A DNA stretch of 64,000 nt. Origin: Lepidurus packardi (lineage: Eukaryota > Arthropoda > Branchiopoda > Notostraca > Triopsidae). The stretch lies in NCBI GenBank assembly GCA_023053545.1, contig JAKZAN010000001.1, positions 2,686,565-2,750,564 on the forward strand. The letters run 5' to 3'. The notes below the pieces were generated by a model that searched no databases, had not been told where the DNA came from, and was given only the letters and a program-made list of their open reading frames with translations. Every line of letters begins with the position of its first letter. Positions within the stretch are counted from its first letter, which is position 1. Both the position numbers and the translations under genes were made by a program. This document shows positions 1-64,000 of the stretch, piece after piece.

Positions 1-2
1 AC

Positions 3-1682
3 CCTGAGGACGTCTCCACCCCGCAAGAAACGGCTGCACTCTCCAACGTTACCACCTCAAGCGATATTGTTCTGCAGACCGCCACTATCATTGTGCGAGG
101 TCCATCTCGTAAGGAGACTGTTCGCTGCATATTGGATGGGGGGAGTCAGCGTACGTACATCACTGAATCGCTTTCTCGTCGTCTTGGGCTTCCAGTTCTT
201 TCTAAAGCCAATTTCAAGCTCAACACGTTCGGCTCGCGGAAATCCTCCGAACATACTCGTCGGCAAGTTTCGTTCCAAATGTCCGGTTTACATCCTACTC
301 ATGATTTTATAAGTCTTAAGGCCACTGAAGTTCCATACATCTGTGCGTCCTTACCTGCCGTACCAGTTGGAAGCTGGGCTTCGGCAATACCCAAGAATTG
401 CTTTCCTTTGGCAGACACCTTGGACTCGGCGGTTGTAAAGCCATTCGACTTACTCACTGGGGCTGATCATTATTGGAGCATTATTACGGACCAGATTAAG
501 AGAATCCCCAACGGACCTGTAGCAGTAAGCAGTAAAATCGGTTGGTTACTACATGGTCCCGTTCCTAGCGTCCCGACGTTGAACCCTGACACTTCCTTCA
601 GCCTGTTTGTCAACAGCGAACAAATCTACAATCAACAACTTCCTAGTTTGTGGGAACTTGCAGGCATGGGTATCAATCCTGATGAAGCAAGTATTACGCG
701 AACTGACCCGTCACACCAGATTATCCTTGACTCCCTTGAGTATTCGAATGGAAGATACTCTCTAGGGTTGCCGTGGAAGGACAACCATCCTAAACTACCT
801 TCAAACCTTGAGCTAGCAAAGAAACGTCTGAACGGTACATTATCACGTCTCACTACTAACCCTGATTTGCTGGTACAGTACGACGGTATTTTTAAGGATT
901 ATCTCAAGAAGGGGTATATTGAACTGGTTAACCCCCAGGATGATGTTCCGTCATCTCTGGTACACTATTTACCACATCATGCTGTTATACGCAAGGACAA
1001 AGTCACTACCAAAGTTCGCATAGTTTTTGATGGTTCAGCTAAGATACCGGGACAACCCTCTCTAAACGATTGTCTGCTTCAAGGCCCCAATCTAACTCCT
1101 GAACTTCTTTCTATCCTGCTTCGATTTCGTTTCGTTAAGTATCCAGTAGTTGGCGATGTCCAGGAAGCGTTTCCTCAGCTCAAAATACACCAAGCTCATC
1201 GCGATGTACTCCGGTTCCTGTGGCCTGCTATACCTTCGTCCTCTAAAGAGCTTCTTCATTACCGATGGCAACGTGTTCCATTTGGATTAACGTGTAGCCC
1301 CGCTCTTCTAGCCGTTACACTACAGCATCACTTCACGCACATGGAGTCTCAATATCCTACCACTGTCTCCTTACTTCGGATGAACACGTTCGTTGATGAC
1401 GCTTTCCTGGGAGGCGATACTGAAGAAACAGCTCTACAAACTGCCATTGAAGCTAGGAAGATCTTTCAAGAAGCGGGTATGAATTTGCGAAAACTTACAA
1501 GTCCTCACCCCATGATACAGAACACCCTGGCTTCCGGATCGACTGCTTCAGAACTCCCAACCGTCGTCAAAGATTTGACCCCAACGACATCAGGAAAGGT
1601 CCTTGGTCTACACTGGAACCTCCAGAACGATGGTTTCTATTTTGAAGCTTCCTCGTTACTTGATTATCTGTCAACCCTTTGA
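3..1682 (+). pseudogene. BEL/Pao pol, protease and reverse transcriptase part (element A)
   Basis: The frame is open from the window edge, so the true start is not visible. A retropepsin-like segment (DUF1758/A17 type) comes first, with the active-site motif LDGGSQ near base 140. This has Gly where family members usually have Ser or Thr after the catalytic Asp. Reverse transcriptase follows, with KVRIVFDGSA near base 1010, VGDVQEAF near 1150 and the catalytic box FVDD at 1389-1400. The product would be the cytoplasmic replication enzyme of the retroelement. The frame ends at a TGA at 1680-1682, and the same frame resumes directly behind it, so this is a nonsense mutation inside pol rather than a natural end. 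The family call is secure. Confidence 0.9.
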
Positions 1683-2888
1683 TTGCCTTATTCTAAACGC
1701 GCTTCTTTAAAAATTGTATCTCGATTGTACGACCCTCTTGGCCTGATCAGTCCGGTAGTGTTTCTTGCAAAATCGTTTCTTCAAAGATTATGGCTTCGAG
1801 GACTTGCTTGGGACAGTCCGCTTCCGATAGAGCTTGGTGAGGAGCTGCGTATTTGGGCGTCAGACCTATCCAGTTTGAAGAACCATTTGATCCCTCGGTT
1901 TATCCACACCTCGTCAGGAAGCGTTCAAATCCACCTCTTCAGTGATGCCAGTGAGAGAGGCTATGCTACTGTTGCGTACGTTCGTCACACCAATGCAGCG
2001 ACTCCTGAAGTCTTTCTCCTGACCAGCAAAACTAGAGTTTCCCCGTTGAAGCGAGTTTCGATTCCTCGGTTAGAACTCCTTGGTGCATTATTGTCGGCCC
2101 GCCTCAGCCAGTATCTTAGGACTTCATTACTTCCTGTTTTCGGATCTAATGTTCAATTTACCTTCTGGACTGATTCTCAAGTCGTCGTAAGTTGGATCCA
2201 GAAACCAGCTTATCAATGGAAAACTTTCATCGCTAACCGTGTTGAAGAAATTCAGACCCGAACTTCTCCTGATCAGTGGCGTTTCTGTCCTGGGAAAGAA
2301 AATCCTGCAGATGTGGCATCTCGGGGTGAGTTGGCCAGTAAACTCATCAACAACGATCTCTGGTGGTCTGGGCCTGAATGGTTGAAAAAATCGGAAACCT
2401 TCTGGCCTATTTCTCGTCAGATGTCTTCAGAAAATTCTGTCCGTGTTTTCTCTGAATTGAAAGCTGAATCCGTTACCCTATCTATTGTTGTCCCTAATCA
2501 GGAGCATTTGATTCCCTTTGAACAGTTTAGTTCGCTTTCGTGTCTTCTTCGAGTAGTAGCTTGGATTTTGAGATTTCCCTTCAATTTAAGAAATCCTGGC
2601 CATGGTCGGAAAGGATTTTTACGGGCTGAAGAAATTAAAGCGGCTGAGCTTCAATGCGTACGGTTAGTCCAGAAAGAAGCCTTTTCTAGCGAATACTTGT
2701 CTCTCAAAGCCAAAACCCAAATTTCGAAAAATTCTGCTCTTTTACCTTTGCGTCCAGTTTTATGTCCCAAAACCGAAACTCTTACTGTTCCTGGTCGAGA
2801 TGGGCGGACGCGGGCGGTACAATTAAAGACCAAAAATGGAATTCTCACAAGACATATATCCCGTTTGTATCCCCTTGAATTGCATTAG
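1683..2888 (+). pseudogene. BEL/Pao pol, RNase H part and integrase remnant (element A)
   Basis: This continues the upstream frame after the TGA. It starts with the RT connection (RLYDPLGLISP near base 1720). RNase H follows, with SDASERGY near 1942, FWTDSQVVVSW near 2163 and GKENPADVASRG near 2295. The start of the integrase N-terminal region is present up to about base 2755. The text then jumps straight to the extreme C-terminal domain (DUF5641 type, VPGRDGRTRAVQLK near 2790), ending at TAG 2886-2888. The zinc-binding and DDE core, normally several hundred residues, are absent. The loss keeps the frame, which suggests a clean internal deletion. The copy cannot encode a working integrase. 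Confidence 0.85.
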
Positions 2889-2910
2889 TAATTTTGTAAG
2901 TGTTATTACA

Positions 2911-2923
2911 AAAGGGGGGAGGA
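2911..2923 (+). promoter_or_regulatory. Polypurine tract of element A
   Basis: The purine run aaaggggggagga lies directly before the 3' LTR (TGTTG start at 2924). This is the expected place and composition for the plus-strand primer of an LTR retrotransposon. Confidence 0.75.
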
Positions 2924-3020
2924 TGTTGTAATTCTTAGAAGTATGTCCTTAACGACCTTGTTTATATTACTAAGAAGACCTTGTTTGCTGTTGACCCTGT
3001 CCCCTTTGCTATAACGTTAG

Positions 3021-3120
3021 CTTCCTCATTCCCTATTACCTTGACCCTAACCTTAGCTTCCTCATTCCCTATTACCTTGACCCTAACCTTAGCTTCCTCG
3101 TTCCTTAACCTTAGCTCATT
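3021..3120 (+). repeat. 36-bp tandem repeat upstream of the LTR TATA box
   Basis: Two full copies of a 36-bp unit beginning cttcctcattccctattacc are followed by a shortened third copy. Duplicated promoter-proximal blocks in LTRs often act as enhancers; that role is inference here. Confidence 0.7.
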
Positions 3121-3130
3121 ATATCCAGTG

Positions 3131-3140
3131 ATATAAAAGG
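3131..3140 (+). promoter_or_regulatory. TATA box of LTR A
   Basis: The sequence atataaaagg lies about 100 bp before the LTR end and matches the TATA consensus. It would drive element transcription from the equivalent 5' LTR. Confidence 0.55.
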
Positions 3141-3427
3141 GGTTGGTGTTTGGTAGTAAGGTGTGATTTCAGTTGGAAACGTAGCGGTGACAAGTTACTG
3201 TCAATACAGTGTTAGTCAGAAGAAATCGCCACAGGTTCTTCATGCTGTGAAGGGATCCACCAGGACAAATCTAATAAAGACACTAAAATAATGCATCAAA
3301 ATCCGGGCACTAAAAAGTGAACGTTACGTTTGCTACCACCATTTCCTTCCATAGTTTATCGCCCGTCACTCGCCCATACGCATTGTTATCTTTTATGAAT
3401 TTCACGATTGACGTGCGTTCAGCATTC

Positions 3428-3454
3428 CCGAAGTGGGCCAGTCTCCCACTTCGG
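3428..3454. other. Conserved hairpin in each satellite unit (first copy shown)
   Basis: A perfect inverted repeat has 10-base arms, ccgaagtggg and cccacttcgg, around a 7-base loop (ccagtct). The same hairpin recurs in all copies. Variation is confined mainly to the innermost arm bases and the loop (gtgggcc, gtggccc or gtgtccc; agtctccc or agtttccc). It lies within the minus-strand Myb-fossil frame. A functional role is not shown. Confidence 0.8.
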
Positions 3455-5330
3455 TGCTTGGGCTCCGTGACGGAAACAGCCACTACGGCTTCGAGCACTT
3501 CGACATTTGGATTGTATATTTCTGAATCGTAAGAGGACTTATTTAATCACGTAAACGAAAAGCGACCCAAAATCAAAACCTAGTTTTCTATATATATATA
3601 TAGAGGCAGAGGCAGAAGTTTCACGATTGGTCGATAGGTTTCCTAAAAAATGAAATACGTTTAAGGTAGGACAGTGTTTGATATTACGCGAAGATCGGAA
3701 CACCTTAGCCGGAAGTGCTCTTGTTCCAACTGGGAAATGATTTCGTCAAACATTTGGATTTTTGGCAGAATTTTCCTCATGAAATGGTTCTTCATGCTGT
3801 GGAGGGATTGACCAGGACAAATCTAATAAAGTCACTAAAATAATGCATCAAAATCCTGGCACTAAAAAGTGAACGTTTCGTTTGCTGCCACCATTTCCTT
3901 CCATAGTTTATCGCCCGTCACTCGCCCTTACGCATTGTTATCTTTTATGAATTTCACGATTGACGTGCGTTCAGCATTCCCGAAGTGGCCCAGTTTCCCA
4001 CTTCGGTGCTTGGGCTCCGTGACGGAAACAGCCACTACGGCTTCGAGCACTTCGACATTTGGATTGTATATTTCTGAATCGTAAGAGGACTTATATAATC
4101 ACGTAAACGAAAAGCGACCCAAAATCAAAACCTAGTTTTCTATATATATATATAGAGGCAGAGGCAGAAGTTTCACGATTGGTCGATAGGTTTCCTAAAA
4201 AATGAAATACGTTTAAGGTAGGACAGTGTTTGAAATTACGCGAAGATCGGAACACCTTAGCCGGAAGTGCTCTTGTTCCAACTGGGAAATGATTTCGTCA
4301 AACATTTGGATTTTTGGCAGAATTTTCCTCATGAAATGGTTCTTCATGCTGTGGAGGGATTGACCAGGACAAATCTAATAAAGTCACTAAAATAATGCAT
4401 CAAAATCCTGGCACTAAAAAGTGAACGTTACGTTTGCTGCCACCATTTCCTTCCATAGTTTATCGCCCGTCACTCGCCCTTACGCATTGTTATCTTTTAT
4501 GAATTTCACGATTGACGTGCGTTCAGCATTCCCGAAGTGGCCCAGTTTCCCACTTCGGTGCTTGGGCTCCGTGACGGAAACAGCCACTACGGCTTCGAGC
4601 ACTTCGACATTTGGATTGTATATTTCTGAATCGTAAGAGGACTTATATAATCACGTAAACGAAAAGCGACCCAAAATCAAAACCTAGTTTTCTATATATA
4701 TATATATATATATAGAGGCAGAGGCAGAAGTTTCACGATTGATCGATAGGTTTCCTAAAAAAAGAAATACGTTTAAGGTAGGACAGTGTTTGAAATTACG
4801 CGGAGATCGGAAAACCTTAGCCGGAAGTGCTCTTGTTCCAACTGGGAAATGATTTCGTCAAACATTTGGATTTTTGGCAGAATTTTCCTCATGAAATGGT
4901 TCTTCATGCTGTGGAGGGATCCACCAGGACAAATCTAATAAAGTCACTAAAATAATGCATCAAAATCCGGGCACTAAAAAGTGAACGTTACGTTTGCTGC
5001 CACCATTTCCTTCCATAGTTTATCGCCCGTCACTCGCCCTTACGCATTGTTATCTTTTATGAATTTCACGATTGACGTGCGTTCAGCATTCCCGAAGTGG
5101 CCCAGTTTCCCACTTCGGTGCTTGGGCTCCGTGACGGAAACAGCCACTACGGCTTCGAGCACTTCGACATTTGGATTGTATATTTCTGAATCGTAAGAGG
5201 ACTTATATAATCACGTAAACGAAAAGCGACCCAAAATCAAAACCTAGTTTTCTATATATATATATATATATAGAGGTAGAGGCAGAAGTTTCACGATTGA
5301 TCGATAGGTTTCCTAAAAAAAGAAATACGT

Positions 5331-5768
5331 TTAAGGTAGGACAGTGTTTGAAATTACGCGGAGATCGGAAAACCTTAGCCGGAAGTGCTCTTGTTCCAAC
5401 TGGGAAATGATTTCGTCAAACATTTGGATTTTTGGCAGAATTTTCCTCATGAAATGGTTCTTCATGCTGTGGAGGGATCCACCAGGACAAATCTAATAAA
5501 GTCACTAAAATAATGCATCAAAATCCGGGCACTAAAAAGTGAACGTTACGTTTGCTGCCACCATTTCCTTCCATAGTTTATCGCCCGTCACTCGCCCATA
5601 CGCATTGTTATCTTTTATGAATTTCACGATTGACGTGCGTTCAGCATTCCCGAAGTGGCCCAGTTTCCCACTTCGGTGCTTGGGCTCCGTGACGGAAACA
5701 GCCACTACGGCTTCGAGCACTTCGACATTTGGATTGTATATTTCTGAATCGTAAGAGGACTTATATAA
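5331..5768 (-). pseudogene. RAP1/TERF2IP-like Myb domain fossil in the satellite unit (representative copy)
   Basis: The minus-strand frame at 5768-5532 contains ERTSIVKFIKDNNAYGR and VTGDKLWKEMVAANVT. After an intron-like stretch ending in CCTCCACAG, a second frame (5466-5331, 136 bp) begins with SMKNHFMRKILPKI if the split codon is completed as Ser, and ends in TAA. Together these give the pattern of a RAP1-type Myb domain: a helix with Phe/Ile-Lys, then VxGxxLWxxM, then SMKxxFxxxILP. The similarity is judged by eye against the known TERF2IP Myb domain, which binds or supports telomeric DNA complexes. The donor side is unclear, because the first frame reaches TAG soon after the domain. Other units carry a TAA in the first frame or a 1-base loss in the second, so the sequence is treated as a decayed gene fragment amplified with the satellite. 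An unrelated SANT/Myb source is possible. Confidence 0.55.
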
Positions 5769-8700
5769 TCACGTAAACGAAAAGCGACCCAAAATCAAAA
5801 CCTAGTTTTCTATATATATATATATATAGAGGCAGAGGCAGAAGTTTCACGATTGATCGATAGGTTTCCTAAAAAAAGAAATACGTTTAAGGTAGGACAG
5901 TGTTTGAAATTACGCGGAGATCGGAAAACCTTAGCCGGAAGTGCTCTTGTTCCAACTGGGAAATGATTTCGTCAAACATTTGGATTTTTGGCAGAATTTT
6001 CCTCATGAAATGGTTCTTCATGCTGTGGAGGGATCCACCAGGACAAATCTAATAAAGTCACTAAAATAATGCATCAAAATCCGGGCACTAAAAAGTGAAC
6101 GTTACGTTTGCTGCCACCATTTCCTTCCATAGTTTATCGCCCGTCACTCGCCCTTACGCATTGTTATCTTTTATGAATTTCACGATTGACGTGCGTTCAG
6201 CATTCCCGAAGTGGCCCAGTTTCCCACTTCGGTGCTTGGGCTCCGTGACGGAAACAGCCACTACGGCTTCGAGCACTTCGACATTTGGATTGTATATTTC
6301 TGAATCGTAAGAGGACTTATATAATCACGTAAACGAAAAGCGACCCAAAATCAAAACCTAGTTTTCTATATATATATAGAGGCAGAGGCAGAAGTTTCAC
6401 GATTGATCGATAGGTTTCCTAAAAAAAGAAATACGTTTAAGGTAGGACAGTGTTTGAAATTACGCGGAGATCGGAAAACCTTAGCCGGAAGTGCTCTTGT
6501 TCCAACTGGGAAATGATTCGTCAAACATTTGGATTTTTGGCAGAATTTTCCTCATGAAATGGTTCTTCATGCTGTGGAGGGATCCACCAGGACAAATCTA
6601 ATAAAGTCACTAAAATAATGCATCAAAATCCGGGCACTAAAAAGTGAACGTTACGTTTGCTGCCACCATTTCCTTCCATAGTTTATCGCCCGTCACTCGC
6701 CCTTACGCATTGTTATCTTTTATGAATTTCACGATTGACGTGCGTTCAGCATTCCCGAAGTGGCCCAGTTTCCCACTTCGGTGCTTGGGCTCCGTGACGG
6801 AAACAGCCACTACGGCTTCGAGCACTTCGACATTTGGATTGTATATTTCTGAATCGTAAGAGGACTTATATAATCACGTAAACGAAAAGCGACCCAAAAT
6901 CAAAACCTAGTTTTCTATATATATATATATATATAGAGGCAGAGGCAGAAGTTTCACGATTGATCGATAGGTTTCCTAAAAAAAGAAATACGATTAAGGT
7001 AGGACAGTGTTTGAAATTACGCGGAGATCGGAAAACCTTAGCCGGAAGTGCTCTTGTTCCAACTGGGAAATGATTCGTCAAACATTTGGATTTTTGGCAG
7101 AATTTTCCTCATGAAATGGTTCTTCATGCTGTGGAGGGATCCACCAGGACAAATCTAATAAAGTCACTAAAATAATGCATCAAAATCCGGGCACTAAAAA
7201 GTGAACGTTACGTTTGCTGCCACCATTTCCTTCCATAGTTTATCGCCCGTCACTCGCCCATACGCATTGTTATCTTTTATGAATTTCACGATTGACGTGC
7301 GTTCAGCATTCCCGAAGTGGCCCAGTCTCCCACTTCGGTGCTTGGGCTCCGTGACGGAAACAGCCACTACGGCTTCGAGCACTTCGACATTTGGATTGTA
7401 TATTTCTGAATCGTAAGAGGACTTATATAATCACGTAAACGAAAAGCGACCCAAAATCAAAACCTAGTTTTCTATATATATATATATATATAGAGGCAGA
7501 GGCAGAAGTTTCACGATTGATCGATAGGTTTCCTAAAAAAAGAAATACGTTTAAGGTAGGACAGTGTTTGAAATTACGCGGAGATCGGAAAACCTTAGCC
7601 GGAAGTGCTCTTGTTCCAACTGGGAAATGATTCGTCAAACATTTGGATTTTTGGCAGAATTTTCCTCATGAAATGGTTCTTCATGCTGTGGAGGGATCCA
7701 CCAGGACAAATCTAATAAAGTCACTAAAATAATGCATCAAAATCCGGGCACTAAAAAGTGAACGTTACGTTTGCTGCCACCATTTCCTTCCATAGTTTAT
7801 CGCCCGTCACTCGCCCATACGCATTGTTATCTTTTATGAATTTCACGATTGACGTGCGTTCAGCATTCCCGAAGTGGCCCAGTTTCCCACTTCGGTGCTT
7901 GGGCTCCGTGACGGAAACAGCCACTACGGCTTCGAGCACTTCGACATTTGGATTGTATATTTCTGAATCGTAAGAGGACTTATATAATCACGTAAACGAA
8001 AAGCGACCCAAAATCAAAACCTAGTTTTCTATATATATATATATAGAGGCAGAGGCAGAAGTTTCACGATTGATCGATAGGTTTCCTAAAAAAAGAAATA
8101 CGTTTAAGGTAGGACAGTGTTTGAAATTACGCGGAGATCGGAAAACCTTAGCCGGAAGTGCTCTTGTTCCAACTGGGAAATGATTCGTCAAACATTTGGA
8201 TTTTTGGCAGAATTTTCCTCATGAAATGGTTCTTCATGCTGTGGAGGGATCCACCAGGACAAATCTAATAAAGTCACTAAAATAATGCATCAAAATCCGG
8301 GCACTAAAAAGTGAACGTTACGTTTGCTGCCACCATTTCCTTCCATAGTTTATCGCCCGTCACTCGCCCATACGCATTGTTATCTTTTATGAATTTCACG
8401 ATTGACGTGCGTTCAGCATTCCCGAAGTGGCCCAGTCTCCCACTTCGGTGCTTGGGCTCCGTGACGGAAACAGCCACTACGGCTTCGAGCACTTCGACAT
8501 TTGGATTGTATATTTCTGAATCGTAAGAGGACTTATATAATCACGTAAACGAAAAGCGACCCAAAATCAAAACCTAGTTTTCTATATATATATAGAGGCA
8601 GAGGCAGAAGTTTCACGATTGATCGATAGGTTTCCTAAAAAAAGAAATACGTTTAAGGTAGGACAGTGTTTGAAATTACGCGGAGATCGGAAAACCTTAG

Positions 8701-11700
8701 CCGGAAGTGCTCTTGTTCCAACTGGGAAATGATTCGTCAAACATTTGGATTTTTGGCAGAATTTTCCTCATGAAATGGTTCTTCATGCTGTGGAGGGATC
8801 CACCAGGACAAATCTAATAAAGTCACTAAAATAATGCATCAAAATCCGGGCACTAAAAAGTGAACGTTACGTTTGCTGCCACCATTTCCTTCCATAGTTT
8901 ATCGCCCGTCACTCGCCCATACGCATTGTTATCTTTTATGAATTTCACGATTGACGTGCGTTCAGCATTCCCGAAGTGGCCCAGTCTCCCACTTCGGTGC
9001 TTGGGCTCCGTGACGGAAACAGCCACTACGGCTTCGAGCACTTCGACATTTGGATTGTATATTTCTGAATCGTAAGAGGACTTATATAATCACGTAAACG
9101 AAAAGCGACCCAAAATCAAAACCTAGTTTTCTATATATATATATATAGAGGCAGAGGCAGAAGTTTCACGATTGATCGATAGGTTTCCTAAAAAAAGAAA
9201 TACGATTAAGGTAGGACAGTGTTTGAAATTACGCGGAGATCGGAAAACCTTAGCCGGAAGTGCTCTTGTTCCAACTGGGAAATGATTCGTCAAACATTTG
9301 GATTTTTGGCAGAATTTTCCTCATGAAATGGTTCTTCATGCTGTGGAGGGATCCACCAGGACAAATCTAATAAAGTCACTAAAATAATGCATCAAAATCC
9401 GGGCACTAAAAAGTGAACGTTACGTTTGCTGCCACCATTTCCTTCCATAGTTTATCGCCCGTCACTCGCCCATACGCATTGTTATCTTTTATGAATTTCA
9501 CGATTGACGTGCGTTCAGCATTCCCGAAGTGGCCCAGTCTCCCACTTCGGTGCTTGGGCTCCGTGACGGAAACAGCCACTACGGCTTCGAGCACTTCGAC
9601 ATTTGGATTGTATATTTCTGAATCGTAAGAGGACTTATATAATCACGTAAACGAAAAGCGACCCAAAATCAAAACCTAGTTTTCTATATATATATATATA
9701 GAGGCAGAGGCAGAAGTTTCACGATTGATCGATAGGTTTCCTAAAAAAAGAAATACGTTTAAGGTAGGACAGTGTTTGAAATTACGCGGAGATCGGAAAA
9801 CCTTAGCCGGAAGTGCTCTTGTTCCAACTGGGAAATGATTCGTCAAACATTTGGATTTTTGGCAGAATTTTCCTCATGAAATGGTTCTTCATGCTGTGGA
9901 GGGATCCACCAGGACAAATCTAATAAAGTCACTAAAATAATGCATCAAAATCCGGGCACTAAAAAGTGAACGTTACGTTTGCTGCCACCATTTCCTTCCA
10001 TAGTTTATCGCCCGTCACTCGCCCATACGCATTGTTATCTTTTATGAATTTCACGATTGACGTGCGTTCAGCATTCCCGAAGTGGGCCAGTCTCCCACTT
10101 CGGTGCTTGGGCTCCGTGACGGAAACAGCCACTACGGCTTCGAGCACTTCGACATTTGGATTGTATATTTCTGAATCGTAAGAGGACTTATATAATCACG
10201 TAAACGAAAAGCGACCCAAAATCAAAACCTAGTTTTCTATATATATATATATAGAGGCAGAGGCAGAAGTTTCACGATTGATCGATAGGTTTCCTAAAAA
10301 AAGAAATACGATTAAGGTAGGACAGTGTTTGAAATTACGCGGAGATCGGAAAACCTTAGCCGGAAGTGCTCTTGTTCCAACTGGGAAATGATTCGTCAAA
10401 CATTTGGATTTTTGGCAGAATTTTCCTCATGAAATGGTTCTTCATGCTGTGGAGGGATCCACCAGGACAAATCTAATAAAGTCACTAAAATAATGCATCA
10501 AAATCCGGGCACTAAAAAGTGAACGTTACGTTTGCTGCCACCATTTCCTTCCATAGTTTATCGCCCGTCACTCGCCCATACGCATTGTTATCTTTTATGA
10601 ATTTCACGATTGACGTGCGTTCAGCATTCCCGAAGTGGCCCAGTCTCCCACTTCGGTGCTTGGGCTCCGTGACGGAAACAGCCACTACGGCTTCGAGCAC
10701 TTCGACATTTGGATTGTATATTTCTGAATCGTAAGAGGACTTATATAATCACGTAAACGAAAAGCGACCCAAAATCAAAACCTAGTTTTCTATATATATA
10801 TATATATATATATAGAGGCAGAGGCAGAAGTTTCACGATTGATCGATAGGTTTCCTAAAAAAAGAAATACGTTTAAGGTAGGACAGTGTTTGAAATTACG
10901 CGGAGATCGGAAAACCTTAGCCGGAAGTGCTCTTGTTCCAACTGGGAAATGATTCGTCAAACATTTGGATTTTTGGCAGAATTTTCCTCATGAAATGGTT
11001 CTTCATGCTGTGGAGGGATCCACCAGGACAAATCTAATAAAGTCACTAAAATAATGCATCAAAATCCGGGCACTAAAAAGTGAACGTTACGTTTGCTGCC
11101 ACCATTTCCTTCCATAGTTTATCGCCCGTCACTCGCCCATACGCATTGTTATCTTTTATGAATTTCACGATTGACGTGCGTTCAGCATTCCCGAAGTGGC
11201 CCAGTCTCCCACTTCGGTGCTTGGGCTCCGTGACGGAAACAGCCACTACGGCTTCGAGCACTTCGACATTTGGATTGTATATTTCTGAATCGTAAGAGGA
11301 CTTATATAATCACGTAAACGAAAAGCGACCCAAAATCAAAACCTAGTTTTCTATATATATATAGAGGCAGAGGCAGAAGTTTCACGATTGATCGATAGGT
11401 TTCCTAAAAAAAGAAATACGATTAAGGTAGGACAGTGTTTGAAATTACGCGGAGATCGGAAAACCTTAGCCGGAAGTGCTCTTGTTCCAACTGGGAAATG
11501 ATTCGTCAAACATTTGGATTTTTGGCAGAATTTTCCTCATGAAATGGTTCTTCATGCTGTGGAGGGATCCACCAGGACAAATCTAATAAAGTCACTAAAA
11601 TAATGCATCAAAATCCGGGCACTAAAAAGTGAACGTTACGTTTGCTGCCACCATTTCCTTCCATAGTTTATCGCCCGTCACTCGCCCATACGCATTGTTA

Positions 11701-14700
11701 TCTTTTATGAATTTCACGATTGACGTGCGTTCAGCATTCCCGAAGTGGCCCAGTTTCCCACTTCGGTGCTTGGGCTCCGTGACGGAAACAGCCACTACGG
11801 CTTCGAGCACTTCGACATTTGGATTGTATATTTCTGAATCGTAAGAGGACTTATATAATCACGTAAACGAAAAGCGACCCAAAATCAAAACCTAGTTTTC
11901 TATATATATATAGAGAGGCAGAGGCAGAAGTTTCACGATTGATCGATAGGTTTCCTAAAAAAAGAAATACGTTTAAGGTAGGACAGTGTTTGAAATTACG
12001 CGGAGATCGGAAAACCTTAGCCGGAAGTGCTCTTGTTCCAACTGGGAAATGATTCGTCAAACATTTGGATTTTTGGCAGAATTTTCCTCATGAAATGGTT
12101 CTTCATGCTGTGGAGGGATCCACCAGGACAAATCTAATAAAGTCACTAAAATAATGCATCAAAATCCGGGCACTAAAAAGTGAACGTTACGTTTGCTGCC
12201 ACCATTTCCTTCCATAGTTTATCGCCCGTCACTCGCCCATACGCATTGTTATCTTTTATGAATTTCACGATTGACGTGCGTTCAGCATTCCCGAAGTGGC
12301 CCAGTCTCCCACTTCGGTGCTTGGGCTCCGTGACGGAAACAGCCACTACGGCTTCGAGCACTTCGACATTTGGATTGTATATTTCTGAATCGTAAGAGGA
12401 CTTATATAATCACGTAAACGAAAAGCGACCCAAAATCAAAACCTAGTTTTTTATATATATATATATAGAGGCAGAGGCAGAAGTTTCACGATTGATCGAT
12501 AGGTTTCCTAAAAAAAGAAATACGTTTAAGGTAGGACAGTGTTTGAAATTACGCGGAGATCGGAAAACCTTAGCCGGAAGTGCTCTTGTTCCAACTGGGA
12601 AATGATTCGTCAAACATTTGGATTTTTGGCAGAATTTTCCTCATGAAATGGTTCTTCATGCTGTGGAGGGATCCACCAGGACAAATCTAATAAAGTCACT
12701 AAAATAATGCATCAAAATCCGGGCACTAAAAAGTGAACGTTACGTTTGCTGCCACCATTTCCTTCCATAGTTTATCGCCCGTCACTCGCCCTTACGCATT
12801 GTTATCTTTTATGAATTTCACGATTGACGTGCGTTCAGCATTCCCGAAGTGGCCCAGTTTCCCACTTCGGTGCTTGGGCTCCGTGACGGAAACAGCCACT
12901 ACGGCTTCGAGCACTTCGACATTTGGATTGTATATTTCTGAATCGTAAGAGGACTTATATAATCACGTAAACGAAAAGCGACCCAAAATCAAAACCTAGT
13001 TTTCTATATATATATATATATATAGAGGTAGAGGCAGAAGTTTCACGATTGATCGATAGGTTTCCTAAAAAAAGAAATACGTTTAAGGTAGGACAGTGTT
13101 TGAAATTACGCGGAGATCGGAAAACCTTAGCCGGAAGTGCTCTTGTTCCAACTGGGAAATGATTCGTCAAACATTTGGATTTTTGGCAGAATTTTCCTCA
13201 TGAAATGGTTCTTCATGCTGTGGAGGGATCCACCAGGACAAATCTAATAAAGTCACTAAAATAATGCATCAAAATCCGGGCACTAAAAAGTGAACGTTAC
13301 GTTTGCTGCCACCATTTCCTTCCATAGTTTATCGCCCGTCACTCGCCCTTACGCATTGTTATCTTTTATGAATTTCACGATTGACGTGCGTTCAGCATTC
13401 CCGAAGTGGCCCAGTTTCCCACTTCGGTGCTTGGGCTCCGTGACGGAAACAGCCACTACGGCTTCGAGCACTTCGACATTTGGATTGTATATTTCTGAAT
13501 CGTAAGAGGACTTATATAATCACGTAAACGAAAAGCGACCCAAAATCAAAACCTAGTTTTCTATATATATATATAGAGGCAGAGGCAGAAGTTTCACGAT
13601 TGATCGATAGGTTTCCTAAAAAAAGAAATACGATTAAGGTAGGACAGTGTTTGAAATTACGCGGAGATCGGAAAACCTTAGCCGGAAGTGCTCTTGTTCC
13701 AACTGGGAAATGATTCGTCAAACATTTGGATTTTTGGCAGAATTTTCCTCATGAAATGGTTCTTCATGCTGTGGAGGGATCCACCAGGACAAATCTAATA
13801 AAGTCACTAAAATAATGCATCAAAATCCGGGCACTAAAAAGTGAACGTTACGTTTGCTGCCACCATTTCCTTCCATAGTTTATCGCCCGTCACTCGCCCA
13901 TACGCATTGTTATCTTTTATGAATTTCACGATTGACGTGCGTTCAGCATTCCCGAAGTGGCCCAGTTTCCCACTTCGGTGCTTGGGCTCCGTGACGGAAA
14001 CAGCCACTACGGCTTCGAGCACTTCGACATTTGGATTGTATATTTCTGAATCGTAAGAGGACTTATATAATCACGTAAACGAAAAGCGACCCAAAATCAA
14101 AACCTAGTTTTCTATATATATATATATAGAGGTAGAGGCAGAAGTTTCACGATTGATCGATAGGTTTCCTAAAAAAAGAAATACGTTTAAGGTAGGACAG
14201 TGTTTGAAATTACGCGGAGATCGGAAAACCTTAGCCGGAAGTGCTCTTGTTCCAACTGGGAAATGATTCGTCAAACATTTGGATTTTTGGCAGAATTTTC
14301 CTCATGAAATGGTTCTTCATGCTGTGGAGGGATCCACCAGGACAAATCTAATAAAGTCACTAAAATAATGCATCAAAATCCGGGCACTAAAAAGTGAACG
14401 TTACGTTTGCTGCCACCATTTCCTTCCATAGTTTATCGCCCGTCACTCGCCCATACGCATTGTTATCTTTTATGAATTTCACGATTGACGTGCGTTCAGC
14501 ATTCCCGAAGTGGCCCAGTCTCCCACTTCGGTGCTTGGGCTCCGTGACGGAAACAGCCACTACGGCTTCGAGCACTTCGACATTTGGATTGTATATTTCT
14601 GAATCGTAAGAGGACTTATATAATCACGTAAACGAAAAGCGACCCAAAATCAAAACCTAGTTTTCTATATATATATATATAGAGGTAGAGGCAGAAGTTT

Positions 14701-17700
14701 CACGATTGATCGATAGGTTTCCTAAAAAAAGAAATACGTTTAAGGTAGGACAGTGTTTGAAATTACGCGGAGATCGGAAAACCTTAGCCGGAAGTGCTCT
14801 TGTTCCAACTGGGAAATGATTCGTCAAACATTTGGATTTTTGGCAGAATTTTCCTCATGAAATGGTTCTTCATGCTGTGGAGGGATCCACCAGGACAAAT
14901 CTAATAAAGTCACTAAAATAATGCATCAAAATCCGGGCACTAAAAAGTGAACGTTACGTTTGCTGCCACCATTTCCTTCCATAGTTTATCGCCCGTCACT
15001 CGCCCATACGCATTGTTATCTTTTATGAATTTCACGATTGACGTGCGTTCAGCATTCCCGAAGTGGGCCAGTCTCCCACTTCGGTGCTTGGGCTCCGTGA
15101 CGGAAACAGCCACTACGGCTTCGAGCACTTCGACATTTGGATTGTATATTTCTGAATCGTAAGAGGACTTATATAATCACGTAAACGAAAAGCGACCCAA
15201 AATCAAAACCTAGTTTTCTATATATATATATAGAGGCAGAGGCAGAAGTTTCACGATTGATCGATAGGTTTCCTAAAAAAAGAAATACGATTAAGGTAGG
15301 ACAGTGTTTGAAATTACGCGGAGATCGGAAAACCTTAGCCGGAAGTGCTCTTGTTCCAACTGGGAAATGATTCGTCAAACATTTGGATTTTTGGCAGAAT
15401 TTTCCTCATGAAATGGTTCTTCATGCTGTGGAGGGATCCACCAGGACAAATCTAATAAAGTCACTAAAATAATGCATCAAAATCCGGGCACTAAAAAGTG
15501 AACGTTACGTTTGCTGCCACCATTTCCTTCCATAGTTTATCGCCCGTCACTCGCCCATACGCATTGTTATCTTTTATGAATTTCACGATTGACGTGCGTT
15601 CAGCATTCCCGAAGTGGCCCAGTCTCCCACTTCGGTGCTTGGGCTCCGTGACGGAAACAGCCACTACGGCTTCGAGCACTTCGACATTTGGATTGTATAT
15701 TTCTGAATCGTAAGAGGACTTATATAATCACGTAAACGAAAAGCGACCCAAAATCAAAACCTAGTTTTCTATATATATATATAGAGGTAGAGGCAGAAGT
15801 TTCACGATTGATCGATAGGTTTCCTAAAAAAAGAAATACGTTTAAGGTAGGACAGTGTTTGAAATTACGCGGAGATCGGAAAACCTTAGCCGGAAGTGCT
15901 CTTGTTCCAACTGGGAAATGATTCGTCAAACATTTGGATTTTTGGCAGAATTTTCCTCATGAAATGGTTCTTCATGCTGTGGAGGGATCCACCAGGACAA
16001 ATCTAATAAAGTCACTAAAATAATGCATCAAAATCCGGGCACTAAAAAGTGAACGTTACGTTTGCTGCCACCATTTCCTTCCATAGTTTATCGCCCGTCA
16101 CTCGCCCATACGCATTGTTATCTTTTATGAATTTCACGATTGACGTGCGTTCAGCATTCCCGAAGTGGGCCAGTCTCCCACTTCGGTGCTTGGGCTCCGT
16201 GACGGAAACAGCCACTACGGCTTCGAGCACTTCGACATTTGGATTGTATATTTCTGAATCGTAAGAGGACTTATATAATCACGTAAACGAAAAGCGACCC
16301 AAAATCAAAACCTAGTTTTCTATATATATATATATATATAGAGGCAGAGGCAGAAGTTTCACGATTGATCGATAGGTTTCCTAAAAAAAGAAATACGTTT
16401 AAGGTAGGACAGTGTTTGAAATTACGCGGAGATCGGAAAACCTTAGCCGGAAGTGCTCTTGTTCCAACTGGGAAATGATTCGTCAAACATTTGGATTTTT
16501 GGCAGAATTTTCCTCATGAAATGGTTCTTCATGCTGTGGAGGGATCCACCAGGACAAATCTAATAAAGTCACTAAAATAATGCATCAAAATCCGGGCACT
16601 AAAAAGTGAACGTTACGTTTGCTGCCACCATTTCCTTCCATAGTTTATCGCCCGTCACTCGCCCATACGCATTGTTATCTTTTATGAATTTCACGATTGA
16701 CGTGCGTTCAGCATTCCCGAAGTGGGCCAGTCTCCCACTTCGGTGCTTGGGCTCCGTGACGGAAACAGCCACTACGGCTTCGAGCACTTCGACATTTGGA
16801 TTGTATATTTCTGAATCGTAAGAGGACTTATATAATCACGTAAACGAAAAGCGACCCAAAATCAAAACCTAGTTTTATATATATATATAGAGGCAGAGGC
16901 AGAAGTTTCACGATTGATCGATAGGTTTCCTAAAAAAAGAAATACGTTTAAGGTAGGACAGTGTTTGAAATTACGCGGAGATCGGAAAACCTTAGCCGGA
17001 AGTGCTCTTGTTCCAACTGGGAAATGATTCGTCAAACATTTGGATTTTTGGCAGAATTTTCCTCATGAAATGGTTCTTCATGCTGTGGAGGGATCCACCA
17101 GGACAAATCTAATAAAGTCACTAAAATAATGCATCAAAATCCGGGCACTAAAAAGTGAACGTTACGTTTGCTGCCACCATTTCCTTCCATAGTTTATCGC
17201 CCGTCACTCGCCCATACGCATTGTTATCTTTTATGAATTTCACGATTGACGTGCGTTCAGCATTCCCGAAGTGGCCCAGTCTCCCACTTCGGTGCTTGGG
17301 CTCCGTGACGGAAACAGCCACTACGGCTTCGAGCACTTCGACATTTGGATTGTATATTTCTGAATCGTAAGAGGACTTATATAATCACGTAAACGAAAAG
17401 CGACCCAAAATCAAAACCTAGTTTTCTATATATATATAGAGGCAGAGGCAGAAGTTTCACGATTGATCGATAGGTTTCCTAAAAAAAGAAATACGTTTAA
17501 GGTAGGACAGTGTTTGAAATTACGCGGAGATCGGAAAACCTTAGCCGGAAGTGCTCTTGTTCCAACTGGGAAATGATTTCGTCAAACATTTGGATTTTTG
17601 GCAGAATTTTCCTCATGAAATGGTTCTTCATGCTGTGGAGGGATCCACCAGGACAAATCTAATAAAGTCACTAAAATAATGCATCAAAATCCGGGCACTA

Positions 17701-20228
17701 AAAAGTGAACGTTACGTTTGCTGCCACCATTTCCTTCCATAGTTTATCGCCCGTCACTCGCCCATACGCATTGTTATCTTTTATGAATTTCACGATTGAC
17801 GTGCGTTCAGCATTCCCGAAGTGGCCCAGTCTCCCACTTCGGTGCTTGGGCTCCGTGACGGAAACAGCCACTACGGCTTCGAGCACTTCGACATTTGGAT
17901 TGTATATTTCTGAATCGTAAGAGGACTTATATAATCACGTAAACGAAAAGCGACCCAAAATCAAAACCTAGTTTTCTATATATATATAGAGAGTAGAGGC
18001 AGAAGTTTCACGATTGATCGATAGGTTTCCTAAAAAAAGAAATACGTTTAAGGTAGGACAGTGTTTGAAATTACGCGGAGATCGGAAAACCTTAGCCGGA
18101 AGTGCTCTTGTTCCAACTGGGAAATGATTTCGTCAAACATTTGGATTTTTGGCAGAATTTTCCTCATGAAATGGTTCTTCATGCTGTGGAGGGATCCACC
18201 AGGACAAATCTAATAAAGTCACTAAAATAATGCATCAAAATCCGGGCACTAAAAAGTGAACGTTACGTTTGCTGCCACCATTTCCTTCCATAGTTTATCG
18301 CCCGTCACTCGCCCATACGCATTGTTATCTTTTATGAATTTCACGATTGACGTGCGTTCAGCATTCCCGAAGTGGCCCAGTCTCCCACTTCGGTGCTTGG
18401 GCTCCGTGACGGAAACAGCCACTACGGCTTCGAGCACTTCGACATTTGGATTGTATATTTCTGAATCGTAAGAGGACTTATATAATCACGTAAACGAAAA
18501 GCGACCCAAAATCAAAACCTAGTTTTCTATATATATATATATAGAGGCAGAGGCAGAAGTTTCACGATTGATCGATAGGTTTCCTAAAAAAAGAAATACG
18601 TTTAAGGTAGGACAGTGTTTGAAATTACGCGGAGATCGGAAAACCTTAGCCGGAAGTGCTCTTGTTCCAACTGGGAAATGATTCGTCAAACATTTGGATT
18701 TTTGGCAGAATTTTCCTCATGAAATGGTTCTTCATGCTGTGGAGGGATCCACCAGGACAAATCTAATAAAGTCACTAAAATAATGCATCAAAATCCGGGC
18801 ACTAAAAAGTGAACGTTACGTTTGCTGCCACCATTTCCTTCCATAGTTTATCGCCCGTCACTCGCCCATACGCATTGTTATCTTTTATGAATTTCACGAT
18901 TGACGTGCGTTCAGCATTCCCGAAGTGGCCCAGTTTCCCACTTCGGTGCTTGGGCTCCGTGACGGAAACAGCCACTACGGCTTCGAGCACTTCGACATTT
19001 GGATTGTATATTTCTGAATCGTAAGAGGACTTATATAATCACGTAAACGAAAAGCGACCCAAAATCAAAACCTAGTTTTCTATATATATATATATATAGA
19101 GGTAGAGGCAGAAGTTTCACGATTGATCGATAGGTTTCCTAAAAAAAGAAATACGTTTAAGGTAGGACAGTGTTTGAAATTACGCGGAGATCGGAAAACC
19201 TTAGCCGGAAGTGCTCTTGTTCCAACTGGGAAATGATTCGTCAAACATTTGGATTTTTGGCAGAATTTTCCTCATGAAATGGTTCTTCATGCTGTGGAGG
19301 GATCCACCAGGACAAATCTAATAAAGTCACTAAAATAATGCATCAAAATCCGGGCACTAAAAAGTGAACGTTACGTTTGCTGCCACCATTTCCTTCCATA
19401 GTTTATCGCCCGTCACTCGCCCATACGCATTGTTATCTTTTATGAATTTCACGATTGACGTGCGTTCAGCATTCCCGAAGTGGCCCAGTCTCCCACTTCG
19501 GTGCTTGGGCTCCGTGACGGAAACAGCCACTACGGCTTCGAGCACTTCGACATTTGGATTGTATATTTCTGAATCGTAAGAGGACTTATATAATCACGTA
19601 AACGAAAAGCGACCCAAAATCAAAACCTAGTTTTCTATATATATATATAGAGGCAGAGGCAGAAGTTTCACGATTGATCGATAGGTTTCCTAAAAAAAGA
19701 AATACGTTTAAGGTAGGACAGTGTTTGAAATTACGCGGAGATCGGAAAACCTTAGCCGGAAGTGCTCTTGTTCCAACTGGGAAATGATTTCGTCAAACAT
19801 TTGGATTTTTGGCAGAATTTTCCTCATGAAATGGTTCTTCATGCTGTGGAGGGATCCACCAGGACAAATCTAATAAAGTCACTAAAATAATGCATCAAAA
19901 TCCGGGCACTAAAAAGTGAACGTTACGTTTGCTGCCACCATTTCCTTCCATAGTTTATCGCCCGTCACTCGCCCATACGCATTGTTATCTTTTATGAATT
20001 TCACGATTGACGTGCGTTCAGCATTCCCGAAGTGGCCCAGTTTCCCACTTCGGTGCTTGGGCTCCGTGACGGAAACAGCCACTACGGCTTCGAGCACTTC
20101 GACATTTGGATTGTATATTTCTGAATCGTAAGAGGACTTATATAATCACGTAAACGAAAAGCGACCCAAAATCAAAACCTAGTTTTCTATATATATATAT
20201 ATAGAGGCAGAGGCAGAAGTTTCACGAT

Positions 20229-20328
20229 NNNNNNNNNNNNNNNNNNNNNNNNNNNNNNNNNNNNNNNNNNNNNNNNNNNNNNNNNNNNNNNNNNNNNNNN
20301 NNNNNNNNNNNNNNNNNNNNNNNNNNNN
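20229..20328. other. Assembly gap (100 N) inside the satellite
   Basis: Exactly 100 N lie between partial units. Landmarks either side are 916 bp apart, while two units need about 1105. At least ~290 bp must therefore fit in the gap, and any whole number of extra units may also be missing. The N count is a placeholder. Confidence 0.97.
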
Positions 20329-23300
20329 GTCACTCGCCCATACGCATTGTTATCTTTTATGAATTTCACGATTGACGTGCGTTCAGCATTCCCGAAGTGG
20401 GCCAGTCTCCCACTTCGGTGCTTGGGCTCCGTGACGGAAACAGCCACTACGGCTTCGAGCACTTCGACATTTGGATTGTATATTTCTGAATCGTAAGAGG
20501 ACTTATATAATCACGTAAACGAAAAGCGACCCAAAATCAAAACCTAGTTTTCTATATATATATATAGAGGCTGAGGCAGAAGTTTCACGATTGATCGATA
20601 GGTTTCCTAAAAAAAGAAATACGTTTAAGGTAGGACAGTGTTTGAAATTACGCGGAGATCGGAAAACCTTAGCCGGAAGTGCTCTTGTTCCAACTGGGAA
20701 ATGATTCGTCAAACATTTGGATTTTTGGCAGAATTTTCCTCATGAAATGGTTCTTCATGCTGTGGAGGGATCCACCAGGACAAATCTAATAAAGTCACTA
20801 AAATAATGCATCAAAATCCGGGCACTAAAAAGTGAACGTTACGTTTGCTGCCACCATTTCCTTCCATAGTTTATCGCCCGTCACTCGCCCATACGCATTG
20901 TTATCTTTTATGAATTTCACGATTGACGTGCGTTCAGCATTCCCGAAGTGGGCCAGTCTCCCACTTCGGTGCTTGGGCTCCGTGACGGAAACAGCCACTA
21001 CGGCTTCGAGCACTTCGACATTTGGATTGTATATTTCTGAATCGTAAGAGGACTTATATAATCACGTAAACGAAAAGCGACCCAAAATCAAAACCTAGTT
21101 TTCTATATATATATATATAGAGGCAGAGGCAGAAGTTTCACGATTGATCGATAGGTTTCCTAAAAAAAGAAATACGTTTAAGGTAGGACAGTGTTTGAAA
21201 TTACGCGGAGATCGGAAAACCTTAGCCGGAAGTGCTCTTGTTCCAACTGGGAAATGATTTCGTCAAACATTTGGATTTTTGGCAGAATTTTCCTCATGAA
21301 ATGGTTCTTCATGCTGTGGAGGGATCCACCAGGACAAATCTAATAAAGTCACTAAAATAATGCATCAAAATCCGGGCACTAAAAAGTGAACGTTACGTTT
21401 GCTGCCACCATTTCCTTCCATAGTTTATCGCCCGTCACTCGCCCATACGCATTGTTATCTTTTATGAATTTCACGATTGACGTGCGTTCAGCATTCCCGA
21501 AGTGGCCCAGTCTCCCACTTCGGTGCTTGGGCTCCGTGACGGAAACAGCCACTACGGCTTCGAGCACTTCGACATTTGGATTGTATATTTCTGAATCGTA
21601 AGAGGACTTATATAATCACGTAAACGAAAAGCGACCCAAAATCAAAACCTAGTTTTCTATATATATATATATAGAGGCAGAGGCAGAAGTTTCACGATTG
21701 ATCGATAGGTTTCCTAAAAAAAGAAATACGATTAAGGTAGGACAGTGTTTGAAATTACGCGGAGATCGGAAAACCTTAGCCGGAAGTGCTCTTGTTCCAA
21801 CTGGGAAATGATTCGTCAAACATTTGGATTTTTGGCAGAATTTTCCTCATGAAATGGTTCTTCATGCTGTGGAGGGATCCACCAGGACAAATCTAATAAA
21901 GTCACTAAAATAATGCATCAAAATCCTGGCACTAAAAAGTGAACGTTACGTTTGCTGCCACCATTTCCTTCCATAGTTTATCGCCCGTCACTCGCCCATA
22001 CGCATTGTTATCTTTTATGAATTTCACGATTGACGTGCGTTCAGCATTCCCGAAGTGGGCCAGTCTCCCACTTCGGTGCTTGGGCTCCGTGACGGAAACA
22101 GCCACTACGGCTTCGAGCACTTCGACATTTGGATTGTATATTTCTGAATCGTAAGAGGACTTATATAATCACGTAAACGAAAAGCGACCCAAAATCAAAA
22201 CCTAGTTTTCTATATATATATATAGAGGCAGAGGCAGAAGTTTCACGATTGATCGATAGGTTTCCTAAAAAAAGAAATACGTTTAAGGTAGGACAGTGTT
22301 TGAAATTACGCGGAGATCGGAAAACCTTAGCCGGAAGTGCTCTTGTTCCAACTGGGAAATGATTCGTCAAACATTTGGATTTTTGGCAGAATTTTCCTCA
22401 TGAAATGGTTCTTCATGCTGTGGAGGGATCCACCAGGACAAATCTAATAAAGTCACTAAAATAATGCATCAAAATCCTGGCACTAAAAAGTGAACGTTAC
22501 GTTTGCTGCCACCATTTCCTTCCATAGTTTATCGCCCGTCACTCGCCCATACGCATTGTTATCTTTTATGAATTTCACGATTGACGTGCGTTCAGCATTC
22601 CCGAAGTGGGCCAGTCTCCCACTTCGGTGCTTGGGCTCCGTGACGGAAACAGCCACTACGGCTTCGAGCACTTCGACATTTGGATTGTATATTTCTGAAT
22701 CGTAAGAGGACTTATATAATCACGTAAACGAAAAGCGACCCAAAATCAAAACCTAGTTTTCTATATATATATATATAGAGGCAGAGGCAGAAGTTTCACG
22801 ATTGATCGATAGGTTTCCTAAAAAAAGAAATACGATTAAGGTAGGACAGTGTTTGAAATTACGCGGAGATCGGAAAACCTTAGCCGGAAGTGCTCTTGTT
22901 CCAACTGGGAAATGATTCGTCAAACATTTGGATTTTTGGCAGAATTTTCCTCATGAAATGGTTCTTCATGCTGTGGAGGGATCCACCAGGACAAATCTAA
23001 TAAAGTCACTAAAATAATGCATCAAAATCCTGGCACTAAAAAGTGAACGTTACGTTTGCTGCCACCATTTCCTTCCATAGTTTATCGCCCGTCACTCGCC
23101 CATACGCATTGTTATCTTTTATGAATTTCACGATTGACGTGCGTTCAGCATTCCCGAAGTGGGCCAGTCTCCCACTTCGGTGCTTGGGCTCCGTGACGGA
23201 AACAGCCACTACGGCTTCGAGCACTTCGACATTTGGATTGTATATTTCTGAATCGTAAGAGGACTTATATAATCACGTAAACGAAAAGCGACCCAAAATC

Positions 23301-26300
23301 AAAACCTAGTTTTCTATATATATATATATAGAGGCAGAGGCAGAAGTTTCACGATTGATCGATAGGTTTCCTAAAAAAAGAAATACGATTAAGGTAGGAC
23401 AGTGTTTGAAATTACGCGGAGATCGGAAAACCTTAGCCGGAAGTGCTCTTGTTCCAACTGGGAAATGATTTCGTCAAACATTTGGATTTTTGGCAGAATT
23501 TTCCTCATGAAATGGTTCTTCATGCTGTGGAGGGATCGACCAGGACAAATCTAATAAAGTCACTAAAATAATGCATCAAAATCCTGGCACTAAAAAGTGA
23601 ACGTTACGTTTGCTGCCACCATTTCCTTCCATAGTTTATCGCCCGTCACTCGCCCATACGCATTGTTATCTTTTATGAATTTCACGATTGACGTGCGTTC
23701 AGCATTCCCGAAGTGGGCCAGTCTCCCACTTCGGTGCTTGGGCTCCGTGACGGAAACAGCCACTACGGCTTCGAGCACTTCGACATTTGGATTGTATATT
23801 TCTGAATCGTAAGAGGACTTATATAATCACGTAAACGAAAAGCGACCCAAAATCAAAACCTAGTTTTCTATATATATATATAGAGGTAGAGGCAGAAGTT
23901 TCACGATTGATCGATAGGTTTCCTAAAAAAAGAAATACGTTTAAGGTAGGACAGTGTTTGAAATTACGCGGAGATCGGAAAACCTTAGCCGGAAGTGCTC
24001 TTGTTCCAACTGGGAAATGATTTCGTCAAACATTTGGATTTTTGGCAGAATTTTCCTCATGAAATGGTTCTTCATGCTGTGGAGGGATCCACCAGGACAA
24101 ATCTAATAAAGTCACTAAAATAATGCATCAAAATCCGGGCACTAAAAAGTGAACGTTACGTTTGCTGCCACCATTTCCTTCCATAGTTTATCGCCCGTCA
24201 CTCGCCCATACGCATTGTTATCTTTTATGAATTTCACGATTGACGTGCGTTTGGCATTCCCAAAGTGGCCCAGTCTCCCACTTCGGTGCTTGGGCTCCGT
24301 GACGGAAACAGCCACTACGGCTTCGAGCACTTCGACATTTGGATTGTATATTTCTGAATCGTAAGAGGACTTATATAATCACGTAAACGAAAAGCGACCC
24401 AAAATCAAAACCTAGTTTTCTATATATATATATAGAGGCAGAGGCAGAAGTTTCACGATTGATCGATAGGTTTCCTAAAAAAAGAAATACGTTTAAGGTA
24501 GGACAGTGTTTGAAATTACGCGAAGATCGGAAAACCTTAGCCGGAAGTGCTCTTGTTCCAACTGGGAAATGATTTCGTCAAACATTTGGATTTTTGGCAG
24601 AATTTTCCTCATGAAATGGTTCTTCATGCTGTGGAGGGATCCACCAGGACAAATCTAATAAAGTCACTAAAATAATGCATCAAAATCCGGGCACTAAAAA
24701 GTGAACGTTACGTTTGCTGCCACCATTTCCTTCCATAGTTTATCGCCCGTCACTCGCCCATACGCATTGTTATCTTTTATGAATTTCACGATTGACGTGC
24801 GTTCAGCATTCCCGAAGTGGCCCAGTCTCCCACTTCGGTGCTTGGGCTCCGTGACGGAAACAGCCACTACGGCTTCGAGCACTTCGACATTTGGATTGTA
24901 TATTTCTGAATCGTAAGAGGACTTATATAATCACGTAAACGAAAAGCGACCCAAAATCAAAACCTAGTTTTCTATATATATATATAGAGGCAGAGGCAGA
25001 AGTTTCACGATTGATCGATAGGTTTCCTAAAAAAAGAAATACGTTTAAGGTAGGACAGTGTTTGAAATTACGCGGAGATCGGAAAACCTTAGCCGGAAGT
25101 GCTCTTGTTCCAACTGGGAAATGATTCGTCAAACATTTGGATTTTTGGCAGAATTTTCCTCATGAAATGGTTCTTCATGCTGTGGAGGGATCCACCAGGA
25201 CAAATCTAATAAAGTCACTAAAATAATGCATCAAAATCCGGGCACTAAAAAGTGAACGTTACGTTTGCTGCCACCATTTCCTTCCATAGTTTATCGCCCG
25301 TCACTCGCCCATACGCATTGTTATCTTTTATGAATTTCACGATTGACGTGCGTTCAGCATTCCCGAAGTGGCCCAGTCTCCCACTTCGGTGCTTGGGCTC
25401 CGTGACGGAAACAGCCACTACGGCTTCGAGCACTTCGACATTTGGATTGTATATTTCTGAATCGTAAGAGGACTTATATAATCACGTAAACGAAAAGCGA
25501 CCCAAAATCAAAACCTAGTTTTCTATATATATATATAGAGGTAGAGGCAGAAGTTTCACGATTGATCGATAGGTTTCCTAAAAAAAGAAATACGTTTAAG
25601 GTAGGACAGTGTTTGAAATTACGCGGAGATCGGAAAACCTTAGCCGGAAGTGCTCTTGTTCCAACTGGGAAATGATTTCGTCAAACATTTGGATTTTTGG
25701 CAGAATTTTCCTCATGAAATGGTTCTTCATGCTGTGGAGGGATCCACCAGGACAAATCTAATAAAGTCACTAAAATAATGCATCAAAATCCTGGCACTAA
25801 AAAGTGAACGTTACGTTTGCTGCCACCATTTCCTTCCATAGTTTATCGCCCGTCACTCGCCCATACGCATTGTTATCTTTTATGAATTTCACGATTGACG
25901 TGCGTTTGGCATTCCCAAAGTGGCCCAGTCTCCCACTTCGGTGCTTGGGCTCCGTGACGGAAACAGCCACTACGGCTTCGAGCACTTCGACATTTGGATT
26001 GTATATTTCTGAATCGTAAGAGGACTTATATAATCACGTAAACGAAAAGCGACCCAAAATCAAAACCTAGTTTTCTATATATATATATAGAGGCAGAGGC
26101 AGAAGTTTCACGATTGATCGATAGGTTTCCTAAAAAAAGAAATACGTTTAAGGTAGGACAGTGTTTGAAATTACGCGGAGATCGGAAAACCTTAGCCGGA
26201 AGTGCTCTTGTTCCAACTGGGAAATGATTTCGTCAAACATTTGGATTTTTGGCAGAATTTTCCTCATGAAATGGTTCTTCATGCTGTGGAGGGATCGACC

Positions 26301-29300
26301 AGGACAAATCTAATAAAGTCACTAAAATAATGCATCAAAATCCGGGCACTAAAAAGTGAACGTTACGTTTGCTGCCACCATTTCCTTCCATAGTTTATCG
26401 CCCGTCACTCGCCCATACGCATTGTTATCTTTTATGAATTTCACGATTGACGTGCGTTCAGCATTCCCGAAGTGGGCCAGTCTCCCACTTCGGTGCTTGG
26501 GCTCCGTGACGGAAACAGCCACTACGGCTTCGAGCACTTCGACATTTGGATTGTATATTTCTGAATCGTAAGAGGACTTATATAATCACGTAAACGAAAA
26601 GCGACCCAAAATCAAAACCTAGTTTTCTATATATATATAGAGGCAGAGGCAGAAGTTTCACGATTGATCGATAGGTTTCCTAAAAAAAGAAATACGATTA
26701 AGGTAGGACAGTGTTTGAAATTACGCGGAGATCGGAAAACCTTAGCCGGAAGTGCTCTTGTTCCAACTGGGAAATGATTCGTCAAACATTTGGATTTTTG
26801 GCAGAATTTTCCTCATGAAATGGTTCTTCATGCTGTGGAGGGATCCACCAGGACAAATCTAATAAAGTCACTAAAATAATGCATCAAAATCCGGGCACTA
26901 AAAAGTGAACGTTACGTTTGCTGCCACCATTTCCTTCCATAGTTTATCGCCCGTCACTCGCCCATACGCATTGTTATCTTTTATGAATTTCACGATTGAC
27001 GTGCGTTCAGCATTCCCGAAGTGGGCCAGTCTCCCACTTCGGTGCTTGGGCTCCGTGACGGAAACAGCCACTACGGCTTCGAGCACTTCGACATTTGGAT
27101 TGTATATTTCTGAATCGTAAGAGGACTTATATAATCACGTAAACGAAAAGCGACCCAAAATCAAAACCTAGTTTTCTATATATATATAGAGGCAGAGGCA
27201 GAAGTTTCACGATTGATCGATAGGTTTCCTAAAAAAAGAAATACGTTTAAGGTAGGACAGTGTTTGAAATTACGCGGAGATCGGAAAACCTTAGCCGGAA
27301 GTGCTCTTGTTCCAACTGGGAAATGATTCGTCAAACATTTGGATTTTTGGCAGAATTTTCCTCATGAAATGGTTCTTCATGCTGTGGAGGGATCCACCAG
27401 GACAAATCTAATAAAGTCACTAAAATAATGCATCAAAATCCGGGCACTAAAAAGTGAACGTTACGTTTGCTGCCACCATTTCCTTCCATAGTTTATCGCC
27501 CGTCACTCGCCCATACGCATTGTTATCTTTTATGAATTTCACGATTGACGTGCGTTCAGCATTCCCGAAGTGGCCCAGTTTCCCACTTCGGTGCTTGGGC
27601 TCCGTGACGGAAACAGCCACTACGGCTTCGAGCACTTCGACATTTGGATTGTATATTTCTGAATCGTAAGAGGACTTATATAATCACGTAAACGAAAAGC
27701 GACCCAAAATCAAAACCTAGTTTTCTATATATATATATATAGAGGTAGAGGCAGAAGTTTCACGATTGATCGATAGGTTTCCTAAAAAAAGAAATACGTT
27801 TAAGGTAGGACAGTGTTTGAAATTACGCGAAGATCGGAAAACCTTAGCCGGAAGTGCTCTTGTTCCAACTGGGAAATGATTTCGTCAAACATTTGGATTT
27901 TTGGCAGAATTTTCCTCATGAAATGGTTCTTCATGCTGTGGAGGGATCGACCAGGACAAATCTAATAAAGTCACTAAAATAATGCATCAAAATCCTGGCA
28001 CTAAAAAGTGAACGTTACGTTTGCTGCCACCATTTCCTTCCATAGTTTATCGCCCGTCACTCGCCCTTACGCATTGTTATCTTTTATGAATTTCACGATT
28101 GACGTGCGTTCAGCATTCCCGAAGTGGCCCAGTTTCCCACTTCGGTGCTTGGGCTCCGTGACGGAAACAGCCACTACGGCTTCGAGCACTTCGACATTTG
28201 GATTGTATATTTCTGAATCGTAAGAGGACTTATATAATCACGTAAACGAAAAGCGACCCAAAATCAAAACCTAGTTTTCTATATATATATATAGAGGTAG
28301 AGGCAGAAGTTTCACGATTGATCGATAGGTTTCCTAAAAAAAGAAATACGTTTAAGGTAGGACAGTGTTTGAAATTACGCGGAGATCGGAAAACCTTAGC
28401 CGGAAGTGCTCTTGTTCCAACTGGGAAATGATTTTGTCAAACATTTGGATTTTTGGCAGAATTTTCCTCATGAAATGGTTCTTCATGCTGTGGAGGGATC
28501 CACCAGGACAAATCTAATAAAGTCACTAAAATAATGCATCAAAATCCGGGCACTAAAAAGTGAACGTTACGTTTGCTGCCACCATTTCCTTCCATAGTTT
28601 ATCGCCCGTCACTCGCCCATACGCATTGTTATCTTTTATGAATTTCACGATTGACGTGCGTTCAGCATTCCCGAAGTGGGCCAGTCTCCCACTTCGGTGC
28701 TTGGGCTCCGTGACGGAAACAGCCACTACGGCTTCGAGCACTTCGACATTTGGATTGTATATTTCTGAATCGTAAGAGGACTTATATAATCACGTAAACG
28801 AAAAGCGACCCAAAATCAAAACCTAGTTTTCTATATATATATAGAGGCAGAGGCAGAAGTTTCACGATTGATCGATAGGTTTCCTAAAAAAAGAAATACG
28901 ATTAAGGTAGGACAGTGTTTGAAATTACGCGGAGATCGGAAAACCTTAGCCGGAAGTGCTCTTGTTCCAACTGGGAAATGATTCGTCAAACATTTGGATT
29001 TTTGGCAGAATTTTCCTCATGAAATGGTTCTTCATGCTGTGGAGGGATCCACCAGGACAAATCTAATAAAGTCACTAAAATAATGCATCAAAATCCGGGC
29101 ACTAAAAAGTGAACGTTACGTTTGCTGCCACCATTTCCTTCCATAGTTTATCGCCCGTCACTCGCCCATACGCATTGTTATCTTTTATGAATTTCACGAT
29201 TGACGTGCGTTCAGCATTCCCGAAGTGGGCCAGTTTCCCACTTCGGTGCTTGGGCTCCGTGACGGAAACAGCCACTACGGCTTCGAGCACTTCGACATTT

Positions 29301-32300
29301 GGATTGTATATTTCTGAATCGTAAGAGGACTTATATAATCACGTAAACGAAAAGCGACCCAAAATCAAAACCTAGTTTTCTATATATATATATATAGAGG
29401 TAGAGGCAGAAGTTTCACGATTGATCGATAGGTTTCCTAAAAAAAGAAATACGTTTAAGGTAGGACAGTGTTTGAAATTACGCGAAGATCGGAAAACCTT
29501 AGCCGGAAGTGCTCTTGTTCCAACTGGGAAATGATTTCGTCAAACATTTGGATTTTTGGCAGAATTTTCCTCATGAAATGGTTCTTCATGCTGTGGAGGG
29601 ATCGACCAGGACAAATCTAATAAAGTCACTAAAATAATGCATCAAAATCCTGGCACTAAAAAGTGAACGTTACGTTTGCTGCCACCATTTCCTTCCATAG
29701 TTTATCGCCCGTCACTCGCCCTTACGCATTGTTATCTTTTATGAATTTCACGATTGACGTGCGTTCAGCATTCCCGAAGTGGCCCAGTTTCCCACTTCGG
29801 TGCTTGGGCTCCGTGACGGAAACAGCCACTACGGCTTCGAGCACTTCGACATTTGGATTGTATATTTCTGAATCGTAAGAGGACTTATATAATCACGTAA
29901 ACGAAAAGCGACCCAAAATCAAAACCTAGTTTTCTATATATATATAGAGGTAGAGGCAGAAGTTTCACGATTGATCGATAGGTTTCCTAAAAAAAGAAAT
30001 ACGTTTAAGGTAGGACAGTGTTTGAAATTACGCGGAGATCGGAAAACCTTAGCCGGAAGTGCTCTTGTTCCAACTGGGAAATGATTTTGTCAAACATTTG
30101 GATTTTTGGCAGAATTTTCCTCATGAAATGGTTCTTCATGCTGTGGAGGGATCCACCAGGACAAATCTAATAAAGTCACTAAAATAATGCATCAAAATCC
30201 GGGCACTAAAAAGTGAACGTTACGTTTGCTGCCACCATTTCCTTCCATAGTTTATCGCCCGTCACTCGCCCATACGCATTGTTATCTTTTATGAATTTCA
30301 CGATTGACGTGCGTTCAGCATTCCCGAAGTGGCCCAGTTTCCCACTTCGGTGCTTGGGCTCCGTGACGGAAACAGCCACTACGGCTTCGAGCACTTCGAC
30401 ATTTGGATTGTATATTTCTGAATCGTAAGAGGACTTATATAATCACGTAAACGAAAAGCGACCCAAAATCAAAACCTAGTTTTCTATATATATATAGAGG
30501 TAGAGGCAGAAGTTTCACGATTGATCGATAGGTTTCCTAAAAAAAGAAATACGTTTAAGGTAGGACAGTGTTTGAAATTACGCGGAGATCGGAAAACCTT
30601 AGCCGGAAGTGCTCTTGTTCCAACTGGGAAATGATTCGTCAAACATTTGGATTTTTGGCAGAATTTTCCTCATGAAATGGTTCTTCATGCTGTGGAGGGA
30701 TCCACCAGGACAAATCTAATAAAGTCACTAAAATAATGCATCAAAATCCTGGCACTAAAAAGTGAACGTTACGTTTGCTGCCACCATTTCCTTCCATAGT
30801 TTATCGCCCGTCACTCGCCCATACGCATTGTTATCTTTTATGAATTTCACGATTGACGTGCGTTCAGCATTCCCGAAGTGGGCCAGTCTCCCACTTCGGT
30901 GCTTGGGCTCCGTGACGGAAACAGCCACTACGGCTTCGAGCACTTCGACATTTGGATTGTATATTTCTGAATCGTAAGAGGACTTATATAATCACGTAAA
31001 CGAAAAGCGACCCAAAATCAAAACCTAGTTTTCTATATATATATATATAGAGGTAGAGGCAGAAGTTTCACGATTGATCGATAGGTTTCCTAAAAAAAGA
31101 AATACGTTTAAGGTAGGACAGTGTTTGAAATTACGCGAAGATCGGAAAACCTTAGCCGGAAGTGCTCTTGTTCCAACTGGGAAATGATTCGTCAAACATT
31201 TGGATTTTTGGCAGAATTTTCCTCATGAAATGGTTCTTCATGCTGTGGAGGGATCCACCAGGACAAATCTAATAAAGTCACTAAAATAATGCATCAAAAT
31301 CCGGGCACTAAAAAGTGAACGTTACGTTTGCTGCCACCATTTCCTTCCATAGTTTATCGCCCGTCACTCGCCCATACGCATTGTTATCTTTTATGAATTT
31401 CACGATTGACGTGCGTTCACCATTCCCGAAGTGGCCCAGTTTCCCACTTCGGTGCTTGGGCTCCGTGACGGAAACAGCCACTACGGCTTCGAGCACTTCG
31501 ACATTTGGATTGTATATTTCTGAATCGTAAGAGGACTTACATAATCACGTAAACGAAAAGCGACCCAAAATCAAAACCTAGTTTTCTATATATATATATA
31601 GAGGCAGAGGCAGAAGTTTCACGATTGATCGATAGGTTTCCTAAAAAAAGAAATACGTTTATATATTGGGTAGGACAGTGTTTGAAATTACGCGCGAAGA
31701 TCGGAAAACCTTAGCCGGAAGTGCTCTTGTTCCAACTGGGAAATGATTTCGTCAAACATTTGGATTTTTGGCAGAATTTTCCTCATGAAATGGTTCTTCA
31801 TGCTGTGGAGGGATCGACCAGGACAAATCTAATAAAGTCACGAAAATAATGCATCAAAATCCTGGCACTAAAAAGTGAACGTTACGTTTGCTGCCACCAT
31901 TTCCTTCCATAGTTTATCGCCCGTCACTCGCCCATACGCATTGTTATCTTTTATGAATTTCACGATTGACGTGCGTTCAGCATTCCCGAAGTGGCCCAGT
32001 TTCCCACTTCGGTGCTTGGGCTCCGTGACGGAAACAGCCACTACGGCTTCGAGCACTTCGACATTTGGATTGTATATTTCTGAATCGTAAGAGGACTTAT
32101 ATAATCACGTAAACGAAAAGCGACCCAAAATCAAAACCTAGTTTTCTATATATATAGAGGTAGAGGCAGAAGTTTCACGATTGATCGATAGGTTTCCTAA
32201 AAAAAGAAATACGTTTAAGGTAGGACAGTGTTTGAAATTACGCGAAGATCGGAAAACCTTAGCCGGAAGTGCTCTTGTTCCAACTGGGAAATGATTTCGT

Positions 32301-35300
32301 CAAACATTTGGTTTTTTGGCAGAATTTTCCTCATGAAATGGTTCTTCATGCTGTGGAGGGATCGACCAGGACAAATCTAATAAAGTCACGAAAATAATGC
32401 ATCAAAATCCGGGCACTAAAAAGTGAACGTTACGTTTGCTGCCACCATTTCCTTCCATAGTTTATCGCCCGTCACTCGCCCTTACGCATTGTTATCTTTT
32501 ATGAATTTCACGATTGACGTGCGTTCAGCATTCCCGAAGTGGGCCAGTCTCCCACTTCGGTGCTTGGGCTCCGTGACGGAAACAGCCACTACGGCTTCGA
32601 GCACTTCGACATTTGGATTGTATATTTCTGAATCGTAAGAGGACTTATATAATCACGTAAACGAAAAGCGACCCAAAATCAAAACCTAGTTTTCTATATA
32701 TATATAGAGGTAGAGGCAGAAGTTTCACGATTGATCGATAGGTTTCCTAAAAAAAGAAATACGTTTAAGGTAGGACAGTGTTTGAAATTACGCGGAGATC
32801 GGAAAACCTTAGCCGGAAGTGCTCTTGTTCCAACTGGGAAATGATTTTGTCAAACATTTGGATTTTTGGCAGAATTTTCCTCATGAAATGGTTCTTCATG
32901 CTGTGGAGGGATCCACCAGGACAAATCTAATAAAGTCACTAAAATAATGCATCAAAATCCGGGCACTAAGAAGTGAACGTTACGTTTGCTGCCACCATTT
33001 CCTTCCATAGTTTATCGCCCGTCACTCGCCCATACGCATTGTTATCTTTTATGAATTTCACGATTGACGTGCGTTCAGCATTCCCGAAGTGGGCCAGTCT
33101 CCCACTTCGGTGCTTGGGCTCCGTGACGGAAACAGCCACTACGGCTTCGAGCACTTCGACATTTGGATTGTATATTTCTGAATCGTAAGAGGACTTATAT
33201 AATCACGTAAACGAAAAGCGACCCAAAATCAAAACCTAGTTTTCTATATATATAGAGGTAGAGGCAGAAGTTTCACGATTGATCGATAGGTTTCCTAAAA
33301 AAAGAAATACGTTTAAGGTAGGACAGTGTTTGAAATTACGCGGAGATCGGAAAACCTTAGCCGGAAGTGCTCTTGTTCCAACTGGGAAATGATTTCGTCA
33401 AACATTTGGATTTTCGGCAGAATTTTCCTCATGAAATGGTTCTTCATGCTGTGGAGGGATCCACCAGGACAAATCTAATAAAGTCACTAAAATAATGAAT
33501 CAAAATCCGGGCACTAAAAAGTGAACGTTACGTTTGCTGCCACCATTTCCTTCAGTAGTTTATCGCCCGTCACTCGCCCTTACGCATTGTTATCTTTTAT
33601 GAATTTCACGATTGACATGCGTTCAGCATTCCCGAAGTGTCCCAGTTTCCCACTTCGGTGCTTGGGCTCCGTGACGGAAACAGCCACTACGGCTTCGAGC
33701 ACTTCGACATTTGGATTGTATATTTCTGAATCGTAAGAGGACTTATATAATCACGTAAACGAAAAGCGACCCAAAATCAAAACCTAGTTTTCTATATATA
33801 TAGAGGTAGAGGCAGAAGTTTCACGATTGATCGATAGGTTTCCTAAAAAAAGAAATACGTTTAAGGTAGGACAGTGTTTGAAATTACGCGGAGATCGGAA
33901 AACCTTAGCCGGAAGTGCTCTTGTTCCAACTGGGAAATGATTTCGTCAAACATTTGGATTTTCGGCAGAATTTTCCTCATGAAATGGTTCTTCATGCTGT
34001 GGAGGGATCCACCAGGACAAATCTAATAAAGTCACTAAAATAATGCATCAAAATCCGGGCACTAAAAAGTGAACGTTACGTTTGCTGCCACCATTTCCTT
34101 CCGTAGTTTATCGCCCGTCACTCGCCCTTACGCATTGTTATCTTTTATGAATTTCACGATTGACATGCGTTCAGCATTCCCGAAGTGTCCCAGTTTCCCA
34201 CTTCGGTGCTTGGGCTCCGTGACGGAAACAGCCACTACGGCTTCGAGCACTTCGACATTTGGATTGTATATTTCTGAATCGTAAGAGGACTTATATAATC
34301 ACGTAAACGAAAAGCGACCCAAAATCAAAACCTAGTTTTCTATATATATATAGAGGTAGAGGCAGAAGTTTCACGATTGATCAATAGGTTTCCTAAAAAA
34401 AGAAATACGTTTAAGGTAGGACAGTGTTTGAAATTACGCGGAGATCGGAAAACCTTAGCCGGAAGTGCTCTTGTTCCAACTGGGAAATGATTTTGTCAAA
34501 CATTTGGATTTTTGGCAGAATTTTCCTCATGAAATGGTTCTTCATGCTGTGGAGGGATCCACCAGGACAAATCTAATAAAGTCACTAAAATAATGCATCA
34601 AAATCCGTTCACTAAGAAGTGAACGTTACGTTTGCTGCCACCATTTCCTTCCATAGTTTATCGCCCGTCACTCGCCCATACGCATTGTTATCTTTTATGA
34701 ATTTCACGATTGACGTGCGTTCAGCATTCCCGAAGTGGCCCAGTTTCCCACTTCGGTGCTTGGGCTCCGTGACGGAAACAGCCACTACGGCTTCGAGTAC
34801 TTCGACATTTGGATTGTATATTTCTGAATCGTAAGAGGACTTATATAATCACGTAAACGAAAAGCGACCCAAAATCAAAACCTAGTTTTCTATATATATA
34901 GAGGTAGAGGCAGAAGTTTCACGATTGATCGATAGGTTTCCTAAAAAAAGAAATACGTTTAAGGTAGGACAGTGTTTGAAATTACGCGAAGATCGGAAAA
35001 CCTTAGCCGGAAGTGCTCTTGTTCCAACTGGGAAATGATTTCGTCAAACATTTGGATTTTTGGCAGAATTTTCCTCATGAAATGGTTCTTCATGCTGTGG
35101 AGGGATCGACCAGGACAAATCTAATAAAGTCACGAAAATAATGCATCAAAATCCTGGCACTAAAAAGTGAACGTTACGTTTGCTGCCACCATTTCCTTCC
35201 ATAGTTTATCGCCCGTCACTCGCCCTTACGCATTGTTATCTTTTATGAATTTCACGATTGACGTGCGTTCAGCATTCCCGAAGTGGGCCAGTCTCCCACT

Positions 35301-37672
35301 TCGGTGCTTGGGCTCCGTGACGGAAACAGCCACTACGGCTTCGAGCACTTCGACATTTGGATTGTATATTTCTGAATCGTAAGAGGACTTATATAATCAA
35401 GTAAACGAAAAGCGACCCAAAATCAAAACCTAGTTTTCTATATATATAGAGGTAGAGGCAGAAGTTTCACGATTGATCGATAGGTTTCCTAAAAAAAGAA
35501 ATACGTTTAAGGTAGGACAGTGTTTGAAATTACGCGGAGATCGGAAAACCTTAGCCGGAAGTGCTCTTGTTCCAACTGGGAAATGATTTCGTCAAACATT
35601 TGGATTTTCGGCAGAATTTTCCTCATGAAATGGTTCTTCATGCTGTGGAGGGATCCACCAGGACAAATCTAATAAAGTCACTAAAATAATGCATCAAAAT
35701 CCTGGCACTAAAAAGTGAACGTTACGTTTGCTGCCACCATTTCCTTCCATAGTTTATCGCCCGTCACTCGCCCATACGCATTGTTATCTTTTATGAATTT
35801 CACGATTGACGTGCGTTCAGCATTCCCGAAGTGGGCCAGTCTCCCACTTCGGTGCTTGGGCTCCGTGACGGAAACAGCCACTACGGCTTCGAGCACTTCG
35901 ACATTTGGATTGTATATTTCTGAATCGTAAGAGGACTTATATAATCACGTAAACGAAAAGCGACCCAAAATCAAAACCTAGTTTTCTATATATATAGAGG
36001 TAGAGGCAGAAGTTTCACGATTGATCGATAGGTTTCCTAAAAAAAGAAATACGTTTAAGGTAGGACAGTGTTTGAAATTACGCGGAGATCGGAAAACCTT
36101 AGCCGGAAGTGCTCTTGTTCCAACTGGGAAATGATTTCGTCAAAAATTTGGATTTTCGGCAGAATTTTCCTCATGAAATGGTTCTTCATGCTGTGGAGGG
36201 ATCCACCAGGACAAATCTAATAAAGTCACTAAAATAATGCATCAAAATCCGGGCACTAAAAAGTGAACGTTACGTTTGCTGCCACCATTTCCTTCCGTAG
36301 TTTATCGCCCGTCACTCGCCCTTACGCATTGTTATCTTTTATGAATTTCACGATTGACATGCGTTCAGCATTCCCGAAGTGTCCCAGTTTCCCACTTCGG
36401 TGCTTGGGCTCCGTGACGGAAACAGCCACTACGGCTTCGAGCACTTCGACATTTGGATTGTATATTTCTGAATCGTAAGAGGACTTATATAATCACGTAA
36501 ACGAAAAGCGACCCAAAATCAAAACCTAGTTTTCTATATATATAGAGGTAGAGGCAGAAGTTTCACGATTGATCGATAGGTTTCCTAAAAAAAGAAATAC
36601 GTTTAAGGTAGGACAGTGTTTGAAATTACGCGGAGATCGGAAAACCTTAGCCGGAAGTGCTCTTGTTCCAACTGGGAAATGATTTTGTCAAACATTTGGA
36701 TTTTTGGCAGAATTTTCCTCATGAAATGGTTCTTCATGCTGTGGAGGGATCCACCAGGACAAATCTAATAAAGTCACTAAAATAATGCATCAAAATCCGG
36801 GCACTAAGAAGTGAACGTTACGTTTGCTGCCACCATTTCCTTCCATAGTTTATCGCCCGTCACTCGCCCATACGCATTGTTATCTTTTATGAATTTCACG
36901 ATTGACGTGCGTTCAGCATTCCCGAAGTGGGCCAGTCTCCCACTTCGGTGCTTGGGCTCCGTGACGGAAACAGCCACTACGGCTTCGAGCACTTCGACAT
37001 TTGTATTGTATATTTCTGAATCGTAAGAGGACTTATATAATCACGTAAACGAAAAGCGACCCAAAATCAAAACCTAGTTTTCTATATATATAGAGGTAGA
37101 GGCAGAAGTTTCACGATTGATCGATAGGTTTCCTAAAAAAAGAAATACGTTTAAGGTAGGACAGTGTTTGAAATTACGCGGAGATCGGAAAACCTTAGCC
37201 GGAAGTGCTCTTGTTCCAACTGGGAAATGATTTCGTCAAACATTTGGATTTTCGGCAGAATTTTCATCATGAAATGGTTCTTCATGCTGTGGAGGGATCC
37301 ACCAGGACAAATCTAATAAAGTCACTAAAATAATGCATCAAAATCCGGGCACTAAAAAGTGAACGTTACGTTTGCTGCCACCATTTCCTTCCGTAGTTTA
37401 TCGCCCGTCACTCGCCCTTACGCATTGTTATCTTTTATGAATTTCACGATTGACATGCGTTCAGCATTCCCGAAGTGTCCCAGTTTCCCACTTCGGTGCT
37501 TGGGCTCCGTGACGGAAACAGCCACTACGGCTTCGAGCACTTCGACATTTGGATTGTATATTTCTGAATCGTAAGAGGACTTATATAATCACGTAAACGA
37601 AAAGGGACCCAAAATCAAAACCTAGGTTTCTCTATATATATAGAGGCAGAGGCAGAAGTTTCACGATTGATC

Positions 37673-37677
37673 GATAG
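37673..37677. other. Target site duplication (gatag), left copy
   Basis: The satellite bases gatag precede the LTR and recur at 43575-43579 right after the other LTR. In intact units the sequence occurs once (tcgataggtttcc), as expected for a BEL/Pao insertion. Confidence 0.95.
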
Positions 37678-37931
37678 TGTCACCGATATAACGAAATAGT
37701 GACAGGGAGACGAGTTTCGATGTTCCGATTAAATGTAATAACAAACATAGCAAAAAAAACGATTACAAAGTTATCCATTAACACTCTCTCCGATGTCTCT
37801 CGAGCATCTGCCCTCCGCTCCTCCTTTGTCCCTCGTCAACCCTGCCCTCGCCCAACTCACAACGTACCGTCGACGTATTTCCCGAAACCGTTGACGTATG
37901 TCCCAGAATCTCGCGGAACTGGTCCGCGACA
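37678..37931 (-). repeat. 3' LTR of element B
   Basis: This is a 254-bp copy of the LTR at 43323-43574. Read in element orientation it starts TGTCGCGG and ends CGGTGACA, giving short inverted TGTC/GACA ends. No clean polypurine tract is visible beside it. Confidence 0.95.
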
Positions 37932-37954
37932 TAGCCGGCCCAGGTTTAGCTTCT

Positions 37955-40900
37955 CTAAACCTCTGTTGTAGTTTCGAGGATACATAATTTAGCCACTGGA
38001 CGTGTGAATTCTCCGGATTTTGTCTTTACTAAAGCTGCTCTTACGATTCCATCTGGTCCGGGTATCGTCTTGACTACCCGGCCTACGGGCCAATTCCCAC
38101 GAGGCGTTTGACTGTCGGCGATTAGGACGACGTCGTCTTTCTGCAGATTGCGATTGGGGCGTGACCACTTTTTTCTTTCGATTAAGTACGGGAGATATTC
38201 TTTCATTCATCTCTGCCAGAAATGATTTACGATGGCTTGGGCGGCTCTCCATTTCTTTCTAGAGGTTTCTTCGGAACTTCTACGGACGGGCACGAAGAGG
38301 GGTCCAAAATAATCTATGCCCGTGTATGAAAACGGGGGGTTAGAAGGTTGTATTCGGCAAAGGGGTAGAGGGGCCATCATAGGCATTGCAGGTTTAGCAT
38401 TGCGTTTTTTGCACATACTACATCTCCAAATTACGCTTCTAATTGTCGCTCGGCCTCTGAGGATCCAATAACGATCACGTGTTTGATGGAGCGTTCTATC
38501 TGTTGAAGAGTGAACCACTTCTCGATGGGCGTTTTCGATTATAAGATCGGTTACACGATGTTTGGCAGGTAGTATGATGGGATGACGAGCATTATAGCTT
38601 AGCGTAGAATGCTCCAGTCGGCCACCTACTCGTAATATGCCGTGTGCATCGAAAAATGGAGTAAGGTGTACGAGACGTGAGCTCTTTGCGAGTGGTCGGT
38701 CTTTTTTTATGGCTTCGAAGTCGTCTGTGAAACTTTCCCTTTGTATTAAGCGAATGCAAATGCATAAGGCATCGTCGAGTTCATTTACTGATAAAACTGG
38801 TAAAATCTTAGTGCCTTTGCATCGTTTTGCGAAACGGAGCATTGCAGCTATTACTCTTTGTAGCCGAAGAAGGGTGGAGGATCTTTCCATTAGACCAGTT
38901 AAGGAATTTTCTGACGCGCTTAAGGTTCCCGTCCACGCAGTTCGTACTACTTCGGGGTCTTCTTTTGGTGGTTCTTTGAACGATTGGTCTTTAAACGATA
39001 AATCGGTGTTTGTGAGAAACGCCGGACCTTGGAACCATCGATGGTCCATTTGCAATTGTTTCGGGGTTAAGCCTCTTGAACAATCGTCAGCAGGATTCTC
39101 CTTTCCCACAATATGTCGCCATTGACGGCAGTTACTTGATTCTAAGATTTCTCCAATGCGATGACTAACGAACACCTGGAATCTACACGTTGACGAGTTA
39201 ATCCATTGAAGCACGGTAGTGGAGTCTGTCCAGAGCGTAACTTGACTTGCGGGAAGACGAAGTTCATTGCAGCAGGATGTGGCGAGTCTAAGTCCGATAA
39301 TAGCGCCCTGTAATTCGAGCCTGGGAATTGATATAGGTTTCAGTGGGGCCACGCGGGTCTTTGACATAACGAAATGGATGCTACTGGTGCGATTTTCGTA
39401 AACGTGTCTAATATACGCCACGGCGCCAAATCCTAATTGTGAAGCGTCACAAAATACGTGCAGTTCTGATCCGACTGATGATTGAGGAAGTCTGAGGCAA
39501 CGTGATAGGCGAAGCTGCTCCAACAATTGCAGCTCGCCGGCCCAGTTGTTCCATCAAGTTTGAATTTCGAACGGGAGAGACTCATCCCAGTCGTAGCCTC
39601 CTCTCCAAATGTCTTGAAGTAAGATTTTTGCAGAGAAAACTAGCGGGCTTAAAAAACCAAGGGGGTCGTAAATGGATGCTACGCAACGAAGTACTTGTCT
39701 CTTTGTTGTGGCTTCTTTCGGGAGGTTGATCCGGAATATGAAGGTATCTGACTCGCAATCCCATAGTAGGCCGAGGGTTCTTTCGCATGGTAAACGATCT
39801 AGATCCATGTTCAACTCCGAGATATTTCTTTCGGAAGGGGGAATGGAATTTAGGACATGCCGAGAGGAAGAAACCCATTTGGTTAATCTGAAGCCACCGA
39901 GTTTCAGCAATTCCATCAGTTGATGAGAAATCGTTACTGCTTCAGTTTCCGTTTCAACAGAATCCAAAAAGTTATCGACATAGAAATTTTCTTTAACTTT
40001 AGACGCGACACGTGGAAACTTCGATTTGTTGTCCTCGGCGGTACGGTGGAGAGCGTACAGACAAATGGATGGTGACGATATCGCACCGAAAACATGAACG
40101 AGCATCTGGTATGTATGGCGAGCATAATCACTGTTAGGATGTCTCCAGAAAAAACGAAAGGCCGATTGATCATCCGGTTTAACCAATACTTGATGGTACA
40201 TTTTTTCAATATCCGCAGATAACGGAACTAAATTGCGGCGAAATCGAAGGACTCCAATTAAACTAGTTAGTAAATCAGGTCCCTTAAGTAATGCTTCGTT
40301 TAAAGAGTAATATCCATGCGTTGCAGCAGCGTCGAATACTACTCGAAGTTTATCGGGTTTATGCGGATTTAAAACTGCATGGTGCGGCAGATACCACGTT
40401 TTTCCATTCGAAACTCGGATTTCCTCTGGCTCTAACTTCCGCGCGTGATTGAGCTTAACATATTCGTCGATGATTTGCTTGTACTTGTGCGCTAACTTGC
40501 GGTCTTTTGAGAACCTACGTTCTAGAGCAAAGAAACGTCGTAAGGCGGTTGAGCGGTTGTCTGGTAGCTGTGGTTGGTCCTCTTTCCAGAGAAGGCCACA
40601 TTCGTACCGCTTGCCTACATTTCTCGTGGTGGCTTCCACAATGGCAAGTGCTCTTTCGTCGTCTCGAGATTTTGGGGGATTTGAAGTTTTGATACCGATA
40701 GCATCAGTTTGCCAAAACTGTTTAACCAATTCGTTGATCTCGTCGGAAACTGGTTGACGAATTAGATTTACACGACGGACCGAACCGAACGACGTTCGAT
40801 CAGGGAGCTTGCCTGTTGCACACCATCCGAAAGGTGTCAATACAGCCCGTGGGGCGATAGTTCCTTTGGGAGCTTTAATGACTTTAACTTGGTCGTGTGT

Positions 40901-43234
40901 GTTATCGACTTCGTTCCCAAGCAGAATGGTAACCTTTGAAGTATCGAGTGGAACGAGGGGTAGGTTGCATAGGTGTGGCCATAGTTTCTTTTCTTTTGGC
41001 CAGTTGATGGACCGAAGACTGCAGTTCAGTATCGGAAGAGTGACAGCACCGACGACGAACATTTTGGTTTTGTTGTCGCGACTAGCAACCTCGAAATTGA
41101 CTATCGAGCTCATAAAGGTTGGATCACGTCCATGATATGAACCTAGTCGTAAAGGACCTTGCGGACCCTTTAAACCCAGCAAGTCGGCGGTACTCTGTAG
41201 AATAATAGAGACTTCACTTCCTGGATCCAAAAGGGCGTAGGTATCCAACGATTTCCCATTTGCTTTTAAAGTGACTGGGACCACTGACAGAATAACCGGT
41301 TGAAGTTGCTGCGAAGTAGTTCCCACATGGGTGATTTCAGCTTCTTCTTCAATCGGGAGAACGTTATAAGCGGAGGCGGTGGGCGTACTAGGTTGGTAAA
41401 CTCTCGACGCCCCGTGAAGCAGAGTATGATGGCGACCTTTACAACCATCGAGTCCGCAAATCGATTTGCGTCTACATTCTTTGGAAAAGTGACCCGAGGT
41501 AAGGCACCGGAAGCAACACTTACTTTCTTTGACGTATTCGGCGCGCTGTTTGACGGTAAGAGATTTGAACTTTTCACATCGAGCGATATGATGTGCCCCA
41601 TTACACATACTGCAAGCGGGAAGGGAGTTGTTGGGTTGTGATGCTGTTTCGTTGGAAGCGTTCGTCGTCGCAAGAACGGTGGGAGGTTGTTCTAAGCCTT
41701 TTGCACCTTTCTTCCGTTGGTTTCCTTTGCTTGAGTGTGTCGTTTGTGCGAGTACCGTAGAGGGTTGTCCAGGGACTACAGACATAACTTCATTGTCTAA
41801 CCACGCGTCGAAGTCGATTAAAGTTGGGGCGCGTTTTAAGAATAAAACGCGTGCACCCCACTTAGTTCTAAGGTGCTCAGGTAGTTTATCACGTACTTGA
41901 CGTACGACAGTTGGGGCCGCTAAATCGGCTTCATACCCGGCTTGTCTCAGGTTGGTGACTGCCCCGCGTAGTTCGCTAAAGAAGGTTTGTAATGAAACGA
42001 AATTGCCTTCTTTTACATTGGGAAGCTTAAGCAAACCGTCGACGCAGGCTTCGGAAATAAATGACGGGTGACCGTAACGTCTTTGCAATTCTTGTAACGA
42101 CTGAATATACGTTGCCGGGTTTATTAACGTTTGGTCGATGCTTTTCCTCACGTTTGTTGCAAGCAACTCTCGGAGATATGCCATCCGCTGAGCGGCACTT
42201 GGCACTGCAGCATGTACAAAGCTTTTAAATTGACCAATGAACAGTGGCCAATCTCGAGGATCTTTCGAAAACTGTTTGATGTGGATTTTAGACAAATGAT
42301 TTACTACATTCGAAAATCCCTCCATATGGGATGTATCGTTTGCATTTGCGGTATAGATCCACACATCGGGCGACGATGTTGGAGACCTTCCGGATTCTAA
42401 AGGCGCCGCGACTACCTGAGTCGAAGCGGTCCACATCGGATGGTTTTGCGAAGGGTCGTTGACTTGATTGACGAATGAAGGGGTTGGACCGTTCATACAA
42501 GTAGGAAACGAGGGTTGACCGTGGTTTGGACTGAATTGTTCCTTTACTTCTTTGTGACGAGGCTCATATTTCACTTGAGGCTGTTCCAATTGGCGTCGCT
42601 GCTCATGATCTTGCCGGTTTGCGTTCATCATGTGCACCACGTCCTCCAAGGTTTCTTGTGCTTTTAGTATAAGCTGTCTTTGATGCGCCTCGTCTGCTAT
42701 CGCTGTACGAAGTTGGCGAAGGCGGAGCTCGGCGCTCTCCGAAAGGGGTGGTGAGTCATGATGACGAACTGCGACTTGCGATGTTTGATCGGCTGAGGAA
42801 ACTTTTGATGTATCAGAGACTAGGGACGACGCATAACGACTGGCGATGGAAGAGGCTGGATCATCAGCACGTATCTTCAGATAGTTGTCAATAGACTTGA
42901 AACTGTCAGAAACCATTATATCCAATGCCGAATAATATCGATCGGCCGTGGATTCCGAAGAGCCACCAATTTCCACGTATTTCTTGTTCAACTCCGAACA
43001 TTCACTTAAATTGGTAGCGAGCTGGTTTCTTAAAAGCTTTAAGGCTGTACGACTGCCTCTATCACTGATCAACGGCGAAATTCGGCCGATAAGGTCCATT
43101 AAGCGCCGTTTAGAGGCCGTACGTAACCTCTTGACGGTTGCAGGATCATTTAAGTCGAATTGATCGTCTTGATCACTGTCGGCCTCAAGTTCACAGATAG
43201 CACGATCAACGTTTTGGAATGAAGCTGTAGCCAT
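37955..43234 (-). pseudogene. BEL/Pao gag-pol polyprotein (element B)
   Basis: A single frame runs from ATG at 43234 to the stop at 37955, interrupted by TGA at 39554-39556 and 38207-38209. Order: gag with a DUF1759-type capsid region (KQFSKDPRDWPLF near residue 315), Cys/His knuckles (CSMCNGAHHIARC near 540), protease (ALLDPGSEVSII near 668), reverse transcriptase (KLRVVFDAAA near 963, YVDNFLDS near 1084), RNase H ([14 protein letters not shown]), the integrase zinc region (ENAHREVVHSS, CSMCKKRNAK) and the C-terminal DUF5641-like tail. The first 1,226 codons are open. After DYFGPLFVPVRRSSEETS the text jumps to AAQAIVNHFW near 38250. The integrase DDE core of roughly 200 residues is therefore missing. 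The RT box reads YVDN, not YVDD. Only gag, protease and most of RT could be made. Confidence 0.93.
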
Positions 43235-43300
43235 TTCTATGGTTTGACGAAGTTGACGAAATGACGAAATAACGAATGGGAAACAGGAAACGGGACTAGT

Positions 43301-43318
43301 TTCCCGGTCGATGCACCA
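43301..43318 (-). promoter_or_regulatory. Primer-binding site of element B
   Basis: Four bases inside the 5' LTR the minus strand reads TGGTGCATCGACCGGGAA. This is complementary to a tRNA 3' end in CCA and differs by one base from the usual tRNA-Gly acceptor end. The tRNA identity is inference. Elements C and D have the same site. Confidence 0.8.
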
Positions 43319-43322
43319 ATAA

Positions 43323-43574
43323 TGTCACCGATATAACGAAATAGTGACAGGGAGACGAGTTTCGATGTTCCGATTAATGTAATAACAAACATAGCAAAAA
43401 AACCGATTACAAAGTTATCCATTAACACTCTCTCCGATGTCTCTCGAGCATCTGCCCTCCGCTCCTCCTTTGTCCCTCGTCAAACCTGCCCTCGCCCAAC
43501 TCACAACGTACCGTCGACGTATTTCCCGGAACCGTTGACGTAGTCCCAGAATCTCGCGGAACTGGTCTGCGACA
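43323..43574 (-). repeat. 5' LTR of element B
   Basis: The 252-bp LTR is followed by the second gatag target copy and resumed satellite sequence. Its ends (TGTCGC and ATCGGTGACA in element orientation) match those of the element C LTR, so B and C belong to related families. Confidence 0.95.
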
Positions 43575-46500
43575 GATAGGTTTCCTAAAAAAAGAAATAC
43601 GTTTAAGGTAGGACAGTGTTTGAAATTACGCGGAGATCGGAAAACCTTAGCCGGAAGTGCTCTTGTTCCAACTGGGAAATGATTCGTCAAACATTTGGAT
43701 TTTTGGCAGAATTTTCCTCATGAAATGGTTCTTCATGCTGTGGAGGGATCGACCAGGACAAATCTAATAAAGTCACTAAAATAATGCATCAAAATCCTGG
43801 CACTAAAAAGTGAACGTTACGCTTGCTGCCACCATTTCCTTCCATAGTTTATCGCCCGTCACTCGCCCTTACGCATTGTTATCTTTTATGAATTTCACGA
43901 TTGACGTGCGTTCAGCATTCCCGAAGTGGCCCAGTTTCCCACTTCGGTGCTTGGGCTCCGTGACGGAAACAGCCACTACGGCTTCGAGCACTTCGACATT
44001 TGGATTGTATATTTCTGAATCGTAAGAGGACTTATATAATCACGTAAACGAAAAGCGACCCAAAATCAAAACTAGTTTTATATATATAAATAGAGGCAGA
44101 GGCAGAAGTTTCACGATTGATCGATAGGTTTCCTAAAAAAAGAAATACGTTTAAGGTAGGACAGTGTTTGAAATTACGCGGAGATCGGAAAACCTTAGCC
44201 GGAAGTGCTCTTGTTCAAACTGGGAAATGATTTCGTCAAACATTTGGATTTTTGGCAGAATTTTCCTCATGAAATGGTTCTTCATGCTGTGGAGGGATCC
44301 ACCAGGACAAATCTAGTAAAGTCAGTAAAATAATGCATCAAAATCCTGGCACTAAAAAGTGAACGTTACGTTTGCTGCCACCATTTCCTTCCATAGTTTA
44401 TCGCCCGTCACTCGCCCATACGCATTGTTATCTTTTATGAATTTCACGATTGACGTGCGTTCACCATTCCCGAAGTGGCCCAGTTTCCCACTTCGGTGCT
44501 TGGGCTCCGTGACGGAAACAGCCACAACGGCTTCGAGCACTTCGACATTTGGATTGTATATTTCTGAATCGTAAGAGGACTTTTATAATCACGTAAACGA
44601 AAAGCGACCCAAAATCAAAAACTAGTTTTCTATATATATATATATAGAGGCAGAGGCAGAAGTTTCACGATTGATCGATAGGTTTCCTAAAAAAAGAAAT
44701 ACGTTTAAGGTAGGACAGTGTTTGAAATTACGCGGAGATCGGAAAACCTTAGCCGGAAGTGCTCTTGTTCAAACTGGGAAATGATTTCGTCAAACATTTG
44801 GATTTTTGGCAGAATTTTCCTCATGAAATGGTTCTTCATGCTGTGGAGGGATCCACCAGGACAAATCTAGTAAAGTCACTAAAATAATGCATCAAAATCC
44901 TGGCACTAAAAAGTGAACGTTACGTTTGCTGCCACCATTTCCTTCCATAGTTTATCGCCCGTCACTCGCCCATACGCATTGTTATCTTTTATGAATTTCA
45001 CGATTGACGTGCGTTCAGCATTCCAGAAGTGGCCCAGTCTCCCACTTCGGTGCTTGGGCTCCGTGACGGAAACAGCCACTACGGCTTCGAGCACTTCGAC
45101 ATTTGGATTGTATATTTCTGAATCGTAAGAGGACTTATATGATCACGTAAACGAAAAGCGACCCAAAATCAAAACCTGGTTTTCTATATATATATATAGA
45201 GGCAGAGGCAGAAGTTTCACGATTGATCGATAGTTTTCCTAAAAAAAGAAATACGTTTAAGGTAGGACAGTGTTTGAAATTACGCGGAGATAGGAAAACC
45301 TTAGCCGGAAGTGCTCTTGTTCCAACTGGGAAATGATTTCGTCAAACATTTGGATTTTTGGCAGAATTTTCCTCATGAAGTGGTTCTTCATGCTGTGGAG
45401 GGATCCACCAGGACAAATCTAATAAAGTCACTAAAATAATGCATCAAAATCCGGGCACTAAAAAGTGAACGTTACGTTTGCTGCCACCATTTCCTTCCAT
45501 AGTTTATCGCCCGTCACTCGCCCATACGCATTGTTATCTTTTATGAATTTCACGATTGACGTGCGTTCAGCATTCCCGAAGTGGCCCAGTTTCACACTTC
45601 GGTGCTTGGGCTCCGTGACGGAAACAGCCACTACGGCTTCGAGCACTTCGACATTTGGATTGTATATTTCTGAATCGTAAGAGGACTTACATAATCACGT
45701 AAACGAAAAGCGACCCAAAATCAAAACCTAGTTTTCTATATATATATATAGAGGCAGAGGCAGAAGTTTCACGATTGATCGATAGGTTTCCTAAAAAAAA
45801 GAAATACGTTTAAGGTAGGACAGTGTTTGAAATTACGCGGAGATCGGAAAACCTTAGCCGGAAGTGCTCTTGTTCCAACTGGGAAATGATTCGTCAAACA
45901 TTTGGATTTTTGGCAGAATTTTCCTCATGAAATGGTTCTTCATGCTGTGGAGGGATCCACCAGGACAAATCTAATAAAGTCACTAAAATAATGCATCAAA
46001 ATCCTGGCACTAAAAAGTGAACGTTAGGTTTGCTGCCACCATTTCCTTCCATAATTTATCGCCCGTCACTCGCCCGTACGCATTGTTATCTTTTATGAAT
46101 TTCACGATTGACGTGCGTTCAGCATTCCCGAAGTGGCCCAGTCTCCCACTTCGGTGCTTGGGCTCCGTGACGGAAACAGCCACTACGGCTTCGAGCACTT
46201 CGACATTTGGATTGTATATTTCTGAATCGTAAGAGGACTTTTATAATCACGTAAACGAAAAGCGACCCCAAAATCAAAACTAAGTTTTATATATATATAT
46301 AGAGGCAGGAGAGGCAGAGGCAGAAATTTCACGATTGATCGATAAGTTTCCTAAAAAAAGAAATACGTTTAAGGTAGGACAGTGTTTGAAATTACGCGGA
46401 GATCGGAAAACCTTAGCCGGAAGTGCTCTTGTTCCAACTGGGAAATGATTTCGTCAAACATTTGGATTTTTGGCAGAATTTTCCTCATGAAATGGTTCTT

Positions 46501-46725
46501 CATGCTGTGGAGGGATCCACCAGGACAAATCTAATAAAGTCACTAAAATAATGCATCAAAATCCTGGCACTAAAAAGTGAACGTTAGGTTTGCTGCCACC
46601 ATTTCCTTCCATAATTTATCGCCCGTCACTCGCCCATACGCATTGTTATCTTTTATGAATTTCACGATTGACGTGCGTTCAGCATTCCCGAAGTGGCCCA
46701 GTTTCCCACTTCGGTGCTTGGGATG
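43575..46725. repeat. Tandem satellite array, right block (~6 copies)
   Basis: The array resumes inside the unit interrupted by element B and continues for five full copies and a truncated sixth. These copies carry more private changes than the interior (for example ttcaaactgg, gatagttttcc and gttaggtttgc). This is usual for the edge of an array, where homogenisation is weaker. The last unit stops within the hairpin-proximal region at about 46725. Confidence 0.95.
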
Positions 46726-46747
46726 CTTCGGTGCTTGAGTTCCGAGA

Positions 46748-47422
46748 TCAGGGTCGAATCATAGCTTCGACTTCTGTTATGAGCCTGCTGAGATCTTCTA
46801 GTTTTATCTTGGCTCTACCAACTACTTTCTTGAGGGTGGTCTTCGTAATGCCAATCATTATCTCCCAAAATCCACTATACCATGGAGCCCGCTTTTGGAT
46901 ATGCTTCCATTCAATGTTTTTGTGTTGGAGGAAGGAGTTGAAGACGGGTGAAGATTGAATCTGTGTCAAAAATTTGTCTGTGGCTTCGAAGGTGGTGACA
47001 TTGTCTGATATTAGTAATTTGGGGCAGCCTCTTCGTCCAATAAATCGGCGTAAAGCATGTAGGAATGATGTCATGGACATGTCTCGGACGATTTCTAAGT
47101 GTATCGCGCGGGTGCGTGCACATGTGAAAAGACAGATGTATACCTTTTCTTCTTCCTTGCCGTTTAAAGTTTTAACATAGAGCACTCCAGTGAAATCAAC
47201 TCCGGTGGCTTCGAAGGGTTCTCCATGGGAAACTCGAAAGTGTGGTAGAGGGGCCGACGGAGTTGCTTGAAAAGGCTTTTTTTCACGGATTTGTTCCCAA
47301 GCACGTGGGAATCCATTTGCAAACATTTTATTTTGAAGTTCTTTAAAAAGACACTCCTTCCTCTTCATGCTATCAAATTTGGCTTGCATCTCGGGGTCTC
47401 CCCAAATACTACAAACCGACAA
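46748..47422 (-). pseudogene. BEL/Pao integrase core fragment joined to a Myb/SANT-like segment
   Basis: The 224-codon frame is open on the minus strand. Residues ~60-220 are a BEL/Pao integrase catalytic core, with D76 in GVDFTG, D140 in ISDN and E187 in SGFWE, so the DDE triad is present. Residues ~1-48 do not look like integrase. IWGDPEMQAKFDS and FKELQNKMFANGFPRAWEQI resemble the three-helix Myb/SANT-like domain of trihelix or Harbinger-associated proteins. The join is near 47280 (REKKPFQATP). The first codon is TTG, and CCTTTCAG just before it could be a splice acceptor. The integrase part breaks off at EVEAMI, next to the satellite edge. It may be a rearranged fragment or a captured domain fusion; there is no evidence of expression. 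Confidence 0.7.
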
Positions 47423-47562
47423 ACTGAAAGGTCACTTTCATTGAGCGTAATCCTATGCTTAAGGCTACACCTTCACATATTTTACCTTCACATAAACACT
47501 TCTCTGTCAAAAAGTATTTTTCATGTCGCTTTCCTATCAGAAAGTATTTTGAACCGTAAACG

Positions 47563-48849
47563 ATGGACGTGTTTCCGCTTACACCTTTAAGTGAAGTTGT
47601 TTTTCCAAGTTTTCTTGGAGAAACTTTAATTCTAGTCCAGCTGCTTATCTTGCGCAAAAGATTAGCGAGAAATAGGAGAGACAAGCAATTAAAAGCTATT
47701 CTTTCATTAATAAGCAGTCTCCTGATTTGTAAAGGTAAAGAGATAAGTAGTACATTCAGAAAAATAGTTTGTTATAACCATCTTTCCTAGTACCTAGGCC
47801 ACAATCGCTCGTTTCTTCTGGAGAGTGGTGGCTCAAGATTGTGCCAACAATGTCAGAAGTTACATTCCGACAAAATTTCCGTACCTCAAGAGCCTTATTT
47901 ACGTACCTTTGCGACCGGCTACGCCCTGTACTGAAAAAAACAACGATTATGAGAAGACCTATTCCGGTTATAAAGAGAGTAGCTGTTGCTGTTTTTTCGC
48001 TTGCATCAGCAGCAGAATTACGCGTTGTCGGACATCTTTTCGGAATTGGAAGAAGTACTGTACCTACATACTTTACGAATTTTGTCACGCTGTCGTCGAC
48101 GTGTTCATGCCCGAATTTATCAAATTACCCGAGAGCGAAAGGGAATATGACATTTTAGCCAATGATTTCTCAGCGATCTGGAATTACCCACTTGCAATTG
48201 GTGCAATCGATGGCTGCCATATCCCGATTTGTCCTCCTAAGGAAGAAGCTGTTGATTACTACAATTATAAAGGCTTCTATAGCGTAATTCTATTCCAATG
48301 TGCGACGCGAAATATAGGTTTTCCTATTTAAACGTTGGGTCTCCAGGGCGGAACAACGACAGCTACATTTTCAAAAATTCACGTTTCTACGAGAAGGTGT
48401 TGGCCCTTGAGCGTTTGAATTCTTCCATTCATGTTAGCGATGTACGAGTACCAACTCACATTTTAGGAGACTGAGCTTTCCAACTGTTGCCAACGCTAAT
48501 GAAGCCATATCCTGATACAACCAGGTTATCCGAGGAGCAAAAACATTTTAATTTTCGGTTGTCTCGCGCTCGACGGGTAATTGAAAATGCTTTTGGAAGA
48601 CTAAAGATGCGCTGGCGAATTACTTATAAACGAATGGAGTTTCCTATTAGTAAAATTAACCTCATTACCAAAGATTGTTGTACCCTTCACAATATGTGCG
48701 AAAAATTTGGCGTGCCCGCAGAAAATTGCGATGCTGAGTTTAGCGAGCAAACAAGGCCCAATACCTTTCGTAACGAAGCAACAATAAGAGCAGAGCAAGT
48801 TCGTTCCGCAATGGTGGAATTTTTTAATGACAACTCAATTCACCTATAA
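47563..48849 (+). pseudogene. PIF/Harbinger transposase (DDE, broken)
   Basis: Exon 1 is 47563-47734 (ATG to AAAG), then a 56-bp GTAAAG...CCTAG intron to 47790, then exon 2. The N-terminal helix-turn-helix-like region reads FRTSRALFTYLCDRLRPVL and later VVGHLFGIGRST. The DDE domain shows the first Asp in AIGAIDGCHIPI, the second in NVGSPGRNNDSYIF, and the Glu in RARRVIENAFGRLK. The frame shifts at about 48055-48080 and again near 48325-48332. A TGA at 48472-48474 interrupts the last part before the natural stop at 48849. The encoded nuclease would cut and paste the element at short AT-rich targets, but this copy cannot. Family assignment is firm. Confidence 0.88.
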
Positions 48850-48873
48850 AACCCAAGAAGAACCAAGAAACCC

Positions 48874-49861
48874 TTAAGAACCTGGGGATGGTGGTGGTGG
48901 TACTACATTTGAATCATTTTGCCGTAAATTGTAAGGAAAGGGATATGGCATACTTTGCAATTGAGAACCAATAACAGAATAACTTGAAGGAAAAGGGAGA
49001 GAGGAATAAACGTGGTCAGGGCGAGTATTGTCTATAGACGCTACAATTTTACGTTTCAAATCCAAATCTTCTTCCATTTTTTTTCAATATTCTGAACTAA
49101 GCTTAGAATTGCCTGGTCAACTTTATCAGAAGCTGTTTTATCGCTGTTTTCAATTAGCTTCTCAACGGAAGAAAGGCACCTGGCAACAGAGGTCTGGGTC
49201 GAAGCACGTTGCTTTCTTCTTTGGATTGAGGTTCTAGAAGGTCCAGGCTCCACAGCTTTACCTCTGTCACGGCGTTGACACCCACCAACGGCAGACTCCA
49301 ATAGTCGTTCGTGTTCCTCATCTCTGCGGACTTCGACGCTCTCTTCAACATCAATTTCTATATCCGAACCGGAAACGGATACTTGCAAACTAGGCAGGGT
49401 AGACTGTGAGGACTGTGTGGTAGACTCTTCCGGACCATGAACAATCGAGTCCTCTACCCTTGAAACGTCGTTACATGGACTTCGGCCAATAATGCTGTTA
49501 ACGGCATCGTACCACTTCCATGAGCTTGGAGAACAACCTGTAGAGGTACATTTTACTTTGTTCTTTCTGGCGAATGACAAAAGAAAGTTCAAATTAGTTC
49601 ACGGTTCGTTCACAATGGAAGAAAATACGATTACCTGTACGTTTGTGTCAGATTGTTCAACTTCACTGATATCTCATCCACCGTACGGACGACACCAACA
49701 CCTTCCAAAGACCGTCTCATGGACTCAAAAATAGGCTTATTGCGTTTTGCACGGCGCAGATCCTCGTAACTCTCTTGCCAAATGTTTAACAAAGCTGACA
49801 ACTCAGAATCAACCCAATTGGATGAGCGTTTTCTTTCTTTTAAAGAATCATGAGAAGCCAT
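48874..49861 (-). CDS. Harbinger Myb/SANT-like DNA-binding partner protein
   Basis: Exon 1 is 49861-49635 (ATG, MASHDSLKERKRSSNW) and exon 2 starts at 49566. They are joined across a 68-bp GTAATC...GCCAG intron in phase 2 (TQTYR then KNKVKC). Residues ~14-85 form the Myb/SANT-like domain (WVDSELSALLNIW, VVRTVDEISVKLNNL). An acidic/serine-rich linker and a helical C-terminal part (SVEKLIENSDKTASDKVDQA) follow. The uninterrupted product is 245 residues, ending at 49056. At an A8 run (49077-49084) the sense frame reaches a stop shortly after, while the overlapping frame continues as EEDLDLKRKIVASIDN to 48874, so a 1-base indel there is likely. In the family this protein brings the transposase to the nucleus and DNA. 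Confidence 0.8.
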
Positions 49862-50700
49862 GGTGCTCGACTACTGTGAGCCATAGGCTAAATACCATGC
49901 TATATGTAGTACTTTCTACGCTTTCGTATGCAGGCAATAAGTGTCTAGAGGGATCCCTTATATCCGAGTCCGAGTAGCACTTTTACTATATTTTAAGGAG
50001 AAAAAAATATGGAAGTGAAAGGGGATCCATTCTTTCAGATCCATGTTGTTCGTTTTCGGAAAGTAGACTTTTTCCGAAGCGAAGAAATGTGTTTTACCAA
50101 GCTCAAATCTTTCCAATGCTTTATTAGTGTTAACCTTCACATAATTAAACACATTATCGACAGAAAGTCCATTCGAACGACAAAAAATGACGTTTTTACG
50201 TATGGCCGATGATTCTTTTTCACAACATTATTTGCGTGCATTCGCGATCAGTTAAGGCCTACACTAGAAAAGAGACTGATTCCGGTTTTTATTCGTACTG
50301 GTTCTTTTTTATATTTATATGAGAAAAACGTTTTATGAAGCTAAGAAATGCTATTTTGTCATCCTAGTCCTAACTTAATCAGGTAAGTTGTCTAGACGGG
50401 GCTTTAATTAGGCATTAGCTAATGTTGGTCATAGTTAATGAACTTGTGCCAACTTCATTAAATCAGAACCTTCATTAACAGTTGATTATCATTAGCGTTA
50501 ATGTTGTTGTTTTTTATTTCATTGTTTTTATTTCATTTTTTATTTCATTATTTCATTGAATATTTCATTGCGTTTGCTACTTGCTCTTCCATTACTTCGT
50601 TCAAAAGAGCTAGTCGCAAGGAATTGACGTTGTTTACTTTCTCGGGCGGGTATTCCGAATTCGGGATGAGCCACTCGTTGAACATTTTAACATTGAACAT
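49862..50700. other. AT-rich stretch without a recognised gene
   Basis: Only short frames without recognisable motifs occur here. The 3' end of the Harbinger element probably lies in the first part, but I saw no terminal inverted repeat. Around 50505-50570 there is a T-rich stretch with repeated tatttcatt. Confidence 0.6.
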
Positions 50701-51132
50701 TTAACGTTGAACATTTGTCTTGACGAAGCTAATGACTTCCGCTTTTAAAGCCATTATCTCTTGGGTCAGGATTTCGTTGTTGTCTTTGAGCGACCTAAGC
50801 GTGGAGAGGATGTAGTCCATGGTGGAAAATTGCGTAGTGTCTTCGATAGAGAAGGACCTCTTACGGAATGCTAGGTCGCTTGAAGGGGAGAGTAAAGGTC
50901 GTTTCTGAGCATGGGTTGGGTTGGATTTTTTTTCTCGGCACGCTTTGCAGTTCTTTGCAGCAGGCTTATCCTTTTGAAATACGTCTCCACAGGATTGGCA
51001 CTTCACTTGGGGCTGAGGTGTAACGGCCGGGATGGGCGAGTCTATTACTATACTCTCTGGAGCACAGGACGGGCCAGCTTGTGAAGAGTGGTTTCCCCCT
51101 TTTTTGGGCGAGTTTTCCGGTGTCCGTAACAT
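50701..51132 (-). CDS. Unknown 143-residue protein with a Cys4 motif, possibly a retroelement ORF1 piece
   Basis: The frame starts with ATG at 51132 and ends at 50701. It has a Pro/Ser-rich N-terminus (SPIPAVTPQPQ), then four cysteines in a CxxC...CxxC arrangement (CQSCGDVF, NCKACREKK, residues ~45-70) that could bind zinc. The C-terminal stretch is probably helical or coiled-coil (IEDTTQF, LSTLRSLKDNNEILTQ). Short proteins of this build occur as the first ORF of non-LTR retrotransposons, but no reverse transcriptase is nearby. Just after the stop, three ~15-bp copies of a gttcaa-containing repeat lie at 50677-50715. I do not recognise the protein. Confidence 0.4.
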   Translation of the reverse strand: MLRTPENSPKKGGNHSSQAGPSCAPESIVIDSPIPAVTPQPQVKCQSCGDVFQKDKPAAKNCKACREKKSNPTHAQKRPLLSPSSDLAFRKRSFSIEDTTQFSTMDYILSTLRSLKDNNEILTQEIMALKAEVISFVKTNVQR

Positions 51133-51388
51133 TACGTTGCTGGGCTAAGCCCTGAATAACAAGTTTTAAGGGCTTCGTTCATGCACAAACAGAAAACTAA
51201 ACACAGCAGAAAGAATCACTATAAGTGCAGAAAGCACCGAACTACACTTGGTATCAAAGTCAATCAAAAGAAAGTAGGGTAAACAATGAAACCGTACGAA
51301 AGCGAGAGCGCGGTTTGGATGCGTCTTCACTTGCCGCCACAAAATGGCGGTGATCCGCGCCACCCTTATTACCGCACTACAGGCAAGT

Positions 51389-51488
51389 NNNNNNNNNNNN
51401 NNNNNNNNNNNNNNNNNNNNNNNNNNNNNNNNNNNNNNNNNNNNNNNNNNNNNNNNNNNNNNNNNNNNNNNNNNNNNNNNNNNNNNNN
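51389..51488. other. Assembly gap (100 N)
   Basis: Exactly 100 N, a placeholder length. The true distance between the flanks is unknown. Confidence 0.97.
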
Positions 51489-52271
51489 TGTTGGTAACCG
51501 GTAAATTTCCTCAAATATACTGGATTACGACAAGAGACCACCAAACTACCAATTTGTGTGATAAAATGTGTGATAAACTGTGTGATAAAATGAGGCGGAA
51601 AAACATACCAGTTTCTCTAGACGAAACACTAGGATTTGGATTGAAATGTAGTTATTAATAGACACAAGGATAGTCGAATATATGTAGTCAATGCAGGGAT
51701 GTAATCAACAAGCACAACACATCACAAACAATGTTAAAATGGACGACGAAGACGATACAATTGCTAAATCAGGAATGCAGCTACAAGAAAGTAGTTCCCG
51801 GATTTTGCTGCTTTCATTCAGCGGGGAAAGTTTCCTTTCTAGAGAAAGTACTCGAAAGAATATCAAGTGAAGCACGTACTAAACAGGAAAATAATAAAAT
51901 AACAAGTAAATCCTTAAACTGAATGTATGGCATTTCCATGATCAGAACAGCCGTTTCCAACGTGAATTGCGCCTATGTCGTGATAAATAATTAGTTCCGT
52001 ATTACTGCCATTAGCCCAGATATTACAAGTTCTGACTTGTAAAAAAATTGCATTTTACATCAGATATAAACTGAAATTATAATATTTGATTAAGCGCAAC
52101 GATAAGATCACATTAGTCACATTAGTCCTAAAAAAGTACGTGTTCAATACACCAAGTTCTCAAATTCTTATATACCGCTGATGGTTGTAATTGATTCATG
52201 TTTATAATATTGTATTGCCACTTGAGAAGTTCTTAGTCAATAAGCTTAACCAACGATATCGATCTGTAATG

Positions 52272-52334
52272 TACAGCCAATCAGCGACAAGGACTTGCTT
52301 CGCAATCTTACAGCCAATCAGCAGCAAGGACTCC
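52272..52334 (+). promoter_or_regulatory. Two CCAATCAG boxes in a ~37-bp direct duplication
   Basis: acagccaatcagc followed by caaggact occurs twice, with CCAATCAG at 52277-52284 and 52314-52321. CCAAT boxes bind NF-Y in animals. With no gene start nearby, a promoter role is only a possibility. Confidence 0.35.
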
Positions 52335-52859
52335 CCTATGCAGTCCTTCCTTTTCGCTGCATTTTGGTGTAACAGTCTTCTGACAGGGACCTTACCCCCT
52401 TGCCTCGGGAAGATAGCACAAGTCTAGAAGAAAAGGGTAAAAACGTTAGAACATCTTCTACAAACCTTTGAAAATGCCTACTTGTGAACGCTTGAAAAGA
52501 CATGGGAGCAGGAAATCAGTTCCAACGCTTGCTGGGATTTCTCCAGTGATAAGTGGCTGACTAGGATATTTAAGGCGAGATGTAGAAAAACGGGATGCAG
52601 AAACAGATTTTCTTCCGAACGATTTTCGGCTGGGATTAATTCTGACAAAAGGAACTTGATCTGAGTTTTACGTCTTTAGGTTTAGGTTTAGAAGTACCCG
52701 AAATAATAACGTACAAGGTAGTCCCGACTTTGACGAAGCCTTGGTCGACTCATAGAACTTCCGATTTACCAAAAACATCAATTATTGCAAAAGTCCACCT
52801 AGTTTAAAAGATGAATAAAATCAGGGAAGTCAATAAACTTGCTGATACATATGGTTTTG

Positions 52860-53369
52860 GCATGTACGCTTCTTTTTTGCCGTGAGGCTACGCGCAGGGA
52901 GGCATTTGGGCGGGTCCAGGAGCAACAGCTCAAACAGAAGAGGACTTATGACAAGAGGCGTTCTGGGGAAGGATATTTCTCTGAAGGCGATATTGTGTTG
53001 GTCCGAAGGGACGTCCGTATCCGAAGACGATGTCCAAAGCTCGGTCCGAAGTATGTGGGACCGTACCGAGTAACGAAGAGGCTTACCGAGTATCAGACTT
53101 ACCAGGGTGTGAAACTCGGCGGACGTTACGAATCTTTCCCGTACACGTATCCCAAATGAAGTTGTTCCGCACGGGCTATGAGTTGAGTGACGACGAAAAA
53201 GACGAGGATCCTGCGAGTCGCGAGTCCACCTAGTTCAGAGAAGAAGCCAGAGGCTATGGTTGAAGAGAGCGAGCACGAGGTCCCAGAGCAGGGAACGAAC
53301 GTCGAAGATTGGCGTCCGGCTCGACAGCGCCGGCGCCCAAAGAGATTTGAAGACTTTATTAGCTTATGA
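52860..53369 (+). pseudogene. Ty3/Gypsy integrase C-terminal fragment
   Basis: The frame around 52880-53110 reads REAFGRVQEQQLKQKRTYDK, then FSEGDIVLVRRDV, then CPKLGPKYVGPYRVT. This is the chromodomain-proximal C-terminal part of a Gypsy-type integrase (Gly-Asp-Val-Leu, then KYxGPYxV). The frame then shifts twice: VHVSQMKLF follows in the next frame, and the charged tail (RPARQRRRPKRFEDFI) ends at TGA 53367-53369. Upstream pol domains are absent. The fragment is a dead 3' piece. A flanking 3' LTR could lie in 53440-53670, where an AATAAA occurs at about 53641, but I could not verify it without a second copy. Confidence 0.75.
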
Positions 53370-53730
53370 TTTATATTTTGTTTCAGATTTTTGTTGTAGT
53401 GATATTCTTGGTGGTGGGTTATAAGTGATTGTGTTAAAGGTTTTCATTGTCAGGAAAGGCCGAATGTGGCATTCCGTACCCGTTTTGAACCTTGTTGCTC
53501 CCCAGGCTCCTTGGCTGCTTTCCTCGAAGCGTCGTCTTTGGGGACTCGATGTGGTATGGTAAGGTAATTGCGAAGAGGGGGACAGGCTAATATGGAGCTT
53601 AGTAAGGTACTTAGTTTGGGTACTGTACAATCGTATATCTAATAAAGCCCAAGGCAATATGCGCGAGCCTACGCCAGTTTACCAATAAAAACGAAAATGT
53701 AGAGTTAAAAAAGTAATTGTGTCTCTTTAC
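53370..53730. other. Intergenic stretch, possible Gypsy 3' LTR remnant
   Basis: No gene is visible. A polyadenylation-like aataaagc occurs at 53641 and a TGT start at 53448, which would fit a short LTR behind the Gypsy fragment. There is no partner copy to confirm this. Confidence 0.3.
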
Positions 53731-54417
53731 CATCTCGTCGATTCTTTGCTGTAAGGATACAATATTGTTTTCGAGGCCTTTGTTGAGCTTGTTAACGTAC
53801 TCAATGGGACGCGCTTCCGTGCGCAAGGATTTGTACAGTTTCTTCGCCAAATATCGACGCCAGCAACACTGAAGTAATATAATACCCCGCCTGGTTCGCA
53901 CAAAACGGCGTCGCGCCAACCAGCCACGTATATGTCTTTGAATAATGATGGCCTATTTCACGAAATAATTTAGAATATTTTTTGAATTCAGGAATTCATC
54001 AACTTTAACTATATTAGCGTATCAAAATTACTTTGGAGTGTTTAACCATGGCCAAACTTCGACGTGCATTTTCTTGGGCGATAATGGCAGCTCGATTTTC
54101 CAGCATTGCTCTCACACGTCTAAAGAAAAGAAAAAAAAATGAATTCATTTATTCATGAACAAAATCTCAAAAGAACTAAAAAAGCGATTTTTAAAGGAAA
54201 ATCATAATTACTTTCGCGCCAAAGAACCTCGAACAAGACGTTGTCCACACATTGCAGCTTTACGCAGTTCAAGGTATTTCTGGCGATAACGCCAACCGCA
54301 CGTTCTCTTCTGGATCATACTAGCACACGTATTCAAGCCATCCCAACGCAGTTTTCCAAGTAGGCGACCTCTCCGCACGGAAAAAATCTTCGATTGGCCA
54401 AATTTGAATGTGTCTTC
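53731..54417 (-). pseudogene. Class V myosin: end of converter, IQ neck and start of coiled coil (3 exons)
   Basis: Exons 54417-54212, 54119-54047 and 53952-53731 have AG/GT borders and matching phases. The first starts at the motor end (EDTFKFGQSK, then KIFF...EKLRWD). It then gives IQ motifs (SMIQKRTCGWRYRQKY, CGQRLVRGSLARK) that bind calmodulin-type light chains in the lever arm. The second reads VRAMLENRAAIIAQEN. The third has AIIIQRHIRGWLARRRF and LLQCCWRRYLAKK, then leads into the coiled coil (NKLNKGLENNIVSLQQRI). In the first exon, three separate single-base losses within 45 bp (a T run at 54381-54386, a G run and an A run) put the strongly conserved KIFFRAG stretch out of frame and then back in frame. 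The coiled coil and tail that should follow are not found downstream. Confidence 0.8.
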
Positions 54418-54681
54418 CTGCCATAAAAATGTACAAAAAAAAACACATAAAAAATGGGAAAATAATTACAAGTACTAATTAAGGATAGCTAATTAGCTCA
54501 TTATGGCAGTTTTGTCCGACTAAGAATGGAAAGAATGTCAATCAAGACGTTTTCAGAATATGAAGTGTCATCAGAAGAAAAAAAGGAATCCCTATTTAAT
54601 GAAATATTATAAATGCTAATTACTATTCTAAATTGTAATTGTCTATTCAGGACGTTTTTTTTTTTTCCTTTTTTTCAATAC

Positions 54682-55720
54682 TTTGCTGTGGCGAAGAATG
54701 GCGACTTGCTCTTCCATGACAGTATCGCGGTTCTTTTCCAAAAATCCTTCGCACTGGTATTCGACTTAATCCGCAAAATGCGTGACAATAAATGCCGTAT
54801 CCGAGAGGCGTGGCTTGCTAATGTGGGGAAAAGTTCCGCATTTGCCGTCGAGTTTCGAAACCCACACTCGGTCCGATCCTTTAGGTAACTGTTAACCCGA
54901 AAAATCAAATCAAAAACAACTACAAAATGGAAACCGATTTTTTGTTACTTTGCATTCTTCATCCAGCGAACCCAATATTCCTAATGCGCTTTCGATAAGA
55001 TCGATGCAGGGTTGGTTGTCGTACAAATCTATTAACGTCCATTCGATGTTTTTGCTAGCGCACTCTTCTTGCTCCAGTTTGAAAACGTGCTAACAAACGA
55101 AAAGTGAGTTAACACAACTGAATTTGACATTGAATTGATAGAGAATTCAATTTTTTACTTGGGTGAATTGGAGCTGGAGTTTTTCGTTGGTATAGTTGAT
55201 ACAAAACTGCTCGAAACTGTTAATTTGGAATGTCTCAAATCCATAAATATCCAAGACGCCGATAAACTGGAATTACTGGCCAAAGACTTGTTGATCAGGG
55301 ACACAATTTTGTTAAATAAATGCGAATAAATATGCTTAGCTAAGGCATCACGCGCAAAGATGGCCTAAAACCGAGGAAAAGGTCGTTTTAATCGTAACAA
55401 AAGACCAAACTGGAAGGCTTTTTACCTCTTTTAGGTTCACTGGCTTCGTAAACACTTCTCGCTTACTAACAATCTGGCGAAAACATAGCCATTTACGCAA
55501 TTCCTCCTTATCGTCATTAGCCAAACCCATCAAGCGGCGAAAGTCCTCCAGGTGAATATCGGTAAGCTAAAATAAAATACAATTCTGAATTAGTTGAACT
55601 CCAAAATCCAAGATTTCCCTTTTCAAGAGCTTAAAACATCAATATTTATGAATTTACCAGGATGGTGCAGCTCTCTTGATGAGCTTCTCGAATCTGCACG
55701 TTTCCTAAATGCGTTGCAAA
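54682..55720 (-). pseudogene. Class V myosin motor domain, middle part (5 exons)
   Basis: Exons 55720-55658 (partial), 55566-55426, 55364-55159, 55089-54949 and 54888-54682 join in phase 0. They give HLGNVQI, LMGLANDDKEELRKWLCF, ARDALAKHIYSHLF, the relay region LDIYGFETF (in a shifted frame), [33 protein letters not shown] and [16 protein letters not shown]. These match the actin-based cargo motor myosin V closely. Exon 55364-55159 has lost one T near 55264, and the last exon has an in-frame TAA at 54766-54768 where the family has Lys. After the AILRHSK end, the exons for loop 2, the actin-binding surface and the converter are absent: only 264 bp separate it from the neck exon. The P-loop and switch I part is also missing upstream. 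Confidence 0.85.
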
Positions 55721-56041
55721 AAAACGGTTGCATTGGACCGCCTTCGCATGCCTTGGCTGCCGGCTCGATGTCGAGATAAACCCGAAATAGGTTCTCGTTC
55801 TAGGATAGCTGGCACCACCAAACTTTGCACGCGTCTCTCCATGACTTTAATTAAGCACTATAAAAAGAAAAAGTTAGAAACTCAATTCTTTCTCCTCCCC
55901 CGCCTAAATTATTTATTTTTTATTTTTTTTTACCTTGTAAACCCAGGCCGCGGTATCGCCTAATACCTGCCGGTACTCTTCTACGTTGAAATTGCGTAGA
56001 CATTGCTCGTTTTGCTTGGGGCTATTATCTTTCTGGAATGC
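55721..56041 (-). pseudogene. Class V myosin cargo-binding tail (DIL domain) exons lying 5' of the motor exons
   Basis: Exon 56041-55934 reads AFQKDNSPKQNEQCLRNF and EEYRQVLGDTAAWVYK. The next exon starts at 55857 with CLIKVMERRVQSLVVPAILE and ISGLSRHRAGSQGMRRRSN. This is the globular-tail (DIL) region that binds vesicle receptors in myosin V and normally sits at the C-terminus. Here it precedes the motor on the coding strand. At 55720-55726, at a T7 run, the DIL text stops and motor text (HLGNVQIREAH) begins inside the same exon in another frame. A further tail exon may end at 56242 with donor GTAAGG, but its translation is not convincing. Element C lies immediately upstream. Confidence 0.8.
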
Positions 56042-56312
56042 CTACAGCAGAAAATTGAGTAATTAGGAAACAGTCATACATTCTAGCCTGAAATTTAATC
56101 AATCTACAAATGTTCTAAATCTAGAAAAGTAAGGAAAATTAATCAACGGTTAAACTTACGATATAAAAACAAACATATGTAATAAAAAATACGGAAAATT
56201 AACGAAACCCAAACTTATAATAAAAAAACCTATTTCCTTACGAACCGTGAAGTTTCTGTAATCGCCAACAACAATCAAAGCGATAAATTCCGTACGTTAA
56301 CGGGAGTACCTC

Positions 56313-56578
56313 TGTCGCGGATGCAAACCGCGAGGGACACATGTTTAAACTTCCCGCGGTCCACTGTGACGTAATGGCCAATGGAGACAACGGTCGTCCC
56401 CGTAGAGCCTGGGTTCGGGGCAAACGCATGTTTTTGGTGTTGGCTGAACAGGCACTGTGAATGAATGTTAACTTTTTTGGCTCTTGTTTTTTGGTGTATT
56501 TCATTTAGTTAAAGTCAATAAATTACTCTATTAAAAAGTATAGTTCTCTGTCATCGTAAGTGAATTGTATCGGTGACA
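56313..56578 (+). repeat. 5' LTR of element C
   Basis: The start TGTCGCGG and end TATCGGTGACA match the LTR ends of element B, and a primer-binding site follows directly. An AATAAA polyadenylation signal lies at 56517-56522. The start rests on similarity of the ends, because no second copy is present. Confidence 0.7.
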
Positions 56579-56581
56579 TTT

Positions 56582-56599
56582 TGGTGCATCGACCGGGAA
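56582..56599 (+). promoter_or_regulatory. Primer-binding site of element C
   Basis: tggtgcatcgaccgggaa lies 3 bases after the LTR end and is identical to the site in element B. Confidence 0.8.
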
Positions 56600-56658
56600 A
56601 CTAGCTCGATTGTAGATTCCCTCAGTTACTTTTGGTGAACTATAAAAAGTGTTCGAAA

Positions 56659-59600
56659 TGGCTACTGCTCAAAGTGTTGACGATATTGTGCGTGATGCCG
56701 AAAGCGATCAAGACGAGTAATTCGACTTGAGCGATCCGGCGACCGTGAAAAGGCTACGCACGGACTCCAAAAAACGGTTGATAAGGCTAACTGAGAAAAT
56801 CTCTCAATTAGTTAGCGATCGAGGCAGTCGCACAGCATTAAAGCTGCTATGAAATCAGCTCGCCACCAACTTAACTGAATGTTCCGAACTGAACAAGAAA
56901 TATGTGGAAGTTGGTGGCTCCTTGGAATCTACGGCCGACAAGTATTATGCGGTCGTGGAAAAACTGGTCTCCGACAGCTTTAAGTGTATCGACGAGTACT
57001 TGAGAGTACGCGCCGACGACCCGACCTCATCCGTGGCGAGTGGTTATGCACAGTCCCTCGCATCCGTGGCCTCAAGGACTTCGCAACTCTCGCAAGCTTC
57101 AACCCAGCTTCGCGAGTCTCAGAGGCATTTGAGAACGCCGAGCTCCGCATACGTCAGCTGCATGCATCGATAGCCGAAGAAGAGCAAGACTCAAGACAAA
57201 TTCGACAAGCTCAAGAGGCGCTAGAAGAAGCTGTACGCTCAGTACGTCTAAATCGACAAGTACGCGAACAGCGCAACCTCGCCGAGCAGTTGCAGTCGGA
57301 GCATGGGACTCTCGACGAAGGTGAAAGGTTAAGGGTACACTTGGGTCAACCTTTCTTCGACGAGGGTCAGGACCTTCCTTCCGGCTTTGCAAACGTTCCT
57401 TATCAAGGCAACCCGATATGGCCTAATTTAACACAATCCGTTAGACCCACTTCCGGGTCACATAAGCTTCAGTCTCCACCTCCGGACGCATGGATTATTA
57501 ACGCAAACGCGAATGACATTCGTTAAGCGGGAGATTCAAACGCCATTAACAATCTCTCGAAAATCCACATCAAACCATTTTCCGGAGATCCCAGGGATTG
57601 GCCGTTATTCATCGGGCAATTCAAAAGTTTTGTACACGATGTAGTGCCAAACGCTGCCCAGCGAATGGCATATCTCCGCGAATTATTAGCGCCAATCGTG
57701 AGGAAAAGTATCTCCCAAACCCTCATGAATCCTGCAACATATCTAGACTCATTACGAGCACTCCAAAGGAGGTATGGTCACCCGGCATTAGTCTCCGAAG
57801 CCTGTGTCGACGGGTTACTGAAACTCCCAAATGTTAAGGTAGGTGATTTCACCTCGTTAGAAACGTTCTTCAATGAACTCCGCGGAGCCGTGACAAGCTT
57901 GAGACAAGCCGGGTATGACGCCGACTTTGCTGCCCCCACAGTAGTGCGCCAGTTACGAGATAAGTTACCGGAACAACTCAGAACGAAGTGGGGTGCCCGC
58001 GTCCGACAACTAAATCGCGCACCGACCCTAATCGACCTCGACACGTGGTTAGACGGCGAAGTCATGGCGGTCGTTCTTGGAAACCGTTCTTCCATTTTCG
58101 AGCCAGACAGTCAACCAATCAAGAGTAGCGGTCGACAAAGGTACGTAAAGGCAAGGGAGCGACCTCCCACCGTACTCTACACATCAAACATCTCGAGCGA
58201 AGCGCAACCGAAACCAGACACTTCGTCTCCTGCATGCTGCGTTTGTGGCGAAGCGCATCCGATCGCGCGTTGCCAAAGCTTTAAGTCCCTTACCATAGAG
58301 CAACGCGTCGAACATGTTAGGCGAAACAAGCGATGCTTTAAATGCTTAGCCCCTGGGCACTTCGCCAAAGATTGAAGGCGAAAAACAATTTGTTGGCTCA
58401 ATGGATGTAGAGGTCGCCACAACATTCTCCTCCATGGCGCTGCACAACGTCCAAATCAGAACATAACAAATTCTTCCTCTAGCGCCCGTCAAGGTACCGA
58501 AGAAACCGAAACAGCTTACGTCGGTACAACCTTGCAGCACCTAAACCCAGTCCTTTTATCGGTGGTTCCAATTGTTATTCGGGCCAACGGTAAGAGTTTG
58601 GATACCTACGCGCTTCTCGACCCAGGGAGCGAGGTATCCATAATCCTACAAAGTACCGCCGATTCTTTGGGACTGCGAGGTCCGCGGGGTCCATTACGTT
58701 TGGGGTCTTACCATGGACAAGACCCTACGTTCATGAGCTCGCTAGTTGATTTTGAAGTAGCTAGCCGCGACAGCAAAACCAAGATGTCCGTTGTTGGTGC
58801 GGTAACTGTGCCCATTTTAAACTTCGGTCCATCGACTGGCCTAAGGAAAATAAGCGCTGGCCACACCTCTGTAACCTACCAATGGCCCCCCTCGACACGT
58901 CAAAGGTTACAGTCTTGCTTGGAGGCGAATTAGACGACGCGCACGACCAGTTAAAGGTTATTAAAGCACCTAAAGGAGTTATTGCTCCTCGGGCTGTATT
59001 GACGCCCTTTGGATGGTGTGCCACGGGTAAGCTCCCAGATCGAGCCTCGTTCGGTTCAGTCCGACGAGTGAATCTAATTCGTCAACCGGCCTACGACGAA
59101 ATTAATGACTTAGTAAAACAGTTCTGGCAAACCGACTCAATCGGTGTTAAGGCGTTCAACCCTGTCAAATCGCGAGAAGACGAAAGAGCCCTCGCTATTA
59201 TGGAAAAGACCACTCGCAACGTTGGTCATCGGTACGAGTGCGGACTCCTTTGGAAAGAAGACAAACCACAATTACCGGACAACCGCTCAATAGCGCTTCG
59301 ACGTTTCTTTGCCCTCGAACGCAAACTCCTAAAGAATCCCGAGTTAGCCAAACGGTACGAACAGACTATTAACGAATATGTCCTGCTCAGGCACGCCAGA
59401 AAACTAGCTCCGGAAGAAGCACAAGTTTCGTCTGGCAAAACTTGGTACCTGCCGCACCACGCCGTAACAAACCATGACAAACCGTGACAAACCGTAACAA
59501 ACCGTAACAAACCGTAACAAACCGTGACAAACCGTGACAAACCGTAACAAACCGTGACAAGGTTCGCGTGGTATTCGACGCCTCCGCCACTCACGGAGAT

Positions 59601-61271
59601 TATTCTCTCAACGGAGCTTTGCTGAAGGGTCCCGATCTGTTGACTAGTTTGTTGGGCGTTCTCCTACGTTTTCGACGCAACCGAATCCCGTTGTCAGCAG
59701 ACATAGAGAAAATGTATCACCAAGTTCTCGTCAAACAGGAAGACCAAATGGCTTTTCGGTTTCTGTGGAGAAGTCCGAACAGCAACCTAGCTCCGCATAC
59801 GTACCAAATGCTGGTTCACGTTTTCGGTGCGATATCTTCGCCGTCCATTTGTTTATATGTTCTCCACAGAACCGCCAAAGACAATGAATCAAAATTCCCG
59901 TGTGTTGCTAACAAAGTTATCGAAAACTTTTATGTCGATAACTTTCTAGACTCCGTCGACACCGAAGAAGAAGCTACTACGGTTGCTCATCAGCTGATGA
60001 GCTTGCTTAAGCTTGGCGGTTTCAGATTAACGAAGTGGATAACATCGTCTCGAGAAGTTTTAAGCTCAATTCCCCCATCAGAAAGAAGTTCTTCGGAATT
60101 AAACATGGATCTGGAGCGACTACCGTGTGAGCGAACTCTTGGCTTGCTCTGGGACTGCGAATCCGACGCGTTCGTATTCAAGATTATGCGTCCCGCCGAA
60201 GTAACCTCTAAGAGACAAGTGCTCCGTCACGTCGCCTCCATTTTTGATCCACTGGGTTTCTTAAGCCCACTGGTATTTTCGGCCAAAATCTTGTTGCAAG
60301 ACACATGGAAAGGAGGCTACGATTGGGACGAATCCCTCCAGCGAGATATCCAAACAAGATGGAATGACTGGGCCGGCGAGTTAAAATTGCTAGAGCAACT
60401 CCGTCTGCCACGATGCCTCAAGTTTCCTCACCAGCCAGTTAAATCGGAACTGCATGTATTTTGCGACGCCTCGCAACTGGGTTTTGGCGCCGTTGCCTAC
60501 CTTAGGCATGAGTACACAGACGATCAAATCAGCATACATTTTGTGATGTCAAAAACTCGGGTAGCCCCACTAAAGCCCATTTCCATACCAAGGCTCGAGC
60601 TACAAGCTGCAGTCGTTGGCCTTAGACTTGCCTTGTCTTGCTGCGACGAGCTTCGGCTACAGATGAGTCAAGTCATCTTTTGGACCGATTCAACTACCGT
60701 GCTGCAATGGATCAATTCGTTCACCTGCAAATTCCAGACCTTTGTGAACAACCGGATTGGGGAGATTCTGGAGGCAAGAAGCTGCAGCCAATGGCGTCAC
60801 GTAGCAGGGAAAGACAACCCCGCAGACGACTGTTCACGTGGCTTAAACCCGAGACAATTGTCAATAAGCCACCGATGGTTACAGGGCCCGAAATTTTTGA
60901 AGACACCCAGTTCCTCTCACCAGACCCCACCGGTTGACTAGCCAGCAAATGACGACCCCGAAGTGGTACGAACGGCATGGACGGGAACCCTCAAGGTCTG
61001 TGAGAATTCCCTAAGTGACCTCATGGCCAGAACCTCTACGCTTCTCCGGTTGCAGAGAGTGACTGCTCTAATAATTAAATTTGGAAAACGCTGTCGAGGC
61101 ACTAAGCTTACACTCAACATTACGGCCACCGAACTAGAAGAGGCTCTCAATGTCTGTTCCGGATGGAATCCGAAAGCAAGTCAATGTCGGAGGGATAACT
61201 CCGAAACGCACGAATTGCCTTTGAATAATCATTTTAATGTGCGACCCGCGACAGTTAGACCACTTTCCTGA
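56659..61271 (+). pseudogene. BEL/Pao gag-pol polyprotein (element C, multiply broken)
   Basis: ATG at 56659 opens the same N-terminus as element B. Breaks seen: TAA 56718-56720, TGA near 56849, a frame shift near 57100, TAA 57524-57526, TGA 58373-58375, a frame shift near 58825, a ~70-bp minisatellite expansion at 59471-59560 that shifts the frame, and TAG 60939-60941. Recognisable parts are the capsid region (KPFSGDPRDWPLFIG near 57570), zinc knuckles (CCVCGEAHPIARC near 58235), protease (ALLDPGSEVSII near 58615), RT ([14 protein letters not shown] box at 59931-59942), RNase H ([14 protein letters not shown] near 60460) and [12 protein letters not shown] near 60808. The integrase core is absent. 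The many stops mark it as older than element B. Confidence 0.9.
59471..59560 (+). repeat. 10-bp minisatellite inside the element C reverse transcriptase
   Basis: Nine head-to-tail copies of accgtRacaa (the first is accatgacaa) sit where related element B has a few codons (HHAVLNPHKPDK). The expansion adds about 70 bp and moves the downstream pol into another frame. Confidence 0.92.
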
Positions 61272-61558
61272 CTGCACGACCTACCCTTTGTTTTATGACA
61301 GTCCGTCGCTTGACCATCGAACTGGTATGCCTAAGCGGGGCCGGCTGCTGCCCGTTCTCGTGGAGGCTGGAACCAGAGGTACAGCGACGGTCCATTATGT
61401 TGTAAAACTGGGCAGAAAATTGACTCCGACGACTGACAGTTAGGCAAGGGGTACCCTTTGCATGGAACCCCTTGAGAAGATTTGTTACCCAAAAAAAACC
61501 TAACTGCAGACACATGTGCGAAAGACATTTTCCGCATGGATCTAACAGACAAAGGACT
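61272..61558. other. Stretch between elements C and D with no recognised feature
   Basis: No pol domain or LTR of element C is recognisable here and no gene is visible. It may be decayed element C sequence or flanking host DNA. Confidence 0.5.
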
Positions 61559-61819
61559 TGTGACTATTTAACAGACCGTCTTTTTCGCCCAGGAGAGTCA
61601 CTTTTAGTTTTTCGTGAAAGGTGCTCTCGAACTCGAACTCGAACTCGTACATCGCCTCGAAATTCGTCGAAGCATTGTGGCATAGAAATTTAGTGTTTTG
61701 TTAGTTTTTGTGTTTGTTCGCCTGGCAATCGGGCAAATATAGAATTAGTCACAAACCACACCGATCTCGTTTCCTTCGTTAAAACTTCGTTCGTCCAATG
61801 CGTCGTTCCACGCATTTCA
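61559..61819 (+). repeat. 5' LTR of element D (probable)
   Basis: The segment starts TGTGACTATTTAAC, ends CATTTCA, and is followed directly by a primer-binding site. It contains a short tcgaac repeat at 61628-61646. There is no second copy in the window, so the start is a judgement. Confidence 0.55.
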
Positions 61820-61837
61820 CGGTGCATCGACCGGGAA
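61820..61837 (+). promoter_or_regulatory. Primer-binding site of element D
   Basis: cggtgcatcgaccgggaa follows the LTR end. It equals the B and C sites except for its first base, so all three elements probably use the same tRNA-Gly-like primer. Confidence 0.7.
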
Positions 61838-61943
61838 ACCTGTTCTGAAGTTCGCACTTTCGTTTTGAAATTTACAAATCCGTTCCGAAATTTGTAATTT
61901 CTCCGAATCTCGAAAACTCGAATTGTGACAAATTTCATCGAAA

Positions 61944-62212
61944 ATGGCCAGTAGATCCGTGGACGATATAGATGTCGACGTCTCATCCATGGATGAAGAA
62001 GACGAAACCGAAGACGTTCCCGACCCAAAATCCGCTATGAAACTCCGAACCCAATCTAAGATGAAGCTCTTAAAGTTTATCGAAGAAATTAATGATTTAA
62101 TTGCAAATCGCGGCAGCCGTGGCGCTTTACGTTACCCCGTCCTTCGGGTCCGACTTACCGCCGAACACCACCCGCAAATCGAGCCGTCTCATTCCCAACA
62201 CCATCCAACATG
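61944..62212 (+). pseudogene. BEL/Pao gag N-terminus (element D), frame broken
   Basis: ATG at 61944 (aaaatgg context) begins an acidic N-terminus (MASRSVDDIDVDVSSMDEED), then KLLKFIEEINDLIANRGSRG, which parallels DLIGRISPLISDRGSR of element B. Right after this, near 62130, the text jumps to a proline-rich linker in another frame and this frame stops at 62212. Relative to element B about 200 residues of N-terminal gag are missing, so an internal deletion caused the shift. Confidence 0.75.
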
Positions 62213-64000
62213 ATTTCGAGCTCTGTAAGTTTAAATCACGCTGAGTTGGCATCGCAAAACTTCACGGTTGCTACCAGAGCCGATGATTGGATCCAACGGC
62301 GCGAGGTTACACCGCTATTATCCGCAAATCCATCCCGGCTTGGCGCTCACTTACCGAAAATAGATATTAAGAAGTTTTCCGGCGACCCGAAAGAGTGGCC
62401 CATGTTCATATCGTCGTTCAAGACCCTCGTTCATGACGTTGCCCCTTCCGATTCATATCGTTTGACTCTTCTTCGTACATATCTCCACCCGAACGTCTCC
62501 CAGAGCATTGCAGACTCGCTCCATAGCCCTCAACTTTATTGGCAAGCACTCGAAGAGCTTTACCATCGATACGGTAACCCACATCTCGTTTCTCGTGCTT
62601 ACCTTCGCGATCTAATCGATCTCCCAACCCTTCATACCGATAACTTCGAACCCCTCAAATCTTTCGCCATGACGCTTCATGGAATCGCTTCCACACTCGA
62701 TCATACTGGTTATGGGCACGAGCTGAATTCTGGTGGCATATTGGAGCAAGTTATGAACAAATTTCCTGAAAAACTACGAAGTGAATGGGGTAGACAGCTC
62801 GTCAAAATCCTCCCCACTAGGTCGCCCACACTCAGGGACCTTGACAACTGGTTAAACGAGTATGTCACTGCAGAGATGATGGTCCGGCCCCTTTTCGCAG
62901 TCCCGAAGAACACCGGCAATGGTAAACGGACGAATGACCCGAAGCCGAGCCAGACGAAATACCCCGCACACCCCACCTTTCCAACGGTATTGGCAACCGC
63001 TGATGACCTTTCCGCATCGCAACGAACATGCTGTTTTTGCGATGAAAGGCACGACCCTGCTAGCTGTCCCATGTTGTCATCGAAGACCCCAAACGAACGA
63101 GCTCAACTAGCCAAGGAAAAGGGATGTTGTTTTCGCTGTCTCGTACAACAGCACATCTCGAAAGATTGCAAACGAAAGCGTGAATGTGGAACCGATGGTT
63201 GCAAATCTTTCCATCATCCTTTGCTGCACGGCGCTGAAAGAGTCTTCCCTAGACGAGCTACGACCGGAGAGCAGGCCTTCCGGAAGCCCAGTGACGCTTC
63301 AACTTCACATGGGCATGTGGGCACCACTGCTACCTCAATTGCCGAGGCCATCCTTTTATCAGTTGTTCCGATTCGTTTACAAGCAAATGGACGCCAATTC
63401 CACACTTTCGCGCTATTGGATTCAGGAAGCGAAGTTTCTCTAATTCACGAAAGAGCAGCTAAACAGCTTAACCTCGAAGGTCCATCTCGATTGCTTCGCC
63501 TGGGTACCTTCCATGGAAGCGACCCAGAATTTTTGAGCCAAACTGTTAGTTTCGAAGCCGCATCTAAGGATGGACGTTGTTGCTTCAAAATACCTAAAGC
63601 TAGCACCGTTCCGAAACTCAATCTGTCCCGAAGAAAGATCAATTGGCCAACCGAAAAATCGAAATGGAGTCATTTAGCAAACCTCGATATACCTTTGATT
63701 GACTCCACGCAAGTTACCGTTTTGATTGGCATGGACGTACCGGAAGCCCACGAGCATTTGGATATGCGGAAGCCACTGGATGGATCACGAGGACTACAAG
63801 CCTTGTTAACACCGTTTGGTTGGTGCGTTGTTGGATCGTTTGCCCAACCCGCAAAGACCAAAGGCGCTGTGTTTCCTCACGTCAACTTCATCCATGGCAA
63901 TAATCCCGAATCCGACCTTGACGCCACTGTTCAAAACTTCTGGAGCATTGATTCTCTTGGCGTTAAGATCATCGATAATCCGAAAACTCAAGAAGAAACA
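62137..64000 (+). CDS. BEL/Pao gag-pol (element D), capsid to protease, open to the window edge
   Basis: The frame containing ATG 62210 (also open upstream to about 62137) has no stop to base 64000. A capsid-like DUF1759 region starts with KIDIKKFSGDPKEWPMF near 62360. Cys/His knuckles follow (CCFCDERHDPASC near 63030, CCFRCLVQQHISKDC near 63125, CGTDGCKSFHHPLLHG). The protease motif FALLDSGSEVSLI at about 63410-63445 has the canonical Asp-Ser-Gly. The pol linker includes ALLTPFGWCVVGS near 63805. RT lies beyond the edge. No separate gag stop exists, so gag and pol are one polyprotein as in element B. Translation from 62210 would lack the N-terminus because of the upstream deletion. Confidence 0.85.

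Follow-up and report, generated by a model that had tools for sequence, protein, structure and literature searches.

Kinesins recur among the known meiotic drive systems, and silencing by small RNAs is described for the maize kinesin Kindr, in the part of PMC8437031 available to us. KIF20A occurs on the parasitic B chromosomes of Eyprepocnemis plorans, as stated in the excerpt of PMC5377258 used here. Satellites that arose from parts of rDNA spacers or transposons, as covered in the sections of PMC5615363 consulted, are tandem homogenised units from pre-existing sequence, and the satellite described here resembles them in this respect; unlike theirs, its seed would be exonic and intronic sequence of a protein-coding telomere gene. 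It is probable that this satellite is non-coding, derives from a RAP1-like telomere-protein gene and was born by tandem duplication of its Myb segment, in which case a single genome preserves the end product, the pieces in between and the gene that was the likely source.

Organization of the satellite array

The window is the whole stretch of 64,000 nucleotides of Lepidurus packardi that was analysed (contig JAKZAN010000001.1, here C1, positions 2,686,565 to 2,750,564), and coordinates without a contig prefix refer to it. Using blastn with one unit, units of ~553 bp whose minus strand is coding-like were located in a single orientation in three blocks, at 3234–20228, 20329–37698 and 43575–46722, and these head-to-tail, same-strand, homogenised tandem units are satellite DNA. 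The first two blocks are separated by an assembly gap of 100 N (20229–20328) within the array. The first unit of block 1 is cut at the left by an LTR retroelement, with a target-site duplication of GGTTC, and the right part of this element occupies 1–3233 on the plus strand. The element is BEL/Pao-like by eye with an RVT_1 match in one frame, its left LTR begins at C1:2684724 and its LTRs are identical at 309/310 sites. A BEL/Pao LTR element on the minus strand (37678–43574) lies within a unit and exhibits a 5-bp target-site duplication (GATAG), Pao peptidase and RVT_1 matches, and LTRs that differ at 4/252 aligned sites plus 2 gap sites; its overlap with block 2, which runs to 37698, reflects the end of the blast match. 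The array left of 3234 is broken by two LTR elements, and the LTR elements breaking the main array are young.

The first-pass annotation had placed the array at 3234–46725, in close agreement with the blastn limits of 3234–46722, and had estimated an amplification of about 69-fold. This number is roughly right for the window, which contains 67 copies of a 33-nt exon-B marker (three or fewer mismatches) or 68 of an exon-A anchor (three or fewer edits), but the array goes on leftward to C1:2657069 and so the estimate counts only the part in view. The main array spans C1:2657069–2733286 and carries 107 copies of the marker, with 165 present genome-wide. A 553-bp consensus was built from 102 complete main-array units, taken from the window and left of it, with a mean pairwise p-distance of 0.0138. 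The right edge of block 3 enters a spacer typical of a second array at C1:2768–2778k, which has a 597-bp period and a spacer unlike that of the main array. Tandem duplication therefore apparently occurred more than once, unless the spacer was later replaced. A further array is present at C5:11427k (unit L044).

Relationship of the unit to a RAP1-like gene

The minus-strand consensus reads HFGNAERTSIVKFIKDNNAYGRVTGDKLWKEMVAAN then ICPGGSLHSMKNHFMRKILPKIQMFDEIISQLEQEHFRL, two frames that had been proposed to be the halves of a RAP1-type Myb domain. When spliced, they match the Pfam profile Myb_Rap1 with an E-value of 4.3e-5 and 24.3 bits, just under the curated gathering cut-off of 27.1; exon A by itself matches at E 0.064 and exon B by itself has no match in the Pfam search. 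In an example unit, all on the minus strand, exon A (36822–36929) is homologous to the first and exon B (36646–36764) to the second half of the RAP1 Myb domain. Between them lies a 57-nt intron (36765–36821, GTAACG...TTTATTAG) at the same position as in a RAP1-like gene on contig C3 and in the kinesin chimera described below. The intron expected by the first-pass annotation is thus present, but its borders had been misplaced: by homology to the C3 gene, 'VT' belongs to the intron, whereas 'CCTCCACAG' is part of exon B. At 37001–37081 lies a segment whose counterpart by homology in the RAP1-like gene is the 5'UTR intron/exon; in the unit the acceptor AG has been lost.

The C3 gene model contains 14 exons and is open over 1031 aa, with GT-AG at the ends of 12 exons and the final two exons placed by inspection of the sequence; like every gene model here, it was drawn by eye and homology. 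The predicted protein matches BRCT_2 in three stretches (52.4 bits, cut-off 27.3) and Myb_Rap1 in two (67.4 bits, cut-off 27.1), and its sole PDB match at E<=0.1 is the human RAP1 Myb structure 1FEX (E 2.3e-5). Like TERF2IP/RAP1, it has BRCT followed by Myb_Rap1, and TTAGG repeats are found at the C3 contig end and on C86. Unlike TERF2IP/RAP1, this putative telomere protein carries three BRCT and two Myb stretches, and no RCT (RAP1 C-terminal) domain is among its Pfam matches listed at E<=10. The gene is named RAP1-like because a short divergent domain can escape detection. Part of the protein had no match in NCBIfam, a prokaryotic library. A weak Myb_Rap1 match on C42 (17.7 bits) was set aside, as the unit has no blast match there.

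Both Myb halves occur in the C3 gene in the same order and with the same exon junctions, in a BRCT and Myb architecture. Since these frames and junctions recur in an intact gene model, the two frames of the unit are not due to chance, and the Myb homology of the satellite rests on the DNA match of the unit to this gene, the spliced unit itself lying under the Pfam cut-off. Recurrent unit matches fall only at gene positions 767–846 (n=102) and 3034–3399 (n=100, exactly these limits), with 75–85% identity. Each unit joins the end of the RAP1 5'UTR intron and part of the next exon (80 bp together) to the first-Myb exons and two short introns, with the intervening BRCT exons deleted. The first-pass annotation had also suggested that RNA from the array could act on the parent gene. 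Spliced RAP1 Myb-1 exon k-mers (seven values of k from 18 to 28) are absent from the 102 units; the k-mers that do match all come from elsewhere in the gene region. The satellite is nearer to the RAP1-like pieces that are joined to a kinesin-6 than to the C3 gene. The earlier suggestion that a telomere-protein gene fragment was captured with its intron is therefore supported, but not as a direct copy of the C3 gene.

The RAP1-like gene, presumably duplicated, is represented by a BRCT part (class N) and a Myb part (class M). The idea that a direct relic of RAP1 adjoins the array was examined in C1:2557000–2750564 and rejected; this region shows recurrent Myb and 5'UTR pieces and otherwise single short matches at E<=1, with L026 (E 0.63) the sole protein-space match among these short extras. 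The class N piece closest to the array among those found is L039 at C1:2549.8–2551.1k.

The array is now considered non-coding, because just 54/102 units keep both exons open together with the splice sites and the 102 units show no third-position excess of diversity. That the units are translated, as many small Myb proteins or a single long poly-Myb protein, is hardly credible: splice dinucleotides are intact in 100/102 units, with exon A open in 87 and exon B in 66, but in addition to the low joint count and the lack of a codon-position signal in the polymorphism, the acceptor of the preceding intron is lost, 12 bp are deleted at the point where the chimeras have their acceptor ahead of exon A, and by eye the consensus has a stop on reading past exon B.

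A kinesin-6::RAP1-Myb chimera and the probable origin of the satellite

Solo relatives carrying the unit's join of 5'UTR and Myb segments make up the 3' end of a chimera that is predicted to encode a KIF20A-type kinesin-6, a coiled coil and a RAP1 Myb domain. The kinesin-to-Myb junction pattern was found in three copies, of which one is fully open and two are broken. The open copy at C5:56628–52286 (minus strand) comprises 14 exons, all open, with GT-AG introns and an in-frame fusion, and would encode 1129 aa. Its motor matches Pfam Kinesin with 271 bits, and the closest PDB entries are KIF20A (279–280 bits), the next kind scoring 178 bits. As in KIF20A/MKLP2 kinesin-6, the motor is thus of the KIF20A kind, and two parental copies, on C5 and C3, have other C-termini without the Myb end; unlike KIF20A/MKLP2, one duplicated lineage here has a RAP1 Myb domain at its end. 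A literature search found no kinesin-6/RAP1 Myb fusion, and we know of no kinesin-6 fused to a RAP1 Myb domain. As a gene model, this combination of kinesin-6, coiled coil and RAP1 Myb is new here. Selection on the chimera is uncertain: the probability of no stop is 0.006 if its branch is assigned all 123 kinesin substitutions, 0.087 if assigned half (62) and 0.17 if assigned 45, and chimera-to-parent dN/dS is 0.77–0.81 for C5 and 0.60 for C1.

Distances do not nest the satellite within either chimera, and the two solo class M copies have longer 5' sequence than the unit with the same 3' limit. Because the unit retains no kinesin sequence, the array could have arisen from a class M piece predating the fusion. 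The RAP1-like gene would have been duplicated and its class N and class M parts separated, with a duplicated kinesin-6 landing between them such that its coding end runs into the Myb exons. The pieces may then have spread genome-wide by segmental, partly palindromic duplication, several coming to lie near contig ends. Alternatively, and with a small chance, the pieces of RAP1 and kinesin were picked up and dispersed by a transposon, through Pack-type or Helitron-like transduplication, with the satellite as a by-product. The copies are dispersed over C1, C5 and C16 with common limits and one, at C1:4180.5–4184.3k, is palindromic; however, degenerate TTAGG repeats lie at the centre of this palindrome and inter-copy similarity continues beyond the RAP1 limits. 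Under the preferred origin by tandem duplication, one Myb segment would have been duplicated and homogenised through unequal exchange, and the arrays would no longer be coding but mostly passive repeats that take up LTR insertions.

A subtelomeric route for the pieces is weak. The TTAGG repeat, which fits an arthropod, gave 59 + 1 overlapping pattern matches on C1, C3 and C86 (control 0), the arrays lying in the interior of C1, on C86 and at one end of C3; TTAGGG gave 0 matches in the pattern search. The route is weak because TTAGG arrays were not found at C5 or C16 and the C1 pieces lie 2.5–4.2 Mb inside a 14-Mb contig. Insertions of mitochondrial COX1 were found as a separate observation, and these look crustacean (Daphnia-like).

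Divergence of the Myb exons and candidate genetic conflict

Throughout the family, the Myb exons have diverged far more than the two adjacent short introns. The Myb exons exhibit a dS of 1.03–1.13 and a dN of 0.20–0.25 to the RAP1-like gene over 77 codons, compared with 7–8/56 and 2–4/60 differences in the introns; the C5:11427k array unit is not part of this dN/dS table, and in a separate comparison the rows for exons 1–2 of L042 and L048 are left out, as these exons are missing from both as retrieved. Synonymous differences (31/53) exceed those of their own introns (10/116; Fisher p=1e-11, NG86 counts rounded). Between the otherwise near-identical C5:52k and C5:71k chimeras, kinesin exons E3–E10 differ at 5/1574 sites, the Myb exons at 34/285 and introns I11+I12 at 3/191 (p=1.3e-5). 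I13 was omitted from this count because it is inflated, partner similarity ending within it (18/37 differences in C5:52k vs C5:71k and 17/37 in C1 vs C5:71k). Between the C5 and C1 chimeras, synonymous differences amount to 10.5/52.3 in Myb and 8/529.6 in kinesin. That the exons change fast and the introns slowly is sharply puzzling, and simple neutral decay does not account for it.

The pattern is consistent with, but no proof of, spliced mRNA having evaded a silencing that originates from the satellite. Arrays acting as a source of small RNAs (hpRNA, siRNA or piRNA) could silence the chimera, with surviving copies escaping via changes in spliced exons, synonymous sites included, and introns, absent from mature mRNA, staying near-unchanged. 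We consider this rather unlikely. The exon and intron counts above are in its favour, as are 22-mers common to the units and the spliced chimera Myb exons (19/265 in C5, 68/265 in the broken C1 copy) compared with 0/309 for spliced RAP1, but at ~25–30% exon divergence few common 22-mers are expected regardless. The signal is also absent from the tests that pool the three RAP1-derived introns: C5 vs C1 gives 22/286 in Myb exons against 12/252 (p=0.21), and the same test gives p=0.39 for C5:52k vs C5:71k and p=0.19 for C1 vs C5:71k. The same picture could result if a diverged Myb copy had acted as donor in conversion, or if the short introns were under constraint.

The open gene model predicts a motor that could bring its own chromosome-binding domain. 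Because kinesins recur in meiotic drive systems, in the part of PMC8437031 cited above, the fusion, together with arrays built from its tail segment, makes a concrete candidate for genetic conflict. A selfish chimeric kinesin-6 might use the telomere-protein Myb as a chromosome-binding tail, the Myb-segment arrays might serve as silencer or binding target, and gene copies might recode the spliced Myb exons to escape while their introns stay unchanged; as a whole this scenario is a long shot. The locus resembles maize Kindr/Trkin and the knob repeats, as portrayed in the available part of PMC8437031, in combining duplicated kinesin genes with tandem repeats. It differs in that the maize kinesins are kinesin-14 and the one here is a kinesin-6, drive being a candidate only, and in that the repeat here, unlike the knob repeats, is made of the very segment that also holds the Myb exons of the chimera. 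It shares with the B-chromosome KIF20A of Eyprepocnemis plorans, as given in the excerpt of PMC5377258, extra copies of the same kinesin kind, whereas the copies here lie on large contigs.

The RAP1-like gene and the related satellite

Tandem units of about 553 bp occupy window positions 3234–46722, except for a BEL/Pao insertion (37678–43574) and an assembly gap of 100 N (20229–20328), and all 115 BLAST pieces of this main array share one strand. The window spans positions 2686565–2750564 of contig JAKZAN010000001.1 (C1), and the left limit lies beyond it at C1:2657069, giving a whole array of about 76 kb, of which about 60 kb is satellite by the sum of BLAST blocks. The 102 complete units differ by 1.4% on average, and neighbouring units by 0.9%. 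A 33-nt exon-B marker gave 157 + 8 = 165 matches at up to 3 mismatches in the 108.6 Mb genome searched (107 in the main array, 67 of these in the window), and the reversed marker used as a control gave 0. Near the left edge, one unit is interrupted by about 370 bp of (TA)n (L022 280–660), compared with only a short TA run in the other units inspected.

The first-pass annotation read two minus-strand frames of the unit, exons A and B, as halves of a RAP1-type Myb domain, and the spliced pair does match Pfam Myb_Rap1 (E = 4.3e-5), at 24.3 bits and thus below the cut-off of 27.1. Exon A by itself matches weakly (E = 0.064) and exon B by itself does not match. The genome-wide Myb_Rap1 scan returned three weak matches, two of them adjacent on contig C3, and none above the cut-off. 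At this C3 pair, a RAP1-like gene model of 14 exons lies on the minus strand (C3:8784588–8788749), with an uninterrupted 1031-aa product containing three BRCT_2 stretches and two Myb_Rap1 matches by Pfam; the human RAP1 Myb domain is its sole solved-structure match at E≤0.1. In this gene, the counterparts of exons A and B are exons 9 and 10, with identical intron positions. The proposed origin from a RAP1-like telomere-protein gene was right. Within C1:2557000–2750564, recurrent matches to the gene region fall only at its positions 767–846 (5'UTR intron end and exon) and 3034–3399 (Myb exons and their introns), the others at E≤1 being few, single and short, so the unit is a gene fragment with an internal deletion.

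Splice dinucleotides are intact in 100 of the 102 units, exon A is open in 87 and exon B in 66, and 54 have both exons open with splice sites. Diversity among units is somewhat lower in exons A (0.0115) and B (0.0086) than in the introns (0.0125, 0.0171) and spacer (0.0167). By codon position it is 0.0089/0.0112/0.0145 in exon A and 0.0079/0.0129/0.0049 in exon B, without a third-position excess consistent across both exons in the 102 units. The array is taken as non-coding now, with stops spread among units by homogenisation.

Dispersed relatives and neighbouring elements

Using the RAP1-like protein as a query against the genome revealed two further kinds of copies; 45 of 244 candidates were scored, and copy counts are lower bounds. 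Class N comprises BRCT exons. The 5'UTR segment and exons 1–4 are present in L039 (C1:2549.8–2551.1k) and in L040, a near-perfect palindrome (98.7%) at C1:4180500–4184300. The latter has 1.9-kb arms and degenerate TTAGG repeats close to its centre, and includes two RAP1 BRCT pieces. L039 and L040 look neutral, since they differ from the gene about equally at all three codon positions. The match starts at exon 3 in the stretches of L042 and L048 examined, and further class N matches at C16:50471 and C5:11243945 come from the protein search only. Class M comprises the 5'UTR intron and Myb exons, found as solo copies on C5 (L041) and C1 (L047), both of which extend further 5' than the unit does, and as arrays on C1, C16 (at least 1869567–1884043) and C5 (at least 11427115–11431785). 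A second C1 array (2768444–2778658) shares the Myb segment of the main array, and its different spacer and 597-bp period suggest either more than one amplification or spacer replacement.

The main array contains two young LTR elements, each with 5-bp target-site duplications: the BEL/Pao insertion (by Pfam; LTRs with 4 differences in 252 sites) and a BEL/Pao-like element by eye at C1:2684724–2689797 (1 in 310). A third, gypsy-like by eye, lies at C1:2664.3–2668.95k (L022 ~7340 to L015 ~1950), with RVT_1 and gag-asp protease matches slightly under Pfam cut-offs at L015 1–1713. A broken DDE transposase, which we take to be Harbinger-like, is located at window 47825–48849 (DDE_Tnp_4, 48.7 bits, at 48487–48849; no Pfam match for the frame at 47825–48331). 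Further LTR-element frames lie to the side of the array at window 56984–60941 and 62210–64000; positions 59568–60941 match the Pao peptidase (182 bits), and the remaining frames were assigned by eye. A 10-bp repeat, CCGTGACAAA, is present in 9.9 copies at window 59462–59560. Elsewhere, numerous COX1 insertions of mitochondrial type, containing TGA codons, occur on C1, C2, C4, C5, C6, C21 and C38; COX1 frames open without recoding on small contigs C52, C214 and C43 are probably from bacterial contamination or symbionts.

The kinesin-6::RAP1-Myb chimera

A kinesin gene sits upstream of the solo class M copies, with a motor (271 bits) nearest to KIF20A. Three fusion junctions were counted. The gene model with the C5:52816 junction (L049+L041, C5:56628–52286, minus strand) is open throughout its 14 exons and 1129 codons, with GT-AG introns, and encodes a kinesin-6 motor, a coiled coil and two in-frame Myb exons, ending RKAINE. 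The C1 chimera (L050+L047, C1:4185232–4189564, junction C1:4189000) has lost its frame; its exons 1 and 11 are 1 and 19 nt shorter than on C5. The partner chimera L056 (C5:68.3–71.6k, junction C5:71050) lacks about 500 bp, its exon B has a stop at the end, and its 5' end was not found. Two parental-type kinesin-6 genes, L054 (C5:6736–6742k) and L055 (C3:112–118k, about 112 kb from the contig start), diverge from the chimera after ...EEN, with no Myb end in the stretches examined; they are 98.7% identical over 3.3 kb, which suggests a recent duplication.

Across exons 1–10 (768 codons), the C5 chimera differs from the parental kinesin with dS 0.065, dN 0.053 and introns 0.130. Over the same exons dN/dS is 0.16 between the two parental genes, 1.38 between the C5 and C1 chimeras, and 0.60 between the C1 chimera and the parent. 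With all 123 substitutions simulated on the chimera branch, a mean of 4.5 stops arose and a stop-free branch was unusual (P(0) = 0.006); with 62 or 45 it was less so (0.087 or 0.17), and retention of the chimera by selection is therefore uncertain.

Between the RAP1-like gene and the chimera or satellite, the Myb exons give dS 1.03–1.13 and dN 0.20–0.25 (77 codons; the C5:11427k array omitted), whereas the adjoining introns show only 7–8/56 and 2–4/60 differences. Class N L040 introns show 21/62, 29/108 and 20/128. With rounded counts, Myb synonymous sites differ from their own introns at p = 1e-11 and from class N introns at p = 4e-6. The kinesin part is opposite, its introns exceeding dS. 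Between the C5:52k and C5:71k chimeras, kinesin exons E3–E10 differ at 5/1574 sites (42/2086 with all kinesin exons, the partner being truncated or deleted in E1, E2 and E11), and Myb exons at 34/285 against 3/191 in introns I11 and I12 (p = 1.3e-5), I13 being excluded because similarity stops within it. When the three RAP1-derived introns are pooled, the Myb exons do not differ significantly in any of three pairs (C5–C1, 22/286 versus 12/252, p = 0.21; others p = 0.39 and 0.19, these two being inflated by I13). Introns that evolve more slowly than exons are reported for venom gene families. Here, the short introns may be under constraint, or conversion may have occurred between diverged Myb copies. 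Alternatively, spliced mRNA may escape putative small RNAs from the array. The 102 units contain 0/309 22-mers of the spliced Myb-1 exons of the RAP1-like gene (6/4979 for the gene region including introns), and share 19/265 and 68/265 with the C5 and C1 chimera Myb exons. A perfect-match effect of array RNA through this stretch is thus unlikely on mature RAP1 mRNA and possible on the chimera.

Comparison with known systems

The array is a variant of a kind already known, the gene-seeded satellite; the exon/intron anomaly and the open kinesin-6::RAP1-Myb gene model add to its interest. A literature search by title and abstract start did not find a RAP1-derived satellite or kinesin-RAP1 fusion, and kinesin is absent from the main text of a Daphnia pulex tandem-repeat survey (PMC3152781). 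The part of PMC5615363 used here names rDNA spacers and transposon parts as satellite seeds; a protein-gene seed was not seen among those, whereas the seed here is a protein gene. A complete KIF20A is described from a grasshopper B chromosome (PMC5377258). B chromosomes carry kinesin genes, including KIF20A, and maize knob repeats are targets of the Kindr/Trkin kinesins, with Kindr silencing also described (PMC8437031).
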